A stretch of DNA of 56,092 nt from positions 1-56,092 of IMG/VR virus record IMGVR_UViG_3300037264_000469, one strand, 5' to 3'. The notes beneath the pieces are model-generated. The model was not told the origin of the DNA. It was given only the letters and a program-made list of their open reading frames with translations, and made no database searches. This DNA is from a virus. Of the stretch, positions 1 through 56,092 are shown in pieces (positions within the stretch are counted from its first letter, which is position 1; the number at the start of each line of letters is the position of its first letter). Both the position numbers and the translations under genes were made by a program.

Positions 1-122
1 ATATGTCCGTATATTTTTAAGTTTCCAACATTTACATTTTCCATAGTTTACGCTCTTTCTATTCGGTTATCCTACACTAACGACGTTCATACGTCCATTT
101 ATAATAAATCGTTTTTATATTC

Positions 123-151
123 TTGACTTTTTCTATTCGTTGTGCTATATA
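123..151 (+). promoter_or_regulatory. Sigma70-like promoter for the 224-1036 gene
   Basis: TTGACT (123-128) is followed after 17 bases by TATATA (146-151), a good match to a housekeeping bacterial promoter. It would start transcription near 158 and give a leader of about 65 bases before the ATG at 224, which is preceded by an AGAAAGG-type ribosome site. The decamer TTTCTATTCG lies in the spacer (130-139) and also at 56-65, where a weaker TTTACG...TATCCT pair can be drawn. Bases 1-122 otherwise show no gene. Seen in sequence; function inferred. Confidence 0.55.
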
Positions 152-223
152 TTATACACAAGCTGAAATCCTTTGTATGAAAGGCCAAAGCTTTAGATCA
201 CTAACTAAAGAAAGGTATATATT

Positions 224-1036
224 ATGTCTAACTATGACGTTCGCATTCTCGTAAACGGCAATAATTGTCGTCAATATTATCACAATGGCAAAACATTTAT
301 CGAAGCCAAAGATGGATCGGAATATTGTATAGAAATCAAAAATAACACTTGGAAAAGAATTCTTGCCTGTTGTTCTGTAGATGGACTTAACATTCTTGAC
401 GGAGAACCATCTACTCCTGATGGACCGGGGTATGTTATTAGTGCTCATGCATCCAATAGATATGATGGGTTTAGAGTTTCCGATTCAACAATCGCAAAGT
501 TTATTTTTGGTAAAAAATCTGAATCATATGCTGCTTCAAAAGAAGATGGATCTGAACGAAATGTAGGAGTTATTGGAGTTCGTATTTTTGAAGAAAAAAG
601 CAATCACTATTATTCTCCACTCGTTATTAGATCATATGGTTGCAATTCTAAACAGGATAATATCAATATTCCTCCTATCGAGTTTCCTCCAACTATTTGT
701 AGTACCGGAACTCCACTTCCACCTAACCCGATTGTTACGTGTTGTAGCGTCAATGATGTTAATGATAATTTAATCATGGATAAATCCCAAGCTTATAGTA
801 ATTACAATGCTCCAAAATTTGATATGGGTACAATGTGGGGCGAAGCAAAAGAAAGTAAAGTTGTAGAAGTAGAGTTTGCGCGAGGTTCATTGTCTCTTTC
901 ACTTGATATTTATTATGCCAGTCGCCAAAATCTCATTGATATGGGAGTTCCAATCGGAACGGAAAAACATGTAAACTTTCCATCACCATTCGTTGAGAAA
1001 AAATATGCCACACCACCAAAAAATTGGAGAGGATAA
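224..1036 (+). CDS. Conserved phage protein of unknown function, 270 aa
   Basis: I do not assign a function. The protein is soluble with no membrane segment or signal peptide. Residues 1-130 form the best-defined part, with a run resembling a small beta-rich domain (VNGNNCRQYYHNGKTFIEAK near the start, NVGVIGVRIFEE around residues 113-124). This arrangement resembles a protein family I have seen in large phage genomes, but I cannot name it. The middle is proline-rich (IPPIEFPP, TPLPPNP), probably a flexible linker, and the C-terminal third is a second small domain. It is a monocistronic plus-strand unit facing the minus-strand replication genes, with its own promoter upstream and a strong hairpin terminator downstream. 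That suggests expression independent of its neighbours. The ATG at 224 is supported by AGAAAGG ten bases upstream. Alternatives are a virion accessory protein or an early host-directed protein. Confidence 0.75.
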   Translation: MSNYDVRILVNGNNCRQYYHNGKTFIEAKDGSEYCIEIKNNTWKRILACCSVDGLNILDGEPSTPDGPGYVISAHASNRYDGFRVSDSTIAKFIFGKKSESYAASKEDGSERNVGVIGVRIFEEKSNHYYSPLVIRSYGCNSKQDNINIPPIEFPPTICSTGTPLPPNPIVTCCSVNDVNDNLIMDKSQAYSNYNAPKFDMGTMWGEAKESKVVEVEFARGSLSLSLDIYYASRQNLIDMGVPIGTEKHVNFPSPFVEKKYATPPKNWRG

Positions 1037-1062
1037 AACCAATCTATCTCTCTAGTTGGCTC

Positions 1063-1091
1063 AAATCCGGTTGATTATCAACCGGATTTTT
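1063..1091 (+). terminator. Rho-independent terminator after the 224-1036 gene
   Basis: A 12-base perfect stem (AAATCCGGTTGA, 1063-1074, with its complement at 1078-1089) closes a TTA loop and runs into a T tract on the plus strand. It lies 27 bases past the stop codon. In the opposite direction there is no T tract, so it should act mainly on plus-strand transcripts. Confidence 0.85.
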
Positions 1092-1108
1092 CCATTGCTA
1101 CCCTAGAT

Positions 1109-1249
1109 TTAGCTTGTTTCTGATAGTATTCCTCTGAAAAAGATTTTACCGTTTTTTGAACCTTCTTCAAGTTCTTTTTCGATTTGTTTTCGTAATTCTT
1201 GTTTCTCATGCCTCTTTTTAGATCTAGTTTCAATTTTTTTTCTATTCAT
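1109..1249 (-). CDS. Small basic/charged ORF, 46 aa, downstream of the exonuclease
   Basis: An ATG at 1249 begins one base after the stop codon of the exonuclease gene, and the frame stays open for 46 codons to a TAA at 1109. The product (MNRKKIETRSKKRHEKQE at the N-terminus) is highly charged, with alternating Lys/Arg and Glu in a likely continuous helix, and ends in a short hydrophobic patch (KIFFRGILSE). The 1-base spacing suggests translational coupling, since no Shine-Dalgarno sequence is visible. I recognise no family. It could be a small nucleic-acid-binding or host-inhibitor peptide, or a chance ORF in AT-rich DNA. Confidence 0.45.
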   Translation of the reverse strand: MNRKKIETRSKKRHEKQELRKQIEKELEEGSKNGKIFFRGILSETS

Positions 1250-1250
1250 A

Positions 1251-2336
1251 TTATTCAGATCTGGTTACACTATCTAACCCCGAAAAACATTCTGTCAACC
1301 ACGACTGATGGTCGGGGAAACTATTAATCATAGCATCTTCTATAATCATCTTTACAATGACCATTCTATCCATATGAGGAATTTTTGACATTTCTAATTT
1401 TTCATGTACCAAAAGTTGAGCGGTGGTAGTTAATAAACTATCCTTGAGTTGCATTAAAGCAATATTTCTTTCCAATATACTTCTCCCCTCAATAACTCTT
1501 TCGTATACCTTGTATTTATCTTTATTCGTAATGGCATAGTTAATGACATCATCAATATTAAATATCTTTTCCTCAGACAAAAATGGAAAACACTTTATAA
1601 TAGTTTTTATGCCCGCTCCTTTAATTCCATTTATATTATCAGAATCATCACCATCCATTGCTCTAAATAATACAAAATTATTTGGGTGAATTCCATATTC
1701 TCTTGAGACTTCCGCAGGACCATATAATATTTTTTTGGTAGGACTCCACACTTTTATTCTATCGCTTACTAATTGTAGGAAATCCTTATCAGAGGACATA
1801 ATAGTTACTTTAGATTCTTTAAACTCATCTGTCGCACAATAAGCAATAGTATCATCAGCTTCCACATGGTCCAATCTTAAAATATTTATAGGAAAATATT
1901 CAAGATATTTATCTAATCTTATTAATTGATTTAAACAATTTCGTTGTTCATCATCTAACTTGGATTGATCTTCATAAATACGATTAAGACGAATTTTATT
2001 TTTTCTATGTTCTTTATATTCAGAAAATATTTTCCGTCGTTTGAATGACCCACCCATTCCATCAAAAGCAATAATACAGCGGGTAGGATGAAGAAGTTTG
2101 ATAGCATATCCAATAGACCGAAAAAACCCCACAATTCCTCCAGTATGTTCTCCATTATCATTCAAGCTTGGAATAGCCATAAATGCACGAAGGTATGTAT
2201 TATAACCATCTATTAAAAGAATATCAGAGTTTGTAGATCTTTTCCATTGATTATCTGCGTGATCTTGTTCTAATTTATTTTTAGATTGCTTATAAGCAAT
2301 AGATAATGCTAATCTTTGTTCAGGAGTTAAATCCAT
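1251..2336 (-). CDS. 5'-3' exonuclease / flap endonuclease (T4 RNase H-like)
   Basis: This is a FEN-family nuclease, expected to remove RNA primers and 5' flaps from lagging-strand fragments during phage replication. After an N-terminal extension of about 38 residues, the PIN-like fold begins with LLIDGYNTY (Asp43). It continues through IIAFDG (Asp92), the helical-arch basic stretch KRRKIFSEYKEHRKNK (about 99-114), HVEADDTIA (Glu159, Asp161, Asp162) and MSSDKDF (Asp183, Asp185). The helix-hairpin-helix DNA-binding region lies at about 228-245 (GDDSDNINGIKGAG). All expected metal-binding acids appear to be present. At 361 residues it is longer than T4 RNase H (about 305). It sits 2 bases downstream of the recombinase gene on the same strand, so the two are probably co-transcribed and translationally coupled. 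Confidence 0.92.
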   Translation of the reverse strand: MDLTPEQRLALSIAYKQSKNKLEQDHADNQWKRSTNSDILLIDGYNTYLRAFMAIPSLNDNGEHTGGIVGFFRSIGYAIKLLHPTRCIIAFDGMGGSFKRRKIFSEYKEHRKNKIRLNRIYEDQSKLDDEQRNCLNQLIRLDKYLEYFPINILRLDHVEADDTIAYCATDEFKESKVTIMSSDKDFLQLVSDRIKVWSPTKKILYGPAEVSREYGIHPNNFVLFRAMDGDDSDNINGIKGAGIKTIIKCFPFLSEEKIFNIDDVINYAITNKDKYKVYERVIEGRSILERNIALMQLKDSLLTTTAQLLVHEKLEMSKIPHMDRMVIVKMIIEDAMINSFPDHQSWLTECFSGLDSVTRSE

Positions 2337-2338
2337 TA

Positions 2339-3523
2339 TTATTCGTCTTTAATTGCTTTTTCTGTAATATCATCGTTTTCAGAGGTAGAACGCTCAATAT
2401 TTTCTTCTACTTTGCTATTTGGATCTTTATATTGCATAATATAATTATCACAAATTGATTGATACATTTCTTCTTTAAGGACGGGATCATTATTTATTAA
2501 ACTTGGAAGTTGTGCTGGTTTAAATTCAAGTGTAGATCCATCTTTGCGTTTATATTCATAACCACGACCATCACCAGTTATAATACTACGGGTTTTCATA
2601 AAATCAATCCAACTAGCTATGTCTTGGATACCAGAATCATACATAATATCAAATGCCGCAGTCCTATAATTAGGACCACAACGATTTTTAATAATTTGTG
2701 CCTGACATTCCATTCCAATAACGTCCTTGACAGAATTTTTAATTTTACCAATATTTACCAAACGAATTCTTATTGAACAAGCAAATGGTAATGCTTTACC
2801 ACCGGGTACAACCCATTTATCCCCAAATGGTCCGGCATTCATATTATAACGTACTTGGTTTGTATATACTATTAATATACGTTGTTTTGCCATCAATCCA
2901 ACAATCTTACGCATTGCTTTACTTATAATAATAGATTTTCCGGTGTTATATCCATCAACTCCGTGCTCGGATTCCATTTCCGTCTCTGTAGATGCTTGTG
3001 CGACAGAATCAACAAAAATAGTTAACAATCTATTTTTATTAGCTTTTCTGAATTCTCCAATACATAACTCTAATTTACTAAAAAAATCTTCAAGGGTGGT
3101 AAAAGGAACATAGTTAACATTTTTTATATCCACTCCAAGTGCTGTCCAGAAATTTCTGTCAACTGCAAATTCCGAATCAAAGAAAACAGATAATCCGCCT
3201 CGGCGTTGTGTTTCTGCAATTATTTGAGCACAAATTAAAGATTTTCCAGTTCCCTCTAATCCACTTAATTCTACCATTCTTCCTACCGGAAGACCACCAT
3301 TTGGTTTATTAGAAATTGCTAAATCCAACAACGTAGATCCTGTAGATATCCATTCAGTAATTAATGAAGGACTATCATCTTCATCAAGAAAATAAGCTGC
3401 CTTACCTCCATCTTTATTAGCTTTATTTAAAGCCGTTTGAAGTAACACGGCCAATTCGTCGCGATTTATATTTTTGTCTAATTCTACATGCTTAGATGTT
3501 GAAACTTTTTTTATTGCTGGCAT
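2339..3523 (-). CDS. uvsX: UvsX/RecA-family recombinase
   Basis: This is the strand-exchange ATPase of phage recombination-dependent replication. It would form filaments on single-stranded DNA after loading against the ssDNA-binding protein encoded just upstream. The Walker A motif is GLEGTGKS (residues 88-95) and the Walker B strand is LLTIFVDS (166-173). The RecA core continues with a loop-1-like region at ESEHGVDGYNTGKS and the conserved VVPGGKALPF stretch that precedes the DNA-binding loop 2 region. The C-terminus is acidic, as is common in this family. Length (394) matches T4 UvsX (391). An AAGGAA ribosome site lies upstream of the ATG. The symbol is by family resemblance; it could equally be called RecA-like. 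Confidence 0.92.
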   Translation of the reverse strand: MPAIKKVSTSKHVELDKNINRDELAVLLQTALNKANKDGGKAAYFLDEDDSPSLITEWISTGSTLLDLAISNKPNGGLPVGRMVELSGLEGTGKSLICAQIIAETQRRGGLSVFFDSEFAVDRNFWTALGVDIKNVNYVPFTTLEDFFSKLELCIGEFRKANKNRLLTIFVDSVAQASTETEMESEHGVDGYNTGKSIIISKAMRKIVGLMAKQRILIVYTNQVRYNMNAGPFGDKWVVPGGKALPFACSIRIRLVNIGKIKNSVKDVIGMECQAQIIKNRCGPNYRTAAFDIMYDSGIQDIASWIDFMKTRSIITGDGRGYEYKRKDGSTLEFKPAQLPSLINNDPVLKEEMYQSICDNYIMQYKDPNSKVEENIERSTSENDDITEKAIKDE

Positions 3524-3543
3524 AAATTATTTCCTTCAGAAGT

Positions 3544-3581
3544 TCTTGAGAAGATACCATATTTCAGGTATCTTCTCAAGA
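3544..3581. other. Perfect 15-bp intercistronic hairpin between ssb and uvsX
   Basis: TCTTGAGAAGATACC (3544-3558) is perfectly complementary to 3567-3581, with an 8-base loop. It lies between the end of the gp32-like gene and the start of uvsX. Neither strand has a following T tract, so it is not a classical terminator. A processing or mRNA-stability element setting the ratio of ssDNA-binding protein to recombinase is a reasonable reading. Confidence 0.75.
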
Positions 3582-3601
3582 TATTTTATACGAATTTTCT
3601 G

Positions 3602-4441
3602 TTAGGATTTCTTGTTAAAGAAATCTTCGAATGACTTACCGTAATCCATCGCTGGTGCTTGTACTTGTGATGGAGATGGGGATGTAGACGCTGGCAAAGT
3701 CGCTAAGTCAGCAGTGTCATCAATATCGTCTCCGACATCAGCATCATTATTGTCAACTGCTAATTCTGGATTTAAGAATTTATCCAATACAAATTTCAAA
3801 TCAGTATATTCAGGTAAATTCCAAATACTAAGAATATCTGGCTGTTCCTTAATTTTTGCGATCAATTCTGATTTTGTTGGATCTACTACAGGTGTTTTTC
3901 TTGGGTCTGGCGTAATCGTAGTTTCTGGAAAACTTTTTCCGTCTTTACCCTTTTTCTTGGATTCCTTATGGAATTCAACCTCAATATCATTTCCATCTGT
4001 CCACGAGGTAATATCTCCCCATTTAGGATTAGTAATGAGTTTGAGTAATTGCTTGAAAACTGTAACACCAAATCCCCAAAACTTCACGCCTTGATCTTCT
4101 TGCCCACGAACAATAATAGGAGCGTAAGTACGGGGCTTAGCTTCTATTGTCTTTGCCAACTCTCGCTGAGATTGAACCCCAGATGCTCGCAGAGTTTCTA
4201 CAAACTCCGCAATGGGATCCGGTTTTCCAAACGTACAAGGAGCAAGATATGTTTTTCCTGCAATCTTGTAATAGAATTTTAATTCAACAAATGGTGAATC
4301 TGGATTGTACTTGTAGGGAACTATCCGTACCGTCTGTAATCCTTCTTTTGGTTTCCAGAGGTATTTTGATGCTTCTGATTGCTTTGCTTCATCTTCGAAC
4401 TCTTTGAGTCGATGAGCCAATAATTGTAAATTAATAGCCAT
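3602..4441 (-). CDS. Single-stranded DNA-binding protein (T4 gp32-like)
   Basis: The protein covers single-stranded DNA at the replication fork and in recombination. The N-terminus (AINLQLLAHRLKEFEDEA) resembles the gp32 self-association region. It is followed by an OB-fold-like core with LWKPKEGLQTVRIVPYKYN (about 28-46), a phrase typical of T4-type gp32 homologues, and VKFWGFGVTVFKQLLKLI around 118-135. The C-terminal 60 residues are acidic and low-complexity, ending in DYGKSFEDFFNKKS, which fits the known acidic tail that recruits partners. Only one cysteine is visible (in LAPCTFGK), so the zinc site of T4 gp32 appears to be missing. Its 279 residues are close to T4 gp32 (301). A strong promoter is upstream and no Shine-Dalgarno precedes the ATG. 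Confidence 0.88.
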   Translation of the reverse strand: MAINLQLLAHRLKEFEDEAKQSEASKYLWKPKEGLQTVRIVPYKYNPDSPFVELKFYYKIAGKTYLAPCTFGKPDPIAEFVETLRASGVQSQRELAKTIEAKPRTYAPIIVRGQEDQGVKFWGFGVTVFKQLLKLITNPKWGDITSWTDGNDIEVEFHKESKKKGKDGKSFPETTITPDPRKTPVVDPTKSELIAKIKEQPDILSIWNLPEYTDLKFVLDKFLNPELAVDNNDADVGDDIDDTADLATLPASTSPSPSQVQAPAMDYGKSFEDFFNKKS

Positions 4442-4454
4442 AATGTTTTTAATT

Positions 4455-4488
4455 GGTTAATTGTTTAATTAGGTAATCAGGTTAATTG
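4455..4488 (-). promoter_or_regulatory. Repeat-containing AU-rich leader of the ssDNA-binding protein gene
   Basis: In the mRNA direction the 9-mer CAATTAACC occurs twice (complement of 4480-4488 and 4455-4463, 25 bases apart) in an AU-rich leader with no Shine-Dalgarno sequence. T4 gp32 is known to repress its own translation by binding its leader. The arrangement here would suit similar autogenous control, but that is inference. Confidence 0.35.
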
Positions 4489-4535
4489 CTTAACTAGAGT
4501 GTTAGGTCTCAACTTGCTTACTCTAATATATAGTG

Positions 4536-4563
4536 ATTATACCATAGAAAAACTCATTTTCAA
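4536..4563 (-). promoter_or_regulatory. Strong sigma70-like promoter for the ssDNA-binding protein operon
   Basis: Read on the minus strand, TTGAAA (4563-4558) is followed after 16 bases by a perfect TATAAT (4541-4536). This predicts a start near 4529 and a leader of about 90 bases before the gp32-like ATG at 4441. It would drive the ssDNA-binding protein, uvsX and exonuclease genes. Confidence 0.75.
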
Positions 4564-4577
4564 TTAATTTTATTTTT

Positions 4578-4982
4578 TTATTGCTGACCGAAGACATTGA
4601 CAATTTTCAGCGGAATAATACGAACAGAAACATCTCCGGTAATAATTAAAGAATTTTTATAAAGCTCCCACTGAACGACAAACGTTTTATCCATATGACC
4701 ATTTTCTTCTTCGATAAGTTTATTCATGGCATTCAAAGTATATAACGTATTTGTATGTTTTTTTCGATGAATAAGAATGGTATTGAGAAATTTTTCATCT
4801 TCTTTTTTCATGTCCAATACATTATAAGTCAGATAGATTTCATGAGGAACTTTTTCATTAGAAAATGCAAAAATTCTATCATTATATATTTTATAAAACC
4901 GCATTATTTCTTTTGATGTCCCTTCAAAATCTTTAACATTGGAAAAAGTACATAACAATTGTCGCTTGATATAGTCATTCAT
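4578..4982 (-). CDS. Conserved phage hypothetical protein, 134 aa
   Basis: The function is unknown. The central stretch around residues 65-110 (TILIHRKKHTNTLYTLNAMN, then a WELYKNSLIIT segment and IIPLKIVNVFG at the C-terminus) resembles a small protein family I recall beside replication genes in T4-type phages, where the length is similar. It has no membrane segment, no signal peptide and a single early cysteine. It lies in the same orientation as the ssDNA-binding protein gene, but a strong promoter separates the two, so it probably belongs to the upstream transcription unit with the 243-residue gene. No Shine-Dalgarno sequence is seen before the ATG. Confidence 0.7.
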   Translation of the reverse strand: MNDYIKRQLLCTFSNVKDFEGTSKEIMRFYKIYNDRIFAFSNEKVPHEIYLTYNVLDMKKEDEKFLNTILIHRKKHTNTLYTLNAMNKLIEEENGHMDKTFVVQWELYKNSLIITGDVSVRIIPLKIVNVFGQQ

Positions 4983-5005
4983 AAAAATTTTAAAGAAACA
5001 CTAAT

Positions 5006-5737
5006 TTAATTTACATATGGATCTAATATTTCAAGTACTTTGGTATATCTTTTTCTCTTTGAAAATTCATATATTTCCTTTACCTGATTTTTTTCTTCTT
5101 CTGTAATCTTTGGATGAAATTTTGTTGACAACATATCATCCTCGCCCTTAATAATAAATTGATTAACCACTGCTTTTTCTGCTGCTTTTCTTAGCGGCGT
5201 TGTTGGTATTGTAACTGGAGATTCCGGAGGTTCAGGAGGAGACTCTGGGGTTTCTGATCCTCTGGGCGGTTCTATTGCTAATTGTTGCCCGCTTTGAAAT
5301 ACAGATTGTGGGGATGGTTCTGTGGGTTCGACAGCAGGTTCAGCATCCGGAGCGTCGGTTTTAGGTGGTTCGTGAAAAAGATTAGGAGCTGGTCTTGAAG
5401 GTTCTTGACCTTTTTTAGCCGCAAGTGGACTTCTTGGTTTAGGATTTTTTTCGAAATGTGTTCCTCTTGCTATTGCTTTCTTTTTGTGTTCTGGAGTAGG
5501 GAATGTTGCCAGAATACCGTCTGCATTCCATGCCTGTCTGTCTGGAAAATTTCCTGCTCCCTCTGCTTCTTGCATTGCATTAGTTATAGATATAGCATCT
5601 TCAAGAGTTAATCCCCTCTTAACAAAATAATCCCGTAGAGCACACATATGCTCCTCTTCATTCAACCTAAAAATGCCATCTTTAACCCGTTCGTCCAAAC
5701 AAATTTCGGCAAGAATATTATCTATAATATGTGACAT
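5006..5737 (-). CDS. Conserved phage protein with Pro-rich linker, 243 aa
   Basis: The function is unknown. The N-terminal 95 residues look like a compact helical domain (IIDNILAEICLDERVKDGIF at 4-23, LRDYFVKRGLTLEDAI around 34-49, then FPDRQAWNADGILATFPTPE). I recall this type from T4-like marine phage genomes as a conserved hypothetical. A Pro/Glu/Ser-rich linker of about 90 residues follows, and then a C-terminal helical segment of about 45 residues (EEEKNQVKEIYEFSKRKRYT). The arrangement suggests an adaptor tethering two binding domains. It sits between the polymerase gene and the 134-residue gene on the same strand, so a role in replication is possible but not shown. Confidence 0.7.
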   Translation of the reverse strand: MSHIIDNILAEICLDERVKDGIFRLNEEEHMCALRDYFVKRGLTLEDAISITNAMQEAEGAGNFPDRQAWNADGILATFPTPEHKKKAIARGTHFEKNPKPRSPLAAKKGQEPSRPAPNLFHEPPKTDAPDAEPAVEPTEPSPQSVFQSGQQLAIEPPRGSETPESPPEPPESPVTIPTTPLRKAAEKAVVNQFIIKGEDDMLSTKFHPKITEEEKNQVKEIYEFSKRKRYTKVLEILDPYVN

Positions 5738-5784
5738 ACCTTTGCAATATAAATATTACAAAAGTATTTTAAAGTATATATTTT

Positions 5785-7140
5785 TTAGAATGAAATTTGT
5801 TTAACATCATTATATGAACTACCAATATATGTTTTCATATCATAAGTTCCATTATAACTCATTATTCTTCTTATTTCATTTAAAGTTTTAAATTCATCGT
5901 CTTTATGAAAATCATAAATAACAGCATCATAAGTGTATAAAATTGCTTTTGTCTTTCTACCAACAAGATATTCTTGAATTTCTTTTATTTTTGGAATAGC
6001 AATTTCTCCTTCTGCCGCCTGAAGAATATAATTAAATACTTTAGAAGGATTTGGATCTTGAATATGTTCTGACGTTATTTTTCTCTTAAAAAATGGAGTT
6101 AACACATATCCATTTTTTATAAAAAACAACCATTGTTCATCAATATATTGTTTAAGATTCGCTAAATACTTAATGTGATGGTATTTATTTTCTATTTCTC
6201 CATAAAGTTGTCGGAAGGTTATATTTTTTGCCTCTCGAATATCAATATCGTCTATGTTTTGTTTTCCAAAGTATAATTTAGCAAGATATTCGTAAATATT
6301 AACATTTATAGGAATATTATAATTGATTAATTTACAAATTATTCTTGGATGAAATGCTGAGTAGTCAATAACAACAACTTTACCATTTTCTCCGAATCTG
6401 GAAATAAAACATTCTCTAGATTTATCTTTAGAATTTAATGCCGCATAATTAACCCCTCCATAACGATTGCTTGGCCTTCCCGTATTTGTATAGATATTGT
6501 ACTGACTATAAACTAGTCCTAATGTATTAGGGAAAGATTTAAATCTAGCATTGAATTTTTCTTTATCTACATAAATTCCAGTATGTTCCATTTCACCTAA
6601 AGTTGGAATTATAATATCATTCATTATTTTAAATCCATCGTCTAAAATAAAATCCGAAATAACGGTGCTTATATCCTCACACAAATTATTAAAAAACTCA
6701 AGATGTTTCATTAACGGAATAATTTTATTTATACTTTCACCTGCTGGTGTATTCCTACTAACTAATTTATGTGCCGAAGTTTCATATTCATACAATTCCA
6801 ATATTTTAGAATTTTTAAAGAACATCCACAAATTTACATCCATTAAATTCAGCATTGGAAACAACTGATATGTGGTTTTTTTATCTACTACCCACTTTTT
6901 ATTGGGGTGATTTTTTATAAACTTTTCGAATAACTCTTTTACTTTAGAGTTAGGATTAGAATCTGGATGATTAAAAGCATAATAATAAATCTTACCGCTG
7001 GAAATGTTTTTGATAAAAATTATAGAAGGAAATGTAGATACAGGATGAACTCCATTAAAAATGGGTATAATATGAATTATCCAGTCCCCTTCTGTATTTT
7101 CGAGAATAAATCGCTGAAGATCACTTTCGCATTCTATCAT
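5785..7140 (-). CDS. DNA polymerase, family A, compact form
   Basis: This is a probable replicative DNA polymerase. The family A signatures appear in order: PTLGEMEHTGIYVD (179-192, the MExxGxxxD block that precedes the thumb), NTGRPSN (219-225), motif A VVVIDYSAFHPR (255-266, metal ligand Asp259), motif B REAKNITFRQLYG (302-314) and motif C LYTYDAVIYD (401-410, Asp405). The usual HDE of motif C is YDA here. The N-terminal 170 residues show no exonuclease acid motifs and may be a degenerate exonuclease domain. Only about 26 residues separate the MExTG block from TGRPSN, where E. coli Pol I has more than 100, so the thumb appears nearly absent. At 451 residues it is far shorter than Pol I (928). 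Proofreading would need a separate protein, not seen here. Confidence 0.85.
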   Translation of the reverse strand: MIECESDLQRFILENTEGDWIIHIIPIFNGVHPVSTFPSIIFIKNISSGKIYYYAFNHPDSNPNSKVKELFEKFIKNHPNKKWVVDKKTTYQLFPMLNLMDVNLWMFFKNSKILELYEYETSAHKLVSRNTPAGESINKIIPLMKHLEFFNNLCEDISTVISDFILDDGFKIMNDIIIPTLGEMEHTGIYVDKEKFNARFKSFPNTLGLVYSQYNIYTNTGRPSNRYGGVNYAALNSKDKSRECFISRFGENGKVVVIDYSAFHPRIICKLINYNIPINVNIYEYLAKLYFGKQNIDDIDIREAKNITFRQLYGEIENKYHHIKYLANLKQYIDEQWLFFIKNGYVLTPFFKRKITSEHIQDPNPSKVFNYILQAAEGEIAIPKIKEIQEYLVGRKTKAILYTYDAVIYDFHKDDEFKTLNEIRRIMSYNGTYDMKTYIGSSYNDVKQISF

Positions 7141-7181
7141 TGATTTAATGTATCCGTTTTAACAATAAAAGTCAATTATTT

Positions 7182-9857
7182 TCAGTCTTTAATTCCGAGT
7201 TGTTTTTTGAGACGTTTCCTAAGAGGAAGTATACCAGCGGTAATTGTAGTTGTCCATTTTCCATTTTGGATGGACTCAGTTAAATCTATAATACGAAATA
7301 CAATATTTTTATGTGAATATGGTTCTGGTAAATTTTTAATTAAAAACATCATAAATGTTCTTAACCCTCCAATTCCTTGGATAGTAATTTGTGCTTGAAT
7401 ACCTACTACAATTCCAATATATTTTGGATTATTATCTATATCACCGTCATCTAATAGTAATTTTAATACCTCCGATCCGGAGGGTGGAATAGCTAATCGT
7501 TTAACAAAAACATTATCATTAGAATCTTTTGTTGTCATTTGAAACGATCCTTCCGGCGGTTTTATACTTTGCAATGTCTGCATCATATTTTTAAAAGCCG
7601 AAGAAGTTTTTTGCCTTGGAATTATTCTTTTTTGATCTTCACTCAAAAATAATCTATCTTTGAATTTAAAATTAAATACCTCACTTGTATCAGTTAATGA
7701 TACTCTTTTATCAATGCCATCTCTATTGGCAAATATAGTTCTAATAGCAATAGAATCACCCAAAGTTGGATTAAAATTTATGCTTTGTATTAAACTATCG
7801 GCGTCATAATAATCAAACGTAAACACTTTTCCTCTATTAATTGAAAATGGAAATCTATAATCTACAATCTTCATCGCAGCAAAAATTTCAGATGAACTTC
7901 TTGTATCGTCCTGCGCCTGCGCCTTTCCAGTCGAATTTATTATTCTTAAATCCCAAAAGTTTCCACATTCTGATGAAATAGTTTGTAATACTCTATTCAA
8001 AACATTTACAAACGTCTTTACAGATTGATCCTTCAAAATATCTGAAAGTTCTTGTACATTAAAGTATATGTTTTTCAAATATCCAGAAAAATATTTAGGA
8101 TATGACTGAGATGCGCCTTCTGGAGTAATATCAGAAGTGGATGGAAATGCATATTTACCGGGCGCAAATCCTCGAATATTATCATATCTTAATCTATTAA
8201 TTACAACATCTAAATCATCTCGTAATGCTTTACTATCTATTCCACCACAAATTCTATATAATTTCCAATCGGCATATAATTCCGGATCTAATTCTGATCT
8301 TTTACGATCTATTTTTACAAATCCTCCATCGTTTCTGCTCATCTGATTATAACTAAAATCATCCACATCTTTAGCATTTAGTCCCCACAGCCCATAAAAA
8401 TATTTAGGCACATGAGCATTGGGAATAAGAACTTTATATCCATTTGTAGAAATTAAATTTTTGTGTCCGCTAATAACACAATCCGATATATCAATTTTAA
8501 ACATTGGATGATTATTAAATCCCCTGAGCATATAAGAATGATAATTTAAAATTTCAACTAATAAATCCATAGTAATCCAAACATTTTTGAGAGGTGCAGT
8601 TCTATCAAAATCTTCAGATTTATTATCGAATGCAATTTTATCGTGTGCGGACAACTCTTCATTTTTAGGTATTCCGGGGCGTATTAGAGGAATAGCAGTA
8701 GTAGGGGATGGAATAAGTGTTGTCCTTGCTATGATATTCTCCTTTTCTACAAAATTTCTACCATAAAAAATTCCATAAAGTATTTCTTCCCATCTACTTT
8801 TATTATTTCCTATTTTATCTGGATATGTTTCTCTCAAATAAGATGCGAATTCACTTATAGGGCTTTTACCTTCGAATTCATATCCATCTGGAGTTCTTTG
8901 TTTAACTTGTATATTAAATGGATCTGGTGCAGTTGCTACAGATTTTATATCAGCCAAATATTGAGTGACAAAACTCTTTAAGCTATCTAATATAGTCGTA
9001 GCGGATTTGTTGCCGTCTCCAGACGACGGTTCAACTTCACTATCACTATCACTTTTAATGAAAATACTTGCGTCCGTAGTAAGACCAGCATAAATTCGAT
9101 CCGGAGAAGTAATTTCTGTTTTGACTTTAATTTTGTTACCGTCAATACTCCATTCAAATTTAGTAACTATTCCAAATATTACATCATAATTTCCCCTAGA
9201 TTTAAGAATATGTGAATTATATAGTGGATACGGATTGTTTCTTAATTCTTTTAATAACTTCATATCATTTAAATCCAATAAAGACGTAGGATCAAAATGA
9301 TTCCATCCCCATTCTAAAATACATGTAATATTAGGTGTCAAAAAATAAGGCGTCATGTATTCCAATTGTTTTAATGAAAAACATACCCACTCAATCGTAG
9401 CCCTTCTAAATAATTCTTTTTGAATAGTAACGTTTATACTTTCTATTTCTGGTGGGGGAACATGAATAGGATACCGACTCGTATTTAAATTGTTTTCTAT
9501 GGTATGAGGAATTCCATCAGGAGTATATCCTATAACACTGTTTATATTGTCATCACCATCTTTCGAAAATCCATAACCAGTATAAAAGTTCTTACCACTA
9601 TATAAAACAAATCCCGGTTTTAAAAAATTATCAAATTTATCATTAGTTGGATCTGGAAATCCAGCTCCATTAGAACAAAATCTTGCCCATGCAGTCATTG
9701 GACCTTTATAAGTCTTCCAATCTCCTTCTAACTCATCCCACTGTCCCTTTTCTCCAACAACAAATTCAAATCCTCTAATTAATTTTCTACGGTCCAATTC
9801 AGATTGAATTTCTTCCGGTATGTTTGCTGGTTCCCACGGAATTAATGGTTGAGACAT
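7182..9857 (-). CDS. Putative baseplate hub structural protein, 891 aa
   Basis: The call is based mainly on the C-terminus and the context. Residues about 810-885 carry a pattern seen in tail hub proteins (gpD/gp27-like): a QITIQGIGGLRTFMMF strand region, NLPEPYSHKNIVFRIIDL, then GKWTTTITAGILPLR. The middle includes ILEWGWNHFDP (about 180-190) and a GNYDVIFGIVTKFEWS beta segment, which look like structural beta domains. There are no enzymatic motifs and no obvious lysozyme domain. It is the last gene of the tail block, directly after the gp53/LysM-like gene, the usual place for a hub near a tape measure. GGAGAG lies 8-9 bases before the ATG. The alternative is another large baseplate or spike protein. 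The structural role is more certain than the exact part. Confidence 0.6.
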   Translation of the reverse strand: MSQPLIPWEPANIPEEIQSELDRRKLIRGFEFVVGEKGQWDELEGDWKTYKGPMTAWARFCSNGAGFPDPTNDKFDNFLKPGFVLYSGKNFYTGYGFSKDGDDNINSVIGYTPDGIPHTIENNLNTSRYPIHVPPPEIESINVTIQKELFRRATIEWVCFSLKQLEYMTPYFLTPNITCILEWGWNHFDPTSLLDLNDMKLLKELRNNPYPLYNSHILKSRGNYDVIFGIVTKFEWSIDGNKIKVKTEITSPDRIYAGLTTDASIFIKSDSDSEVEPSSGDGNKSATTILDSLKSFVTQYLADIKSVATAPDPFNIQVKQRTPDGYEFEGKSPISEFASYLRETYPDKIGNNKSRWEEILYGIFYGRNFVEKENIIARTTLIPSPTTAIPLIRPGIPKNEELSAHDKIAFDNKSEDFDRTAPLKNVWITMDLLVEILNYHSYMLRGFNNHPMFKIDISDCVISGHKNLISTNGYKVLIPNAHVPKYFYGLWGLNAKDVDDFSYNQMSRNDGGFVKIDRKRSELDPELYADWKLYRICGGIDSKALRDDLDVVINRLRYDNIRGFAPGKYAFPSTSDITPEGASQSYPKYFSGYLKNIYFNVQELSDILKDQSVKTFVNVLNRVLQTISSECGNFWDLRIINSTGKAQAQDDTRSSSEIFAAMKIVDYRFPFSINRGKVFTFDYYDADSLIQSINFNPTLGDSIAIRTIFANRDGIDKRVSLTDTSEVFNFKFKDRLFLSEDQKRIIPRQKTSSAFKNMMQTLQSIKPPEGSFQMTTKDSNDNVFVKRLAIPPSGSEVLKLLLDDGDIDNNPKYIGIVVGIQAQITIQGIGGLRTFMMFLIKNLPEPYSHKNIVFRIIDLTESIQNGKWTTTITAGILPLRKRLKKQLGIKD

Positions 9858-9894
9858 TGGAACTCTCCTTCATTAGAAAATACATTCATAACTT

Positions 9895-10194
9895 TTATTT
9901 ACTATTTAATTGATTAAATTCATCTATTATTTGATTGATATTGGTAGGAACTCTCAAAAATGTACCGGGTTCTATGCTTAATCGTCCCTTTCCTATATTA
10001 TTTGCCAAAGCAAGAATCCACCATAAAGTTGGATCTCCATAATATTTGTATGCCAAATAATCTAAATAATCCGCTTCATTTGTAATAATAACTTTATCAC
10101 TATTAGATGCATTTATAACGGGATAATGTGTAGTGAAAAAAACCCGTTTCCCATCATATCTTGTAAATGTTTTTGTTGTAGAATATCTTTTCAT
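9895..10194 (-). CDS. gp53-like / LysM-type baseplate wedge protein
   Basis: This 99-residue protein has the pattern ADYLDYLAYKYYGDPTLWWI (about 51-70), followed by ALANNIGKG and EPGTFLRVP. It matches the small LysM-like domain of contractile-tail wedge proteins such as T4 gp53 and the tail X/LysM proteins that clamp the baseplate around the tube. Here the domain is essentially the whole protein, against 196 residues for T4 gp53. The start codon lies one base after the stop of the upstream 831-residue structural gene, which indicates translational coupling and a shared assembly. Confidence 0.8.
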   Translation of the reverse strand: MKRYSTTKTFTRYDGKRVFFTTHYPVINASNSDKVIITNEADYLDYLAYKYYGDPTLWWILALANNIGKGRLSIEPGTFLRVPTNINQIIDEFNQLNSK

Positions 10195-10195
10195 A

Positions 10196-12691
10196 TTATA
10201 TACGAGGCAAAGTTATTAGAGGATTTGTTTCAATTCCGGGTATTGGAGTAAACGAAGGAGTTTCTACCCCCGTAGTAACCTTGGTTGGTTTATAATCCTT
10301 CGAATCAAATGAGGGAGGCGGGTTAGATTCTCCTTGACTTACAGATGGAAATATTTTTTCATTTCCAAATGTTCTTTTATCTTCATTTGAAGTTAATACC
10401 ACATTTCTTCCATATTGGTATTCTACAAGTGCTTGATGCATATATGGTTGATTTTCTATATCTAACGGATGATACTCATCTGTATGCGGCGCGTGTCCAA
10501 AATTAGCTCCACCAGCTATTGCTCGTTCCTTCTCAAGAATAATAGTACTAAGAGAAATTTTTGCTTCAAGGGGAAATTGACCAAACTCCTTACGATTGCT
10601 TTTTATTTTATCCGATTTAATATAATTGACAAGATAAAACCACTCTTTATCAATAGAATTCTCTTCATTCATTGTTTCCCATGATGCATCATCTGGAATA
10701 TTTACAGTTACACTTTGAATAAGAATTGGTTGTTTTTTGTATAAATCTCCAATGGTTAGTTCTACCATTGGCGGAACCATAAATCTGTTAAACGGCAATT
10801 GATTTGATGAAACCGTATAATTGGCTGGTTTAGTCAATGTCATTAAATAATTTATTCGTTTCCAAGTAGGAGCTAACTCAATAATACTACTAATTACTAT
10901 ATCAAATGAAAATTGTAAAGCTCTTGTAAATCCACCATATGAATAAAGATGATCTGCCCTACCAATAAAAGACAAATCTTCCCAGTTTGCATAGGAAGAT
11001 TCATTAATTCCTTTAACCGTCGCTCTAAAAGGAATGTATTTATCATTAACTATATCGTAAAAGAAAAATGCTATTTGATCATCCTTATATGGTTCCCATT
11101 TAGTCCATCCCGGTATGTCACTAGATTTAATATATCTCTCATTACTAGATTTTTTACCAGGTAAAATTCTTAAAGTATTAATTGCATCAAAATTTCCTGC
11201 CCCGGGAAGTTTCAAAGATTTTTTCGCAATATCATTGCTAACGGAATTATCTATCATCCTAATATCTTTATCCAAGTATTTAGATAACACTCCTTTTGGA
11301 TAATTAAGTCCTGTTCTTTCACGGGTTTTATCTGTTGTTGCAAACAATGCATTATATCCATTTTTAGCTGGATTAGAAATTGGTGCTGGAAGCATTTTAG
11401 ATTCTTCTTCGGGCGTTATATCATAAACTCCGGATTTTTTAAGGCTTCTAATTAACTTATCTAAACTTTCATTTACTTTTTGGATGGATTTATGATCTAT
11501 TCTCTTCGTTGGATATTTATTTTCTTCTTTTACATATTCGGCATATTGAAGCATTATATCCGATGCTTCATAATTTTCATCTTTAGAAACTCCAACAGAA
11601 TTGCCATATCTAATTCCAGGCTTATCTTTATTTGTCTGTGAAAGTGAAATATCATATCCCACAGAACCAACCCCATCAATAAACTCTAAAATGCCCGCAT
11701 GGGAATATTTAATCATGACCGTTCCATTTGGATTAGTAATAAGCCAATATGGTTTAGGTGTAAGTTGATTATTTTTTCTAATACCGTCTTTCGTATGCAA
11801 TCCGGCAATCCATTTTTGTCCAAACTCAAGTCCTGATCTACTATTCCCATCATATTTAAATCTATCTGATCCAGCAATCATAATTCCATATGAACCTTCA
11901 TCCCCTCTAAATACCGTTCCTTCTGGTTGACTTAATCTGAAAGTATTTGGTATTAAAGAATTTATAAGACTTTTTCCTAACGACTTCCAAGAAAATTTTC
12001 CAGTATTTGGTGGTTGCCATTTAGACGTAAAATGAGAATATCCTACACCAGCAGTATTTGCTCTTAATAATCCCTTGGCATCTGTTTTTTTATTAGCATC
12101 AGGCAAAGCACCTACACCAACACTGCCGGGAGGAGCACCAACTGTCTGGTCTGCACCTAATATATTAGGAATAGTATCTCCAATGAGAGTTCTGGCAATT
12201 CCTAATAATCCACCACTAAGGTCGAAGTGTCGTTTTGGTCTTACCAATCCTAAGGCCAATCCCATCCCCGCCGCAACTATGGGAGATGTTGGATTATAAA
12301 TTCTAGTTTCATTATATACAGAACTAGCTTGGAGAAGAAATTGCTTTCCTAAAAATAAAACACCATCTCCAGATAGCAAATATTTTGATATTCTAGTTAC
12401 ATCTCTTGGGGCCGAGCCCAACGGAAATATTCTAGATTCATATTTACGAGCCCAACTAAACCCACCTTTTGCTTCATCAATATAATCATAGATAAATGGT
12501 TGTTTAGCACCAAAATTTAATAACCCATAAAATGGAGTATGATAGTCGACATAAGGAGAATATCTATGATAAATAGATGTATCATTAGCTTGAATTAAAA
12601 GTTCCAATTTACCCGGCGTAGGAACAGTAGGATAATTAAGAGGAACGGAAATTAATCCACTTTCTGGTTTTATTGTTTGAGGACTTCCCAT
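10196..12691 (-). CDS. Large baseplate/tail structural protein, 831 aa
   Basis: Placement between the tape measure gene and the gp53-like gene points to a baseplate role. The most ordered part is the region about 555-720: SFIGRADHLYSYGGFTRALQ, FDIVISSIIELAPTWKRINY, then PFNRFMVPPMVELTIGDL and KQPILIQSVTVNIPDDASWE. This beta-rich pattern resembles tube-proximal tail proteins. The N-terminal two thirds have Gly-rich, loop-like stretches (for example around the GAPPGSVGVGALP segment). No catalytic motif, signal peptide or transmembrane helix is evident, although there is a short Ala/Gly hydrophobic stretch (VAAGMGLALGLV) near residue 140. I do not recognise the family with certainty. Confidence 0.6.
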   Translation of the reverse strand: MGSPQTIKPESGLISVPLNYPTVPTPGKLELLIQANDTSIYHRYSPYVDYHTPFYGLLNFGAKQPFIYDYIDEAKGGFSWARKYESRIFPLGSAPRDVTRISKYLLSGDGVLFLGKQFLLQASSVYNETRIYNPTSPIVAAGMGLALGLVRPKRHFDLSGGLLGIARTLIGDTIPNILGADQTVGAPPGSVGVGALPDANKKTDAKGLLRANTAGVGYSHFTSKWQPPNTGKFSWKSLGKSLINSLIPNTFRLSQPEGTVFRGDEGSYGIMIAGSDRFKYDGNSRSGLEFGQKWIAGLHTKDGIRKNNQLTPKPYWLITNPNGTVMIKYSHAGILEFIDGVGSVGYDISLSQTNKDKPGIRYGNSVGVSKDENYEASDIMLQYAEYVKEENKYPTKRIDHKSIQKVNESLDKLIRSLKKSGVYDITPEEESKMLPAPISNPAKNGYNALFATTDKTRERTGLNYPKGVLSKYLDKDIRMIDNSVSNDIAKKSLKLPGAGNFDAINTLRILPGKKSSNERYIKSSDIPGWTKWEPYKDDQIAFFFYDIVNDKYIPFRATVKGINESSYANWEDLSFIGRADHLYSYGGFTRALQFSFDIVISSIIELAPTWKRINYLMTLTKPANYTVSSNQLPFNRFMVPPMVELTIGDLYKKQPILIQSVTVNIPDDASWETMNEENSIDKEWFYLVNYIKSDKIKSNRKEFGQFPLEAKISLSTIILEKERAIAGGANFGHAPHTDEYHPLDIENQPYMHQALVEYQYGRNVVLTSNEDKRTFGNEKIFPSVSQGESNPPPSFDSKDYKPTKVTTGVETPSFTPIPGIETNPLITLPRI

Positions 12692-12703
12692 AAATAATAA
12701 ATA

Positions 12704-14986
12704 TTAAGCTACGTTCATTCCAAATCCATTTTTAAATCCAGTCTGTCGTGCTAAAGTAGTACTTAATAATTGCCCATCAATATAAACCGCAATCTTACCA
12801 GATTGCAAATTCTCATTAAGATTATTAATTGCAGTTAAAATATTAGATAATGATCGATTAGATTCTTCTTTTTCTGCGGTAGCCGCTTCTTTTTCTTTCC
12901 GAGATGTATCTACTACAGAAGTTTTGATTGGTTCTGTCCCAAATTGAGCAACGGGAATATAAGCAGCAGTAGCTTGTTTTTCTACTGGCTCTGTTTGTAA
13001 TAGTCCAGTTGCCCCACTCTGAAGTCTTTTAGCAATATCACCCATCCCCGGTATTTTATTCAAAATCCATGCAAATGCCGTTCTAAATGGATAAGTTAAA
13101 GCATCAAATATCATTGCTCCAGCAGCCGCTATTCCTTTTACAATTTGCAAAGCCATATAAGATGGGGAATTTGCAACAAAGATTGATTTAATCCATTCCC
13201 AAGCTCTCTTAAATGGTTCAACAAATGTTTTATGAAGGGCGTCTCCTATACCATAAAATGGTTTAGAAGGATCCCAACTGTTCCATATATTAATAACTAA
13301 TTGTAATGCTGTTATAATCAACCCGAGAGGCCCCAAAAAGAAAGGAGCTACTAATTTAAACATACTAAAAATTTGCCAAATAGATGCAACAATTGGAAAT
13401 AAATTTATAAATGCTCCAAGAATTTTTAATGATCCATGTATAATAGGTAAAAACAATTGACTTACCTGCATTAACAATTTATTCCATTCGTTTTGAATTG
13501 CTACCATCATTTCTTGATTTGCTCGTTGTTGAAGTTGCATTTCTAAATTTTCAGAAATATTTTTTGCAAATGTTTCATTAGCATTTTTCATTTTTTCATA
13601 TGCTGCAACTTGTTTTGCTAAATTTGGATCTCGTCTTGCTTCTTCTATTTGTTTTTCAGCTTGAACCATTTTCATCAACTCATCTACAGAACGACCTGTA
13701 GCCTTCGCAAATGCTTCCATCTGAAATACATCCAAGTTTTCAAAATCAACCGATCGAGCAATTCTAAGAATTTCTTTGGTCGACCCTATTAAATCTTTAT
13801 TATAGGCCAATTCACGCGCTTTTTGTAGGTTGATATTTCTTCCTATTAAAACAGACGCTTCCATTTCAGAAGCAATATTGTTAGTAAAACTCAAAAGTTC
13901 TTTACTAGCATTTGCTATATCATTTAGAGTCGTATTTAACCTACGAGCTTCTACAGCCGTTTTAATAATTGCTAACGGAAACTTTGATATCATGGTAAAT
14001 GCAGTCCCCGACATCTTAGCAACATCTGTCATTACCGAATTTAAAGGAACACCAGCGGCTTCTGTTATAGCTCCTGCAAAATAAACCATTGACTTTTGCG
14101 AAGTCATAGTACTCTTAGATATTGATCCTAAGTTTCTAAGTACTTGAGCAGTAGTCTCTTCTGTAACCCCCAATTGAGCACTTAATAATGCAGATGTTTT
14201 AACTAACTCTTTAGTAACACCATGAACCCCACCCATTTCTGCTCCAAGGGTCTTAATAGATTCATTTGCTATATCTATTGTCACCCCAATATGGGCAAAA
14301 TTAATAGCAATATTTTCACCCATGTTTCTTAATTCTTTAGCAGCAGCACGTTGCATTCCCATAAATCTTCTAAACGCCGCCGCCGATTTTTCAAAAGAAT
14401 CATACATCGCTCGCGCAAACAATGTGATTGTTAATACTCCAGCTAATACTCCAGATTTTAATTTTGATAGTCCTGGAATAAGTTCTTGTAATTTATCATT
14501 AAATGCTTTATAATTCTCTAATTCTTTAAATCCTATTCCAAATCTTTCTTTGATAGATTGAAGTGTAAATTTTTCCAATTCTCTTCTTCTCTTTAATATT
14601 TCTTCTAATTCCTTTTTCTCTCCATCGAAAGCCTTTTTGTGAAAATCTTTTTGAAATTTAATAAGTTTAAGCTCGGATTCTCTGGAAGCAAGCATTTCCT
14701 TTGGAATTGTTCCTTTCTTCACTTCCTCTTGCAAAATTCTTGTTTTTTCTATTTCTTCATCTAAAAATTTTCTATATTGAGTCCAATTGTCTCTTAATTT
14801 ATTTTCACGGGAAGCATCAATATCATATAATTCTTTCCCAAGTTTTCCTTCTTCTTCTCTGGTTTTATTAATTTCTTTTTGAATATCTAAAAGTTCATAA
14901 CTTTTTTCAACAGACATTTCCTGTAATTTAAGGAGAAATTCTTCCGGTGAAGGTGTTCCAGTAGGAGGTGTTCCAGTTGATGCCAT
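12704..14986 (-). CDS. Tail tape measure protein
   Basis: The protein should set tail length, be packed inside the tube and be released on infection. The N-terminal 200 residues are strongly helical and coiled-coil forming (KEINKTREEEGKLGKELYDI, EIEKTRILQEEVKKG, EILKRRRELEKF). The middle has helical, Ala-rich repeats typical of tape measures. Residues about 505-660 contain hydrophobic segments (LFLPIIHGSLKILGAFINLF, FFLGPLGLIITALQLVINIW, IVKGIAAAGAMIFDA) as expected for membrane penetration. The C-terminus is charged, with a last compact piece (IAVYIDGQLLSTTLARQTG). At 760 residues it would fit a tail of roughly 110 nm by the usual 1.5 Å per residue rule. It sits beside baseplate genes. Confidence 0.82.
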   Translation of the reverse strand: MASTGTPPTGTPSPEEFLLKLQEMSVEKSYELLDIQKEINKTREEEGKLGKELYDIDASRENKLRDNWTQYRKFLDEEIEKTRILQEEVKKGTIPKEMLASRESELKLIKFQKDFHKKAFDGEKKELEEILKRRRELEKFTLQSIKERFGIGFKELENYKAFNDKLQELIPGLSKLKSGVLAGVLTITLFARAMYDSFEKSAAAFRRFMGMQRAAAKELRNMGENIAINFAHIGVTIDIANESIKTLGAEMGGVHGVTKELVKTSALLSAQLGVTEETTAQVLRNLGSISKSTMTSQKSMVYFAGAITEAAGVPLNSVMTDVAKMSGTAFTMISKFPLAIIKTAVEARRLNTTLNDIANASKELLSFTNNIASEMEASVLIGRNINLQKARELAYNKDLIGSTKEILRIARSVDFENLDVFQMEAFAKATGRSVDELMKMVQAEKQIEEARRDPNLAKQVAAYEKMKNANETFAKNISENLEMQLQQRANQEMMVAIQNEWNKLLMQVSQLFLPIIHGSLKILGAFINLFPIVASIWQIFSMFKLVAPFFLGPLGLIITALQLVINIWNSWDPSKPFYGIGDALHKTFVEPFKRAWEWIKSIFVANSPSYMALQIVKGIAAAGAMIFDALTYPFRTAFAWILNKIPGMGDIAKRLQSGATGLLQTEPVEKQATAAYIPVAQFGTEPIKTSVVDTSRKEKEAATAEKEESNRSLSNILTAINNLNENLQSGKIAVYIDGQLLSTTLARQTGFKNGFGMNVA

Positions 14987-15072
14987 AATTTATAATAAGT
15001 GCTTATTTTATAAATATAGATCAGTTCTGTTTTTCGCTTGACTGGGATATAAAAATAGGATAGAGTATTCGC

Positions 15073-15345
15073 ATGAGTGAATCTCAAAGCGAACTACATT
15101 GGATATCAAAAGTCTTATTGAACGGATTTATTTGTGTCGTGTTATTTATATTTATAACATCACTGTTCTGTCCAATATTTTTACCATCAATTAAGGAATA
15201 TTTAATTCAAAAATATAAAGATTATCAGTATAAAGATAATCTAGTAAAAGAAGAATATTTTTATTATAAATGTATTTTTTGGATTATTTGTATCGTTGCT
15301 TGGGGTTTATTATTTTTAGCAAATAAATCTGAAATCTATTACTAA
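15073..15345 (+). CDS. Small two-helix membrane protein, 90 aa
   Basis: Two hydrophobic helices are clear: VLLNGFICVVLFIFITSLF (about 14-32) and CIFWIICIVAWGLLFLA (about 67-83). They are separated by a charged, Tyr/Lys-rich loop of about 35 residues. This predicts an inner-membrane protein with both ends on the same side. It is a lone plus-strand gene between the tape measure and the gp51-like gene, and its stop codon overlaps the convergent stop of the latter. A TATAAATA sequence lies at 15009-15016, about 57 bases upstream. Holin, superinfection-exclusion and host-membrane-acting roles are all possible. No endolysin gene is adjacent, so I do not call it a holin. Confidence 0.65.
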   Translation: MSESQSELHWISKVLLNGFICVVLFIFITSLFCPIFLPSIKEYLIQKYKDYQYKDNLVKEEYFYYKCIFWIICIVAWGLLFLANKSEIYY

Positions 15346-15599
15346 AAATGCTTACCGTCTATCGCTGGTCCTCGCGCAATTTTTTGAGTAGGAGTATGTT
15401 CCGACATTTTTCCCTGAGATTTATCAATTTCTGCTTGTTCTTTTTCTTTAACATTAATTAATCGTTTTAAATAAAAATCTCTATACTGGACTGGCATGGA
15501 ATATAAAGAACTATATTCAAATTGTCCGTAATGAATTAAATCGAAAAGTGTATTATGAAGGTATATTTTATAATCATCCGTTAGGCCAAAAAAATCCAA
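15342..15599 (-). CDS. gp51-like baseplate hub assembly protein
   Basis: The first residues (LDFFGLTDDYKIYLHNTLFD) and the later MPVQYRDFYLKRLINVKEKE resemble the small helical protein that follows gp26 in T4-type phages, where gp51 helps assemble the baseplate hub. The frame overlaps the end of the gp26-like gene, and no ATG precedes the conserved part. I chose the TTG at 15599 (85 residues). The frame is open from another TTG at 15668, and a strong AGGAGGGAGG at 15615-15624 lies 15 bases before the chosen TTG. The overlap contains a run of seven Ts, so a translational frameshift from the gp26-like gene or an assembly error are alternatives. The C-terminal 25 residues are low-complexity. Confidence 0.6.
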   Translation of the reverse strand: MDFFGLTDDYKIYLHNTLFDLIHYGQFEYSSLYSMPVQYRDFYLKRLINVKEKEQAEIDKSQGKMSEHTPTQKIARGPAIDGKHF

Positions 15600-16395
15600 C
15601 GCCCATAGGCGTTTCCTCCCTCCTTTCCAATCCACAATTGGAACAAGTAAAATCGAAAGTGCTATCAATGTCTGGCAAGGTTTCTTTCATATATTTGCGG
15701 AGAGCCAAACTGTCTTTGGAAAGTAATTCTTCATTAACAAACCGTCTAATTTTCATTTTATCAGTATCACCATTAATAGATGTTATAACATGAGATAAAC
15801 GAGTGGTAACTTCTTTGGTAAAATCTTTAGATAACTTAGCAAATGTTTCCAATTCTCTATCTATTACACTTTCATCTCGTTTATTTAAAAGTTTAAATGA
15901 AATATTAATTTTAGAAAAGGGTAAAGTAAAATCAAAAGAATTGACTCCCCGCTGATAATTTTCAAAATCAAACGGACGATTATCAATTTTACCCAAATCA
16001 ATAGTTACGTTGTTTTCTTTGGTACATCGTCCACAAGAAACTTTAGCATTATATTCATCACCATATGCTAATCTTCTTAAAGCAAAAAAGATTGCATTTC
16101 TATCGCATATCAAAATATCATCTGGTTTAATTGTTTTATCAATAAGTACAGATTCTAAAAGTTTATCAAGAACCAAGTTTTTTTGTATTAAATTCTTTGA
16201 CGTGAGAATATCTTCCTCTTTTGCAGTCATCATTTTTAATTCAACGGTTCCTTTTGAAAGAGGATTTTCTTCCGTATAAAACCATCCTTTACTTGGAAGG
16301 TTAATAACTTCAGTTGGAAACTTTGACTCTTGTTTTATTGGAATTGGATTTGTAACTGATGGACGACTAATTGTAATAAGATTTGGATCTGGCAT
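15574..16395 (-). CDS. gp26-like baseplate hub protein with zinc ribbon
   Basis: The N-terminal half has the pattern LPSKGWFYTEENPLSKGTVE (about 33-52), then MMTAKEEDILTSKNLIQK and LRRLAYGDEY, which I associate with the T4-type baseplate hub family that includes gp26. Two Cys pairs, SCGRCTKEN (about 120) and TCSNCGLE (about 256), probably join to form one zinc site. The protein ends in GVGFFWPNG, a plausible natural terminus. It is followed by the overlapping gp51-like frame, as expected for neighbouring hub-assembly genes. Length is 273 against 208 for T4 gp26. No Shine-Dalgarno sequence is evident close to the ATG. Confidence 0.68.
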   Translation of the reverse strand: MPDPNLITISRPSVTNPIPIKQESKFPTEVINLPSKGWFYTEENPLSKGTVELKMMTAKEEDILTSKNLIQKNLVLDKLLESVLIDKTIKPDDILICDRNAIFFALRRLAYGDEYNAKVSCGRCTKENNVTIDLGKIDNRPFDFENYQRGVNSFDFTLPFSKINISFKLLNKRDESVIDRELETFAKLSKDFTKEVTTRLSHVITSINGDTDKMKIRRFVNEELLSKDSLALRKYMKETLPDIDSTFDFTCSNCGLERREETPMGVGFFWPNG

Positions 16396-16458
16396 AGTAA
16401 CTTTATAAATGTTGTTCTCTTCTTAATATATAGAGACCAAATTTACTTTTTAACTTTT

Positions 16459-17022
16459 TTAATTACTAAAATATTCCTCGTAATCTTCAATATTATCTAA
16501 GATTTCCTGACCAATTTCTATTGCGGCATCGCGATGAATAACTGGAAGGTCTTTGTGGGCGCTTGTCATTTCTTTTCCATTTATAAAAACTGTATAATGT
16601 GCTTGTCCCCAAAAATCTACGGGTTTTATTTCCATTTTTGGATTTCCTTCAACTTCTGTTAAAGTACCGACACTTCCATGTTGAAGTGTAGTTACTCGCT
16701 CTTGACTTTTAGGTATTTCTTTATTTCTTATATATCTAAGTTCTTTTTCCGTAGAAATCTTTTTCTGTCGTAAAATATCTAATCTTTGTTTTTCTGCTTC
16801 GAGTTCCGCTTCAATTTTCTCCCGTGCCGCTTTTTCTTGTGCTGTTTTCTCCGCAGAAGACATAGGTTCAACGGAGGGAGTAGGTGAAGAACTACCAATT
16901 GAACCTATTCCTACTGTCGAGGTAGAAGAAAGTTCACTACCAAGTTGTTCATTTGTTACTAACTCTGATAATACTTCTTTGACAACTTCGCGTACAAGAT
17001 GCTTTATGGAAGATTGTTTCAT
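16459..17022 (-). CDS. Coiled-coil protein with capsid-targeting-like N-terminus, 187 aa
   Basis: I do not recognise the family. The N-terminus, MKQSSIKHLVREVVKEVLSE, is an amphipathic helix of the kind that directs proteins into the prohead in T4 (capsid-targeting sequence ending at a Leu-X-Glu cleavage site). A Ser/Pro-rich linker (about 30-55) follows, then a charged coiled coil (KTAQEKAAREKIEAELEAEK, about 59-78). A C-terminal domain of about 70 residues (VDFWGQAHYTVFINGKEMTS, then AAIEIGQEILDNIEDYEEYF) completes the protein. The start ATG overlaps the stop codon of the preceding 81-residue gene, so translation is coupled. It lies between the tube and gp26-like genes. An internal head protein or a tail-completion protein are both possible. 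Confidence 0.62.
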   Translation of the reverse strand: MKQSSIKHLVREVVKEVLSELVTNEQLGSELSSTSTVGIGSIGSSSPTPSVEPMSSAEKTAQEKAAREKIEAELEAEKQRLDILRQKKISTEKELRYIRNKEIPKSQERVTTLQHGSVGTLTEVEGNPKMEIKPVDFWGQAHYTVFINGKEMTSAHKDLPVIHRDAAIEIGQEILDNIEDYEEYFSN

Positions 17023-17267
17023 TATTTAGAAAGTGTCTTTCTTACCATTTTTTTTATAACTTTCTTTAATTCATTAATTTCTTTAGGGATAGGAGGTTGA
17101 TCTGCTGTTCCTTGTCCTTCGGCGGGAGGAGCAGGTGCTCCAATGGATTCTTCTTGACGTGGATGCAATTGAAATTTACCAACTTCTTTTATATTCATTG
17201 TATCTAGGACTTCGCAGATACATTTTCTAACAAGTTGCTCTAAAATTTGATTTTTTACGTTAGACAT
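17022..17267 (-). CDS. Small protein with similar amphipathic N-terminus, 81 aa
   Basis: The protein has an N-terminal helix (KNQILEQLVRKCICEVLDTM), a Gly/Pro/Ala-rich middle (GAPAPPAEGQGTADQPPIP) and a basic C-terminal helix (INELKKVIKKMVRKTLSK). The helix-linker-helix layout and the Leu-Val-Arg-Lys pattern near the start recall the adjacent 187-residue protein, whose ATG overlaps this stop codon. The function is unknown. A linker or scaffold joining two partners during tail or head completion would fit. It starts 10 bases after the tail tube gene ends. Confidence 0.6.
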   Translation of the reverse strand: MSNVKNQILEQLVRKCICEVLDTMNIKEVGKFQLHPRQEESIGAPAPPAEGQGTADQPPIPKEINELKKVIKKMVRKTLSK

Positions 17268-17277
17268 ATAAATAATA

Positions 17278-17769
17278 TTAGTATTGAAGAATTGCGTAGT
17301 CGTAGCTTAAAGTAAGATTGATTGTTACAGGATCTCCGCTATCTGTCCAATTTAACTCGCCACCATCGAAAGCTGTGGGAAATGCACCTTTCAGAGTCCA
17401 TTCTTCAACTTTATCTCCAACAGGACCAAGAACAGCAATGGTTACCTCTTTTTTGTAGAAATCCATATAACCATCGCGTCCGGTCACAGATTCATGACTT
17501 AAACGAAACCATTCAAATACAGATTGAGCAGCGGATGGTACGACCGGATCATAAAGTTCCAAGGAAATTGTTTCCCAAATGGTCTTGCCCTTAAAATACC
17601 ATTGTAAATTGATATAATCTATGGCCTTGCGCTCTTGGGTCCATTTTGGACGGTCGGTTTTTCTTATTAAAAAGCTTTGAATGCCATCAATATACATGAG
17701 AAAACGATTTTTTGTTTTCGGTTCCCACATTGTATAGAATGTTTCGTTATTGGTAAGTAGATCTGCCAT
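17278..17769 (-). CDS. Tail tube protein (T4 gp19-like)
   Basis: This is the subunit of the inner tail tube, stacked as hexameric rings inside the sheath. At 163 residues it equals the usual length of T4 gp19 (163). The pattern fits the family: an N-terminal RFLMYIDGIQSFLIRKTDRP (about 22-41), a WYFKGKTIWETISLELYDP segment (about 57-75), then SVFEWFRLSHES, AVLGPVGDKVEEWTLKGAFP and a C-terminal TINLTLSYDYAILQY beta strand. The gene lies at the head of the tail/baseplate run. The sheath gene, normally adjacent in T4-type phages, is about 13 kb upstream, with accessory genes in between. Confidence 0.88.
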   Translation of the reverse strand: MADLLTNNETFYTMWEPKTKNRFLMYIDGIQSFLIRKTDRPKWTQERKAIDYINLQWYFKGKTIWETISLELYDPVVPSAAQSVFEWFRLSHESVTGRDGYMDFYKKEVTIAVLGPVGDKVEEWTLKGAFPTAFDGGELNWTDSGDPVTINLTLSYDYAILQY

Positions 17770-17851
17770 AAGTTGTTGTTCTATAAGATGTTAAGAATAC
17801 ATTAAATTCTATATTAATATTATAATTTAGATATAAAGTATTCATCTGTAA

Positions 17852-17910
17852 TATAAATACTTCATTAACATAAAATAAATTGACATCTGATAATATTTCT
17901 ATAATATATA
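17852..17910 (+). promoter_or_regulatory. Promoter region of the 17936-19441 gene
   Basis: The 166-base gap between the tail tube start and the plus-strand nuclease-like gene holds TATAAATA at 17852-17859 (the T4 late-promoter core) and TTGACA at 17880-17885. The latter is followed by TATAAT at 17900 (14-base spacing) or TATATA at 17905 (19-base spacing). An AGAAGGA ribosome site precedes the ATG at 17936. The spacing is not ideal for either pair, so the active element is uncertain. Confidence 0.4.
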
Positions 17911-17935
17911 CCTATATAAGAAGGAAAAATATTTT

Positions 17936-19441
17936 ATGGGTAGACCAAAATTAAATCCGGATACGATTAAAAAGATTTGTCCTATGTGCAATCTTGAGTT
18001 TGAAGTTTCTTTTTACTTAAGAAATCGGCGCACATATTGTTCCAAAAAATGTTCTAACAATGATCCAGTCGTTATTAATAAAATGATTTCATCTCAATTT
18101 GATGTGTTTCAAAAAAAATATGGAATGCATCCTATGAAAACAGACAAAACAAAAGAAAACTTAAAAAAATCAGTAATGGAAAAGCATGGGGTAGATTGGA
18201 TTTCAAAAAAGGAAGGATGGTATGACAAAATTAAAGAAAATAATATAAAAAAACATGGACTTGAGAGTTTTAATAATAGAGAAAAATCAAAACAAACTTG
18301 TTTACAAAAATACGGAGTAGATAATCCATCAAAATACAAAGAAATTATGGATTCTATAAACCAAACAAAATTAACAATTCATTATAACTCTTTAAAAGAA
18401 TATTGCCAAAGTAATAATTTATTAGTTTTATTTGATAGATTAAATTATATCGGATATGAATATAAAAATAAATATCTATTTAAATGTACCAAATGTAATT
18501 ATGTATTTGAAGTACCTATTAATAATTCATTTGGACATTTGTACTGTGAAAAATGTGATCCAGACAAAAAATTAACATTAGAAAATTCTTTTTTTGATTT
18601 TCTTTCATCTTTGACACCACCTGTTTTGATAAAAAGACATGATAGAACGATTTTATATGGTAAAGAATTAGATTTTTATTTACCGGAGAAAAAAATAGCA
18701 TTTGAATTAAATGGATTATATTGGCATAGTGAAAATGGATTTGGATTAAGTAAACACTATCATTTAAATAAAACAAAAGGATGTATTGCTCATGGTATAC
18801 GATTAATTCATATTTTTGAAAATGAATGGAGAGATAATCCAGAACTTATAAAATCTGTAATAAAAACGATATTAAAATGTAATGTTGATAATATAATTTA
18901 TGCAAGGGAATGTATTATAAAGGAAGTATCTGCAAAGGAGAAAAATGAATTTTTAAACAAAAACCACTTGCAACAAGAAGATAAATCAACAATAAAAATA
19001 GGATTATATAATAACAACAATTTAGTTTCAATAATGACATTCAGAAAATCCAGATTTGATAATAAAATAGAATGGGAATTATCTAGATTTTGTAATTCTA
19101 TGGGTACAATAATTAGTGGTGGAGCTAGTAAATTATTAAAATATTTTATTAACACATATTCACCAAAATCAATTGTATCTTATAATGATAGAAGATATTT
19201 TTCAGGAGATTTATATCCAAAATTAGGATTCGAATTTGTATCTAACACTTCTCCATCTTATCATTATATTACACCGGATTATAAAAATACAATAAATAGA
19301 ATGAGTTTTCAAAAACATCTTTTAGAGAAAAAACTTTCGATTTTTGACGAAACTTTATCAGAATGGGAAAATATGAAAAATAATGGGTTTGATAGAATAT
19401 GGGATTGTGGATGTGGAAAGTGGGTATTGAAATGTAATTAA
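17936..19441 (+). CDS. Mobile-type protein: zinc ribbons + Vsr-like nuclease + GNAT-like domain
   Basis: Residues 1-40 form a zinc ribbon (CPMCNLEFEV, then YCSKKC). Residues about 60-145 hold short repeats of the KYG/KHG type (MEKHGVDWISKKEG, IKKHGLESFNN, LQKYGVDNPSKY), as found in DNA-contacting regions of phage homing endonucleases. A second zinc ribbon follows (CTKCNYVFEV, YCEKC). Next, residues about 215-300 look like a Vsr/PD-(D/E)XK-type nuclease (GKELDFYLPEKKIAFELNG, then YWHSE and RLIHIFENEW). The C-terminal 170 residues resemble a GNAT fold, Mom-like: VSIMTFRKSRF, GASKLLKYF and SYNDRRYFSGDLYPKLGFEF. The gene is alone on the plus strand, inserted between minus-strand genes, with 5 bases to its convergent neighbour. 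It is AT-rich and paralogous to the 28433-30244 gene. A homing-type function is likely. Confidence 0.75.
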   Translation: MGRPKLNPDTIKKICPMCNLEFEVSFYLRNRRTYCSKKCSNNDPVVINKMISSQFDVFQKKYGMHPMKTDKTKENLKKSVMEKHGVDWISKKEGWYDKIKENNIKKHGLESFNNREKSKQTCLQKYGVDNPSKYKEIMDSINQTKLTIHYNSLKEYCQSNNLLVLFDRLNYIGYEYKNKYLFKCTKCNYVFEVPINNSFGHLYCEKCDPDKKLTLENSFFDFLSSLTPPVLIKRHDRTILYGKELDFYLPEKKIAFELNGLYWHSENGFGLSKHYHLNKTKGCIAHGIRLIHIFENEWRDNPELIKSVIKTILKCNVDNIIYARECIIKEVSAKEKNEFLNKNHLQQEDKSTIKIGLYNNNNLVSIMTFRKSRFDNKIEWELSRFCNSMGTIISGGASKLLKYFINTYSPKSIVSYNDRRYFSGDLYPKLGFEFVSNTSPSYHYITPDYKNTINRMSFQKHLLEKKLSIFDETLSEWENMKNNGFDRIWDCGCGKWVLKCN

Positions 19442-19446
19442 AATTA

Positions 19447-22059
19447 TTATGCTGTTGTTTCAATAAATTGAAATGCTTTAATAGCACCTTTTAATGTTGG
19501 TTTTGCTTGGTAACATCTATGAGTATTAGTCACATACCAAGTTTTTCCTTTAACAATAGATTTCCATATTGCTGGTGTTTCTTCTCCATTTGGTCCGTGA
19601 TGCCAAACCGCTCCAGCATCCATAACAACCTTTCTTTCTTCATCGGTTAAAGGTTTTCTATTATCTTTAAGAGTATTCATTTTCGGAGACTCTACTAATA
19701 ACAATTCCTTCAAAGAAATTCTTTCTAATTGTCTCATTCTTCTTATTTGATCTTGATAATAATTGGGATCAGATTCTCCTTCTGTTGCCGCTGGGTTTGG
19801 TCCAACAGATGTAGGGTCAAATCCTTCTTTTTTAATGTTTTGTTTAACTGCTTCTACAGGTAATGTCTTTAATGGTTTATCATCTGCGAATGCCTCTTTT
19901 CCTTTTAAAGTCATTTTTGGCATCTCATTTAAATTTTCTTGTCTAGTTAAAATAGAAGGAAGTGGAGTTTTCATATGTAACGACAACATTGTATCGGATG
20001 AAATATCATCTCCAGTATGATGTATTAACATAGATGTATTTACATTATAATTATTCTTTAAATATTTATTGACTTCTGCTTTGTCTTCTTCTTCCGGACG
20101 TTCCCACCAAAAAACATAATTTGTAGATATTTTATGTCTCCATTTTTTATCGTCGTAACTATCATGAAAATGCTTATGATTTTTATTTAATTCAACATTT
20201 TTGATATTATAATGTGGTCCCATAGAACCAGCTAAAACATCATTATTTTGTACTGTATAAATTTGTGGGCTTTCTTTTAATATTTTACTGGAACTCTCAA
20301 AATCTACTGTCCATCGTCCAACACTTTTTGGATCATCTTCCGGTTTGCCTGCACCATATCCTTCTTCATAAAATCTTTTTAATGCTACATCATCCCCGAA
20401 TTCAAATTTTAATAATCGTACTAATTCGTCTGGAACGTCATCTATGTTTTGGGATTGCAATTTAGGATCATGTACTCCACCTAAACTAGCTACAGTAACG
20501 ATATTTTTTTTGACATCATATCTTCCACAATAATCTGCATTATATGTAGGCAAAATATATGTGTGCCAATATGCAGGACCTTCTCCTTTTGTTTTTATTT
20601 TTGTCAATGATTCCCCCCGACTCCATTTCCACAAATAATCTCCTTTATTATGACCAAAATCCATATAGACTCCTTCATTGACAGGTGCATTTATTAAACT
20701 AATTCTTTTTCTAATTTCATTATCAATTTTATTATAAAATTCTAGCTCATCTTCAAGTTGTTTTTCTATTGAAGGAGTTAAGTGTTGTTGTCCCTTACCT
20801 TTTATAAAATAACGATGACTTCTTCCTATTTTATCTCTAAGTGCTTTTAAGTTATCCAATGTAAGTTTATCCCATGGTATATTCGTAGTAGAAACATATG
20901 TGGGAGGTTGAGGATGTCTTGCTCTTAAATCTTTTTGGGTTACTTCATCTACTTTTTCTAATTGTCCCCAATCTCCAACTATATCTTGGTCAAAATAAAA
21001 TAAATCCAATATTTTATATGTTCTAAAGAATGGGTGGGATTTAATGTAATTATCTATTTCTGAATTATGATACCATTTAGTGTGTCTAGTGGCATCGGTT
21101 ACCATTACACTAACACCTTTAGGTTCAATAAATAATTGAAGAGGAAGCATATCTTTCATACTTCCCATATTAACCAAATTTTGCATAGCGGTATAATGAT
21201 ATGCTTTATCTCTATCCCAAATATAAATTTCCGATCCTAATAATATTGCGCCAACTTGAGTATGCCGCTCACAATCTTTTATTTCTCTTCGAGATGGATT
21301 TCTAAAAATCTCCACATAATTTTGTTCTCCTCTCATGTTGGTAGTAAAAGAACTATGAAATCTCTCATTTACAGATTTAGGGAGAGACAATTCTTTATCA
21401 TATGTTGCATTAACTGCATTTTTTAGTTTTTTCATTATACCTCTAGAACGAAGTATTTTGAATACTATATTTTCCAAACTTAACTCTCCCTTCAGATCTA
21501 ATCCATATTGACGATAAGCATCTATATATTCTTTAACTGACTTCATATAGTCTCGTTCACCAGTTGCAATTGCTTTTTCTATATAATCTTTTAATTGATT
21601 ATATTTTGATACAATTGCTACTCTATTTAGGGACAAATTTTTTTGTTGTGGTACTCTAATCCATTTATCTTTTGCAATAGAATAAATTCCGGTTACATGT
21701 GGTTTTGTATCGAAAATAGGTTGAATATTAATTTCAACTGGATGCCCGCTGATTTCTATATTATGTTCTTCATTCCATCGTGACGCGGCTGTTCTGGTTA
21801 CTTCTTTTGCAGTTTCCGGTGGCATTTGAAGTTGATTAAAATCAATCAATACATGAATATCTAAATCACTGTCGGGCGTCCAGTTGTAATTTGCCGCCGA
21901 TCCTATTAAATAAATATCCTTTATCGGCGCTTTAAATTCCGACTTTTCATAAAAATCTTTGGCAATTTTTAATAACCGGATCCTTACATTAGAGTCTAAT
22001 TTATTATCTTTCCATAATAATGGACATAGATTTTTATTATAAAGTCGTACTTTACTCAT
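19447..22059 (-). CDS. Multidomain protein with N-terminal nucleotidyltransferase, 870 aa
   Basis: The N-terminal 180 residues are a Pol-beta-type nucleotidyltransferase. IYLIGSAANYNWTPDSDLDI holds the Gly-Ser and Asp-X-Asp motifs, and HPVEINIQPI may supply the third acid. The substrate is unknown; nucleotidyl transfer to RNA, a protein or a small molecule are all possible. Downstream are several apparently separate modules. One around 240-345 contains IYIWDRDKAYHYTAM. One around 620-680 has KWRHKISTNYVFWWERPEEE, resembling a domain of the 28044-28421 gene. A C-terminal one at about 805-870 reads VWHHGPNGEETPAIWKS and KTWYVTNTHRCYQAKPT. RISLKELLLVESPK near 780-792 looks like a T4-type targeting/cleavage sequence inside the chain. 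A TATAAATA lies on the minus strand at 22086-22079. It could be an internal head polyprotein. Confidence 0.65.
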   Translation of the reverse strand: MSKVRLYNKNLCPLLWKDNKLDSNVRIRLLKIAKDFYEKSEFKAPIKDIYLIGSAANYNWTPDSDLDIHVLIDFNQLQMPPETAKEVTRTAASRWNEEHNIEISGHPVEINIQPIFDTKPHVTGIYSIAKDKWIRVPQQKNLSLNRVAIVSKYNQLKDYIEKAIATGERDYMKSVKEYIDAYRQYGLDLKGELSLENIVFKILRSRGIMKKLKNAVNATYDKELSLPKSVNERFHSSFTTNMRGEQNYVEIFRNPSRREIKDCERHTQVGAILLGSEIYIWDRDKAYHYTAMQNLVNMGSMKDMLPLQLFIEPKGVSVMVTDATRHTKWYHNSEIDNYIKSHPFFRTYKILDLFYFDQDIVGDWGQLEKVDEVTQKDLRARHPQPPTYVSTTNIPWDKLTLDNLKALRDKIGRSHRYFIKGKGQQHLTPSIEKQLEDELEFYNKIDNEIRKRISLINAPVNEGVYMDFGHNKGDYLWKWSRGESLTKIKTKGEGPAYWHTYILPTYNADYCGRYDVKKNIVTVASLGGVHDPKLQSQNIDDVPDELVRLLKFEFGDDVALKRFYEEGYGAGKPEDDPKSVGRWTVDFESSSKILKESPQIYTVQNNDVLAGSMGPHYNIKNVELNKNHKHFHDSYDDKKWRHKISTNYVFWWERPEEEDKAEVNKYLKNNYNVNTSMLIHHTGDDISSDTMLSLHMKTPLPSILTRQENLNEMPKMTLKGKEAFADDKPLKTLPVEAVKQNIKKEGFDPTSVGPNPAATEGESDPNYYQDQIRRMRQLERISLKELLLVESPKMNTLKDNRKPLTDEERKVVMDAGAVWHHGPNGEETPAIWKSIVKGKTWYVTNTHRCYQAKPTLKGAIKAFQFIETTA

Positions 22060-22099
22060 TTATTATATATAGTTTTTTATTTATATATTGTATAATTTT

Positions 22100-23830
22100 T
22101 TAGGGAGATTCGTTTTTCATAACACGAATTTGTTCTAATGCCTCAGCAAGTTGTTGTCTAATTTCTGCACATTCATCCGGAGGCATCTCGGTTAATTGAT
22201 ACGGTCCAATGTCCCACGCCTTATCAATACTTCGGGGAAGTCCATCCAAATCAACATTAAGCATCGGAGCAATTTCAACCCACGAAGTAAGATTTGTTCC
22301 TTTACCCAAGGCAACGACATCATTAGTTTGAAGATGAAAATCGTATGGTGGAGTGCGGGCGGCATATAAATTATAAAGAGGTAATTGACTAGAATTATGT
22401 TTGAATGGTGAAACGGCATTTAGTGCTTCCGCATTATTCCAAGGTCGATTACCCATATATCTAATTTTACTACTCGGTCCCGAAACTATATTATAATCAA
22501 ACATCCACTTGTCATAATCAATATTAGATGGTTGTAAATTTGTAGATGCTAAACTAACACCTGTAGCATCATCAAGATGATCATTACATCCAATTACAGC
22601 ATTATTTAAAAAATAACAATTCGTAATAGTATAAAAATCATTTGTACCTCTGGCTTTATCCGACTTGTAATGAAATGTATGTCCTATTGCTGACGACTTC
22701 CATATATGCCATAAATTATTAGCAATGAACAAATTAGTAATAATAACATTGGTATTATGTTTGTTTGGAGACCACCAAGCATCAAAAAGAAAAATGAACC
22801 CAGTCTCAGTTGGAACTTTTTCATTAATAAATAAATTATTATAAAGAAGAAAATTGCCATTAATTGGATTTGACATTTGTGCATAAGCTAAACTAGCATA
22901 ATAATTTTCTCCCGGCGAAAAATCAACAATAATATTATGATGAATGCGATAATTAGATCCCCACGTTTGAAAACAATCCGGATGCCCTCCATCGCCTGCC
23001 GCATCCCATCCGTCTATAATACAACGATAGATATCTGCACCCCCACCCCCAATTTGCATAGCATCATTTCCAACTTTTGTTATAATTGTATCATGAACAA
23101 TCAAATCATCAAATCTATTAGGTTGAATGCCCGATCCCCGATTGATGCCATCTCCCCAATGCTGTTCATGAATCCAACAATACCCAATTTCTGCTAATCG
23201 TGTATCGCCATTAATATGAATTCCATGTTTTTGACCTGTGGTTTGTTCTCCACAACGATATGTCATTGTCCATAAAATTTTATTCCCAGTCGTCGATCCT
23301 CGCATATATATTCCAGGCCCGGTCGGATTCTGAAGATGAATACCTATATTATTTGTAATTTGCCATAAATCGTGAACTGATGGGGGAACATTAAATAATG
23401 GATTAATTGCACCATTAATATGTATCCAACTATAATTACTAAAAGATACTGCTCTCAAATATACATGTCCTCTACGAATTGGATCGGTTGCGAGTTGGAT
23501 TGTTAATGGTGCATCACTAGTACCACCTTTATTAATTGTCAACGCTTCACTACCAAAATTACCAGCAGCCAATTCAATAACATCGCCGGGACGAATCTGA
23601 GTCCAAATAATATTACTAAACGCCTTCCATGGACTATCCCATGAAAGACCATTACCATTCTCACCTGTATACATAGGATCTATATGCCATGTGGTAGTAA
23701 AACAGGAAATAGGAAATAAAATAATTCCCGCAATTCCTATAATTAAAAATTTGTTAAATTTCCTGTTGAAACTTTTTATTAACTCTTTACAATTATCGAA
23801 AAGATAATAGACAATTTTTTTATTTTTCAT
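22100..23830 (-). CDS. Exported right-handed beta-helix protein, possible lipoprotein
   Basis: The N-terminus has a Lys/Arg-rich segment of about 29 residues, then the hydrophobic stretch FLIIGIAGIILFPISC and a Thr/Trp start of the mature part. This fits a signal peptide, with the Cys in a lipobox-like position (Pro at -3 is unusual). The body begins with DPMYTGENGNGLSWDSPWKA and RPGDVIELAAGNF, the classic opening of right-handed parallel beta-helix proteins (pectate-lyase/PL-like). It continues with repeated Asn/Ile/His turns, including DLIVHDTIITKVGNDAMQIG and RIHHNIIVDFSPGEN. The C-terminus is a short helix. Such folds bind or cleave polysaccharide, but no catalytic set can be assigned by eye. 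A signal peptide is unusual for a virion protein, so it probably acts in the envelope of the infected host. Confidence 0.7.
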   Translation of the reverse strand: MKNKKIVYYLFDNCKELIKSFNRKFNKFLIIGIAGIILFPISCFTTTWHIDPMYTGENGNGLSWDSPWKAFSNIIWTQIRPGDVIELAAGNFGSEALTINKGGTSDAPLTIQLATDPIRRGHVYLRAVSFSNYSWIHINGAINPLFNVPPSVHDLWQITNNIGIHLQNPTGPGIYMRGSTTGNKILWTMTYRCGEQTTGQKHGIHINGDTRLAEIGYCWIHEQHWGDGINRGSGIQPNRFDDLIVHDTIITKVGNDAMQIGGGGADIYRCIIDGWDAAGDGGHPDCFQTWGSNYRIHHNIIVDFSPGENYYASLAYAQMSNPINGNFLLYNNLFINEKVPTETGFIFLFDAWWSPNKHNTNVIITNLFIANNLWHIWKSSAIGHTFHYKSDKARGTNDFYTITNCYFLNNAVIGCNDHLDDATGVSLASTNLQPSNIDYDKWMFDYNIVSGPSSKIRYMGNRPWNNAEALNAVSPFKHNSSQLPLYNLYAARTPPYDFHLQTNDVVALGKGTNLTSWVEIAPMLNVDLDGLPRSIDKAWDIGPYQLTEMPPDECAEIRQQLAEALEQIRVMKNESP

Positions 23831-23881
23831 AATATTTTTATTTATTTTTGTTATTTTGTTTAAGTTATATAATGTAATGTT

Positions 23882-24520
23882 TTATCTCCATGTAGCAGTA
23901 GATACATTCGTGGATAACATTATATCATCCTCCGATTGAGGCAATTCTTCCTTAAATGTTTTTCGTTTCATTATTCGCCTTGCCACTTCAAATAATGAAG
24001 GATTTATTATATCTTGAAGTGCATCTATTGTTTTCCTATAATTCCTCGAATTATGCAATATACCAGTTCCACCTGAATTATTCCATTCAGCAATGTTTGT
24101 TGGGTGGTCATCTATCAAAATTCCTGTTTTAGATGCATATTTTTGTTTTAAGTGTCTGTCCTCAACAATTATTATATCTTCCTTATTTATTTGAGAGAGT
24201 TCTCTAATTAACCATTCTCGTTTACCCTCACTTATCTTGGCGTGCTGGTCTTTCCTTTCTTTACTGCCTGTACTGGATAAAATACGAGGATTCCTGAATA
24301 ATAACCTACAATCCTCGTATAATTCCTTCCCACCATGTATCCAATCTAAATTGGACCAAAATTCTTTTCCTTGGTTTAGAAATTTTTCAACTGCGAATGG
24401 TTTACCACGTTCTTCCTCTACTTCTTCAAAACTTTGTCCATCGGCTATCTTTTTATATCCATTGTTAAAATCAACTAAAACTCCGTCCATATCTAAAAAT
24501 ACGGTGTATTTTTCATTCAT
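23882..24520 (-). CDS. HAD-superfamily hydrolase, 5'(3')-deoxyribonucleotidase-like
   Basis: Motif I of the HAD fold is FLDMDGVLVDF (about 8-18), with both catalytic aspartates. Motif II is probably in RILSSTGSKE (about 74-83), motif III the Lys in the KREWLI region, and motif IV the double Asp of GILIDDHPTNI (about 132-142). This order and the phrase IDDHPTNIAEWNNSGGTGIL fit phage and bacterial 5'(3')-nucleotidases that dephosphorylate nucleoside monophosphates. It could adjust nucleotide pools or salvage host DNA. The last 40 residues (EVARRIMKRKTFKEELP) extend beyond the enzyme and carry another short basic amphipathic helix of the kind seen in neighbouring accessory proteins. Length 212. 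Confidence 0.82.
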   Translation of the reverse strand: MNEKYTVFLDMDGVLVDFNNGYKKIADGQSFEEVEEERGKPFAVEKFLNQGKEFWSNLDWIHGGKELYEDCRLLFRNPRILSSTGSKERKDQHAKISEGKREWLIRELSQINKEDIIIVEDRHLKQKYASKTGILIDDHPTNIAEWNNSGGTGILHNSRNYRKTIDALQDIINPSLFEVARRIMKRKTFKEELPQSEDDIMLSTNVSTATWR

Positions 24521-24554
24521 ATATGTATAAATACTTTATTCTCATTATAATATC

Positions 24555-24644
24555 TTGACAATATTCTATTATAGATTATACTCGAATTCGAGTATTAATC
24601 GAATAATAAATTAATAATTAATTCGATAATAATCGAATATTCGA
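24555..24644 (+). promoter_or_regulatory. Promoter with operator-like palindromes and TCGAAT repeats
   Basis: On the plus strand TTGACA (24555-24560) is followed after 16 bases by TATACT (24577-24582). A perfect 18-base palindrome, ATACTCGAATTCGAGTAT (24578-24595), overlaps this -10 region, and a second palindrome TCGAATATTCGA lies at 24633-24644. Further TCGAA/TTCGA cores occur near 24598, 24623, 24669 and 24693. The transcript would run antisense into the end of the 1104-residue gene. The same sequence lies upstream of the HAD gene on the other strand. Repressor binding or an origin-like function are possible. Confidence 0.45.
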
Positions 24645-24654
24645 ATTAATAATC

Positions 24655-27600
24655 CTAATTAATTAAATTCGAAAAAACAAATGGATTAATAATCGAATTC
24701 TTAAATTCTTTAATAGAAGTTGGATGTTTTTTCTTTGCTTTATTTATGAGTCCCATCAATAATTTTCGTTTTTCTTCATCGGAAATACCAGGATCCTTCA
24801 ATTTTTTATTATGTGCTCCTTTAAGACTAATAAAATAATTAACTTGACCTAAAGTATCAAGTGGTGGCAAACCACCAGCAGATAAAGCAGTATTTACATT
24901 TTTAATTACCTTTTCAGCATGAGAAGGTTCTTCTTCAGATTTTTCTGGTGGTTCTTCTTTCTTTGTTTTAGGAGATTTTGTTATTGAAGAGGATGCAACG
25001 AAACTAGCCTTACTAGAATCCCAACGATTTCCCTTAGACATGTTTTGTTGCCATACCTTTTCCGGTAAGTCGGCGGGCATTGCCTCATCCCCAAATTTCC
25101 CTCTAAAATCCTGACGCAATTGAGCGGTTAATTCTTTATTTCCACTTGACAGTGCTTTTGAATATTGCTTTACTACTTCGTTAAAGTTATTTTTGAAATC
25201 CTCAAAAGCCGGATCATCAATGGAAACTTTGGGGGGTGTCGTTGGTTTTGATGGTTCTTCCTCGGGAGGTAATTCTCCTGTACTCATAAATCCTTTTTCT
25301 TGTAACTTCCACATACCATCATCTTGATAAACTTTTGCTGGGTGAAATATACGAATATTTTTTGGACTAACACCTCCGGTTGCATTATATCCTTTAAAAG
25401 TTGAAAATCTATCGGCGTTGTCAGCTTTAGGAACAATATAATAATTATTACCAGCTACTATAAGAAAGCAGCGTTGTGGAGAAGTTTCTGGTACTTTCGT
25501 TCTCCAAAAGTCTCCAAAAGTTGAACTAGAAGACCATACCTCGTGTATGCTACTAAAACTTGAAACGGTTTCTTCCAATCTATTTTTTAGAAAATAATCA
25601 CCCCATTCAGGACCACCACTTTTTGCATAAGATAGAAATGCCTCTGCAACTTCTGAGTCAACAGAAGATTTTGTCACTGGTTTTTTTGGTGGTACTCCAC
25701 CGGAGGGAGTTCCACTAAGAGGAACTGAAGCAGGAGGTTCAGCAGAAATTGGATTGCTACTCAACTTCCCGTGGTCCATAGGATCATATCGCAATCCGTT
25801 TCGCTTAACCTTTATCGGTTTTATACCAGACACACTACTAGGAAGAACATTATCAGCACCTTCAATTCTAAACCCTTTTGTATAGGCCCATTTACCATCA
25901 TCATTTACTTTTGGTAGTACGAAAGAATCATTTCCTACTTCAACCAAAAAGTATTCCCCTGCCGACGCTGGAGGTCTTTTCTCATTAAAATGTAGAGTAT
26001 CATCGGCTGTTGGATGCCAAACTGTTTTTACTGTTGCCGATGGAAGTCTCTTTTTAACTTCTGCCTCCAATGCTTCAATACTCCAATAACTCCCCTTAGC
26101 ATAAGATACTCCAGATTCTCCAACGGCTGCGGCAGTATTAGAAGCAGCAGGAGGTGTTGAAGTGAGGGGTGCTGTTGGTTTTGTTGGAGTTCCGGTGAGA
26201 GGAGTTGTAGGAGGTGCTGTTGGTTTTGTTGGAGTTCCGGTGAGAGGAGTTGTAGGAGGTGCTGTTGGTTTTGTTGGAGTTCCGGTGAGAGGAGTTGCAG
26301 ATTTTGGAGGAGTTCCTGCTAATTTAGTAGCTTTTGTTACTAAATCTCCAGAATTTGCATCTTTACCCAACATTTCAACCGCCATATAGACATATTTTTC
26401 TGAATCTTCTTTATTAAATCCCAGTGTTTGCATGGCCTTTATAGCATCGTCTATATTCGGTTTCTTTTTACCTTTAAATTCCATACGTTTACGGTCAATA
26501 GTAGCTACTACTGCTCTTTGAAATTGATCAGTTAATACATTTAAATTAGGAAGAGTTTTTAAAGCTTGTTCTAATATAGGTACTTCTTTAGTTATAATAC
26601 TAGATAATGAAAATTTCTTTCCTTCGGGACTTCTAGAATCAACGTGATGATCAAAAAATCTGAAAATAGGTATTATAATATTTTCTTTTTTTGCATGTGA
26701 ATATAATGAAATATATATTTCATTATAGTGGGCATGTTTTTTATCTGCTGAATGATGTCGTGTTCTTAAATAAACATCAACTTTTCTTGGAATTCCACCA
26801 AGATTTACTTCAAAATTACCTATTGGAATATCAAACGTTCTAAATTTTCTATATTTATAATGAAATCTATGTAAAAATTCATTTTCTGGAGGTTCCGGAA
26901 GATCTTTAATTCTTTCTTTTTCTTTTTTCTCATCGTCTTCATCACTTTCCGTGACTGTATCAGACATTGTTTTTTCTGGCGGTTCCGACAACGGATCGTC
27001 AAAATAATCATCGGGCATTGCGTGATGTTTTTTCTTTTCCGCTTCCCATTCGGGATCATCCCATTCGGTTGGAAGTTTATCAGCAGTAAAATATAAGCCA
27101 GATCTTTTTGTATCTTTTTTAACTGCATTAACAAAAGATTCTATTGTTTTTGTAATAACTTGTTTTACAAATTCTAAATTTTCATTGTCTTCCGTAGATG
27201 TTGGGGTTCCTTTAACTATTGGTCCTGCCGAAGGTATTGTTGTTGGGACGGTAACCGGTGGAGTTATTGATGGGGGAGGAGCAGTTAATCTAACTAATGC
27301 TCCACCTGTTAATGGTTCCAGCACATTTTGTAATATTTTACTTTTATTGGGATCTCCGAGAAGTTTGGTTTTAATTTCTTGGTTAGAAAAATTTGTGGTT
27401 TTTTTAGTATCTTGAACAAACTGTGTAAATAATTGTTCCAATCTATCTTTGTACGCCGCAATGATTTTTTTTGTGTCACCGCTGGCGAGTGCTTTTACTA
27501 AAGATGGATGTCTTAAAAATCCTTTTAATCCTTGTTCATCTACTTGTTTTGGACCAGTTTGTGTATACTTAAATGGTTCAATAGGCGTTGACCCCGGAGT

Positions 27601-27969
27601 ACCATATCTTCGTGGTGTCAATAAACTTTTTACCGCTGCTTTCGAAAATTGAGGTTTAAGTGAAGTACGAATTTCCCTTTCTAATCTTTCAAACAATTTA
27701 ATTGTTTCTTTTTCACTTGAAGTAAGATCTTTTAATTTTCTTGTTGAAGGAGCAACATGTTGATTAAAATCCTGAGCTAAATCTCCTACATTTGTTAGAA
27801 GCGAATTCCATAGAGAATCAACCTTAGTATCATCTACAGTTTTTATTCCCTTACCTGTAACCGATTTATATTGTTGAATCTTGGATGCTCCTAAAGCTTT
27901 AATTCTATCCCATAATCCCTCGGCTATATAAGGAGACCCCGCAAGATGTGTTCTATAATTATTATCCAT
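24655..27969 (-). CDS. Large multidomain accessory protein with internal duplication, 1104 aa
   Basis: I do not recognise the whole protein. The N-terminal 190 residues are mainly helical. A region around 370-480 is beta-rich (FEVNLGGIPRKVDVYLRTRH). Residues about 510-535 (DDAIKAMQTLGFNKEDSEKY) resemble the UBA-like/RuvA-C helical motif. Next comes a Pro/Thr linker with three 15-residue repeats (TPLTGTPTKPTAPPT). Two similar domains follow, one with GEYFLVEVGNDSFVLPKVND (about 660-680) and one with CFLIVAGNNYYIVPKADNAD (about 850-870), each continuing into a Gly-rich turn and a closing IKPIKV/IFHPAKV strand. They suggest an ancient tandem duplication of an SH3-like barrel. The C-terminal 250 residues are charged and linker-rich. 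Its place among the accessory proteins suggests a virion-packaged or internal head protein, which is inference. Confidence 0.6.
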   Translation of the reverse strand: MDNNYRTHLAGSPYIAEGLWDRIKALGASKIQQYKSVTGKGIKTVDDTKVDSLWNSLLTNVGDLAQDFNQHVAPSTRKLKDLTSSEKETIKLFERLEREIRTSLKPQFSKAAVKSLLTPRRYGTPGSTPIEPFKYTQTGPKQVDEQGLKGFLRHPSLVKALASGDTKKIIAAYKDRLEQLFTQFVQDTKKTTNFSNQEIKTKLLGDPNKSKILQNVLEPLTGGALVRLTAPPPSITPPVTVPTTIPSAGPIVKGTPTSTEDNENLEFVKQVITKTIESFVNAVKKDTKRSGLYFTADKLPTEWDDPEWEAEKKKHHAMPDDYFDDPLSEPPEKTMSDTVTESDEDDEKKEKERIKDLPEPPENEFLHRFHYKYRKFRTFDIPIGNFEVNLGGIPRKVDVYLRTRHHSADKKHAHYNEIYISLYSHAKKENIIIPIFRFFDHHVDSRSPEGKKFSLSSIITKEVPILEQALKTLPNLNVLTDQFQRAVVATIDRKRMEFKGKKKPNIDDAIKAMQTLGFNKEDSEKYVYMAVEMLGKDANSGDLVTKATKLAGTPPKSATPLTGTPTKPTAPPTTPLTGTPTKPTAPPTTPLTGTPTKPTAPLTSTPPAASNTAAAVGESGVSYAKGSYWSIEALEAEVKKRLPSATVKTVWHPTADDTLHFNEKRPPASAGEYFLVEVGNDSFVLPKVNDDGKWAYTKGFRIEGADNVLPSSVSGIKPIKVKRNGLRYDPMDHGKLSSNPISAEPPASVPLSGTPSGGVPPKKPVTKSSVDSEVAEAFLSYAKSGGPEWGDYFLKNRLEETVSSFSSIHEVWSSSSTFGDFWRTKVPETSPQRCFLIVAGNNYYIVPKADNADRFSTFKGYNATGGVSPKNIRIFHPAKVYQDDGMWKLQEKGFMSTGELPPEEEPSKPTTPPKVSIDDPAFEDFKNNFNEVVKQYSKALSSGNKELTAQLRQDFRGKFGDEAMPADLPEKVWQQNMSKGNRWDSSKASFVASSSITKSPKTKKEEPPEKSEEEPSHAEKVIKNVNTALSAGGLPPLDTLGQVNYFISLKGAHNKKLKDPGISDEEKRKLLMGLINKAKKKHPTSIKEFKNSIINPFVFSNLIN
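26168..26302 (-). repeat. Three tandem 45-bp repeats (Thr/Pro linker)
   Basis: A 45-base unit is repeated at 26168-26212, 26213-26257 and 26258-26302, the first two nearly identical and the last diverging at its end. Each encodes TPLTGTPTKPTAPPT. It lies in the linker of the 1104-residue gene and looks like recent slippage or unequal recombination. Copy number may vary between related phages. Confidence 0.88.
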
Positions 27970-28043
27970 ACTATGTTATAAATATATTACATTGAATGCT
28001 TAGTGTCAAAGTTTTATACGCTTCCAATGTGTTTCTAGTTGTC

Positions 28044-28421
28044 TTATTCATCTTCCCCATGAGACTTCCAGAAATTAATATTATCTCGGTTTGCTGGTAT
28101 TATTCTATGTTCTGGGTTGAGTTTCCTGAGATTATCTTTAATCCACCGTTCTACTGATTGTTTCTCTTCATCTGTTGGTGTTTGAAACCCCCACCAATAA
28201 ATAATATTTATATCATGTCTATATCTCCACCGAATTAAGTTCGTATCCGATTCACCCCTCCATTCAGGCGGCAATCCCATCAAATAATTATGATGAGTTT
28301 CGTCTTCCCCCGATTGAATATCAAACGCAATAACTTTGAGATTTGTTCTATTAATCCACCCGAGATATAAAGTGGCATTTTTATTTACTATTTCCTTCAA
28401 TAATGATTTTAACTTAATCAT
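28044..28421 (-). CDS. Small accessory protein with WW-containing domain, 125 aa
   Basis: The N-terminus, MIKLKSLLKEIVNKN, is an amphipathic helix like those on T4 internal head proteins. The rest reads as one domain with LIRWRYRHDINIIYWWGFQT and DEEKQSVERWIKDNLRKL, which resembles a region of the 870-residue nucleotidyltransferase protein (RHKISTNYVFWWERPEEEDK). I chose the ATG at 28421, because the earlier ATG at 28448 would overlap the preceding nuclease-like gene by 16 bases and would bury the helix. No Shine-Dalgarno sequence precedes either. The function is unknown. Confidence 0.62.
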   Translation of the reverse strand: MIKLKSLLKEIVNKNATLYLGWINRTNLKVIAFDIQSGEDETHHNYLMGLPPEWRGESDTNLIRWRYRHDINIIYWWGFQTPTDEEKQSVERWIKDNLRKLNPEHRIIPANRDNINFWKSHGEDE

Positions 28422-28432
28422 ATCTATAAATA

Positions 28433-30244
28433 TTATGGTTTTATCCATTCGTATTTATAATGTCCACAATCCCATATTCTATCATATCCGTTTAATTGCA
28501 TATTTTGCCATTCAGATAATTTAGGATCAAATGTTTTTAATTTTTTAGATAGTTGATCCTTTCTAAAGTTAAATCTATGATGCCGTACATTATTAGAATT
28601 AAAATACCAATAATTTGAAGGTGTATTTCCAACCAATTTGAATCCTATTTTTGGATAAAAAGAATTTTCATCGCTCCATCTTCTATCGGCATAAGATATT
28701 ATTTTATCTGGATTATATGTTTTTATAAAATAAGTTAATAATTTACTTCCTATTCCTACTACAGATTTAGAAGTACAAAATCTATACATTTCATAAACAT
28801 TATTTGTTGTGGTTTTATTTCCAAGAGCAAGTCTAAGTTTACCAAATGTCATAACTGCCACGAGTTCTTCTTTGTAATAAGCTCCTAATTGTAATGAAGA
28901 CCTATCATCTCCTTGTAGATGATGACTTTTTAAAAAGTCTGCGGAAGTATTATAGTTAATAATTTTTATTTCACATTTTCTTGCGTAAACCTTTTCTTTA
29001 TCACACATCAACAAATGCTTTAATTTAGATTTTACAATTTCCGGTTTATAATTCCACTCATCCCCAAAAATATGAATTAATTTTATGTTTATTTTTTTAC
29101 ATTCCAATGTTTTATTTAAATGATAATATTTATTCTTTCCCCCTGCTACTTCCGAATGCCAATATAATCCATTGAATTCTATAGCCAAATTTTTAAGCGG
29201 AATATATATATCAAGTTCTAATCCACTTAATGTTATTCTATTATTTTCTAAAATTTCCCCAGAAAATATAGATTTTATATAATCAATAACTTCTTGCTGA
29301 GGTTTTGATACCGGAATAGGATAACAAATTGGGCAACGTGGTTTCTTACCATTACACATTGTATCTTCAAATTTTGTATTGCAAATTTTACATTGAAATT
29401 CATATTTTTTATATTCTTGGGAACCACTATACTCAGACTCATTAAAAAGAAAATTTACAAATGGTTGATATTTTTTATATAATTTTCTAAAACCTACTTT
29501 TATAAAACAATTATGATAAGAACCAAAGTTTTTTATTATTGTAGATGTTCTTTTATGAGAGAAATCTAAAGTACCATATTTTTCCAATGTAGTATTTCTA
29601 GCCTTATCGGAGAAATCTAAAGTACCATATTTTTCTAACTTTGTTTTATTACTTTTTTCATTTACATTTAATGTTCCATACTTAAGTAACTTTGTAGATA
29701 GTGTTTTATTTATAATTTTATCCGATTGCATTGGATTATATGTGTTATATTTTTTCAAACATGTTTCTTTTGCAAGAATTCTATTATTATAATTCTCATT
29801 TCCATATTTTTTAAATTTTGTTTTTTTAACTTTTTCGGAAAAATTTTCCAATTGAGAAGTATACTTTACACCATATTTTTCCATGTTGTTTTCTGTCAAC
29901 GATTTCATTCGCTTTTCATTCCTGATATTGGACGCAGCATAATTTTTTTCACATTCCGGAGAACATAATTTGTATTTATGTGAACTTTTCTGAACAATAA
30001 ATGATTTTTCACAAAAAATACAACTTCTTTCAACCAAATTAGTATTCTTCTGGTATACATTGTGACATTTAATATCACAAAATGTTTTTTTAACAACAGA
30101 AGATCTTCCTAATAATTTATTGCAATTTTTACAAAATACATCTGAAGAATTATTATAAATAATTTTACATTCTGAATTACAAAATGAACCAGAAAAACTA
30201 TTTCCTAACCTTTTTTTACACTGTTTACAATATCTATATGACAT
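28433..30244 (-). CDS. Mobile-type protein: zinc ribbons + Vsr-like nuclease + GNAT-like domain (paralogue)
   Basis: This has the same architecture as the 17936-19441 gene but is longer (603 residues). Three tandem zinc ribbons open it: CKQCKKRLGNSFSGSFCNSE, CKNCNKLLGRSSVV with FCDIKC, and CIFCEKSFIVQ with LCSPEC. Residues about 110-240 carry at least six KYG-type repeats (MEKYGVKYTSQLE, LEKYGTLDFSDKA, LEKYGTLDFSHKR). A fourth ribbon follows (CKICNTKFED, PRCPIC). The Vsr-like nuclease has SGLELDIYIPLKNLAIEFNG and YWHSE, then KLIHIFGDEW. The GNAT-like C-terminus has LVAVMTFGKLRL, GIGSKLLTYF and SYADRRWSDENSFYPKIGF. Both proteins end with a DRIWDCG-type segment. AAAAGG lies upstream of the ATG. 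It lies on the same strand as its neighbours and just upstream of the 125-residue gene. Confidence 0.75.
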   Translation of the reverse strand: MSYRYCKQCKKRLGNSFSGSFCNSECKIIYNNSSDVFCKNCNKLLGRSSVVKKTFCDIKCHNVYQKNTNLVERSCIFCEKSFIVQKSSHKYKLCSPECEKNYAASNIRNEKRMKSLTENNMEKYGVKYTSQLENFSEKVKKTKFKKYGNENYNNRILAKETCLKKYNTYNPMQSDKIINKTLSTKLLKYGTLNVNEKSNKTKLEKYGTLDFSDKARNTTLEKYGTLDFSHKRTSTIIKNFGSYHNCFIKVGFRKLYKKYQPFVNFLFNESEYSGSQEYKKYEFQCKICNTKFEDTMCNGKKPRCPICYPIPVSKPQQEVIDYIKSIFSGEILENNRITLSGLELDIYIPLKNLAIEFNGLYWHSEVAGGKNKYYHLNKTLECKKINIKLIHIFGDEWNYKPEIVKSKLKHLLMCDKEKVYARKCEIKIINYNTSADFLKSHHLQGDDRSSLQLGAYYKEELVAVMTFGKLRLALGNKTTTNNVYEMYRFCTSKSVVGIGSKLLTYFIKTYNPDKIISYADRRWSDENSFYPKIGFKLVGNTPSNYWYFNSNNVRHHRFNFRKDQLSKKLKTFDPKLSEWQNMQLNGYDRIWDCGHYKYEWIKP

Positions 30245-30311
30245 ATATACCTTTTAAGTTGTAATGGATATATATATTACCACGATTTATAAATAATGTC
30301 AATAAAAAAAA

Positions 30312-30341
30312 GAGCGAACAAAACTTGTTCGCTCTTTTTTT
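30312..30341 (-). terminator. Rho-independent terminator after the tail sheath gene
   Basis: GAGCGAACAA (30312-30321) pairs perfectly with TTGTTCGCTC (30325-30334) around a 3-base loop, with A- and T-runs on both sides, so it can work in both directions. On the minus strand it lies just past the sheath stop codon and ahead of the nuclease-like gene. Confidence 0.93.
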
Positions 30342-30360
30342 GTTTATAAATTATTGATTA

Positions 30361-33300
30361 TTAAGCAGTTGGAAATGTCGCGCCAGTTGGTAATATATTA
30401 AAATCCAATATAATAAATTCGGCAGACTTAGTTGGTTTCAACCAAATTTGTCCATAAAGGATATTTCTATCTACCAAATCGGGTGTATTATTGCTTTCAT
30501 CCATTACAACTTGGAATGCGTACAAACCACTTCTTTGTTGTATACTTTCTAAATATGGGTTGACAATTGACAAGAATCTGAGACGAGTTGCCGCAGTATT
30601 TTGTTCAAACACCAAATATCTTGAGGTAGTTGCGAAGAATTTTTTAATTTCAATAAGCAATCTTCGAACATTAATACGATCTAATGCCGAGGATGCTACT
30701 TGAAGTGTTTTCTGTCCCCACACCGAAATTCCTTGGCCCGGAAATGCCGCAATAGGATTAACTCTACCTTCATAAAGGGTATCTCTTTCGGAGTGAGTTG
30801 TTCTATCAGTTACTTGAACTGCTTGAGGAATACCACCACGGTTCAATCCTGCCGCAGCCCACCATTCGCCCGCTACTTTATCGTTAGAAGCGTATACAGC
30901 AGGTATAACAACAGATGGAGGAACCACTTCTATTTTGTTGGTATATATATTTTTAATTTTAATCCAAGGATAGTATGCTCCTGCATAATTTGTGTCAAAT
31001 TCTCCTGCGAGGCTAACAACTTCATCAATTTGTCCGGCTTGTGGAGTTCCATCATCAAGATACAAATCAGGAATGTAAAAACAATCTCCACGAGTTTCGC
31101 ACATGTCGAGAACACGATTTACAACATATGGATGTAATGAATAAATAATGCCGGGAGTTACAATAAGATTAATATCAAATTCGTCGGCATTTCCTAAAGC
31201 ATTAACACACTGAACGTAAGCTATTGAACCGGCGGTTGTACTTGTCGCGCAGTTTAAACCTTGGGTATTTCCCGGAACAATATTTCCACCTATAGCAATA
31301 GGAATTGCTGGAGATTGACCATCAAATCCTCCTTGGAATCCAAATACAAACTTACGCATCTTTACATGAGTCGTTTCATTTATAGGATCGAAAATAGATG
31401 GAATTATATTACTTCCTTCTAGGAACGAACCCGTCCCAACTCCATTTGCTGTAATATCTTGGTCTAATGCAAATGATACATTTTGTCCTGCGCTTATTGA
31501 TGGGTACGATACAAAACTTGGCAAAGGAGCAAAGTATTGTCTGTTATCTATTGATACTCCCGTGCCAGCAGAAGATGTAGGATACAATCCTGAAAGTTCA
31601 GCATCTGCACCAGTAGGAGCATCATCAAATACTACACCGGATGGATATTTACCAGGAAATTCTCCGTATACAGATGCTTTACTATATTTCATTGGAGCAC
31701 ACCAATATCCAGCAGAACTATTGACTGGAACGGCGTATTCTTGGAATCCATATGGGACCGCAGTATTAGGAATTGGATTCGGAGACATTTCAATTCTAAT
31801 ATACCTGCTTAAATTATCAAAATCCCCTACTTCAATAATTTTACCATCATATCTTATGTAAGAGTATTTAGATCCGATTCTACGAGCAATAAAATTAGCA
31901 GAATCTGGATTCAATGAAAGATTTTGGAATGATTCCAAAACCGAAGGCTTTCTGTCTGTATCGCTATAATTTCTTACAGTAAGAGTAAATGATCCCCAAT
32001 CACTTCCTACAACTTGTCCAGCCAATTTTACATTGGATATTTCAATTTTAAATGAAGTATTGGTAATTGTTCCGTCTGATAAAGTCCATACTTGGAATAA
32101 TGAATAACGAGTTGGAGATCCACCATTCCATGGAGAAATTTCTTGAGAAACAACCCAAGGAGTATATGCATTAGTTAATGCAAAAGCAGAGTCTCCTCCA
32201 GATGGATTTAACGAATATTCATCGGTAAAATTCATTGGTTCTCCAACAAAATCTGCCCCTGCTGGAACTGGTGCTCCAACAAATTGCCAATGAAGTGGAT
32301 CTGCTACAACGCTTTCCAAACTATTCTCAAAGAACTTATAAAGATATGCAGCTTCTAATTTTGTACCCTGTGCATATTCTGCTGGATCGCCAGCAGTTGC
32401 ATCTGAACCAAATACATTTTTAATATAATTTGTATTTCCTGAATCAAAAGAGAAGTTATATACTCCATAAGAAGAAGATGCACTCGTTTGAGTCAAGGTT
32501 AAATTGTAACTTACGCTTACAGTTCCCGACCCTGATATTTGGGACGCAGTTACCATAGTAGAACCAGAAAATCCCGGTGCTTCTAACGAAGTATTAATCG
32601 GAGCATTTTGTGTGTCAGCTAATACAGCAATTATTTTATATTCCGTATTATCAGACCAACTTCCACTACAAGGATCAAAAGTGGCATCATCCGCATCAAA
32701 TTCTCCAGTAAATGGACCAAAACTTCCGGTTATTACCCCACCAAAATAAAAAATAGGATCAGCACAAGTTCCTAAATCTTGCGTCACCGATCCACTTATA
32801 ATTGTGATATCATCAAATGGATAAACTCCAGCGGACGTAGTAACATTAGTTAACAATCCACTGCCAGACTCAGCCGATAAAACAAATTGCAAAACAGATG
32901 AAGCCGCTGATCCACTGTTAAGAACTGAGCTTGTGACTTTTATTTCGACATTTACTCTTCCGGAAATTTTTCCTAAAGATACTTCTTCATTATTATAGAG
33001 TAAACTACCACTTAAAGAAGATACACTAAATGGTGCTGCTGCACTGGCGGCAAGAGTTGCAAATGTAACGTTCAAGTCACTATTTGTAAAAACTACAGAT
33101 CCAGTAAATGCTGTATAATTATCAACATCGACTGATGATGTAATAGTTTCCCATGCCACAGTTCCATTTGTTACATATGAGGCTTGAGCATCAACAGTTC
33201 CTGCATCTTCTCCGCGCAACCATGTTCCTTTCTTGGCATATATGATATATGGAAATTTTTGATGATATCCGGTTAAAGATCCAACACGACATACAGTAAC

Positions 33301-33564
33301 AAATCCCTTTGCTTTTAAATATTCCATGGCGGTATAGGGACCATAATAGGTTCCATCCGCAACACCAAATTTAGATTCTAAATCAGCGGGAGATTCGCAG
33401 ACTGTTGGTATAAATCCCGGTCCCTTTGGAAAGGGGGCTACAACGACTGCTCCGATATCCGCGACACCCTGAGCAATACCGGAAAGATCGTTTTCGCGTG
33501 AAAAAACGCCCGGGCTTACGATTTTGTTATGAGGAGTAAAGTTTCCACCTTCAGTAATTGGCAT
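30361..33564 (-). CDS. Tail sheath protein (T4 gp18-like)
   Basis: This is the contractile sheath subunit. The N-terminus (VSPGVFSRENDLSGIAQGVA, about 16-35) and the following GAVVVAPFPKGPGFIPTVCE and LESKFG are typical of phage sheath proteins. So is the C-terminal block with ALDRINVRRLLIEIKKFFAT (near 955-975), then RFLSIVNPYLESIQQRSGLY and a closing DFNILPTGATF strand. At 1067 residues it is much longer than T4 gp18 (659). The extra length lies in the middle (about 130-640) as Ser/Gly/Val-rich beta sequence, probably surface-exposed insertion domains on the outside of the sheath. AAGGA sits about 8 bases before the ATG, and a TATAAATA is 89-96 bases upstream on the coding strand. A strong terminator follows, so this is probably a monocistronic, highly expressed late gene. 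Confidence 0.9.
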   Translation of the reverse strand: MPITEGGNFTPHNKIVSPGVFSRENDLSGIAQGVADIGAVVVAPFPKGPGFIPTVCESPADLESKFGVADGTYYGPYTAMEYLKAKGFVTVCRVGSLTGYHQKFPYIIYAKKGTWLRGEDAGTVDAQASYVTNGTVAWETITSSVDVDNYTAFTGSVVFTNSDLNVTFATLAASAAAPFSVSSLSGSLLYNNEEVSLGKISGRVNVEIKVTSSVLNSGSAASSVLQFVLSAESGSGLLTNVTTSAGVYPFDDITIISGSVTQDLGTCADPIFYFGGVITGSFGPFTGEFDADDATFDPCSGSWSDNTEYKIIAVLADTQNAPINTSLEAPGFSGSTMVTASQISGSGTVSVSYNLTLTQTSASSSYGVYNFSFDSGNTNYIKNVFGSDATAGDPAEYAQGTKLEAAYLYKFFENSLESVVADPLHWQFVGAPVPAGADFVGEPMNFTDEYSLNPSGGDSAFALTNAYTPWVVSQEISPWNGGSPTRYSLFQVWTLSDGTITNTSFKIEISNVKLAGQVVGSDWGSFTLTVRNYSDTDRKPSVLESFQNLSLNPDSANFIARRIGSKYSYIRYDGKIIEVGDFDNLSRYIRIEMSPNPIPNTAVPYGFQEYAVPVNSSAGYWCAPMKYSKASVYGEFPGKYPSGVVFDDAPTGADAELSGLYPTSSAGTGVSIDNRQYFAPLPSFVSYPSISAGQNVSFALDQDITANGVGTGSFLEGSNIIPSIFDPINETTHVKMRKFVFGFQGGFDGQSPAIPIAIGGNIVPGNTQGLNCATSTTAGSIAYVQCVNALGNADEFDINLIVTPGIIYSLHPYVVNRVLDMCETRGDCFYIPDLYLDDGTPQAGQIDEVVSLAGEFDTNYAGAYYPWIKIKNIYTNKIEVVPPSVVIPAVYASNDKVAGEWWAAAGLNRGGIPQAVQVTDRTTHSERDTLYEGRVNPIAAFPGQGISVWGQKTLQVASSALDRINVRRLLIEIKKFFATTSRYLVFEQNTAATRLRFLSIVNPYLESIQQRSGLYAFQVVMDESNNTPDLVDRNILYGQIWLKPTKSAEFIILDFNILPTGATFPTA

Positions 33565-33652
33565 AGTCTTATCCTTCTTTCAATGATTGTTAAGTCTAAA
33601 GAAAGTTTATATTTCACTTTATAAATATCTTCCGAAAATGTCAAGATACAAA

Positions 33653-33660
33653 TATTTATA
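33653..33660 (-). promoter_or_regulatory. T4-late-type TATAAATA upstream of the sheath gene
   Basis: TATAAATA reads on the minus strand at 33660-33653 in the gap before the sheath gene, with a TTGACA at 33644-33639 nearby. The position suits a late promoter for an abundant structural gene. In DNA this AT-rich the octamer occurs several times by chance, and no late sigma factor was seen in the window, so confidence is low. Confidence 0.3.
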
Positions 33661-33675
33661 TCCTTTCTTAAACTC

Positions 33676-33963
33676 TTATGTCTTTGAAACCGTAGGGGTA
33701 AATGTACCATCATTCATGTTAAGGTTTCCCTCTCCATATTTTTTAATAATAGTGTCTATAAGGTCTTGTTCAAGTTTTTGAAGATTCTGCCAACCTTCTT
33801 TCAACCCTTTTTCTTTTGCAACAAATTCCGATACCATACGGTCTAATTCCATCTTTTCAATTTGCAGTTCCCCAAATTTGAAAACCATTGCTTGAAATTT
33901 ACTTTGTAACATTTTAACTTCAGCAAGTTCTGCTTCGGAAATTTTAATATTTTCATTTGTCAT
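33676..33963 (-). CDS. Small coiled-coil protein, 95 aa
   Basis: I take the ATG at 33963 (MTNENIKISEAELAEVKMLQ) over the earlier in-frame ATG at 33999, which would leave only 5 bases before the divergent glycosyltransferase start. Residues 8-75 form a continuous amphipathic helix (SKFQAMVFKFGELQIEKMEL, VAKEKGLKEGWQNLQKLEQD). A short tail (KKYGEGNLNMNDGTFTP) follows that could be a beta hairpin. The length and helical-hairpin character recall prefoldin-like or fibre-assembly chaperone proteins. It lies between the sheath gene and the glycosyltransferase/fibre cluster. The function is unknown. Confidence 0.6.
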   Translation of the reverse strand: MTNENIKISEAELAEVKMLQSKFQAMVFKFGELQIEKMELDRMVSEFVAKEKGLKEGWQNLQKLEQDLIDTIIKKYGEGNLNMNDGTFTPTVSKT

Positions 33964-34004
33964 ATACCTATATATATAGGAAAGAAATTCTTTAAACATT
34001 GGTT

Positions 34005-34682
34005 ATGAAGGTCATTTTTTGTATACCCGGAAATAACTTTTCTGGAAACTTTTTAAAATCTTGGACTTCTCTATTATTAAACTGTTTTAATAATAATATT
34101 GAGGTATTATTGTCTCAAAGATATAATCCCAACATTTATTATGTTCGATCTGAATGTCTTGGAGCAAACTTATTACGCGGAAAAAAACAAGTTCCATTTG
34201 ACAATAAAATAAATTATGATTATTTAATGTGGATTGATTCCGATCAAATATTTGCTCCAGAACATTTTTTCTCTTTATTATCCGATAATAAGGATATTGT
34301 AGGTGGATTATATCTAATGGAAGGAAGAACTCATTTTGCCTCAGTAAAAACGTGGGATGAGGATTATTTTAGAAAAAACGGAACATTTCAATATTTAACA
34401 CCAAAAGACCTTTCTAGTAATGAAGAATTAATAGAAGTTGTTTACAGTGGATTTGGATTCCTTTTAATAAAACGAGGCGTATTTGAGAGTTTAGAATATC
34501 CGTGGTTTGAACCTCAAACTATAAACTTTGGAAATGATATTGAAGATTTTGCGTCTGATGATATATCCTTTTGTATTAAAGCAAAAAAAGCAGGATATCA
34601 AATATTTGTAGATCCTAAAGTTATAATAGGACACGAAAAATCCGAAATTTTATACATTCCAAAACTTAACTTGGAAGCTTAA
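34005..34682 (+). CDS. GT-A glycosyltransferase (family 2-like)
   Basis: The N-terminus, MKVIFCIPGNNFSGNFLKSW, leads into a GT-A fold. The metal-binding DXD motif is in YLMWIDSDQIF (about 74-84), followed by DIVGGLYLMEG and a C-terminal acceptor region with ASDDISFCIKAKKAGYQIFV (Asp-Asp before SFC), then DPKVIIGHEK. This pattern is typical of small phage and bacterial glycosyltransferases that use an NDP-sugar. I use the ATG at 34005; a TTG six bases earlier is also in frame. It is on the opposite strand from the other glycosyltransferases, and its stop codon overlaps the convergent stop of the 34679-36982 gene. It may be regulated separately. The acceptor is unknown: DNA, LPS or virion protein. 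Confidence 0.8.
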   Translation: MKVIFCIPGNNFSGNFLKSWTSLLLNCFNNNIEVLLSQRYNPNIYYVRSECLGANLLRGKKQVPFDNKINYDYLMWIDSDQIFAPEHFFSLLSDNKDIVGGLYLMEGRTHFASVKTWDEDYFRKNGTFQYLTPKDLSSNEELIEVVYSGFGFLLIKRGVFESLEYPWFEPQTINFGNDIEDFASDDISFCIKAKKAGYQIFVDPKVIIGHEKSEILYIPKLNLEA

Positions 34683-36982
34683 ATAATAAAAGAATTAACT
34701 AAAAGTGGTTGAATTGATTTTATAACTTTCTCCACGGTAATAGATTTGGAACAAAGATGGATATTTGGAGTTCCTTTATATTTAGGACAATATTCCCAAT
34801 CTTTATCAAAAACTTGTCCTTTCCAATTAAAACATCCTTGGCAAATATCTTCGGGAGGATTAATATTAATTTTATTAGAAAACTCACACCACGGATAACT
34901 AAATCCAGATATCATGGCAACTTTTTTATTCATTCCCCAAGCAATCCATGCAACCCCGGATGGTAACCCTATAAAAAATTCACAATGGAACAAATATTTC
35001 TGAACATCTGCTACAGATTCTACATTTGCATTAATAACATTAGATATATTTCTATCCGTTTTGCTAATATTAACAACCCTATATCCTCTCTCATTCAAAT
35101 ATAAAGCCAAGTTCTCCCACCCCTCGGGGTAATGCCAATATTTACATAAAGATGTAGATTCTGTAGCAATGCAAATATATTTTTCTACTATTGGTCTTTC
35201 TACATTTGGAATATGTAATAGAGGTCGAATTTCTTTATAATCTAACCCCAAAATATCAGAAGCTACTTTTTGTAAGGGCATTTCATTCCAAGGATGTGGC
35301 GAGGTAGATCTATTTTCGGTATTAAAACATCCAATTGAATATGACGCAAATATGTTATTGATTCCACTACCAGGAGATATAAATTCTAAGTCTGGATATC
35401 TTTCTTTAAATAAATCATTATGAAAAGTAGATACAATTACATGACAGTTGTGTTTTTTTCTAAATTCTTCTACATAAGGTATCCACGCAATATTATCTCC
35501 AAGAGCAGCACTATCAAATCCAATAAAAACTCTTTGCCCAGTCAAATTTATTTTATCGTCAAAAATACATTGATTATTAGTTATTATTCTTATTTTCCAA
35601 TCCAAATAATACTTGGTAAATGGTCGCGTCCATTGGCTTGGCTTTAAATTAGCCGCGTAAGTAATAAAATTATTTTTTTGATCTATGAATTCTACTCTAT
35701 AATCTTGATTTGGATCTCCTCCTTTAAGTTCTATATAAGGGCCATCAACATAATGGCGAATTATTTGAAGTGGAGGGTGTTTTTTAGCGAAAACTCTTTC
35801 TTTTGCTGGAGTTATTTCATTATAAAAAGATATCAATTTATTTTTAAAAAAAACATTTTCGTCTTTTTTCTTTAAAATCTCTTCATTATAAATAATTTCG
35901 TTTATTTTTCTTGCCACTGGGGGGGTTTTAACACAGTGAAACATAAAAACATCATCTTTATTTCTCGGAATATACGATTGAGAAGGATATCCTAAACTAA
36001 AATTATTTAAGTCGTTTAAATGTTCTTTTTGAGAATTGAAATAATAAAAAAACTTTACATCCTTTTCGGTGTGTATATTAATGGACGCAAATGTAAAGAG
36101 TGCTTTTGTTTTTCTTTTCCACAACAAACAATTCAATAATAATTCATCATGAAGATATTCTTCTAAACGTATTTTTGCTATTTCGTTAGATGTGCATATT
36201 TCGTGCCATTCTTCCAGTAGATCTTTATGAGTTATATTGTAATGAATTACATTAGTCATTCCATGAGGCATAAATTGATTTTCCGGAGTTCCTAATTTTA
36301 AATATTCTCTTACCTTTGGTCCGGGAATATATAAAGTTCCATTCATTATAATATAATCCCACGCACTTTTTTGTAAAATTAACATATTTTCTTGCGGAGG
36401 AGAATAATTTACAAACTTTTCTATATTACTTCTAACCTGAATATCGGAATCCATAAATAAACCATTCGCAATTCCATCTTTTAAAGATTGTAATAATATT
36501 TTTGGTTTAGTTAAGAGAACCGTATCATGGTCGGGGCATTTCTCGTTATTATCAAAATATACATTTTCTAAATTATGACTTTTGATTTTAGAATGATAAT
36601 TTATAGTGTAATGATAAATTGGTGTATTAGTATATTTTCTTATTCCATCTATTAAACAAGATGTTATTTCTTCAAATTTGTCATTTGATATTAAAACTAT
36701 AGACGTAGAACTTTTATTTTTATTAATTTGATCTTTATATATACATGTACTATTTTGAAAAATATCTATATAAAATTCTTCGGTATTCCAAGTATTAAAA
36801 AAATTATTATATATAAAAGAAAAAGTTTTTTCTTCTGTCGGTAAAAAATCACAAACCTGAAAAATTACTTCATGAAAATATATATTTTTTACAGATACAA
36901 AACATTCTTTTAAAAATTTATTTGATAAATTTTTAACGCTTATTCTATTTTCAAGAAGTTTAATATCGAAGATTTTTTGCAT
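34679..36982 (-). CDS. Fusion: GT-A-like domain + autotransporter-type heptosyltransferase (TibC/BAHT-like)
   Basis: The N-terminal part (about 90-350) looks like a GT-A glycosyltransferase, with SIVLISNDKFEEITSCLIDG and a DXD-like LFMDSDIQV near 188-196. Residues 485-767 resemble bacterial autotransporter O-heptosyltransferases: VFIGFDSAALGDNIAWIPYV, EEFRKKHNCHVIVSTFHNDL, a WNEMPLQKVASDILGLDY block, and CKYWHYPEGWENLALYLNER, followed by FFIGLPSGVAWIAWG. The diagnostic iron-finger cysteines are present as CQGC (714, 717), EYC (732) and HLC (744). Known TibC-family enzymes add heptose to serine side chains of surface proteins. In this operon the obvious Ser/Thr-rich targets are the two fibres encoded upstream. 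The gene starts 23 bases inside the preceding gene and ends against the convergent 34005-34682 gene. GGGAG precedes the ATG. Confidence 0.78.
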   Translation of the reverse strand: MQKIFDIKLLENRISVKNLSNKFLKECFVSVKNIYFHEVIFQVCDFLPTEEKTFSFIYNNFFNTWNTEEFYIDIFQNSTCIYKDQINKNKSSTSIVLISNDKFEEITSCLIDGIRKYTNTPIYHYTINYHSKIKSHNLENVYFDNNEKCPDHDTVLLTKPKILLQSLKDGIANGLFMDSDIQVRSNIEKFVNYSPPQENMLILQKSAWDYIIMNGTLYIPGPKVREYLKLGTPENQFMPHGMTNVIHYNITHKDLLEEWHEICTSNEIAKIRLEEYLHDELLLNCLLWKRKTKALFTFASINIHTEKDVKFFYYFNSQKEHLNDLNNFSLGYPSQSYIPRNKDDVFMFHCVKTPPVARKINEIIYNEEILKKKDENVFFKNKLISFYNEITPAKERVFAKKHPPLQIIRHYVDGPYIELKGGDPNQDYRVEFIDQKNNFITYAANLKPSQWTRPFTKYYLDWKIRIITNNQCIFDDKINLTGQRVFIGFDSAALGDNIAWIPYVEEFRKKHNCHVIVSTFHNDLFKERYPDLEFISPGSGINNIFASYSIGCFNTENRSTSPHPWNEMPLQKVASDILGLDYKEIRPLLHIPNVERPIVEKYICIATESTSLCKYWHYPEGWENLALYLNERGYRVVNISKTDRNISNVINANVESVADVQKYLFHCEFFIGLPSGVAWIAWGMNKKVAMISGFSYPWCEFSNKININPPEDICQGCFNWKGQVFDKDWEYCPKYKGTPNIHLCSKSITVEKVIKSIQPLLVNSFII

Positions 36983-38543
36983 AAATTACTCCCATGTTAC
37001 TATCTAACATATTAACGTTAGTATCATATCCATAGTATGGCAACCATGTATAATCAAAATCATTTCTGGCTAATTTTTCTATTATTGATAAAACTTTATA
37101 ATTGGTATTATCATGAAATTCTATTATCATTTGTTTAATTCTACAAAGATTTTTATCAGAAATACTATCGAAAAACATATACTCCGCGCCCTCAATATCT
37201 ATTTTCATAAAATCCAGTATATTTTCTTTTATTTCATTTTCAAATAAAACATCTGGTGTTATAGTGGGAACCTTTATTGTATTTATTGTTTTTTGAGAAT
37301 CAATTATTGGAAATACGCTAGATACAACTGAAACATCTTCACATTGATAAAAATCTATTGAAGTCATACTGTCGTATACAGCATTAGGAATAATTTTTAC
37401 ATTTTTATAATGCCCTAGTATTTCGATCAACATACTTGTATTTCTGGGGTTGGCTTCCACCATATAAATTTTACAATTTGGATCTACTACGAAATTAATG
37501 CTTGCCATCCCAATATTTGTTCCAATATCCAAATAATTTTTTATATTTTTTAATTTATCATTTAAATTTACATCTTCATAAATTTTAAAATTAATTAAGG
37601 CATTGAAATCTTGTAGTTTTCTATGTTCTTTATATTTATTTCGCTTAAATTTATTACACAGTGGATGTTTTAAAGAAAAATCTTTAACATTGAAATTTTT
37701 TATTATTTTAGTTTTGGAATTTTTAGGAATAAATTCTACATAAAACCCATTTTGTAATTCGGAATTTATTGGTGGAAGTATCCACAAAGTTAATTTTGGG
37801 GGAATGACTCTATTTTTAAGGAAATAAACCTCGAGATCTGTGAAATAATCAAATATATAAATATCCCCATCAAACATAGCCTCAGACTCATTAGAAATAT
37901 AATATCTATTTTCTAATGCATTATATGAAACTTGAAGTCCAGAATAATCATATCCTACTTTATCTATTTTATTGTCACCAAAAAATTCTGCTTTATTTGG
38001 ATACGTAAATATTTTATGTTCTAGTTTTTTCTCTTTAATTGTTAAAACCCAGCACAATTCCAAAAGATTGCACTTGGCAAACATTTCTTCGATGGTCTTG
38101 TAAACCGGAAAGGTATCCAATAAGAAATTTACATTACAGAAAAAACTATTGGTTGCCAAAAAATATTCTCCCCACTGACAAGAAACAAAATCATATTTAT
38201 AATCTTTGATCCAGTCTTTAAAATGATGGATATCTACAATTTCACTATCATATGTTATTTTATATGCCCATTCTATTCCCACAAACCTTAAGTGTTCAAA
38301 GGACTGTCGTATTAGAACATTTTCTGCCACCCCATGAGAATATTTTCTATCATCAATTATATTTGACCTTTCGTATATAACATAATCACATTTTTCTTGA
38401 ATATCTTCTGGTATGATAGAATGAGAAGATAACACTAAATAATAATTTTCGGTAGAAATTTTATTTATCATATCACGAAGACATTCTAATCCTTCGTCTG
38501 AACTTTGATAATAAGTTATAACCCATCCTATTTTTTTATTCAT
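36960..38543 (-). CDS. Fusion: GT-A-like domain + FkbM-type methyltransferase
   Basis: Residues 1-200 resemble a GT-A fold with an N-terminal IGWVITYYQSSDEGLECLRD strand-helix and EWAYKITYDSEIVD (a possible DXE acid motif, about 92-105). The middle (about 220-330) is unassigned. Residues 336-527 are an FkbM-type SAM methyltransferase: NYLDIGTNIGMAS (336-348, SAM loop), YMVEANPRN, then FMKIDIEGAEYMF (445-457), the signature of this family. FkbM enzymes O-methylate sugars and polyketides, so this part probably caps a sugar hydroxyl on a glycan built by the neighbouring transferases. Its ATG overlaps the stop codon of the preceding gene by four bases (ATGA), so translation is coupled. Confidence 0.78.
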   Translation of the reverse strand: MNKKIGWVITYYQSSDEGLECLRDMINKISTENYYLVLSSHSIIPEDIQEKCDYVIYERSNIIDDRKYSHGVAENVLIRQSFEHLRFVGIEWAYKITYDSEIVDIHHFKDWIKDYKYDFVSCQWGEYFLATNSFFCNVNFLLDTFPVYKTIEEMFAKCNLLELCWVLTIKEKKLEHKIFTYPNKAEFFGDNKIDKVGYDYSGLQVSYNALENRYYISNESEAMFDGDIYIFDYFTDLEVYFLKNRVIPPKLTLWILPPINSELQNGFYVEFIPKNSKTKIIKNFNVKDFSLKHPLCNKFKRNKYKEHRKLQDFNALINFKIYEDVNLNDKLKNIKNYLDIGTNIGMASINFVVDPNCKIYMVEANPRNTSMLIEILGHYKNVKIIPNAVYDSMTSIDFYQCEDVSVVSSVFPIIDSQKTINTIKVPTITPDVLFENEIKENILDFMKIDIEGAEYMFFDSISDKNLCRIKQMIIEFHDNTNYKVLSIIEKLARNDFDYTWLPYYGYDTNVNMLDSNMGVIYAKNLRY

Positions 38544-40174
38544 ACTCTTTCCCCACTATAATCAATTTTATCCAAAAGAGAATATCCAGAAAATTGCATA
38601 GTCAAAATCTCATCAAACACGCCGGTCTTATATTTGTTCAGATTGTTCATGAATAGTAAATCAGTTACATTCCATGGTGCAGTAGCATACATATTTTTAA
38701 ATAATTCATACGACCTTCGCGGGATCAAATAAGCATGAGCAGCAACAAAGTGACTTACAATCATATAATCGTTTTTTTTCTCTAAAATATTTTCGTTGTG
38801 ATGATGAACAAATGAAAACATTATTAAATCTTTATTATTATTTAAAATTTTACATGCTTTATTTATGTAATTAACAAATTGATCTGTGGTTATTCTTATA
38901 CCACAATCACACTCAAACATCATTATAAAATCATATTTATCTTCGGCAATAGCCTCAAGTAATCCATTCTTATGTGCTAAATAACATCCATAATGTCCCG
39001 GTGTTAATTTTCCACCGGGTTCCATAGAAATAAGGTCTGGGTTAATGCAATTTTCTCTGGGTGGAAGTTCCTTATATGGTTTATTAAAACACATTTTATA
39101 ATCTATTCCATAGTTTTTCAATTTTGATAAAGTTTGAATAGATTTCATTTCTCTTTTTGCAAATACATCCGTTAAAAGATGCCGAGCAGTTATTTTATAA
39201 TCTGCGGAAGATAAATCAATTTTAACATCATATGAAGAAGTTTCATATAATAAATATGATTTTATCAGTTTGATATTTTTATCAAAATCATCAGTTAGAA
39301 ATTGTATATTTTTGAATTTAGATAGTCCATCGCCATAAGTGCTTAAATTATATGCTAAAATAGGAATATTATAACTATTTGCCTCTACCAAGGTAATCGG
39401 TCTATTTTCAAATTTAGAAGTAAAAAGGAATAAATCACCTGCTATTAAGAATTTATAAACATCGTCTCTTTCATTCCACAATACACAATTATTTGGCATG
39501 TCATCTAATAGTGGTTTCCAATAAGCCTCAAAATTCAAAGCTCTATTTCCTATAAAATGAAATATTATTTTTTTATCTTTTAATTTTTTGGCATACTCAA
39601 AGATTTCTTTTTGATTTTTTCCAGGTGTAAAAAGACCTACGTTTATAACATGAAAATACGACGGATCTAAACCTAACTCATCTAAATATCTTCGTTTTAA
39701 ATCGGCAGTAGAATGTGGAAATTCTAATACATCAAAATCATTGGTTGTTTTTATGTATTGTTCCATGTTACATCCAGAAACAAACATGGTTTTATCCGCC
39801 ATAACCCATTTATCATTTAAATTGAACATAGTTCCATGAGTAGTTTCACAAATTTTGTAGGAACTATTTCCATACAATCTTTTTAAAATATCATCGGTAA
39901 TAAACGTTTCTGGATATTCTTCAAAATGAACTATTTCTGGATTTATTTTTTCTATTATTGAAAATATTTCTTCTTTATTAGAAGAAAGAGTAATAAGTTT
40001 TTCTCGTATTAATTCTCTTAATTTGTTTTTTTGAATAACATATGCATCGGCTATATTATCCCATTCTACGATATAAACATCAAACTCATTTACAAGACAT
40101 TGTACCTTTTTCAAAAGATATTGAGGCAATCCGCCGGTGGATAAATGAGGTGTAATAAATAAAATTTTCTTCAT
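38540..40174 (-). CDS. Fusion: GT4-like (GT-B) + GT25-like glycosyltransferase
   Basis: The N-terminal domain (about 1-320) starts MKKILFITPHLSTGGLPQYL, the classic GT-B/GT4 opening, and has VGLFTPGKNQKEIFEYAKKL and the LVEANSYNIPILAYN region of the nucleotide-sugar site. Residues about 371-544 resemble family GT25: KLTPGHYGCYLAHKNGLLEA (390-409), then MMFECDCG (ECD at 421-423, a DXD-like acid site) and SHFVAAHAYLIPRRS (474-488). GT25 includes LPS sugar transferases and the animal procollagen galactosyltransferases; the substrate here is not known. It is in the middle of the glycosyltransferase operon, 49 bases after the GT4 gene. Having two enzymes in one chain suggests two consecutive sugar additions. 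Confidence 0.75.
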   Translation of the reverse strand: MKKILFITPHLSTGGLPQYLLKKVQCLVNEFDVYIVEWDNIADAYVIQKNKLRELIREKLITLSSNKEEIFSIIEKINPEIVHFEEYPETFITDDILKRLYGNSSYKICETTHGTMFNLNDKWVMADKTMFVSGCNMEQYIKTTNDFDVLEFPHSTADLKRRYLDELGLDPSYFHVINVGLFTPGKNQKEIFEYAKKLKDKKIIFHFIGNRALNFEAYWKPLLDDMPNNCVLWNERDDVYKFLIAGDLFLFTSKFENRPITLVEANSYNIPILAYNLSTYGDGLSKFKNIQFLTDDFDKNIKLIKSYLLYETSSYDVKIDLSSADYKITARHLLTDVFAKREMKSIQTLSKLKNYGIDYKMCFNKPYKELPPRENCINPDLISMEPGGKLTPGHYGCYLAHKNGLLEAIAEDKYDFIMMFECDCGIRITTDQFVNYINKACKILNNNKDLIMFSFVHHHNENILEKKNDYMIVSHFVAAHAYLIPRRSYELFKNMYATAPWNVTDLLFMNNLNKYKTGVFDEILTMQFSGYSLLDKIDYSGERV

Positions 40175-40223
40175 AACTTATTCGGTCATATATAGTATTT
40201 AAAACGGATTAAATCAACGAAAA

Positions 40224-41408
40224 TTATAATTTTTGACTTTTTATAATCCTTAAAAGGTTGTCTACAGTATTTTCTTCCGTAAGATGTGAAACTTTCTTAT
40301 TAGATAGCAACCCCTTTTCAATAATTTTGCTTTTATTATTATAACAATATCTAAAATTTTCTACAACACTTTTTTCATTAACTTTAGCCCAAAATCCTTC
40401 GGTAGGACCATACATTCCTAATGCTAATTCTTCTTCATAATCTATTGGAATTCCTACGTGTTCATCAAAAAATTCAGTTATTCCGCCATAATTTGCGGCC
40501 ATAACTGGTCTACCACACATCATTGCTTCGTGTTGCATAAGACCCCAACCTTCAGAATAAGACAAAGAGACGAAAACATCAAGACTTGCATAATAATCTG
40601 CCATTTTTTCTTCGGTATAATCATCAAATATTATTTTAATTCTGGAATCTGCATATCTCGGAAAGGATGAATACTGTTTGATATCAATTTTCACTCTTAA
40701 TTCTACATCTTTAATTTTTGGATTAAATGCTTTGCAAAAACATTCTATTGTATATTCCAATCTTTTTCTTGTTTGGTTTTGTGCTTCGCCACATCCAAAT
40801 ACCATTTTGGATTCAGTATGGGGAGGTCTATAAAAAAACGTATTTGGATTGATTCCAAGAGGTACAACATATATTGGAGAAGTTGTTCCGCTCTGTAAAA
40901 AATTAATACGATTCCAATTGGATGGAACTAATATTCTATTGTTGGGGTGGTTAAATCTGTTTACAACCATTGCGTCTAATTGAGAAGATTCCCACATCGT
41001 ATATATAAATTTTTTTCTTTTTAAATTGGAATTTAATAGGTGATTTTTTAATTGAAAATCCAGTGATAACGGGCAAACAACAAATTCATCCGTAGATAAC
41101 AATAAATCTCTTCCCACTGATCGAATTAAAGATGCATATTTTCCAACAACATTTGTATCAGTTGGAAGAATATATAAATCAACCCCCCTTAATAAAAAAT
41201 TTCTTATAAATACATCTATTATTTTACCATATCCAGAAATTGTATTAAGTGGAGATTTAAATAATAATATCACATCTTCTTCACTCGGTCGTTGTAACAT
41301 TTGTTGTGGCACGGGTGTACCCAAATTATTTTTACATAATTTATTTTTATGGGCAACAAACGATGAACTCAAAGCATTTGTAATATCAGATATAACATAT
41401 TCTATCAT
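40224..41408 (-). CDS. Glycosyltransferase family 4-like
   Basis: A GT-B fold glycosyltransferase. The conserved parts are the linker phrase TSPIYVVPLGINPNTFFYRP and the C-terminal EX7E-type region SLSYSEGWGLMQHEAMMCGR with PVMAANYGGITEF, which binds the nucleotide sugar. The N-terminal 40 residues (EYVISDITNALSSSFVAHKN) are unlike the family and may be an adaptor. It is the first glycosyltransferase gene in the operon after the fibres and the small 41412-41714 gene, from which it is separated by three bases. The likely role is extension of a glycan, with the acceptor inferred to be a virion protein or a cell-surface glycan. Length 394 is normal. Confidence 0.85.
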   Translation of the reverse strand: MIEYVISDITNALSSSFVAHKNKLCKNNLGTPVPQQMLQRPSEEDVILLFKSPLNTISGYGKIIDVFIRNFLLRGVDLYILPTDTNVVGKYASLIRSVGRDLLLSTDEFVVCPLSLDFQLKNHLLNSNLKRKKFIYTMWESSQLDAMVVNRFNHPNNRILVPSNWNRINFLQSGTTSPIYVVPLGINPNTFFYRPPHTESKMVFGCGEAQNQTRKRLEYTIECFCKAFNPKIKDVELRVKIDIKQYSSFPRYADSRIKIIFDDYTEEKMADYYASLDVFVSLSYSEGWGLMQHEAMMCGRPVMAANYGGITEFFDEHVGIPIDYEEELALGMYGPTEGFWAKVNEKSVVENFRYCYNNKSKIIEKGLLSNKKVSHLTEENTVDNLLRIIKSQKL

Positions 41409-41411
41409 AAA

Positions 41412-41714
41412 TTATGGAGGATTACTTCCTGACGAAGAAAGATCATCTATATCGTCTGATGGAATAAATTCTGCTCCAATGGGAATATCATCAAACGAAT
41501 TATGATCTCTAATATATTCACGAATTGAAGGTTTTAATGTAGAAAATACAATTTGGCATACTTCTGTGACGCTTTTTCCAGAACAATCCGAAATTGGAAT
41601 ATGATGTTCAAAATATCGTATTTGTCTATTTGAAAGTATAACATCAAATCCTATTATTCGACGAAGATTATGATCTTCGTATCGTTTTAATATTAATTTA
41701 TAATTTTGTGGCAT
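41412..41714 (-). CDS. Conserved small protein between fibre and glycosyltransferase genes, 100 aa
   Basis: I choose the ATG at 41714 (MPQNYKLILKRYEDHNLRRI), 7 bases after the fibre stop. A GTG at 41759 would add 15 residues and overlap the fibre gene. The protein has a compact alpha/beta region (IGFDVILSNRQIRYFEHHIP, then SVTEVCQIVFSTLKPSIREY) and a disordered acidic C-terminus (SDDIDDLSSSGS). I do not recognise the family. Its position suggests a fibre-associated role, such as a chaperone or adaptor, which is inference. Confidence 0.6.
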   Translation of the reverse strand: MPQNYKLILKRYEDHNLRRIIGFDVILSNRQIRYFEHHIPISDCSGKSVTEVCQIVFSTLKPSIREYIRDHNSFDDIPIGAEFIPSDDIDDLSSSGSNPP

Positions 41715-41721
41715 ATGTTTG

Positions 41722-44700
41722 TTAATTAAATAGTTGAACGTATCGCGTTCCGACTCCACTAATAATTATTGCTAACCATCCATAATGAGTAGTATGTGCT
41801 CCGGTTCCATCAGTGGAAGTGTTGGAACTAGCAACCGTAATAGATCCAGCCATATTTATAGATCCGTTAATATATAGTTTGTATCCACCCGGAGAGGCAC
41901 TAATTCCTACACCAGATCCATCGTCTTGAAGAATTGCACTACTGGCAATTGAAGTTCCATCAAATCTTAATACATATCCACTAGAAAACGAAGTATTATT
42001 GGTTCCGCCGATTGATATCGCAAATGGCGTAGCATATGTTGCACCACTAGTTCCCGATGTTCCTTTCGTTCCACTAGTACCCGATGTTCCATTATTACCT
42101 GCTGGTCCTTGTCCACCATCTATACCAGATGTTCCTGAGGTTCCCGATGTTCCTTTCGTTCCACTTGTGCCTGAAGATCCACTTATTCCAGATGTTCCTG
42201 AGGTTCCCGATGTTCCTTTCGTCCCACTTGTTCCAGATGTACCACTTACTCCTGATATACCCGATGTTCCGCTTGTTCCACTATATGCAAATGCGAAAGA
42301 AGCAGTTAAAGCGTGGGATGCAGAAATAGAATTAATAGCTAAACTTGCAGTTTCATTTATTGCTGGCACTTTTATAGTTGAAGAAGCCCATACTGGTCCG
42401 GTAAATATATCTGCTTCTGTTTTATGTACTATACTATCAAAACTAGCAGTCGTATATCCAATACAAACATCGCGCAATTTTATTGTAGGAACATCCCACT
42501 GAGTAGATACCCCCGCCTGATTTTGAATATAAATAATGGGACGCCCATCACTACCAGAACCAAAACTTGCTGTATAAAGTGAAGTATGAGGATTTCCTAA
42601 TACAAATGCATTTGTATTAAACCAACGATTTGGCGTTGCTGAAGTACTACCATTTCTTTGCCCAACTAAATAAAATGAAAGGGCATTAATAGTTGAAGTA
42701 TAATTATAAACATCAACCCATCCGGCAAATGTAAATGGATCTGTTAAATTTGGAAGTTGAATTCTTAAATATCCTGTTCCAATATATAGTCTACTAATAA
42801 ATCCTCTTTCAGGAATACTAATAAATGACCCGGTTGGAATAAATCTACTTGACACCAAATCCTCTCCCAATCCATGCCCACCAACTCCAACATGAGAATT
42901 TAAATTTAAAGAAGAAGATAGTTGTAAACTGTGAGATGCCGCATTATCTATTGTAATTATAGATCCACTATTAAATATAAATGTACTATTATCAATTTGG
43001 CGTAAAGAAGAACTTACTAATGTAGTTCCATTCCATTTTGGAATGTAATCATCAACCGGATGTCCTACATAAGATGCTGTTTGGGCAAATAAAGATGTAA
43101 TAGCAATACTTGCTGTATCTGTATTTCTTCCATCTAATACAGTCATGCCGAATGAAGTGGAAACGAAGTAATTAGTACTTGGAAATATATCTATCTCCAA
43201 ATTATTATTCAAGAATTCGTAGCTTTGTGATGTGTATCCAAAACAAACATCACGCATTCGGATCATGCTGAAGTTCCATGTCGTACTTGCTCCTCCATTA
43301 CCACCGATGTAGATACCCGGTCGTCCATCGCTACCAGTCCCAAAAGATGCTGTCAATCTATAGGATGTGTTGGTAGTATGGAATTTACTAGCGATATGTA
43401 ATGCACTAACATCTTGCCAGATGGTGTTGCCAGCTACAAGGTTAGAAGGTGTGCCGCTAACATATATTGAAGATCCTCCCCGATTGGAATTAAGAGAATA
43501 TAAATCAATCCAAGCAGAGAAGATACATGCTCCACCCTGTAAAGGAGGCAATTGAATTCTTAGTGCTCCGATGGGGGATTCCCTATCGGATAAGAATCCT
43601 TTTTTCGGAATAGTAATAAACGATCCAGTCCCGAATAATCCGCGTATGCTTCCACTTTCTTTTGTTCGTGCCCCACCACCGATGCTTACATTATAATCTA
43701 AATTCAATGAAGCGGATAATAATAATGCAGTACTTGATGCGCTATCTATGGTGATTATTGAAGCACTATTAAATATAAATGTACTATCACCAACTTGGCG
43801 TAAGGAAGAAGTTACTAATGTAGATCCATTCCATCTTGAAATATAATCATCAACTGGATTTCCTACATAGGATGCTGTTAATGTCCACGATGCAGTTGTC
43901 GCATATGAAGATGTTCCAATGAAAGACCCGTGAAAAGAACCGGTTCCAAACGCGGATGCTGAAACAGGACCCCCAATATGTAATTTTGCTCTCGGAATTA
44001 ATGTTCCTATACCAACACTAGAATTAGTATCTATTGCTAAATATGTTGAACCAGATGTTACTAATTGACCAAATCCCAGATTGCTTCCGGAAACATAACC
44101 CGTATTTAGATTATTTGTATATTGAATTGTTGGACTTGCATCTAATGCTACAATTTCACATTTAGCTATATCTATTTCAAAATAGGTATTAATTGGAGTA
44201 TTTTCTATAATATAAAAAAAAGCAGTAATCGCAAATGACCCCACATTTCCTATAACTTGTAAAAATTCATAATAAGACCATTCTTTTGTAAGAAATTTTG
44301 ATGTAAGCCAATATCCAGATGTTCCAGTTCCTACCGCATTACTAGCAAAATTCCAAGATTTATCCCCTAAAGAACCAGTATTCATTCTAGCCCACATTTT
44401 ATATAACAACCTATCACCGGGCTTATATTGAAATCCACTGATGGAACCCGTTAAAGATGCACCAATGCCAGCATAAAATCCACCAAATCCAGGAGTAGGA
44501 GTTACATTATATGTTCCTGTTCCATCATATTTAACTTTAAGTATTCTGCCACTAGAATTTGGTACACTACCACTAATTGAACTAGTATCCACTGTAGAAG
44601 ATATAGTTACTTTACCACTCGCAGAATTATCATATACTGCCCAACCTGTAATTCCATCTAAAAATTCGGTGTTTCTGTTTGTTATTCTTCCGGATAATGA

Positions 44701-45696
44701 ATTCAATAAACTTATAGATCCAGAATTTCTTAATTGAGTACCGTTTGGAATACGAATTCTTACATCACCCGCATCAATATTATTTATATTGATTTCTAAA
44801 CTTGCTGTTCCTGTTGTACGATTAACCAATGATAAAAGTGCTGATGGTGTAGTTGTATTTATACCAACTCTGTTTCCGTCATCATAAACTAAACTTGCTG
44901 AATTTAATGTATTATTATTCCATCTAGGAACGTAATTATTAGTTCCATTTCCAATAAAAGATGCGGTTAATGAATAACTAGCAGATAATGACAGGCTAGA
45001 AGAATCTACAGATTTAGCACTTATTCTTTCAATAGGAATTGATGAAGTAATGTAATAATCTAGCCACTGATAAAAATCAAAGTCAATGCCATTATTTAAA
45101 GCATCAAAACTTGCTGTAGTATAACCAAAGGTGAAATCGCGAAATTTAACGGTTGGTGTGTCCCAATTTGAATTTACTCCACTAGAATTACCAATGTAAA
45201 TTGTTGGTCGACCAAAACTACTAGTTCCAAAACTTGCTGTTAACTTATGCTCATTGTTTTTATTTGCTATAGAAATTGCGGAAAGAATATTCCAATTTCT
45301 ATTACTTACTGTCTCAGTTACCACTCCACTTAAATATATTGTGGAAGCCTTATAAGAATCGTTGAGAGTTAAAAAATCCAACCATCCACTAAAATAATAT
45401 CCTGATGGTATATTAGGAAGTTGAATTCTTAAAAATCCAGACATTGACGCACCATTTCCAGCTAAAAAACTATTTTTCGGAATTGTTATGTATGATCCGC
45501 GTCCTATTATTGGACTGGCACTTGCACTTTCTGGATTTTTAGCTGCTCCGCCAATTCCAATATCTCTATACAACGATAATGAAGCCGACAGATTAAGCGA
45601 CGATGATATAGCATTTTCAATTGTTATTGCCGAATTATCTATAAAGGTCGCATCACCCCTTACTATTAGACCATTTTTTACTACAAATTCATTCAT
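41722..45696 (-). CDS. Tail fibre / appendage protein with collagen-like C-terminal part, 1324 aa
   Basis: The N-terminus ([20 protein letters not shown]) is typical of modular phage fibres. The body alternates repeated [10 protein letters not shown]-type beta segments with stalk modules of the form [10 protein letters not shown], and has three related modules of about 280 residues. The phrases [40 protein letters not shown] and [20 protein letters not shown] mark each. Near the C-terminus, about 90 residues of Gly-X-Y repeat ([13 protein letters not shown] type, with one GPAGNNG) precede a final domain ending in [19 protein letters not shown], probably the tip. It follows the giant fibre by 24 bases on the same strand and leads straight into the small gene and the glycosyltransferases. 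GAAAG lies upstream of the ATG. Confidence 0.8.
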
Positions 45697-45720
45697 AATT
45701 TATTCTTTCATTTTCCAGAA

Positions 45721-48700
45721 TTACATTATTTTTATTGATGCTTTAACTGCCCATCCAGCAGTGTTACTTGACCTAGTAACTAACCCCACATCCCCCGGAC
45801 CTACCGTATTAAGTTTAATTGACATAGATAAAGCATTGGTATTACCAATTTCAGCGGTGGTTACTTCATTGTATTCAATATTATCATCATTCCAATTTGC
45901 TACCATCATACCGGCTCTACTATTAGAACCCGATGCCACGCTGTATTCAAAGTAACCAGATCTATAAGAACCAGTGTTAGTATAAAACATTACAAAATCT
46001 AAGTTAGGTGAAGGTATTATTATACTTGCATAATCAATCTTTATATCACCAAAATTAAAATTATTATTGGTAAAATGACTTGATGATACCGCATAACTCG
46101 AAGATAAAGAACTACTTGCCCACGAGGCCGACACAGCATATATACTTTGAGTAGAATATATTGACACTTTGGATTTTTCACTCCACGAAGATGTTCCATG
46201 AAATGATCCAGTTCCAAAAATAGATGCTGATATTGCCCCTTGAACATGAAATTTTGCTTGTGGACTTGATGTACCAATACCTAAGTTTCCACCTAGGATA
46301 TACTGGTTATCAGAATGTCCTAATGCCACAATTGTATTGCTACCTGAAACAATTATGAACTTACTGGTAGGATAAAATCTAAATTGGTTTGGATTATTGT
46401 AAACATTTATCACCATATTACTGTGGCTTACAAATGGCGTAATGAATGCATAGGTTATTGAACCTAATCCACCATAAGAACCAAATATTGAAAATGACTG
46501 TGATAATGGATTTGCTATTCCTACTTGACCTACTGAATAATATCTTGCCCATCCTCCATCACCTAGCGTTGCAATTTGAACGCCATAAGGTGCATGAGAA
46601 GAAGATAGAACTAGCCCACCGTATGTAATATGTGGTGCGGTTGTAGAACCAAAATCTCTAATTGCACCAATACCAAGTTGATTATCGGTTACCCATCTTG
46701 CAGTATAATTCGTACTACCACCCAAGACTTCATTAGATATATCAGAATAACTAGATGTTACTGCGTAGCTTCCTGTAAATGTATAACTTGCCGTTATAGT
46801 ATATGACGAACTTCTAGCATATGATGCGGTTATGGCGTATGAAGCAGATTCATATGGTAAATAAGCTTCTATTGGAAGCGTATCACTATTTATTTCTTCA
46901 ACCCGTGGTCCCCAAAAATAAACTACACTGCTGGTTGTTGTATTATAATATTCAGATACTCTCTGTGTTTGAACATTACCTGTGCCTATTTTATATTCTA
47001 CACCAGATGTTCTGTCAAATGAACCGGATTGAGTATATACTCCGCTTTTTAATAAGGATGATCCAGTTGAATCCGTGGCCCATAAATAACCTACAAATAA
47101 TAACCACTGATCTTTCGGGAGCGACGATGCATTTCTTTGTAAGAAGAACGGATTGCCATTAACCGTATTATTTAAATTTAATGTATTAGATGTAGAAGCA
47201 CCTAAAAAGATAGTTCCGTTATTTGGTGGTGTATTACTTAAAATTTTAACCCAAACAGAATATCTATGAGATTTACTAGGAATAGCAGGTAAAGTAGCAT
47301 CCCATCCGCCATTAGCAGCGAAATCTCCTGCTGATGTTACTTTCCAAATTAATGATCGTTGTCCATATGGATCAACATCATAACTTCTTGTGTTTTCATT
47401 ATTAGCACCAACTTGGATAAACACTGTTTCGACCATTGGTCCACTTCCACTATACCACTGAGTATCTGGAACCAAATTTCTGGCAACATATCCCGTTTTA
47501 TCAACAAGATATTGAGAAGAAGAAAGCGTAGTGGTTACTGTAACTTTATCACTATTACCATAAATTTCCGACGTTGAACTTAATTTATTATTGTTGACCC
47601 ATTTAATATAATAATCATTAGTTCCTTCTCCAACATAAGATGCAGTTAATGCATAAGATGCAGATATACAACAAAGCGCACAACTTGCAAAACTGGAAGT
47701 TTTAGAATATGATGAACTTAATGTATATGATGAACTTAATGTATATGATGAACTTAATGTATATGATGCTGATAAGGCATATGAGGCCGATAAGGCATAT
47801 GAGGCCGATAAGGCATTTAACGCATAAGAAGCAGTTCTGTTTGTATGAACTTCACCGCTAACATCAACAGTTAGTAAATCAATGTCAGATAATTGTTGTA
47901 TTAATCCTGTTAACCTTAGTGGATCAGAAGAGGCAGATATATGTAATTTGTTAGTGGGTGTTGTTGTATTTATTCCTACATTTCCATCTATACCTTTAAT
48001 AGTCATCCATGTATTGTAATCAGTCAAGCTGGATGAAATAAAATCAAATTTTAGATTAAAATCATTGCTTGCTGCTGAAATTTGATCAGTAGATACCCGC
48101 ATTCTTTCGAACGATCCATATTTAAATGCTAATCTTGCATCATTTCCAGTAAATCCAGAAGCTAGATATGGAGATTCTATAATCATTCCTACGGAACCGC
48201 TTTGAGAAAATATCCTCATTCCACTTCCACTTACATCTAAACTATATGAAGGAGCAACTTGTCCTGTGCTTATTCCTATAAATCCTCCGTTTGGATTTAA
48301 TATCAAAGGAAATCTTGAAGATAGATCTATCTGGCTAGTAAATTGAAGCCATGCCCCCAATCCACTATGCATAGATCCGATGTCTAAAACTCCATTGGAA
48401 TCGGTATGTCTTAGTCTCAATATCGATCCGGTTTGGATTTTTCCTGATGCCGCAGGCCACGCACTTGGAAGTGTAGAAACTACATCTAAAGATGAAGATG
48501 GATTAGTTTGATTTACTCCAATAAAATTATTAGTTGGGTATTCCGTCATTATGGAATCGCCAATAGTAGTTGGAGAAGTAAATTTTACTATTCTATTTGT
48601 GGTTCCACTTATTGCTACTGATGTTCCACTTGTACCAGACGAACCGCTTACTCCTGATGTTCCGCTTGTACCAGATGTGCCTTTAGTTCCACTTGTACCA

Positions 48701-51700
48701 GACGAACCACTTACTCCTGATGTTCCGCTTGTACCAGATGTGCCTTTAGTTCCACTTGTACCTGAAGAACCACTCACTCCTGATGTTCCAGATGTACCTT
48801 CTGTTCCACTTGTTCCCGATGTTCCACTTGTTCCTGAAGAACCACTCACTCCAGATGTACCACTTGTACCAGATGTGCCTTTAGTTCCACTAGTTCCCGA
48901 AGAACCACTCACTCCTGATGTTCCAGATGTACCTGAAGTACCATCCATTCCGGATGTACCACTTGTACCAGATGTGCCTTTAGTTCCACTAGTTCCCGAA
49001 GAACCACTCACTCCTGATGTTCCAGATGTACCTGAAGTACCATCCATTCCGGATGTACCCCCTGTACCACTTGTACCAGATGTGCCTTTAGTTCCACTAG
49101 TTCCCGAAGAACCACTCACTCCTGATGTTCCAGATGTACCTTCCGTTCCACTTGTTCCCGATGTACCTTTTGTTCCTGATGTACCCGAAGTACCTCTTGT
49201 TCCACTTGTACCCGACGAACCACTTATTCCTGATGTTCCACTCGTTCCACTTGTACCTTCTGTTCCACTGGTGCCTGATGAACCACTTACTCCACTTGTT
49301 CCTGATGTTCCTTTTGTTCCACTTGTACCCGACGAACCACTTATTCCTGATGTTCCACTAGTTCCCGATGTACCTTCTGTTCCACTAGTTCCTGATGTAC
49401 CTTCTGTTCCACTGGTGCCTGATGATCCACTTACTCCACTTGTTCCTGATGTTCCTCTTGTTCCACTTGTACCGCTTGTTCCAGTCGTTCCTGATGTTCC
49501 TTTTGTCCCACTTGTACCTGATGTACCACTTGGAGTTATAGCATACGATGCTGTTATTGCATGACTCGATGTTAATGCATATGATGCAGATGTTGATCCT
49601 GATGCATATGATGCCGATACAACAAATGTTAGAGATTGAGTTACATCGAAGAATTTAAAATAACTTCCACTTAAAGTATACGAGGCTGATAATGCTTCCT
49701 TTGCAAATAATGTATAGGATGCCGTTTTACTTGAGTGAACAACCCCACTAACATCAATAGTTAATAAATCAATATCTGATGATTCTATTACATTTTGTAA
49801 TCGTAATGGATTAGCGGCAGAAGATACATGTAATCTGTTGGTTGGAAGTATCGTGCCAATTCCTACATCTACTCCATCTTCATAAATTAAACTCGTAGGA
49901 GTTAAGGTATTGTTTTGCCATTTTGGAATGTAATTATCAACACCTTCTCCGATATATGATGCACTCAATGCATATGAAGAACTTAGTGAAAACGAAGAAC
50001 TTAGTGAAAATGAAGCGGTTAATGAAAATGAAGAACTTAATGAAAATGATGTGGTTATTGGATAAGTAGATCCGGATACAATAAATGCACTTGTTCCTGA
50101 TGTACCTCTTGTCCCACTTGTTCCTGATGTTCCTCTTGTTCCACTAGTTCCTGAAGAACCACTTACTCCAGACGTTCCAGAAGTACCAGCAGTTCCGGAT
50201 GTTCCACTTGTTCCTGAAGTTCCGTTTGTTCCACTTGTTCCTGAAGAACCACTCACTCCAGATGTTCCAGATGTGCCTTTAGTTCCACTTGTTCCAGATG
50301 AACCACTTATTCCTGATGTTCCACTAGTTCCCGATGTACCTTCTGTTCCACTGGTGCCTGATGATCCACTTACTCCACTTGTTCCTGATGTTCCTCTTGT
50401 TCCACTAGTTCCTGAAGAACCACTTACTCCAGACGTTCCAGAAGTACCAGCAGTTCCGTATGTTCCACTTGTCCCAGAAGTACCTTTTGTTCCACTAGTT
50501 CCTGAAGAACCACTTACTCCAGACGTTCCAGAAGTACCAGCAGTTCCGGATGTTCCACTTGTTCCTGATGATCCACTTATGCCAGATGTACCTGAAGTAC
50601 CAGCTGTTCCCGAAGTTCCTGTTGTACCGCTAGTTCCCGATGATCCACTCACTCCTGATGTTCCCGAAGTACCAGCAGTTCCTTTTGTTCCGCTCGTTCC
50701 AGATGAACCACTTACTCCAGATGTACCGGATGTACCAGCAGTTCCTGATGTTCCTTTTGTTCCGCTCGTTCCGCTTGGAGTTATAGCATATGAAGCACTT
50801 ATTGAATATGATGCCGTTTTATTTGTATGAACAACTCCATTGACATCAACAGTTAATAAATTAATATCGTTTAGTTCTCTTAACCCAGCCAGTTTCAGTG
50901 GATCTTGCGATGAAGACACATATAATTTATGTAATGATTCGGTTGATCCAATTGATAAATTTGACCTGATATAAGATGGACTTTCGTTGATAGAATATAT
51001 TGCCCATGGATTATCTACTGTTCCCGGCTCAAACTTATTTGTATCAATAAAAATACCATAACTATTTTCTATATATGATGCACTCTGACAGAATGGAGTT
51101 ATGTAAACTCCATAAGATCGTGAGATACTACCAGTAATCCATTCATCTTCTGAACTTAATCCAAATTGAACTCTAATTCCATATAATCCCTCAAGCCTTC
51201 CTTTATGATCAGTTCCTAGTGTAGATTGAACATTTAATGCAATATAATGTCCACTATTAGTGATAAAATTATTAACATATGTATTACCTAAATTGTTTTC
51301 ATATGACGACCAATAATAAGTTCCATCTATAGTAGCTCTGAAAGCCGGAATCGTTCTAATACTAGAAACATCTCGATCAAATACAAGACCCTGAACATCC
51401 AAAATTGCATCTTCTACATCAAACGAATTTATTCCAACAAACTGACCATGATTGCTTATGGCAGAAACTTGAGTCAATTTATTATTAAGCCAGTAAGGTA
51501 CAAAATAATCTGATCCTTCTCCAATATAAGATGCGGTTAATGCGTAAGATGCAGATAGAGCATTCAATGCCCAAGATGATGTAATTGGATATAATGATCC
51601 AGTTGTGAAATTAGCACTTATTCCACTTGTGCCAGATGAACCAGCCGTACCAGATGTACCTTTTGTTCCACTAGTTCCTGACGTACCTGTTGTTCCACTC

Positions 51701-54700
51701 GTACCCGATGTACCTTTTGTTCCACTAGTTCCAGATGATCCACTTACTCCCGATGTTCCACTTGTTCCTGATGTACCCTCTGTACCACTTGTTCCACCTG
51801 TACCACTTGTACCACTTGTTCCCTCTATTCCGGGAATTCCGGGATTACCATCTACTCCAGACGAACCAGCCGTTCCACTTGTTCCGGATGTACCCTTTGT
51901 TCCTGAAGTTCCGCTAGTTCCAGATGTTCCCCTTGTACCACTTGTACCTTCTGTGCCACTTGTACCAGAAGTACCTTCTGTGCCACTTGTACCAGAAGTA
52001 CCTTCTGTGCCACTTGTACCTGATGATCCACTTACTCCTGATGTTCCCGATGTACCTTTTGTTCCAGATGAACCAGCAGTTCCCGATGTACCTTTTGTTC
52101 CTGATGTTCCAGATGTTCCACTTGTACCCGATGTTCCAGATGTTCCTTCCGTTCCACTTGTACCTGATGTTCCTTCTGTTCCACTTGTACCCGATGAACC
52201 ACTCACTCCAGATGTTCCTGAAGTACCCGATGAACCTCTCGTACCACTTGTACCCGACGAACCACTCACTCCTGATGTTCCTGATGTTCCACTTGTTCCA
52301 GAAGTACCAAAAGTTCCCGATGTTCCACTTGTTCCAGAAGAACCACTTACTCCAGACGTTCCAGAAGTACCAAAAGTTCCCGATGTTCCACTTGTCCCAG
52401 AAGTACCTTTTGTTCCACTCGTACCTGAAGAACCGCTTACTCCGGATGTTCCAGACGTTCCGCTTGAGCCACTTACTCCAGATGTTCCGGATGTTCCTCT
52501 TGTTCCTGCTGTTCCACTTGTTCCCGATGTACCTTCTGTCCCACTTGTTCCCGATGTACCTTCTGTCCCACTTGTTCCCGATGTACCGCTTGTTCCAGAA
52601 GAACCACTCACTCCAGATGTACCACTTGTTCCTCTCGTACCACTCGTTCCGCTTGTACCACTCGTTCCGCTTGTTCCTTTCGTACCACTCGTTCCGCTCG
52701 GAGTTATAGCATACGATGCCGTTGTTGCATGACTTGAAGTTATTGCATGAGACGCCGACAATGCGAATGACGAACTTAGTGAAAATGAAGCAGTTTTATT
52801 TGTATGAACAACTCCATTGACATCAACGGTTAATAAATTAATATCGTTTAGTTCTCTTAACCCAGATAGTTTTAATGGATCTTGTGATGAAGACACATAT
52901 AATCTATGTAATGACTCGGTTGATCCAATTGATAAATTTTCTCTTAAATAAGACGGACTTTCATTAATAGAATATAATGCCCATGACTGACTTACAGATC
53001 CACTTGTAAATTCATTTACATTAATAAAAATTCCAAAGCTATTTTGAATATAATATGCATTATTGCAATATGGAGTTATATAAATTCCATAAGCATAATC
53101 AGCACTTCCCGTAACATATGAAGTAGTAGAATTTAATCCAAATTGAACTCTAATTCCATATATTTCTGAAATATTTCCTCTATGATCATTTCCTAATGTA
53201 GCTTGAACATCTACCCCCATATAATATCCACTACTCGTAATAGAACTACTAACGTAAATGTTTCCTGGGTTAATGGTATATGCTTTCCAATAATAAGTTC
53301 CATTGGTATCAGCTATAAAGGCTGGAGTTGTTTTAATAGCATCGGAATCCTGATTGTATTCTATTCCTCTAACTTCTAAGAAAGTAGTCGAGTCAAACGC
53401 ATTTATTCCTACATACTGATTGTGAGTACTTATAGATGAAGTTTGAGTCAGTCTATTATTAAGCCAGTGTGGAACGAAATAATCGGTTCCTTCACCAATA
53501 TAAGATGCAGTTAATGCATATGATGCACTTTTGGCCCAAGATGCTGTTATAGGATATAATGATCCGGTTGTGAAATTAGCACTTATTCCACTTGTTCCTG
53601 ATGAACCACTTATTCCACTTGTCCCAGACGTTCCCGATGTTCCTTTCGTTCCGCTTGTGCCAGATGTACCCGATGTTCCTTTTGTTCCACTTGTACCAGA
53701 CGTACCACTTGGAGTTATAGCATACGATGCTGTTATTGCATGACTTGATGTTAATGCATATGATGCAGAGGTTGATCCTGATGCATATGATGCCGATACA
53801 ACGAATGTTAGAGATTGAGTTACATCATATAATTTAAAATAACTTCCACTTAAAGTGTACGAGGCTGATAATGCTTCCTTTGCAAATAATGCATAAGATG
53901 CTGTTCTACTTGAATGAACAACTCCACTAACATCAATGGTCAATAAATCAATATCTGATGATTCTATTACATTTTGTAATCGTAGTGGATCAACAGTGGC
54001 AGATACATGTAATCTGTTGGTTGGAAGTATCGTGCCAATTCCTACATCTACTCCATCTTCATAAATTAAACTTGTAGGAGTTAAGGTGTTGTTTTGCCAT
54101 TTTGGAACGTAATTATCAACCCCTTCTCCTATATATGATGCACTCAATGCATATGAAGCGGATAATGCCCATGATGACGTAATTGGATATGATGACCCGG
54201 TTGTAAAATTAGCACTTATTCCACTTGTTCCGGATGAACCTGCTGTTCCACTTGTACCTGATGTTCCTCTTGTTCCACTCGTTCCAGATGATCCACTCAC
54301 TCCAGATGTTCCTGCGGTTCCTGCTGTTCCACTTGTACCAGATGTTCCCGATGAACCTCTTGTGCCACTTGTACCAGATGATCCACTTACTCCTGATGTT
54401 CCCGATGTTCCTGATGTGCCACTTGTGCCCGATGAACCAGCCGTTCCGCTTGTACCAGACGTACCTTCTGTTCCACTTGTTCCAGACGTGCCTTCTGTTC
54501 CACTTGTTCCAGACGTGCCTTCTGCACCACTTGTACCAGATGTACCTCTTGTGCCACTTGTGCCCGATGATCCACTTATTCCAGATGTTCCTGATGTACC
54601 TTTTGTACCCGATGTACCAGATGTTCCTGAAGAACCACTTACTCCAGATGTTCCGCTTATACCGGATGAACCAGCAGTTCCACTTGTTCCTGCCGTTCCA

Positions 54701-56092
54701 CTTGTCCCCGATGAACCACTTACTCCAGATGTTCCGCTTATACCAGATGAACCAGCAGTTCCACTTGTTCCAGATGTTCCTCTCGTTCCACTTGTACCAC
54801 TTGATCCACTTATTCCTGCTGTTCCACTTGTACCACTTGATCCACTTATTCCTGCTGTTCCCGAAGTCCCTTCGGTTCCACTTGTTCCAGATGAACCACT
54901 TACTCCAGATGTGCCGGATGTACCAGCGGTTCCCGATGTTCCTTTTGTTCCGCTTGTTCCAGATGAACCACTTATTCCTGAAGTACCCGATGTACCTCTT
55001 GTTCCTGATGTACCTGAAGTACCTTCTGTTCCTGATGTACCTGAAGTACCTTCTGTTCCTGAAGTACCCGAAGTACCTTCTGTTCCACTTGTTCCTGATG
55101 ATCCACTTACTCCGGATGTTCCTGATGATCCACTAATACCAGATGTTCCTGATGTTCCTTTCGTTCCGCTTGTGCCCGATGTTCCTTTCGTTCCACTTGT
55201 TCCGGATGTACCGTCAATTCCACTTGTACCAGATGTGCCTTCTGTACCACTTGTGCCAGATGAACCGCTTACTCCGGACGTTCCGCTTGTTCCACTTGAT
55301 CCACTGATTCCAGATGTTCCCGAAGTACCAAAAGTACCTGATGTACCTGAAGTACCTCTTGTTCCTGATGTACCTGAAGTACCTTCTGTTCCTGATGTTC
55401 CTTCCGTTCCTGATGTACCTGAAGTTCCCTCCTGTCCACTTGTACCAGATGTTCCTTTAGTTCCGCTTGTACCAGATGTTCCCGAAGTTCCTCTTGTTCC
55501 ACTTGTTCCGCTTGATCCACTTATTCCTGACGTTCCTGATGTTCCACTTGTACCAGATGTGCCTTCTGTACCACTTGTGCCAGATGAACCGCTTACTCCG
55601 GACGTTCCGCTTGTTCCACTTGATCCACTGATTCCAGATGTTCCCGAAGTACCAAAAGTACCTGATGTTCCCTTTGTTCCACTGGTTCCCGATGTTCCCT
55701 TTGTTCCACTGGTTCCCGATGTTCCCTCTGTTCCACTGGTTCCCGATGTTCCCTCTGTTCCACTGGTTCCCGATGTTCCCTCTGTTCCACTCGTACCTGA
55801 TGATCCATTCGCTCCCGATGTTCCTGAAGTTCCACTTGATCCACTGATTCCAGATGTTCCCGAAGTACCTGATGTGCCTTTTGTACCACTTGTACCCGAT
55901 GATCCACTTATTCCAGATGTTCCTGATGTTCCTTTCGTTCCACTTGATCCACTAATTCCTGATGTTCCCGATGTTCCCGATGTACCCGCCGAACCATCCG
56001 TTCCACTTGTACCTGAAGTACCTTCTGTTCCCGACGTTCCTTCCGCTCCCGATGTTCCACTTGTGCCCGAAGTACCTTTTGTTCCTGATGTA
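45721..56092 (-). CDS. Giant collagen-like tail fibre, at least 3456 aa (N-terminus beyond the window)
   Basis: The frame is open from the TAA at 45721 to the right edge; I read every codon from 54301 to the edge and found no stop. The Val at 54300 is a GTG inside a repeat, not a start. Five Gly-X-Y blocks (at least 620, then about 40, 360, 230 and 300 residues, N to C) are mostly GTSGTSG, GVSGSSG, GTKGTSG and GTEGTSG, with almost no proline and occasional Lys, Arg or Glu. Between them are globular modules: A-type with [20 protein letters not shown] and B-type with a NGTYYW core, in the order A-B-B-A. The C-terminal 950 residues hold further SASYALS repeats and stalk/tip domains. It probably forms a long trimeric fibre. 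Downstream glycosyltransferases make glycosylation plausible. Confidence 0.88.
48615..49531 (-). repeat. Collagen-like Gly-X-Y block 5 (C-terminal-most)
   Basis: About 915 bases of 9-base units encode GTSGTSG-type sequence, with K, E and M substitutions at intervals. It separates module A2 from the C-terminal domain. The unbroken 3-base periodicity and synonymous-codon variety indicate a translated repeat, not a CRISPR or satellite. On the other strand this generates long false Val-Pro-rich reading frames. Confidence 0.9.
49532..50090 (-). repeat. Globular module A2 of the giant fibre
   Basis: A region of about 560 bases, close to module A1 at 53711-54212. The DNA of the first 190 bases is nearly identical, with only scattered substitutions. 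The encoded block includes [20 protein letters not shown] and a [18 protein letters not shown] segment. A2 has extra SLSSSFS beta repeats that A1 lacks. Confidence 0.85.
50092..50776 (-). repeat. Collagen-like Gly-X-Y block 4
   Basis: About 685 bases of Gly-X-Y repeat with frequent [15 protein letters not shown] units, lying between modules B2 and A2. A Gly-Thr-Ala variation (GTAGTSG) recurs here more than in the other blocks. Confidence 0.9.
50777..51612 (-). repeat. Globular module B2 of the giant fibre
   Basis: Encodes a [16 protein letters not shown] segment, a [14 protein letters not shown] core, [18 protein letters not shown] and a YAINES-type end with [17 protein letters not shown]. 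It pairs with B1 (52700-53580) at clear but lower identity than A1/A2, so this duplication is older. Confidence 0.85.
51613..52699 (-). repeat. Collagen-like Gly-X-Y block 3
   Basis: About 1.1 kb of Gly-X-Y repeat. Near its C-terminal end it contains one proline-containing stretch, [15 protein letters not shown], the most classic collagen-type sequence in the protein. It lies between modules B1 and B2. Confidence 0.9.
52700..53580 (-). repeat. Globular module B1 of the giant fibre
   Basis: Encodes [55 protein letters not shown] and an [19 protein letters not shown] end. It pairs with B2. The shared order and length show tandem-type duplication followed by divergence. Confidence 0.85.
53581..53710 (-). 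repeat. Collagen-like Gly-X-Y block 2 (short)
   Basis: A block of about 43 residues ([13 protein letters not shown] type) between modules A1 and B1, far shorter than the other collagen-like blocks. The length differences suggest expansion and contraction by recombination. Confidence 0.9.
53711..54212 (-). repeat. Globular module A1 of the giant fibre
   Basis: Encodes [20 protein letters not shown], the [17 protein letters not shown] block and [20 protein letters not shown], ending in a [18 protein letters not shown] repeat. It is nearly identical in DNA to the start of A2 about 4.2 kb away, a likely recent duplication. Confidence 0.85.
55218..55344 (-). repeat. 127-bp perfect direct repeat, copy 1
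   Basis: Bases 55218-55344 are identical to 55542-55668, offset 324 bases (108 codons, 36 Gly-X-Y triplets). Identity at synonymous positions shows a recent duplication inside the collagen-like block, not selection on the protein. Confidence 0.88.
55542..55668 (-). repeat. 127-bp perfect direct repeat, copy 2
   Basis: Second copy of the 55218-55344 repeat. Recombination between the two copies would remove or add exactly 108 residues in frame. Confidence 0.88.
55664..55798 (-). repeat. Five tandem 27-bp repeats
   Basis: A 27-base unit (three Gly-X-Y triplets) recurs with starts at 55664, 55691, 55718, 55745 and 55772. The first two carry CCCTTTG and the next three CCCTCTG (encoding Lys and Glu versions), with the last unit diverging at its end. 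It is typical of slipped-strand expansion and a good candidate for copy-number variation. Confidence 0.88.

What the first reader, a model, noticed from the sequence alone, without database searches (positions are those of the whole stretch)
34005..56092. Candidate phage system for O-glycosylating its own collagen-like fibres
Two fibre genes with very Ser/Thr-rich Gly-X-Y repeats are followed on the same strand, with gaps of at most about 50 bases or overlaps, by a small gene and four glycosyltransferase genes. A fifth lies convergent. The transferases are mostly two-domain fusions, suggesting a stepwise glycan: GT4, GT4+GT25-like, GT-A+FkbM methyltransferase, GT-A+TibC-like heptosyltransferase. 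TibC-family enzymes are known to add heptose to serines of repetitive surface proteins. GT25 includes procollagen galactosyltransferases. The Bacillus BclA collagen-like region is glycosylated on threonine. Proline is nearly absent from these repeats, and glycosylated threonine is known to stabilise the proline-poor Riftia cuticle collagen, so sugars could stabilise the fibre or hide it from host defence. That all of these act on the fibre is inference.
Basis: partly seen in the sequence, partly recalled or inferred. Interest (0 to 1): 0.92.

Follow-up and report, generated by a model that had tools for sequence, protein, structure and literature searches.

The report
Phage genes that sugar-coat collagen-like fibres
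This phage carries a long collagen-like tail fibre and, next to it, enzymes that probably attach sugars (heptose first) to the fibre's serines; the same pairing recurs in many aquatic phages and in some bacteria, which suggests an undescribed way of making glycosylated collagen.

Summary
A T4-like phage fragment encodes a fibre with 517 near-proline-free Gly-Thr-Ser-type triplets, followed within 50 bp or overlapping by a second fibre, a small gene and four transferase genes. The last ends in a genuine TibC-type protein O-heptosyltransferase: TIGR04414 269 bits (cutoff 200), fold match to TibC 4rap, catalytic Asp and all four iron-finger Cys kept.

Comparison across genomes supports the fibre as acceptor. 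Of 40 viral contigs selected only for a Gly-Thr-Ser pattern, 22 carry TIGR04414, against 2/25 random contigs and 0/21 contigs with proline-richer collagen. L043 keeps the cassette in order. Related phages place split ADP-heptose synthesis genes directly after TibC. The nearest bacterial relatives often pair a lone TibC homologue with a small secreted Gly-Thr/Ser-Ser protein. Phage and bacterial forms make a branch separate from classical autotransporter heptosyltransferases.

Limits: no chemistry is shown; the donor residue Arg286 is not conserved; GT25 is only remote; some relatives have one partner without the other. The GT4, GT25-like and FkbM domains are inferred to extend or cap the glycan. 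Host-surface modification remains the main rival. Verdict: new variant of virion protein glycosylation.

The parts
45721..56091 (-). Fibre1: collagen-like fibre, at least 3456 aa, 5' end runs off the contig; 517 Gly-X-Y triplets (X mostly Thr, Y mostly Ser); probable main acceptor
   Evidence: acceptor role inferred, needs virion mass spectrometry
41722..45696 (-). Fibre2: 1324 aa tail-fibre protein with 26 Gly-X-Y triplets near its C-terminus
   Evidence: PF01391 1.2e-10; PHROG tail-fibre families
41412..41759 (-). Small gene, 115 aa, function unknown; overlaps the end of fibre2 by 38 bp
   Evidence: no Pfam, NCBIfam or PHROG match; no relative among the fetched loci
40224..41408 (-). GT4 glycosyltransferase, 394 aa
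   Evidence: PF13692 3.5e-12, PF00534 1.4e-10; phrog_2170
38540..40174 (-). GT4 + remote GT25-like fusion, 544 aa; the most frequent companion of TibC in relatives
   Evidence: PF00534 2.9e-10; PF01755 6e-4, below cutoff; relatives in 79 loci
36960..38543 (-). FkbM methyltransferase fused behind an unassigned N-terminal half (proposed GT-A, not confirmed), 527 aa
   Evidence: PF05050 1.1e-14, TIGR01444 7.9e-16; weak model
34679..36982 (-). GT-A-like domain fused to a TibC-type O-heptosyltransferase domain (residues about 409-767), 767 aa
   Evidence: TIGR04414 268.9 bits over cutoff 200; 4rap 3.9e-43; fold 2.8e-31; D496, T610, K614, W679 and C714/717/732/744 kept
33999..34682 (+). Convergent GT-A/GT2-like gene, phrog_1574 family, 227 aa; membership in the cassette uncertain
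   Evidence: phrog_1574 5.6e-62; only weak Pfam GT2 matches

Best explanation
A self-glycosylation cassette for the phage's own collagen-like tail fibre. In the host cytoplasm the TibC-type domain transfers heptose (probably from ADP-heptose) to serines of the Gly-Thr-Ser repeats; the GT4, GT25-like and GT-A-like domains extend that sugar and the FkbM domain may O-methylate it. The result would be a densely glycosylated, almost proline-free collagen-like fibre in the virion. Shown: gene content and order, domain identity, conserved catalytic and iron-finger residues, enrichment with Ser/Thr-rich but not proline-richer collagen-like fibres, ADP-heptose genes beside TibC in relatives, bacterial two-gene versions. 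Inferred: the acceptor, the sugars, the order of addition, and the purpose (stability, protection or adsorption).
For: TibC domain identity. Catalytic Asp, Trp305 and four Cys present in all 75 members of the new clade. GTS-pattern contigs of at least 30 kb: 22/40 with TIGR04414 against 2/25 random and 0/21 proline-containing GXY contigs (Fisher 1.5e-4 and 9e-6). Fused TibC clusters: 25/30 with a Ser/Thr-rich GXY protein in the locus against 1/43 random loci (p 1.4e-13). Same cassette in order in L043. HldE halves directly after TibC in 11/57 clusters and in none of 348 control loci; one locus (L650) joins GTS fibre, TibC and both HldE halves. Nine bacterial two-gene units of TibC homologue plus secreted GTS/GSS protein. 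Tree split from classical autotransporter enzymes, support 100. TibC modifies Ser, not Thr (PMC4358343), and Y is Ser in 400/517 triplets.
Against: No chemistry. Arg286, the adenine contact in TibC, is Val here, so the donor is uncertain. The window has no HldE gene. Either partner can occur alone in fragments, and 18/40 GTS contigs show no TibC. A TibC subclade sits beside giant fibres with almost no GXY. TibC's dodecamer thumb residues are missing and its known substrate is a beta-helix, so recognition must differ. Triple-helix formation is not shown.
Confidence: 0.72

Rival explanations
1. The transferases remodel the host's LPS or other surface glycans, for example to block superinfection, and lie near fibre genes only because both belong to a host-recognition region.
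For: Published reading for transferases in the host-recognition region of pelagimyophages (PMC7029224). GT4 and GT25 families include LPS enzymes. Some phages have the transferases without a GTS fibre in the fragment held.
Against: The TibC domain passes a protein-O-heptosyltransferase equivalog cutoff and scores only 15 bits with LPS heptosyltransferase I. The association is with Ser/Thr-rich GXY specifically, not with proline-containing GXY fibres. Bacterial homologues sit beside single secreted GTS proteins.
Confidence: 0.13
2. The TibC-type enzyme and companions glycosylate another virion protein or another part of the fibres (for example the non-collagen Ser/Thr-rich segments), and the GTS repeats are not the main acceptor.
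For: A TibC subclade lies directly downstream of giant fibres with almost no GXY, though at least one of these contigs has GTS fibres elsewhere. Known TibC substrates are beta-helical (PMC4358343).
Against: Enrichment with GTS contigs and bacterial units in which the GTS protein is the only shared neighbour.
Confidence: 0.12
3. The transferases modify phage DNA bases.
For: Phage glycosyltransferases often do this (cited in PMC12619734).
Against: The TibC family acts on proteins (PMC4358343); bacterial homologues sit beside secreted repeat proteins; no base-hypermodification gene was seen among the genes annotated in the window (not searched exhaustively).
Confidence: 0.03

Closest known systems
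Bacterial autotransporter heptosyltransferases (BAHT: TibC, AAH; TIGR04414; PMC4358343)
   Same: Same fold and family model; catalytic Asp, Thr226, Lys230, Trp305 and the iron-finger Cys conserved; acts next to a Ser-rich repeat protein
   Different: Fused to a GT-A-like domain; linked to collagen-like repeats, not autotransporters; separate branch of the tree; Arg286 and the thumb residues not conserved; HldE halves next door in some relatives
Virion glycosylation of mycobacteriophages (Freeman et al. 2023, as cited in PMC12619734; paper itself not held)
   Same: Phage-encoded transferases that put glycans on virion proteins
   Different: There capsid and tail tube; here a collagen-like fibre and a TibC-type enzyme; no glycan shown yet here
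Mimivirus L230 collagen glucosylation (PMC9614988)
   Same: A virus that modifies its own proline-poor collagen-like proteins, with a GT25-related domain
   Different: L230 hydroxylates Lys and glucosylates hydroxylysine; here Ser/Thr repeats, no lysyl hydroxylase found in the cassette, GT25 only remote
BclA of Bacillus spores (PMC8968730)
   Same: Bacterial collagen-like protein with O-glycans on the repeat region
   Different: Different sugars and no TibC-type enzyme known to me for it
Riftia cuticle collagen (PMC11766948)
   Same: Sugars on hydroxyl residues of Gly-X-Y repeats, associated with stability
   Different: Riftia uses glycosylated Thr; here Y is Ser and X is Thr; an animal protein with no enzyme in common tested here

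Membership tests
BAHT / TIGR04414 heptosyltransferases | Score over the curated equivalog cutoff | tested here: met
   268.9 bits against 200
BAHT / TIGR04414 heptosyltransferases | Catalytic Asp110, Lys230, Trp305 and Thr226 | tested here: met
   D496, K614, W679, T610
BAHT / TIGR04414 heptosyltransferases | Four-Cys iron finger | tested here: met
   C714, C717, C732, C744; in 75/75 of the clade
BAHT / TIGR04414 heptosyltransferases | Arg286 contact with adenine of the donor | tested here: not met
   Val in the window; Arg in 19/75 of the clade and 23/23 classical; alignment there is gapped. Mutating Arg286 hurts TibC (PMC4358343), so I claim 'TibC-like', not a classical BAHT
BAHT / TIGR04414 heptosyltransferases | Beta-hairpin thumb for ring assembly | tested here: inconclusive
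   thumb segment 20 residues against 30 in TibC
BAHT / TIGR04414 heptosyltransferases | Autotransporter acceptor encoded nearby | tested here: not met
   the neighbours in the window are tail fibres and tail genes
Virion self-glycosylation systems | Transferase genes beside a structural gene, recurring in other genomes | tested here: met
Virion self-glycosylation systems | Sugars detected on virion proteins | not testable with these tools
   needs virion mass spectrometry
GT25 procollagen galactosyltransferases | Match to the GT25 family over its cutoff | tested here: not met
   PF01755 20.2 bits against 24; procollagen galactosyltransferase 1 E 0.45
Collagen-like proteins | Long uninterrupted Gly-X-Y runs | tested here: met
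   7 runs, up to 208 triplets
Collagen-like proteins | Triple helix | not testable with these tools
   needs CD or structure; proline nearly absent

The most novel reading that the evidence does not exclude
A distinct clade of heptosyltransferases, shared by phages and bacteria, recognises Gly-Thr/Ser-Ser repeats rather than autotransporter beta-helices. Phages use it, some with their own ADP-heptose synthesis genes, to build densely O-glycosylated collagen-like fibres; some bacteria use a two-gene version for secreted or lipoprotein repeats.
Probability: 0.6. Interest if true: 0.88.

Novelty: new variant of a known kind. Interest (0 to 1): 0.8.

Why it matters
It would link a known protein O-heptosyltransferase fold to a new substrate class, help explain how Ser/Thr-rich, proline-poor collagen-like phage fibres can work, and suggest that a group of phage glycosyltransferases usually read as LPS modifiers acts on the virion instead. 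An isolate (Microcystis phage Mel-JY01) carries the pair, and the bacterial two-gene units are small, so the idea is directly testable.

Tried and rejected
Single-sequence search found only two viral relatives; a profile search was needed. Chance repeats: rejected. Collagen-like fibres in general explaining the association: rejected, 0/21 with proline-containing repeats. Strict one-to-one pairing: rejected. Procollagen galactosyltransferase identity: not supported. Arg286 as a requirement for ADP-heptose in this clade: weakened, since HldE-linked enzymes also have Val. HldE in the window: none. Model of the FkbM fusion: too poor to use. The 16/22 GXY count among TibC contigs came from contigs I picked by hand, partly knowing their loci, so it is not used as a rate. 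Searches for a published TibC-collagen or phage HldE-fibre link found nothing, nor was any Mel-JY01 paper held; the library lacks most subscription papers.

Full report
What is there. The window is a 56,092-bp linear virus record from a T4-like tailed phage: sheath, tube, baseplate hub, UvsX, SSB and polymerase genes are present. From right to left on the minus strand lie fibre1, fibre2, a 115-aa gene, a GT4 gene, a GT4+GT25-like gene, an FkbM fusion and a GT-A+TibC gene; then come a convergent GT2-like gene, a 107-aa gene and the sheath. Spacing is 24, -38, 3, 49, -4, -23 bp. Fibre1 has 517 Gly-X-Y triplets with Thr at X (394), Ser at Y (400) and two prolines; shuffling gives essentially none. 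Fibre2 has only 26 triplets.

Which domains are sure. The TibC domain is: NCBIfam equivalog TIGR04414 at 268.9 bits against a cutoff of 200, PDB TibC E 3.9e-43, fold match E 2.8e-31 with target TM-score 0.85. The catalytic Asp, Thr226, Lys230, Trp305 and the four iron-binding Cys of TibC (named in PMC4358343) map to D496, T610, K614, W679 and C714/717/732/744. The LPS heptosyltransferase I model scores only 15 bits. GT4 and FkbM are sure. GT25 is remote. The GT-A part of the TibC fusion is weakly supported; that of the FkbM fusion is not.

Relatives. Where TibC is fused to other domains, 25 of 30 clusters have a Ser/Thr-rich GXY protein in the locus (up to 10 kb either side), against 1 of 43 random viral loci of at least 10 kb (p 1.4e-13). 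Stand-alone TibC: 7 of 27. L043 repeats the window's cassette in order: fibre with 183 triplets, GT4/GT25 (49%), FkbM fusion (42%), TibC fusion (39%). L002 has fibre, GT4/GT25, GT4, FkbM, TibC, sheath, tube, hub. Microcystis phage Mel-JY01, an isolate, has the fibre next to a GT4+TibC fusion; its fibre gene runs across the record's start and is annotated only in part.

Independent sampling. Viral contigs picked only by a GTSGTSG-type DNA pattern and at least 30 kb long carry TIGR04414 in 22 of 40. Contigs picked by an arbitrary 14-mer: 2 of 25, and one of the two has a GTS fibre close to its TibC gene. Contigs picked by proline-containing GXY: 0 of 21. Fisher 1.5e-4 and 9e-6. These groups are not matched for phage type, so part of the enrichment may be shared ancestry. 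Among contigs picked by sheath or UvsX similarity, TibC occurs in 4/32, GXY in 5/32, both in 1; this small fragmentary set shows no association by itself and shows that either partner can occur alone, for instance G046, which has the transferases and no such fibre in 91 kb.

Donor. In 11 of the 57 clusters the genes directly after TibC are the two halves of HldE, best matched by TIGR02199 (heptose-1-phosphate adenylyltransferase, about 100 bits) and TIGR02198 (heptose-7-phosphate kinase, 102-119 bits), both below the equivalog cutoffs. None occurs in 348 control loci. L650, from the random sample, holds a 276-triplet GTS fibre and a convergent operon of GT4-TibC, cupin, HldE-II and HldE-I. HldE makes ADP-D,D-heptose (own knowledge), the donor TibC uses (PMC4358343). 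The window fragment has no HldE gene, so it would rely on the host or on genes beyond the fragment. Against a simple reading, Arg286, which contacts adenine in TibC, is Val here; HldE-linked enzymes also have Val, so its loss need not exclude ADP-heptose.

Bacteria. Of 80 loci from bacterial and archaeal genomes, the 18 closest hold all 15 with a Ser/Thr-rich GXY protein nearby; the other 62 (Bradyrhizobium, Pandoraea, Acetobacteraceae and so on) have none. Nine of the 15 look like small chromosomal units: a secreted or lipoprotein-like protein with GTS/GSS repeats beside a lone TibC homologue, in Methylococcaceae, Polaromonas and other Gammaproteobacteria (signal peptide and lipobox judged by eye). 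Several others look like phage contigs inside MAGs. In a maximum-likelihood tree (quick search, SH-aLRT only) a branch with support 100 separates the 23 classical enzymes, TibC included, from the 76 phage and GXY-linked ones.

Mechanism. TibC modifies Ser and not Thr (PMC4358343); the Y position of the window repeat is Ser in 77% of triplets, which would give about 400 sites per chain. Because the bacterial units have TibC alone, I infer that it adds the first sugar, that the GT4, GT25-like and GT-A-like domains extend it and that FkbM methylates it; this order is inference. Purpose is open: stabilising a proline-free helix (precedent in Riftia, PMC11766948), shielding, or adsorption. Triple-helix formation itself is not shown.

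Rivals. Host-surface modification is the published reading for pelagimyophage transferases (PMC7029224) and cannot be excluded for the extending enzymes; it fits the TibC domain poorly. Modification of non-collagen fibre parts is possible, above all for the subclade with giant, almost GXY-free fibres, although one such contig carries two GTS-rich fibres elsewhere (G128).

Verdict. Observation confirmed; interpretation partly supported, with the GT25, fibre2 and purpose claims weakened. Virion glycosylation and BAHT enzymes are known kinds; their union on collagen-like repeats, in phages and in bacteria, was not found in the literature held here. New variant of a known kind, interest 0.8.

Noticed in passing
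L565, L567, L568, L572, L575, L576, L579, L580, L581: Bacterial two-gene units: lone TibC homologue beside a small secreted or lipoprotein-like GTS/GSS-repeat protein; the bacterial role is unknown.
   Followed up: partly
L576:9153-9983, L581:9093-9935, L580:9151-9984: A DUF6502 (PF20112) gene lies directly before TibC and near the GSS lipoprotein in L576 and L581; L580 has a gene of like size in the same place (not scanned).
   Followed up: no
L044:3-6914, L049:3-6962, L028:2-5803: Giant fibre proteins upstream of TibC seem to hold an intein-like (Hint) segment near the C-terminus (by eye).
   Followed up: no
L078:3353-6103: Three weakly Fe(II)-dioxygenase-like genes and a radical SAM gene lie upstream of a TibC fusion and collagen-like fibre; possible further modification of the fibre.
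   Followed up: no
L093:9062-9907, L096:9063-9908: A second, shortened TibC-like gene (281 aa in L096) follows the TibC fusion just before the sheath.
   Followed up: no
L004:2-3052 (PP395634.1, Mel-JY01): The collagen-like fibre gene crosses the record's start; the deposited annotation calls genes on the antisense strand of the repeats instead.
   Followed up: yes
window 17936-19441 and 28433-30244: Two homing-endonuclease-like genes (phrog_3339) among the tail genes.
   Followed up: no
L571: A contig binned as Rickettsiaceae looks like phage: same GT-A+TibC fusion (37%), GSSGTS fibre and a relative of a window gene; a binning error or a hint at the host.
   Followed up: partly

Follow-up and report, generated by a model that had tools for sequence, protein, structure and literature searches.

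The closest described enzymes are the O-heptosyltransferases TibC and AAH (BAHTs; TIGR04414; PDB 4rap and 4rb4), which put sugars on bacterial adhesins, have a beta-barrel and a GT-B fold, and whose genes are paired with that of an autotransporter containing strand-loop-strand repeats (TIGR04415). The iron ligands of TibC are Cys339, Cys342, Cys358 and Cys370 (PMC4358343). WaaC and WaaF (GT9) are more remote GT-B relatives, and the known ones have neither the barrel nor the iron finger. Virus-encoded glycosylation of collagen-like proteins is described in mimivirus, where L230 is a collagen hydroxylase/glucosyltransferase with a GLT25D1-like N-terminal domain and acts on hydroxylysine (PMC9614988). 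Bacterial collagens mostly show Pro at X and Thr at Y of the Gly-X-Y triplet, with hydration networks, and glycosylation is found in few of them, such as BclA (PMC8968730); these collagen-like proteins of Bacillus/Clostridium bear glycans, and no TibC-type enzyme is described there. In the open-access PMC literature that we searched, no paper connected TibC-type enzymes with collagen-like or Gly-Thr-Ser (GTS) proteins.

The DNA analyzed, hereafter the window, is the whole 56,092-nt stretch of the IMG/VR record IMGVR_UViG_3300037264_000469, and its genes encoding a tail sheath and a UvsX-like recombinase identify it as a phage fragment. According to the ORF, TIGR04414, the PDB match to TibC and Foldseek, it contains a fusion glycosyltransferase gene (P0001) at 34679..36982 of the minus strand, with the ATG at 36982 and the stop codon at 34679-34681, which encodes 767 amino acid residues. 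A plus-strand reading of this interval was ruled out, as it contains 40 stops. An earlier note, made from the letters alone, had described this interval as an autotransporter-type heptosyltransferase domain fused to a second glycosyltransferase, and we confirm the observation, on the minus strand. The fusion protein matched no family in PHROGs.

Profile, PDB, alignment and Foldseek results show that residues 405-758 (34709..35770, minus strand) contain a TibC-like beta-barrel and a GT-B catalytic domain. Residues 424-758 match the TibC/Aah O-heptosyltransferase family of NCBIfam, TIGR04414, with 268.9 bits (cut-off 200, E 6e-80), while the same protein reaches 15.1 bits with LPS heptosyltransferase I, TIGR02193 (cut-off 185), and 18.2 bits with PF01075 (cut-off 22). 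TibC (4rap) was the sole good match in a sequence search of the PDB, with an E of 4e-43. The AlphaFold2 model of this half has a pLDDT of about 95 across most of its length, and its 21 best Foldseek matches in the PDB are all TibC chains, with TM scores by target of 0.82-0.87 and most at 2.1-2.5 A; the next matches are a Veillonella GT9 enzyme and WaaF/WaaC, with TM scores by target of only 0.49-0.58. The strands of residues 406-477 (pLDDT about 89-98) are Foldseek-aligned to the N-terminal barrel of TibC, which the known WaaC and WaaF lack. The likeness of the C-terminal half to TibC is well above chance level, and its assignment to the TibC/BAHT family in the earlier note, which had proposed both the profile search and the structure comparison, is borne out by the two of them, the best match not being an LPS heptosyltransferase.

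Residue numbering was mapped onto TibC as in PMC4358343. In the alignment, C714, C717, C732 and C744 coincide with the four iron ligands Cys339, Cys342, Cys358 and Cys370, and these iron-finger cysteines (residues 714-744; 34751..34843, minus strand) are invariant in 85 phage and 18 related cellular sequences. The CxxC...C...C layout claimed from the letters is thus recovered by alignment, and the other two named motifs, the opening GDNIAW (starting at residue 495) and the DILGL block, are both present in the C-terminal half. Neither of the two outcomes that the earlier note had named as refuting it came about, the one on the cysteines being judged by alignment only. The catalytic Asp of TibC, D110, corresponds to D496 and is Asp throughout the sequence set, and the donor-site residues T226, K230 and W305 correspond to T610, K614 and W679. 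Although the catalytic Asp, the Thr/Lys/Trp donor residues and the iron finger are kept, the phage enzyme differs from TibC and AAH by two losses. Arg286 of TibC, which contacts the adenine of the ADP donor, is replaced by Val660, and an Arg is found at this position in 61 of the 62 BAHT-clade sequences versus 16 of the 85 phage sequences. Furthermore, the thumb region (TibC 252-294) has 32 residues, against a length of 42 in TibC and of 41-43 throughout the 62 BAHT-clade sequences, and shows no beta-hairpin thumb such as that of TibC (F265/V266). In TibC the thumb joins dimers into a dodecamer, and the shortened region of the phage enzyme does not have that length.

The N-terminal half, up to about residue 400, showed no Pfam match, and neither annotated phages nor the PDB gave useful matches; a search of viral contigs with it recovered only the contig of one phage locus (L083). 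The L083 protein and one from a Rickettsiaceae bin (L096) are the only two relatives found, and a DxD motif (D178/D180) is invariant across the three sequences. The model of this half has a pLDDT of 48, with GT-A enzymes, glycogenin-like GT8 and GT6, as best matches. Because of the invariant DxD and the GT-A matches of this low-confidence model, residues 93-390 (35813..36706, minus strand) are assigned as a probable GT-A glycosyltransferase domain. The fusion to another glycosyltransferase domain claimed in the earlier note therefore stands, with its GT-A type as probable. Residues 1-92 (36707..36982, minus strand) form a beta-rich domain, with strands in both models, and a weak local similarity in a one-against-one comparison (E 7e-4) hints at a faint resemblance to the TibC-type barrel of residues 406-477. 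The two domains may add their sugars in succession, as the earlier note proposed. The TibC domain is standalone in many phages and in the bacterial gene pairs described below, which suggests that it is able to act by itself and favors it over the GT-A domain as the candidate for the first step.

When viral contigs were scanned with a profile, at least 589 relatives of the enzyme were found, and a one-genome-per-species collection gave 95. In a maximum-likelihood tree, 52 cellular sequences and TibC are separated from a group of 65 phage sequences, the window's enzyme and 18 cellular sequences (SH-aLRT 99). Two cellular sets, one of Methylococcaceae/Polaromonas and the other gammaproteobacterial, are nested among phages in this second group, a topology consistent with at least two phage-to-bacterium transfers, their direction being read from a midpoint root. 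About half of the 66 distinct phage-side sequences are fusions, mostly to GT4-like domains and some to FkbM or other methyltransferases. The window's enzyme belongs, with hundreds of others, to a phage clade that stands apart from the BAHTs. Of the interpretation in the earlier note, the TibC fold, the iron finger and the fusion are supported, while the idea of an adhesin enzyme with a single, isolated counterpart in a phage is not.

The genes around the fusion enzyme are all on the minus strand and follow one another in one direction: a giant fibre, a second fibre-like protein, a 115-aa ORF, two GT4 glycosyltransferases, an FkbM protein, the fusion enzyme, a coiled-coil-like protein and the tail sheath. 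The giant fibre (45721..56092) is open at the contig end and collagen-like according to PF01391 (E 5e-198; 641.7 bits, cut-off 27.2), and is the leading candidate acceptor. Of its 517 Gly-X-Y triplets, 394 have Thr at X and 400 have Ser at Y, and Pro is almost absent, in contrast with the Pro (X) and Thr (Y) that prevail in bacterial collagens (PMC8968730). The second fibre-like protein (41722..45696), with a C-terminal collagen-like GTS stretch of 26 Gly-X-Y triplets (PF01391, E 1e-10), is also a candidate acceptor. All six Ser codons are in use in the GTS repeats of the window, which indicates that the protein sequence and not a DNA repeat is kept. A scan of five large proteins of the window for TIGR04415 strand-loop-strand repeats was negative.

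The first of the two GT4 enzymes has 394 residues (40224..41408; phrog_2170, E 3e-25). The other has 544 residues (38540..40174), shows a GT25-like C-terminal part through its homology with L083, and has a homologue in 67 of the 85 phage TibC-like loci. A 527-aa protein with an FkbM methyltransferase domain (36960..38543; PF05050, E 1e-14) overlaps the start of the fusion gene and has a homologue at the matching position in L083, whose arrangement is that of the window: a GTS-bearing ORF, a GT4/GT25-like protein, an FkbM protein and the fusion enzyme. Between the glycosyltransferase cluster and the tail sheath gene (30361..33564; phrog_23, E 2e-66) lies the gene of the small coiled-coil-like protein (33676..33999), with homologues in 30 of 80 sheath-anchored loci.

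The association with GTS repeats was studied by counting ORFs with at least four GTSG repeats inside the fetched loci. Such an ORF was found in 47 of the 85 phage loci, in 17 of the 18 cellular loci of the same clade and in none of the 62 BAHT-clade loci; Fisher's test between the two cellular groups gives 2e-16, and 2e-15 at <=95% identity (17/18 versus 0/52). In many cellular members the GTS gene adjoins the enzyme gene and is that of a small protein, either exported or a lipoprotein, and no phage genes were evident in the cellular flanks read. The repeat carriers therefore vary in type, being exported proteins, lipoproteins or phage fibres; the GTS proteins tested match Pfam Collagen, with that of L098 slightly under the cut-off. 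In contrast, TIGR04415 repeats were carried by all five of the large genes tested beside BAHT-clade enzymes; this profile was used for the strand-loop-strand search, and a home-made regular expression was dropped as too insensitive. The adhesin-type beta-helix acceptor implied by the earlier reading is therefore unlikely, given the five window proteins free of TIGR04415 and the link of the clade to collagen-like GTS proteins.

The fetched DNA of 38 of the 85 phage loci has no GTSG ORF of at least four repeats, and among the whole contigs of 24 enzyme-bearing phages without a local GTS gene, GTS was found elsewhere in four. Conversely, of the 40 viral contigs that have GTS repeats and a length of at least 40 kb, only 14 also encode the enzyme. 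These counts show that the phage link is real, yet on the fragments seen either partner can do without the other. With the pattern reversed as a control, viral contigs yielded seven stretches, a number too small to set a baseline. In a set of contigs anchored on the closest relatives of the window's tail sheath, a pattern of three GTS units was absent from those that lack the enzyme and present on one of those that have it; within this set, the homologue of the 544-aa glycosyltransferase was confined to the five loci with a full-length enzyme gene. The enzyme and GTS repeats could both simply mark a shared tail region in phages, a confounder that the bacterial pairs answer indirectly.

Genome-wide checks were carried out in two bacterial orders, that of the L092 (Methylobacter) genome, with 251 genomes, and that of the L104 genome, with 109. 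In the first order 15 genomes match the enzyme, nine of them in this clade by profile score, and eight of these nine show a GTS gene 16-157 nt from the enzyme gene; the ninth (L173) has a related Ser-rich exported protein in which poly-Ser replaces the repeat. Seven autotransporter-type enzyme copies in this order have no adjoining GTS gene. A DNA pattern of four G[S/T][S/T]-like triplets, which also admits Cys, Trp and Arg codons so that several background matches are not GTS, was found in 8/9 clade genomes versus 19/242 others (p 5e-8). In the second order, the six genomes with the enzyme all have a GTS/GSS-rich lipoprotein within about 2 kb, and the pattern is present in all six versus one of the other 103 (p 3e-9). 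In both orders combined, an exported (GTS)n or (GSS)n protein lies beside the enzyme in 14 of 15 genomes. As the genomes of one order share ancestry, the p-values overstate independence; counted fairly, the cases amount to two bacterial lineages and the phages, and their repeat carriers differ in type.

Regarding the donor, in one phage subclade 15 loci, 13 of them distinct, show an HldE-like gene 0-4 nt behind the enzyme gene (one overlapping it), followed by a second HldE-like gene. The closest match of the first is HldE domain II (TIGR02199, about 100 bits) and that of the second is domain I (TIGR02198, about 90-120 bits), both scores being under the equivalog cut-offs. These neighbors hint at an ADP-heptose-like donor in that subclade, a hint not directly transferable to the window, as no HldE-like genes were seen near its enzyme. 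ADP-heptose or a close analogue is the likeliest donor, at about even odds; its use by the window's enzyme is plausible, with Val660 at the Arg286 position and with support coming from a different phage subclade. The earlier note had predicted Ser as the first acceptor, but Thr is as plausible.

From the fold, the conserved residues and the gene linkage, we infer a phage protein O-glycosyltransferase of TibC type that sugars Ser/Thr of the collagen-like GTS fibres, a reading to which we give a probability of about 0.62; genomic linkage to GTS repeats is not itself activity. The TibC-like half would act as a protein O-glycosyltransferase with a GT-B fold and an iron finger, from a clade dominated by phages, transferring a sugar, possibly heptose from ADP-heptose, to the Ser/Thr hydroxyls of Gly-Thr-Ser collagen-like proteins. 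In this phage the acceptors would be the two fibre-like proteins whose genes lie a short way upstream with the same orientation, and in bacteria of the same clade the adjoining exported protein or lipoprotein. Lengthening of the glycan would fall to the fused GT-A domain and the neighboring GT4/GT25-like enzymes, and its methylation to the FkbM protein. The sugar may stiffen or hydrate the proline-poor triple helix, or mask or tune host contact.

The main rival proposes that the cluster modifies the host LPS or O-chain against superinfection, and that its proximity to the fibres reflects only a hypervariable host-recognition region. We consider it unlikely, even though it is how glycosyltransferases of comparable phage regions are usually read (pelagimyophages, PMC7029224) and it agrees with the clustering of several glycosyltransferases with an FkbM protein and with the GT9/LPS-type homology, since the best fold match is a protein O-glycosyltransferase and not WaaC, and the bacterial gene of the same clade adjoins that of an exported GTS/GSS-repeat protein, with no LPS cluster in the flanks inspected by eye. 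Quite improbable is a true BAHT that heptosylates, as a dodecamer and with ADP-heptose, the serines of a beta-helical strand-loop-strand adhesin-like protein. The short thumb region, the lost Arg286, the separate clade and the large window proteins scanned, free of TIGR04415, argue against it, despite identical catalytic and iron-finger residues and the HldE-like genes adjoining the enzyme in a related phage subclade. Its TIGR04414 score is over the cut-off, but the 269 bits of the window's protein, within the 224-329 of eight phage-clade proteins, compare with 654 for the BAHT-clade protein tested alongside (L111). Glycosylation of DNA, as with phage hydroxymethylcytosine, or of a small molecule is hardly credible: T-even phages use glycosyltransferases in this way (PMC9614988), but here fold and neighbors give it no support, the locus is in the tail/fibre region and the cellular members pair with exported proteins.

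More broadly, phages and some free-living bacteria may share a dedicated collagen-glycosylation system, in which a TibC-derived iron-finger enzyme O-glycosylates (Gly-Thr-Ser)n proteins. The BAHTs would then be one branch of a wider, mostly phage family of repeat-protein glycosyltransferases in which the type of acceptor goes with the clade, and the GTS pairs of bacteria would perhaps have come from phages at least twice; we judge this view somewhat more probable than its negation. At its cut-off, TIGR04414 would label hundreds of phage proteins as 'autotransporter heptosyltransferase'. The targets of glycosyltransferases in phage tail regions are mostly guessed to be the host surface, and the clade-wide GTS link offers a testable acceptor, with the bacterial pair as a two-gene test model and the Microcystis phage Mel-JY01 as an isolated phage with analysable virions. 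In that phage the enzyme is a fusion of 1,227 aa, and an ORF of 1,016 aa with 80 GTSG repeats is located close by. If the preferred reading of a TibC-type enzyme acting on GTS fibres is true, it would be a second kind of virus-encoded collagen glycosylation besides mimivirus L230 (PMC9614988), here with a TibC-like GT-B enzyme predicted to act on Ser/Thr instead of a GLT25D1-like one acting on hydroxylysine, although a GT25-like part is also found in the partner glycosyltransferase gene of some of these phages. It would also hint at how Pro-poor collagens might gain stability, as a Pro-poor GTS helix might, speculatively, depend on its sugars.

The fusion gene of the window, which encodes a probable GT-A domain and a TibC-like half, has a stop codon overlapping by 4 nt the 3' end of a convergent ORF (33999-34682, plus strand). 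The start of this ORF directly abuts the coiled-coil gene, and its product matches phrog_1574, a family of unknown function, with a second, weak match to a phage glycosyltransferase family. The window also contains two homing-endonuclease-like genes of phrog_3339 (28436-30244, minus strand, and 17936-19438, plus strand), one of which adjoins the tail sheath gene.

Among the other loci carrying TibC-like relatives, L234, L252, L253, L259 and L260 show a tandem second TibC-like ORF immediately 3' of the enzyme gene, which is shorter than the enzyme (about 270-280 aa) and has no counterpart to the profile's N-terminal barrel region. HldE-like genes are located 0-4 nt 3' of the TibC-like gene in L019, L030, L045, L064, L068 and others, as separate ORFs in the order adenylyltransferase half, kinase half.

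An exported protein of L173 (3030-3446, minus strand) is similar to the exported GTS proteins paired with TibC-like genes, with a poly-Ser stretch replacing the GTS repeat. In L263 (and L104), the same TibC-like gene is bracketed by two lipoproteins, one GSS-rich and the other GTS-rich. The enzyme and GTS ORFs of L087, L089 and L100, binned as Thermoplasmatales, Deltaproteobacteria and Nitrosotalea, lie amid phage-like neighbours, and these loci are possibly phage contigs misplaced in those bins.

The sampled phage-clade proteins score 224-329 bits on NCBIfam TIGR04414, all above its equivalog cut-off of 200 bits, and therefore would be named autotransporter heptosyltransferases.
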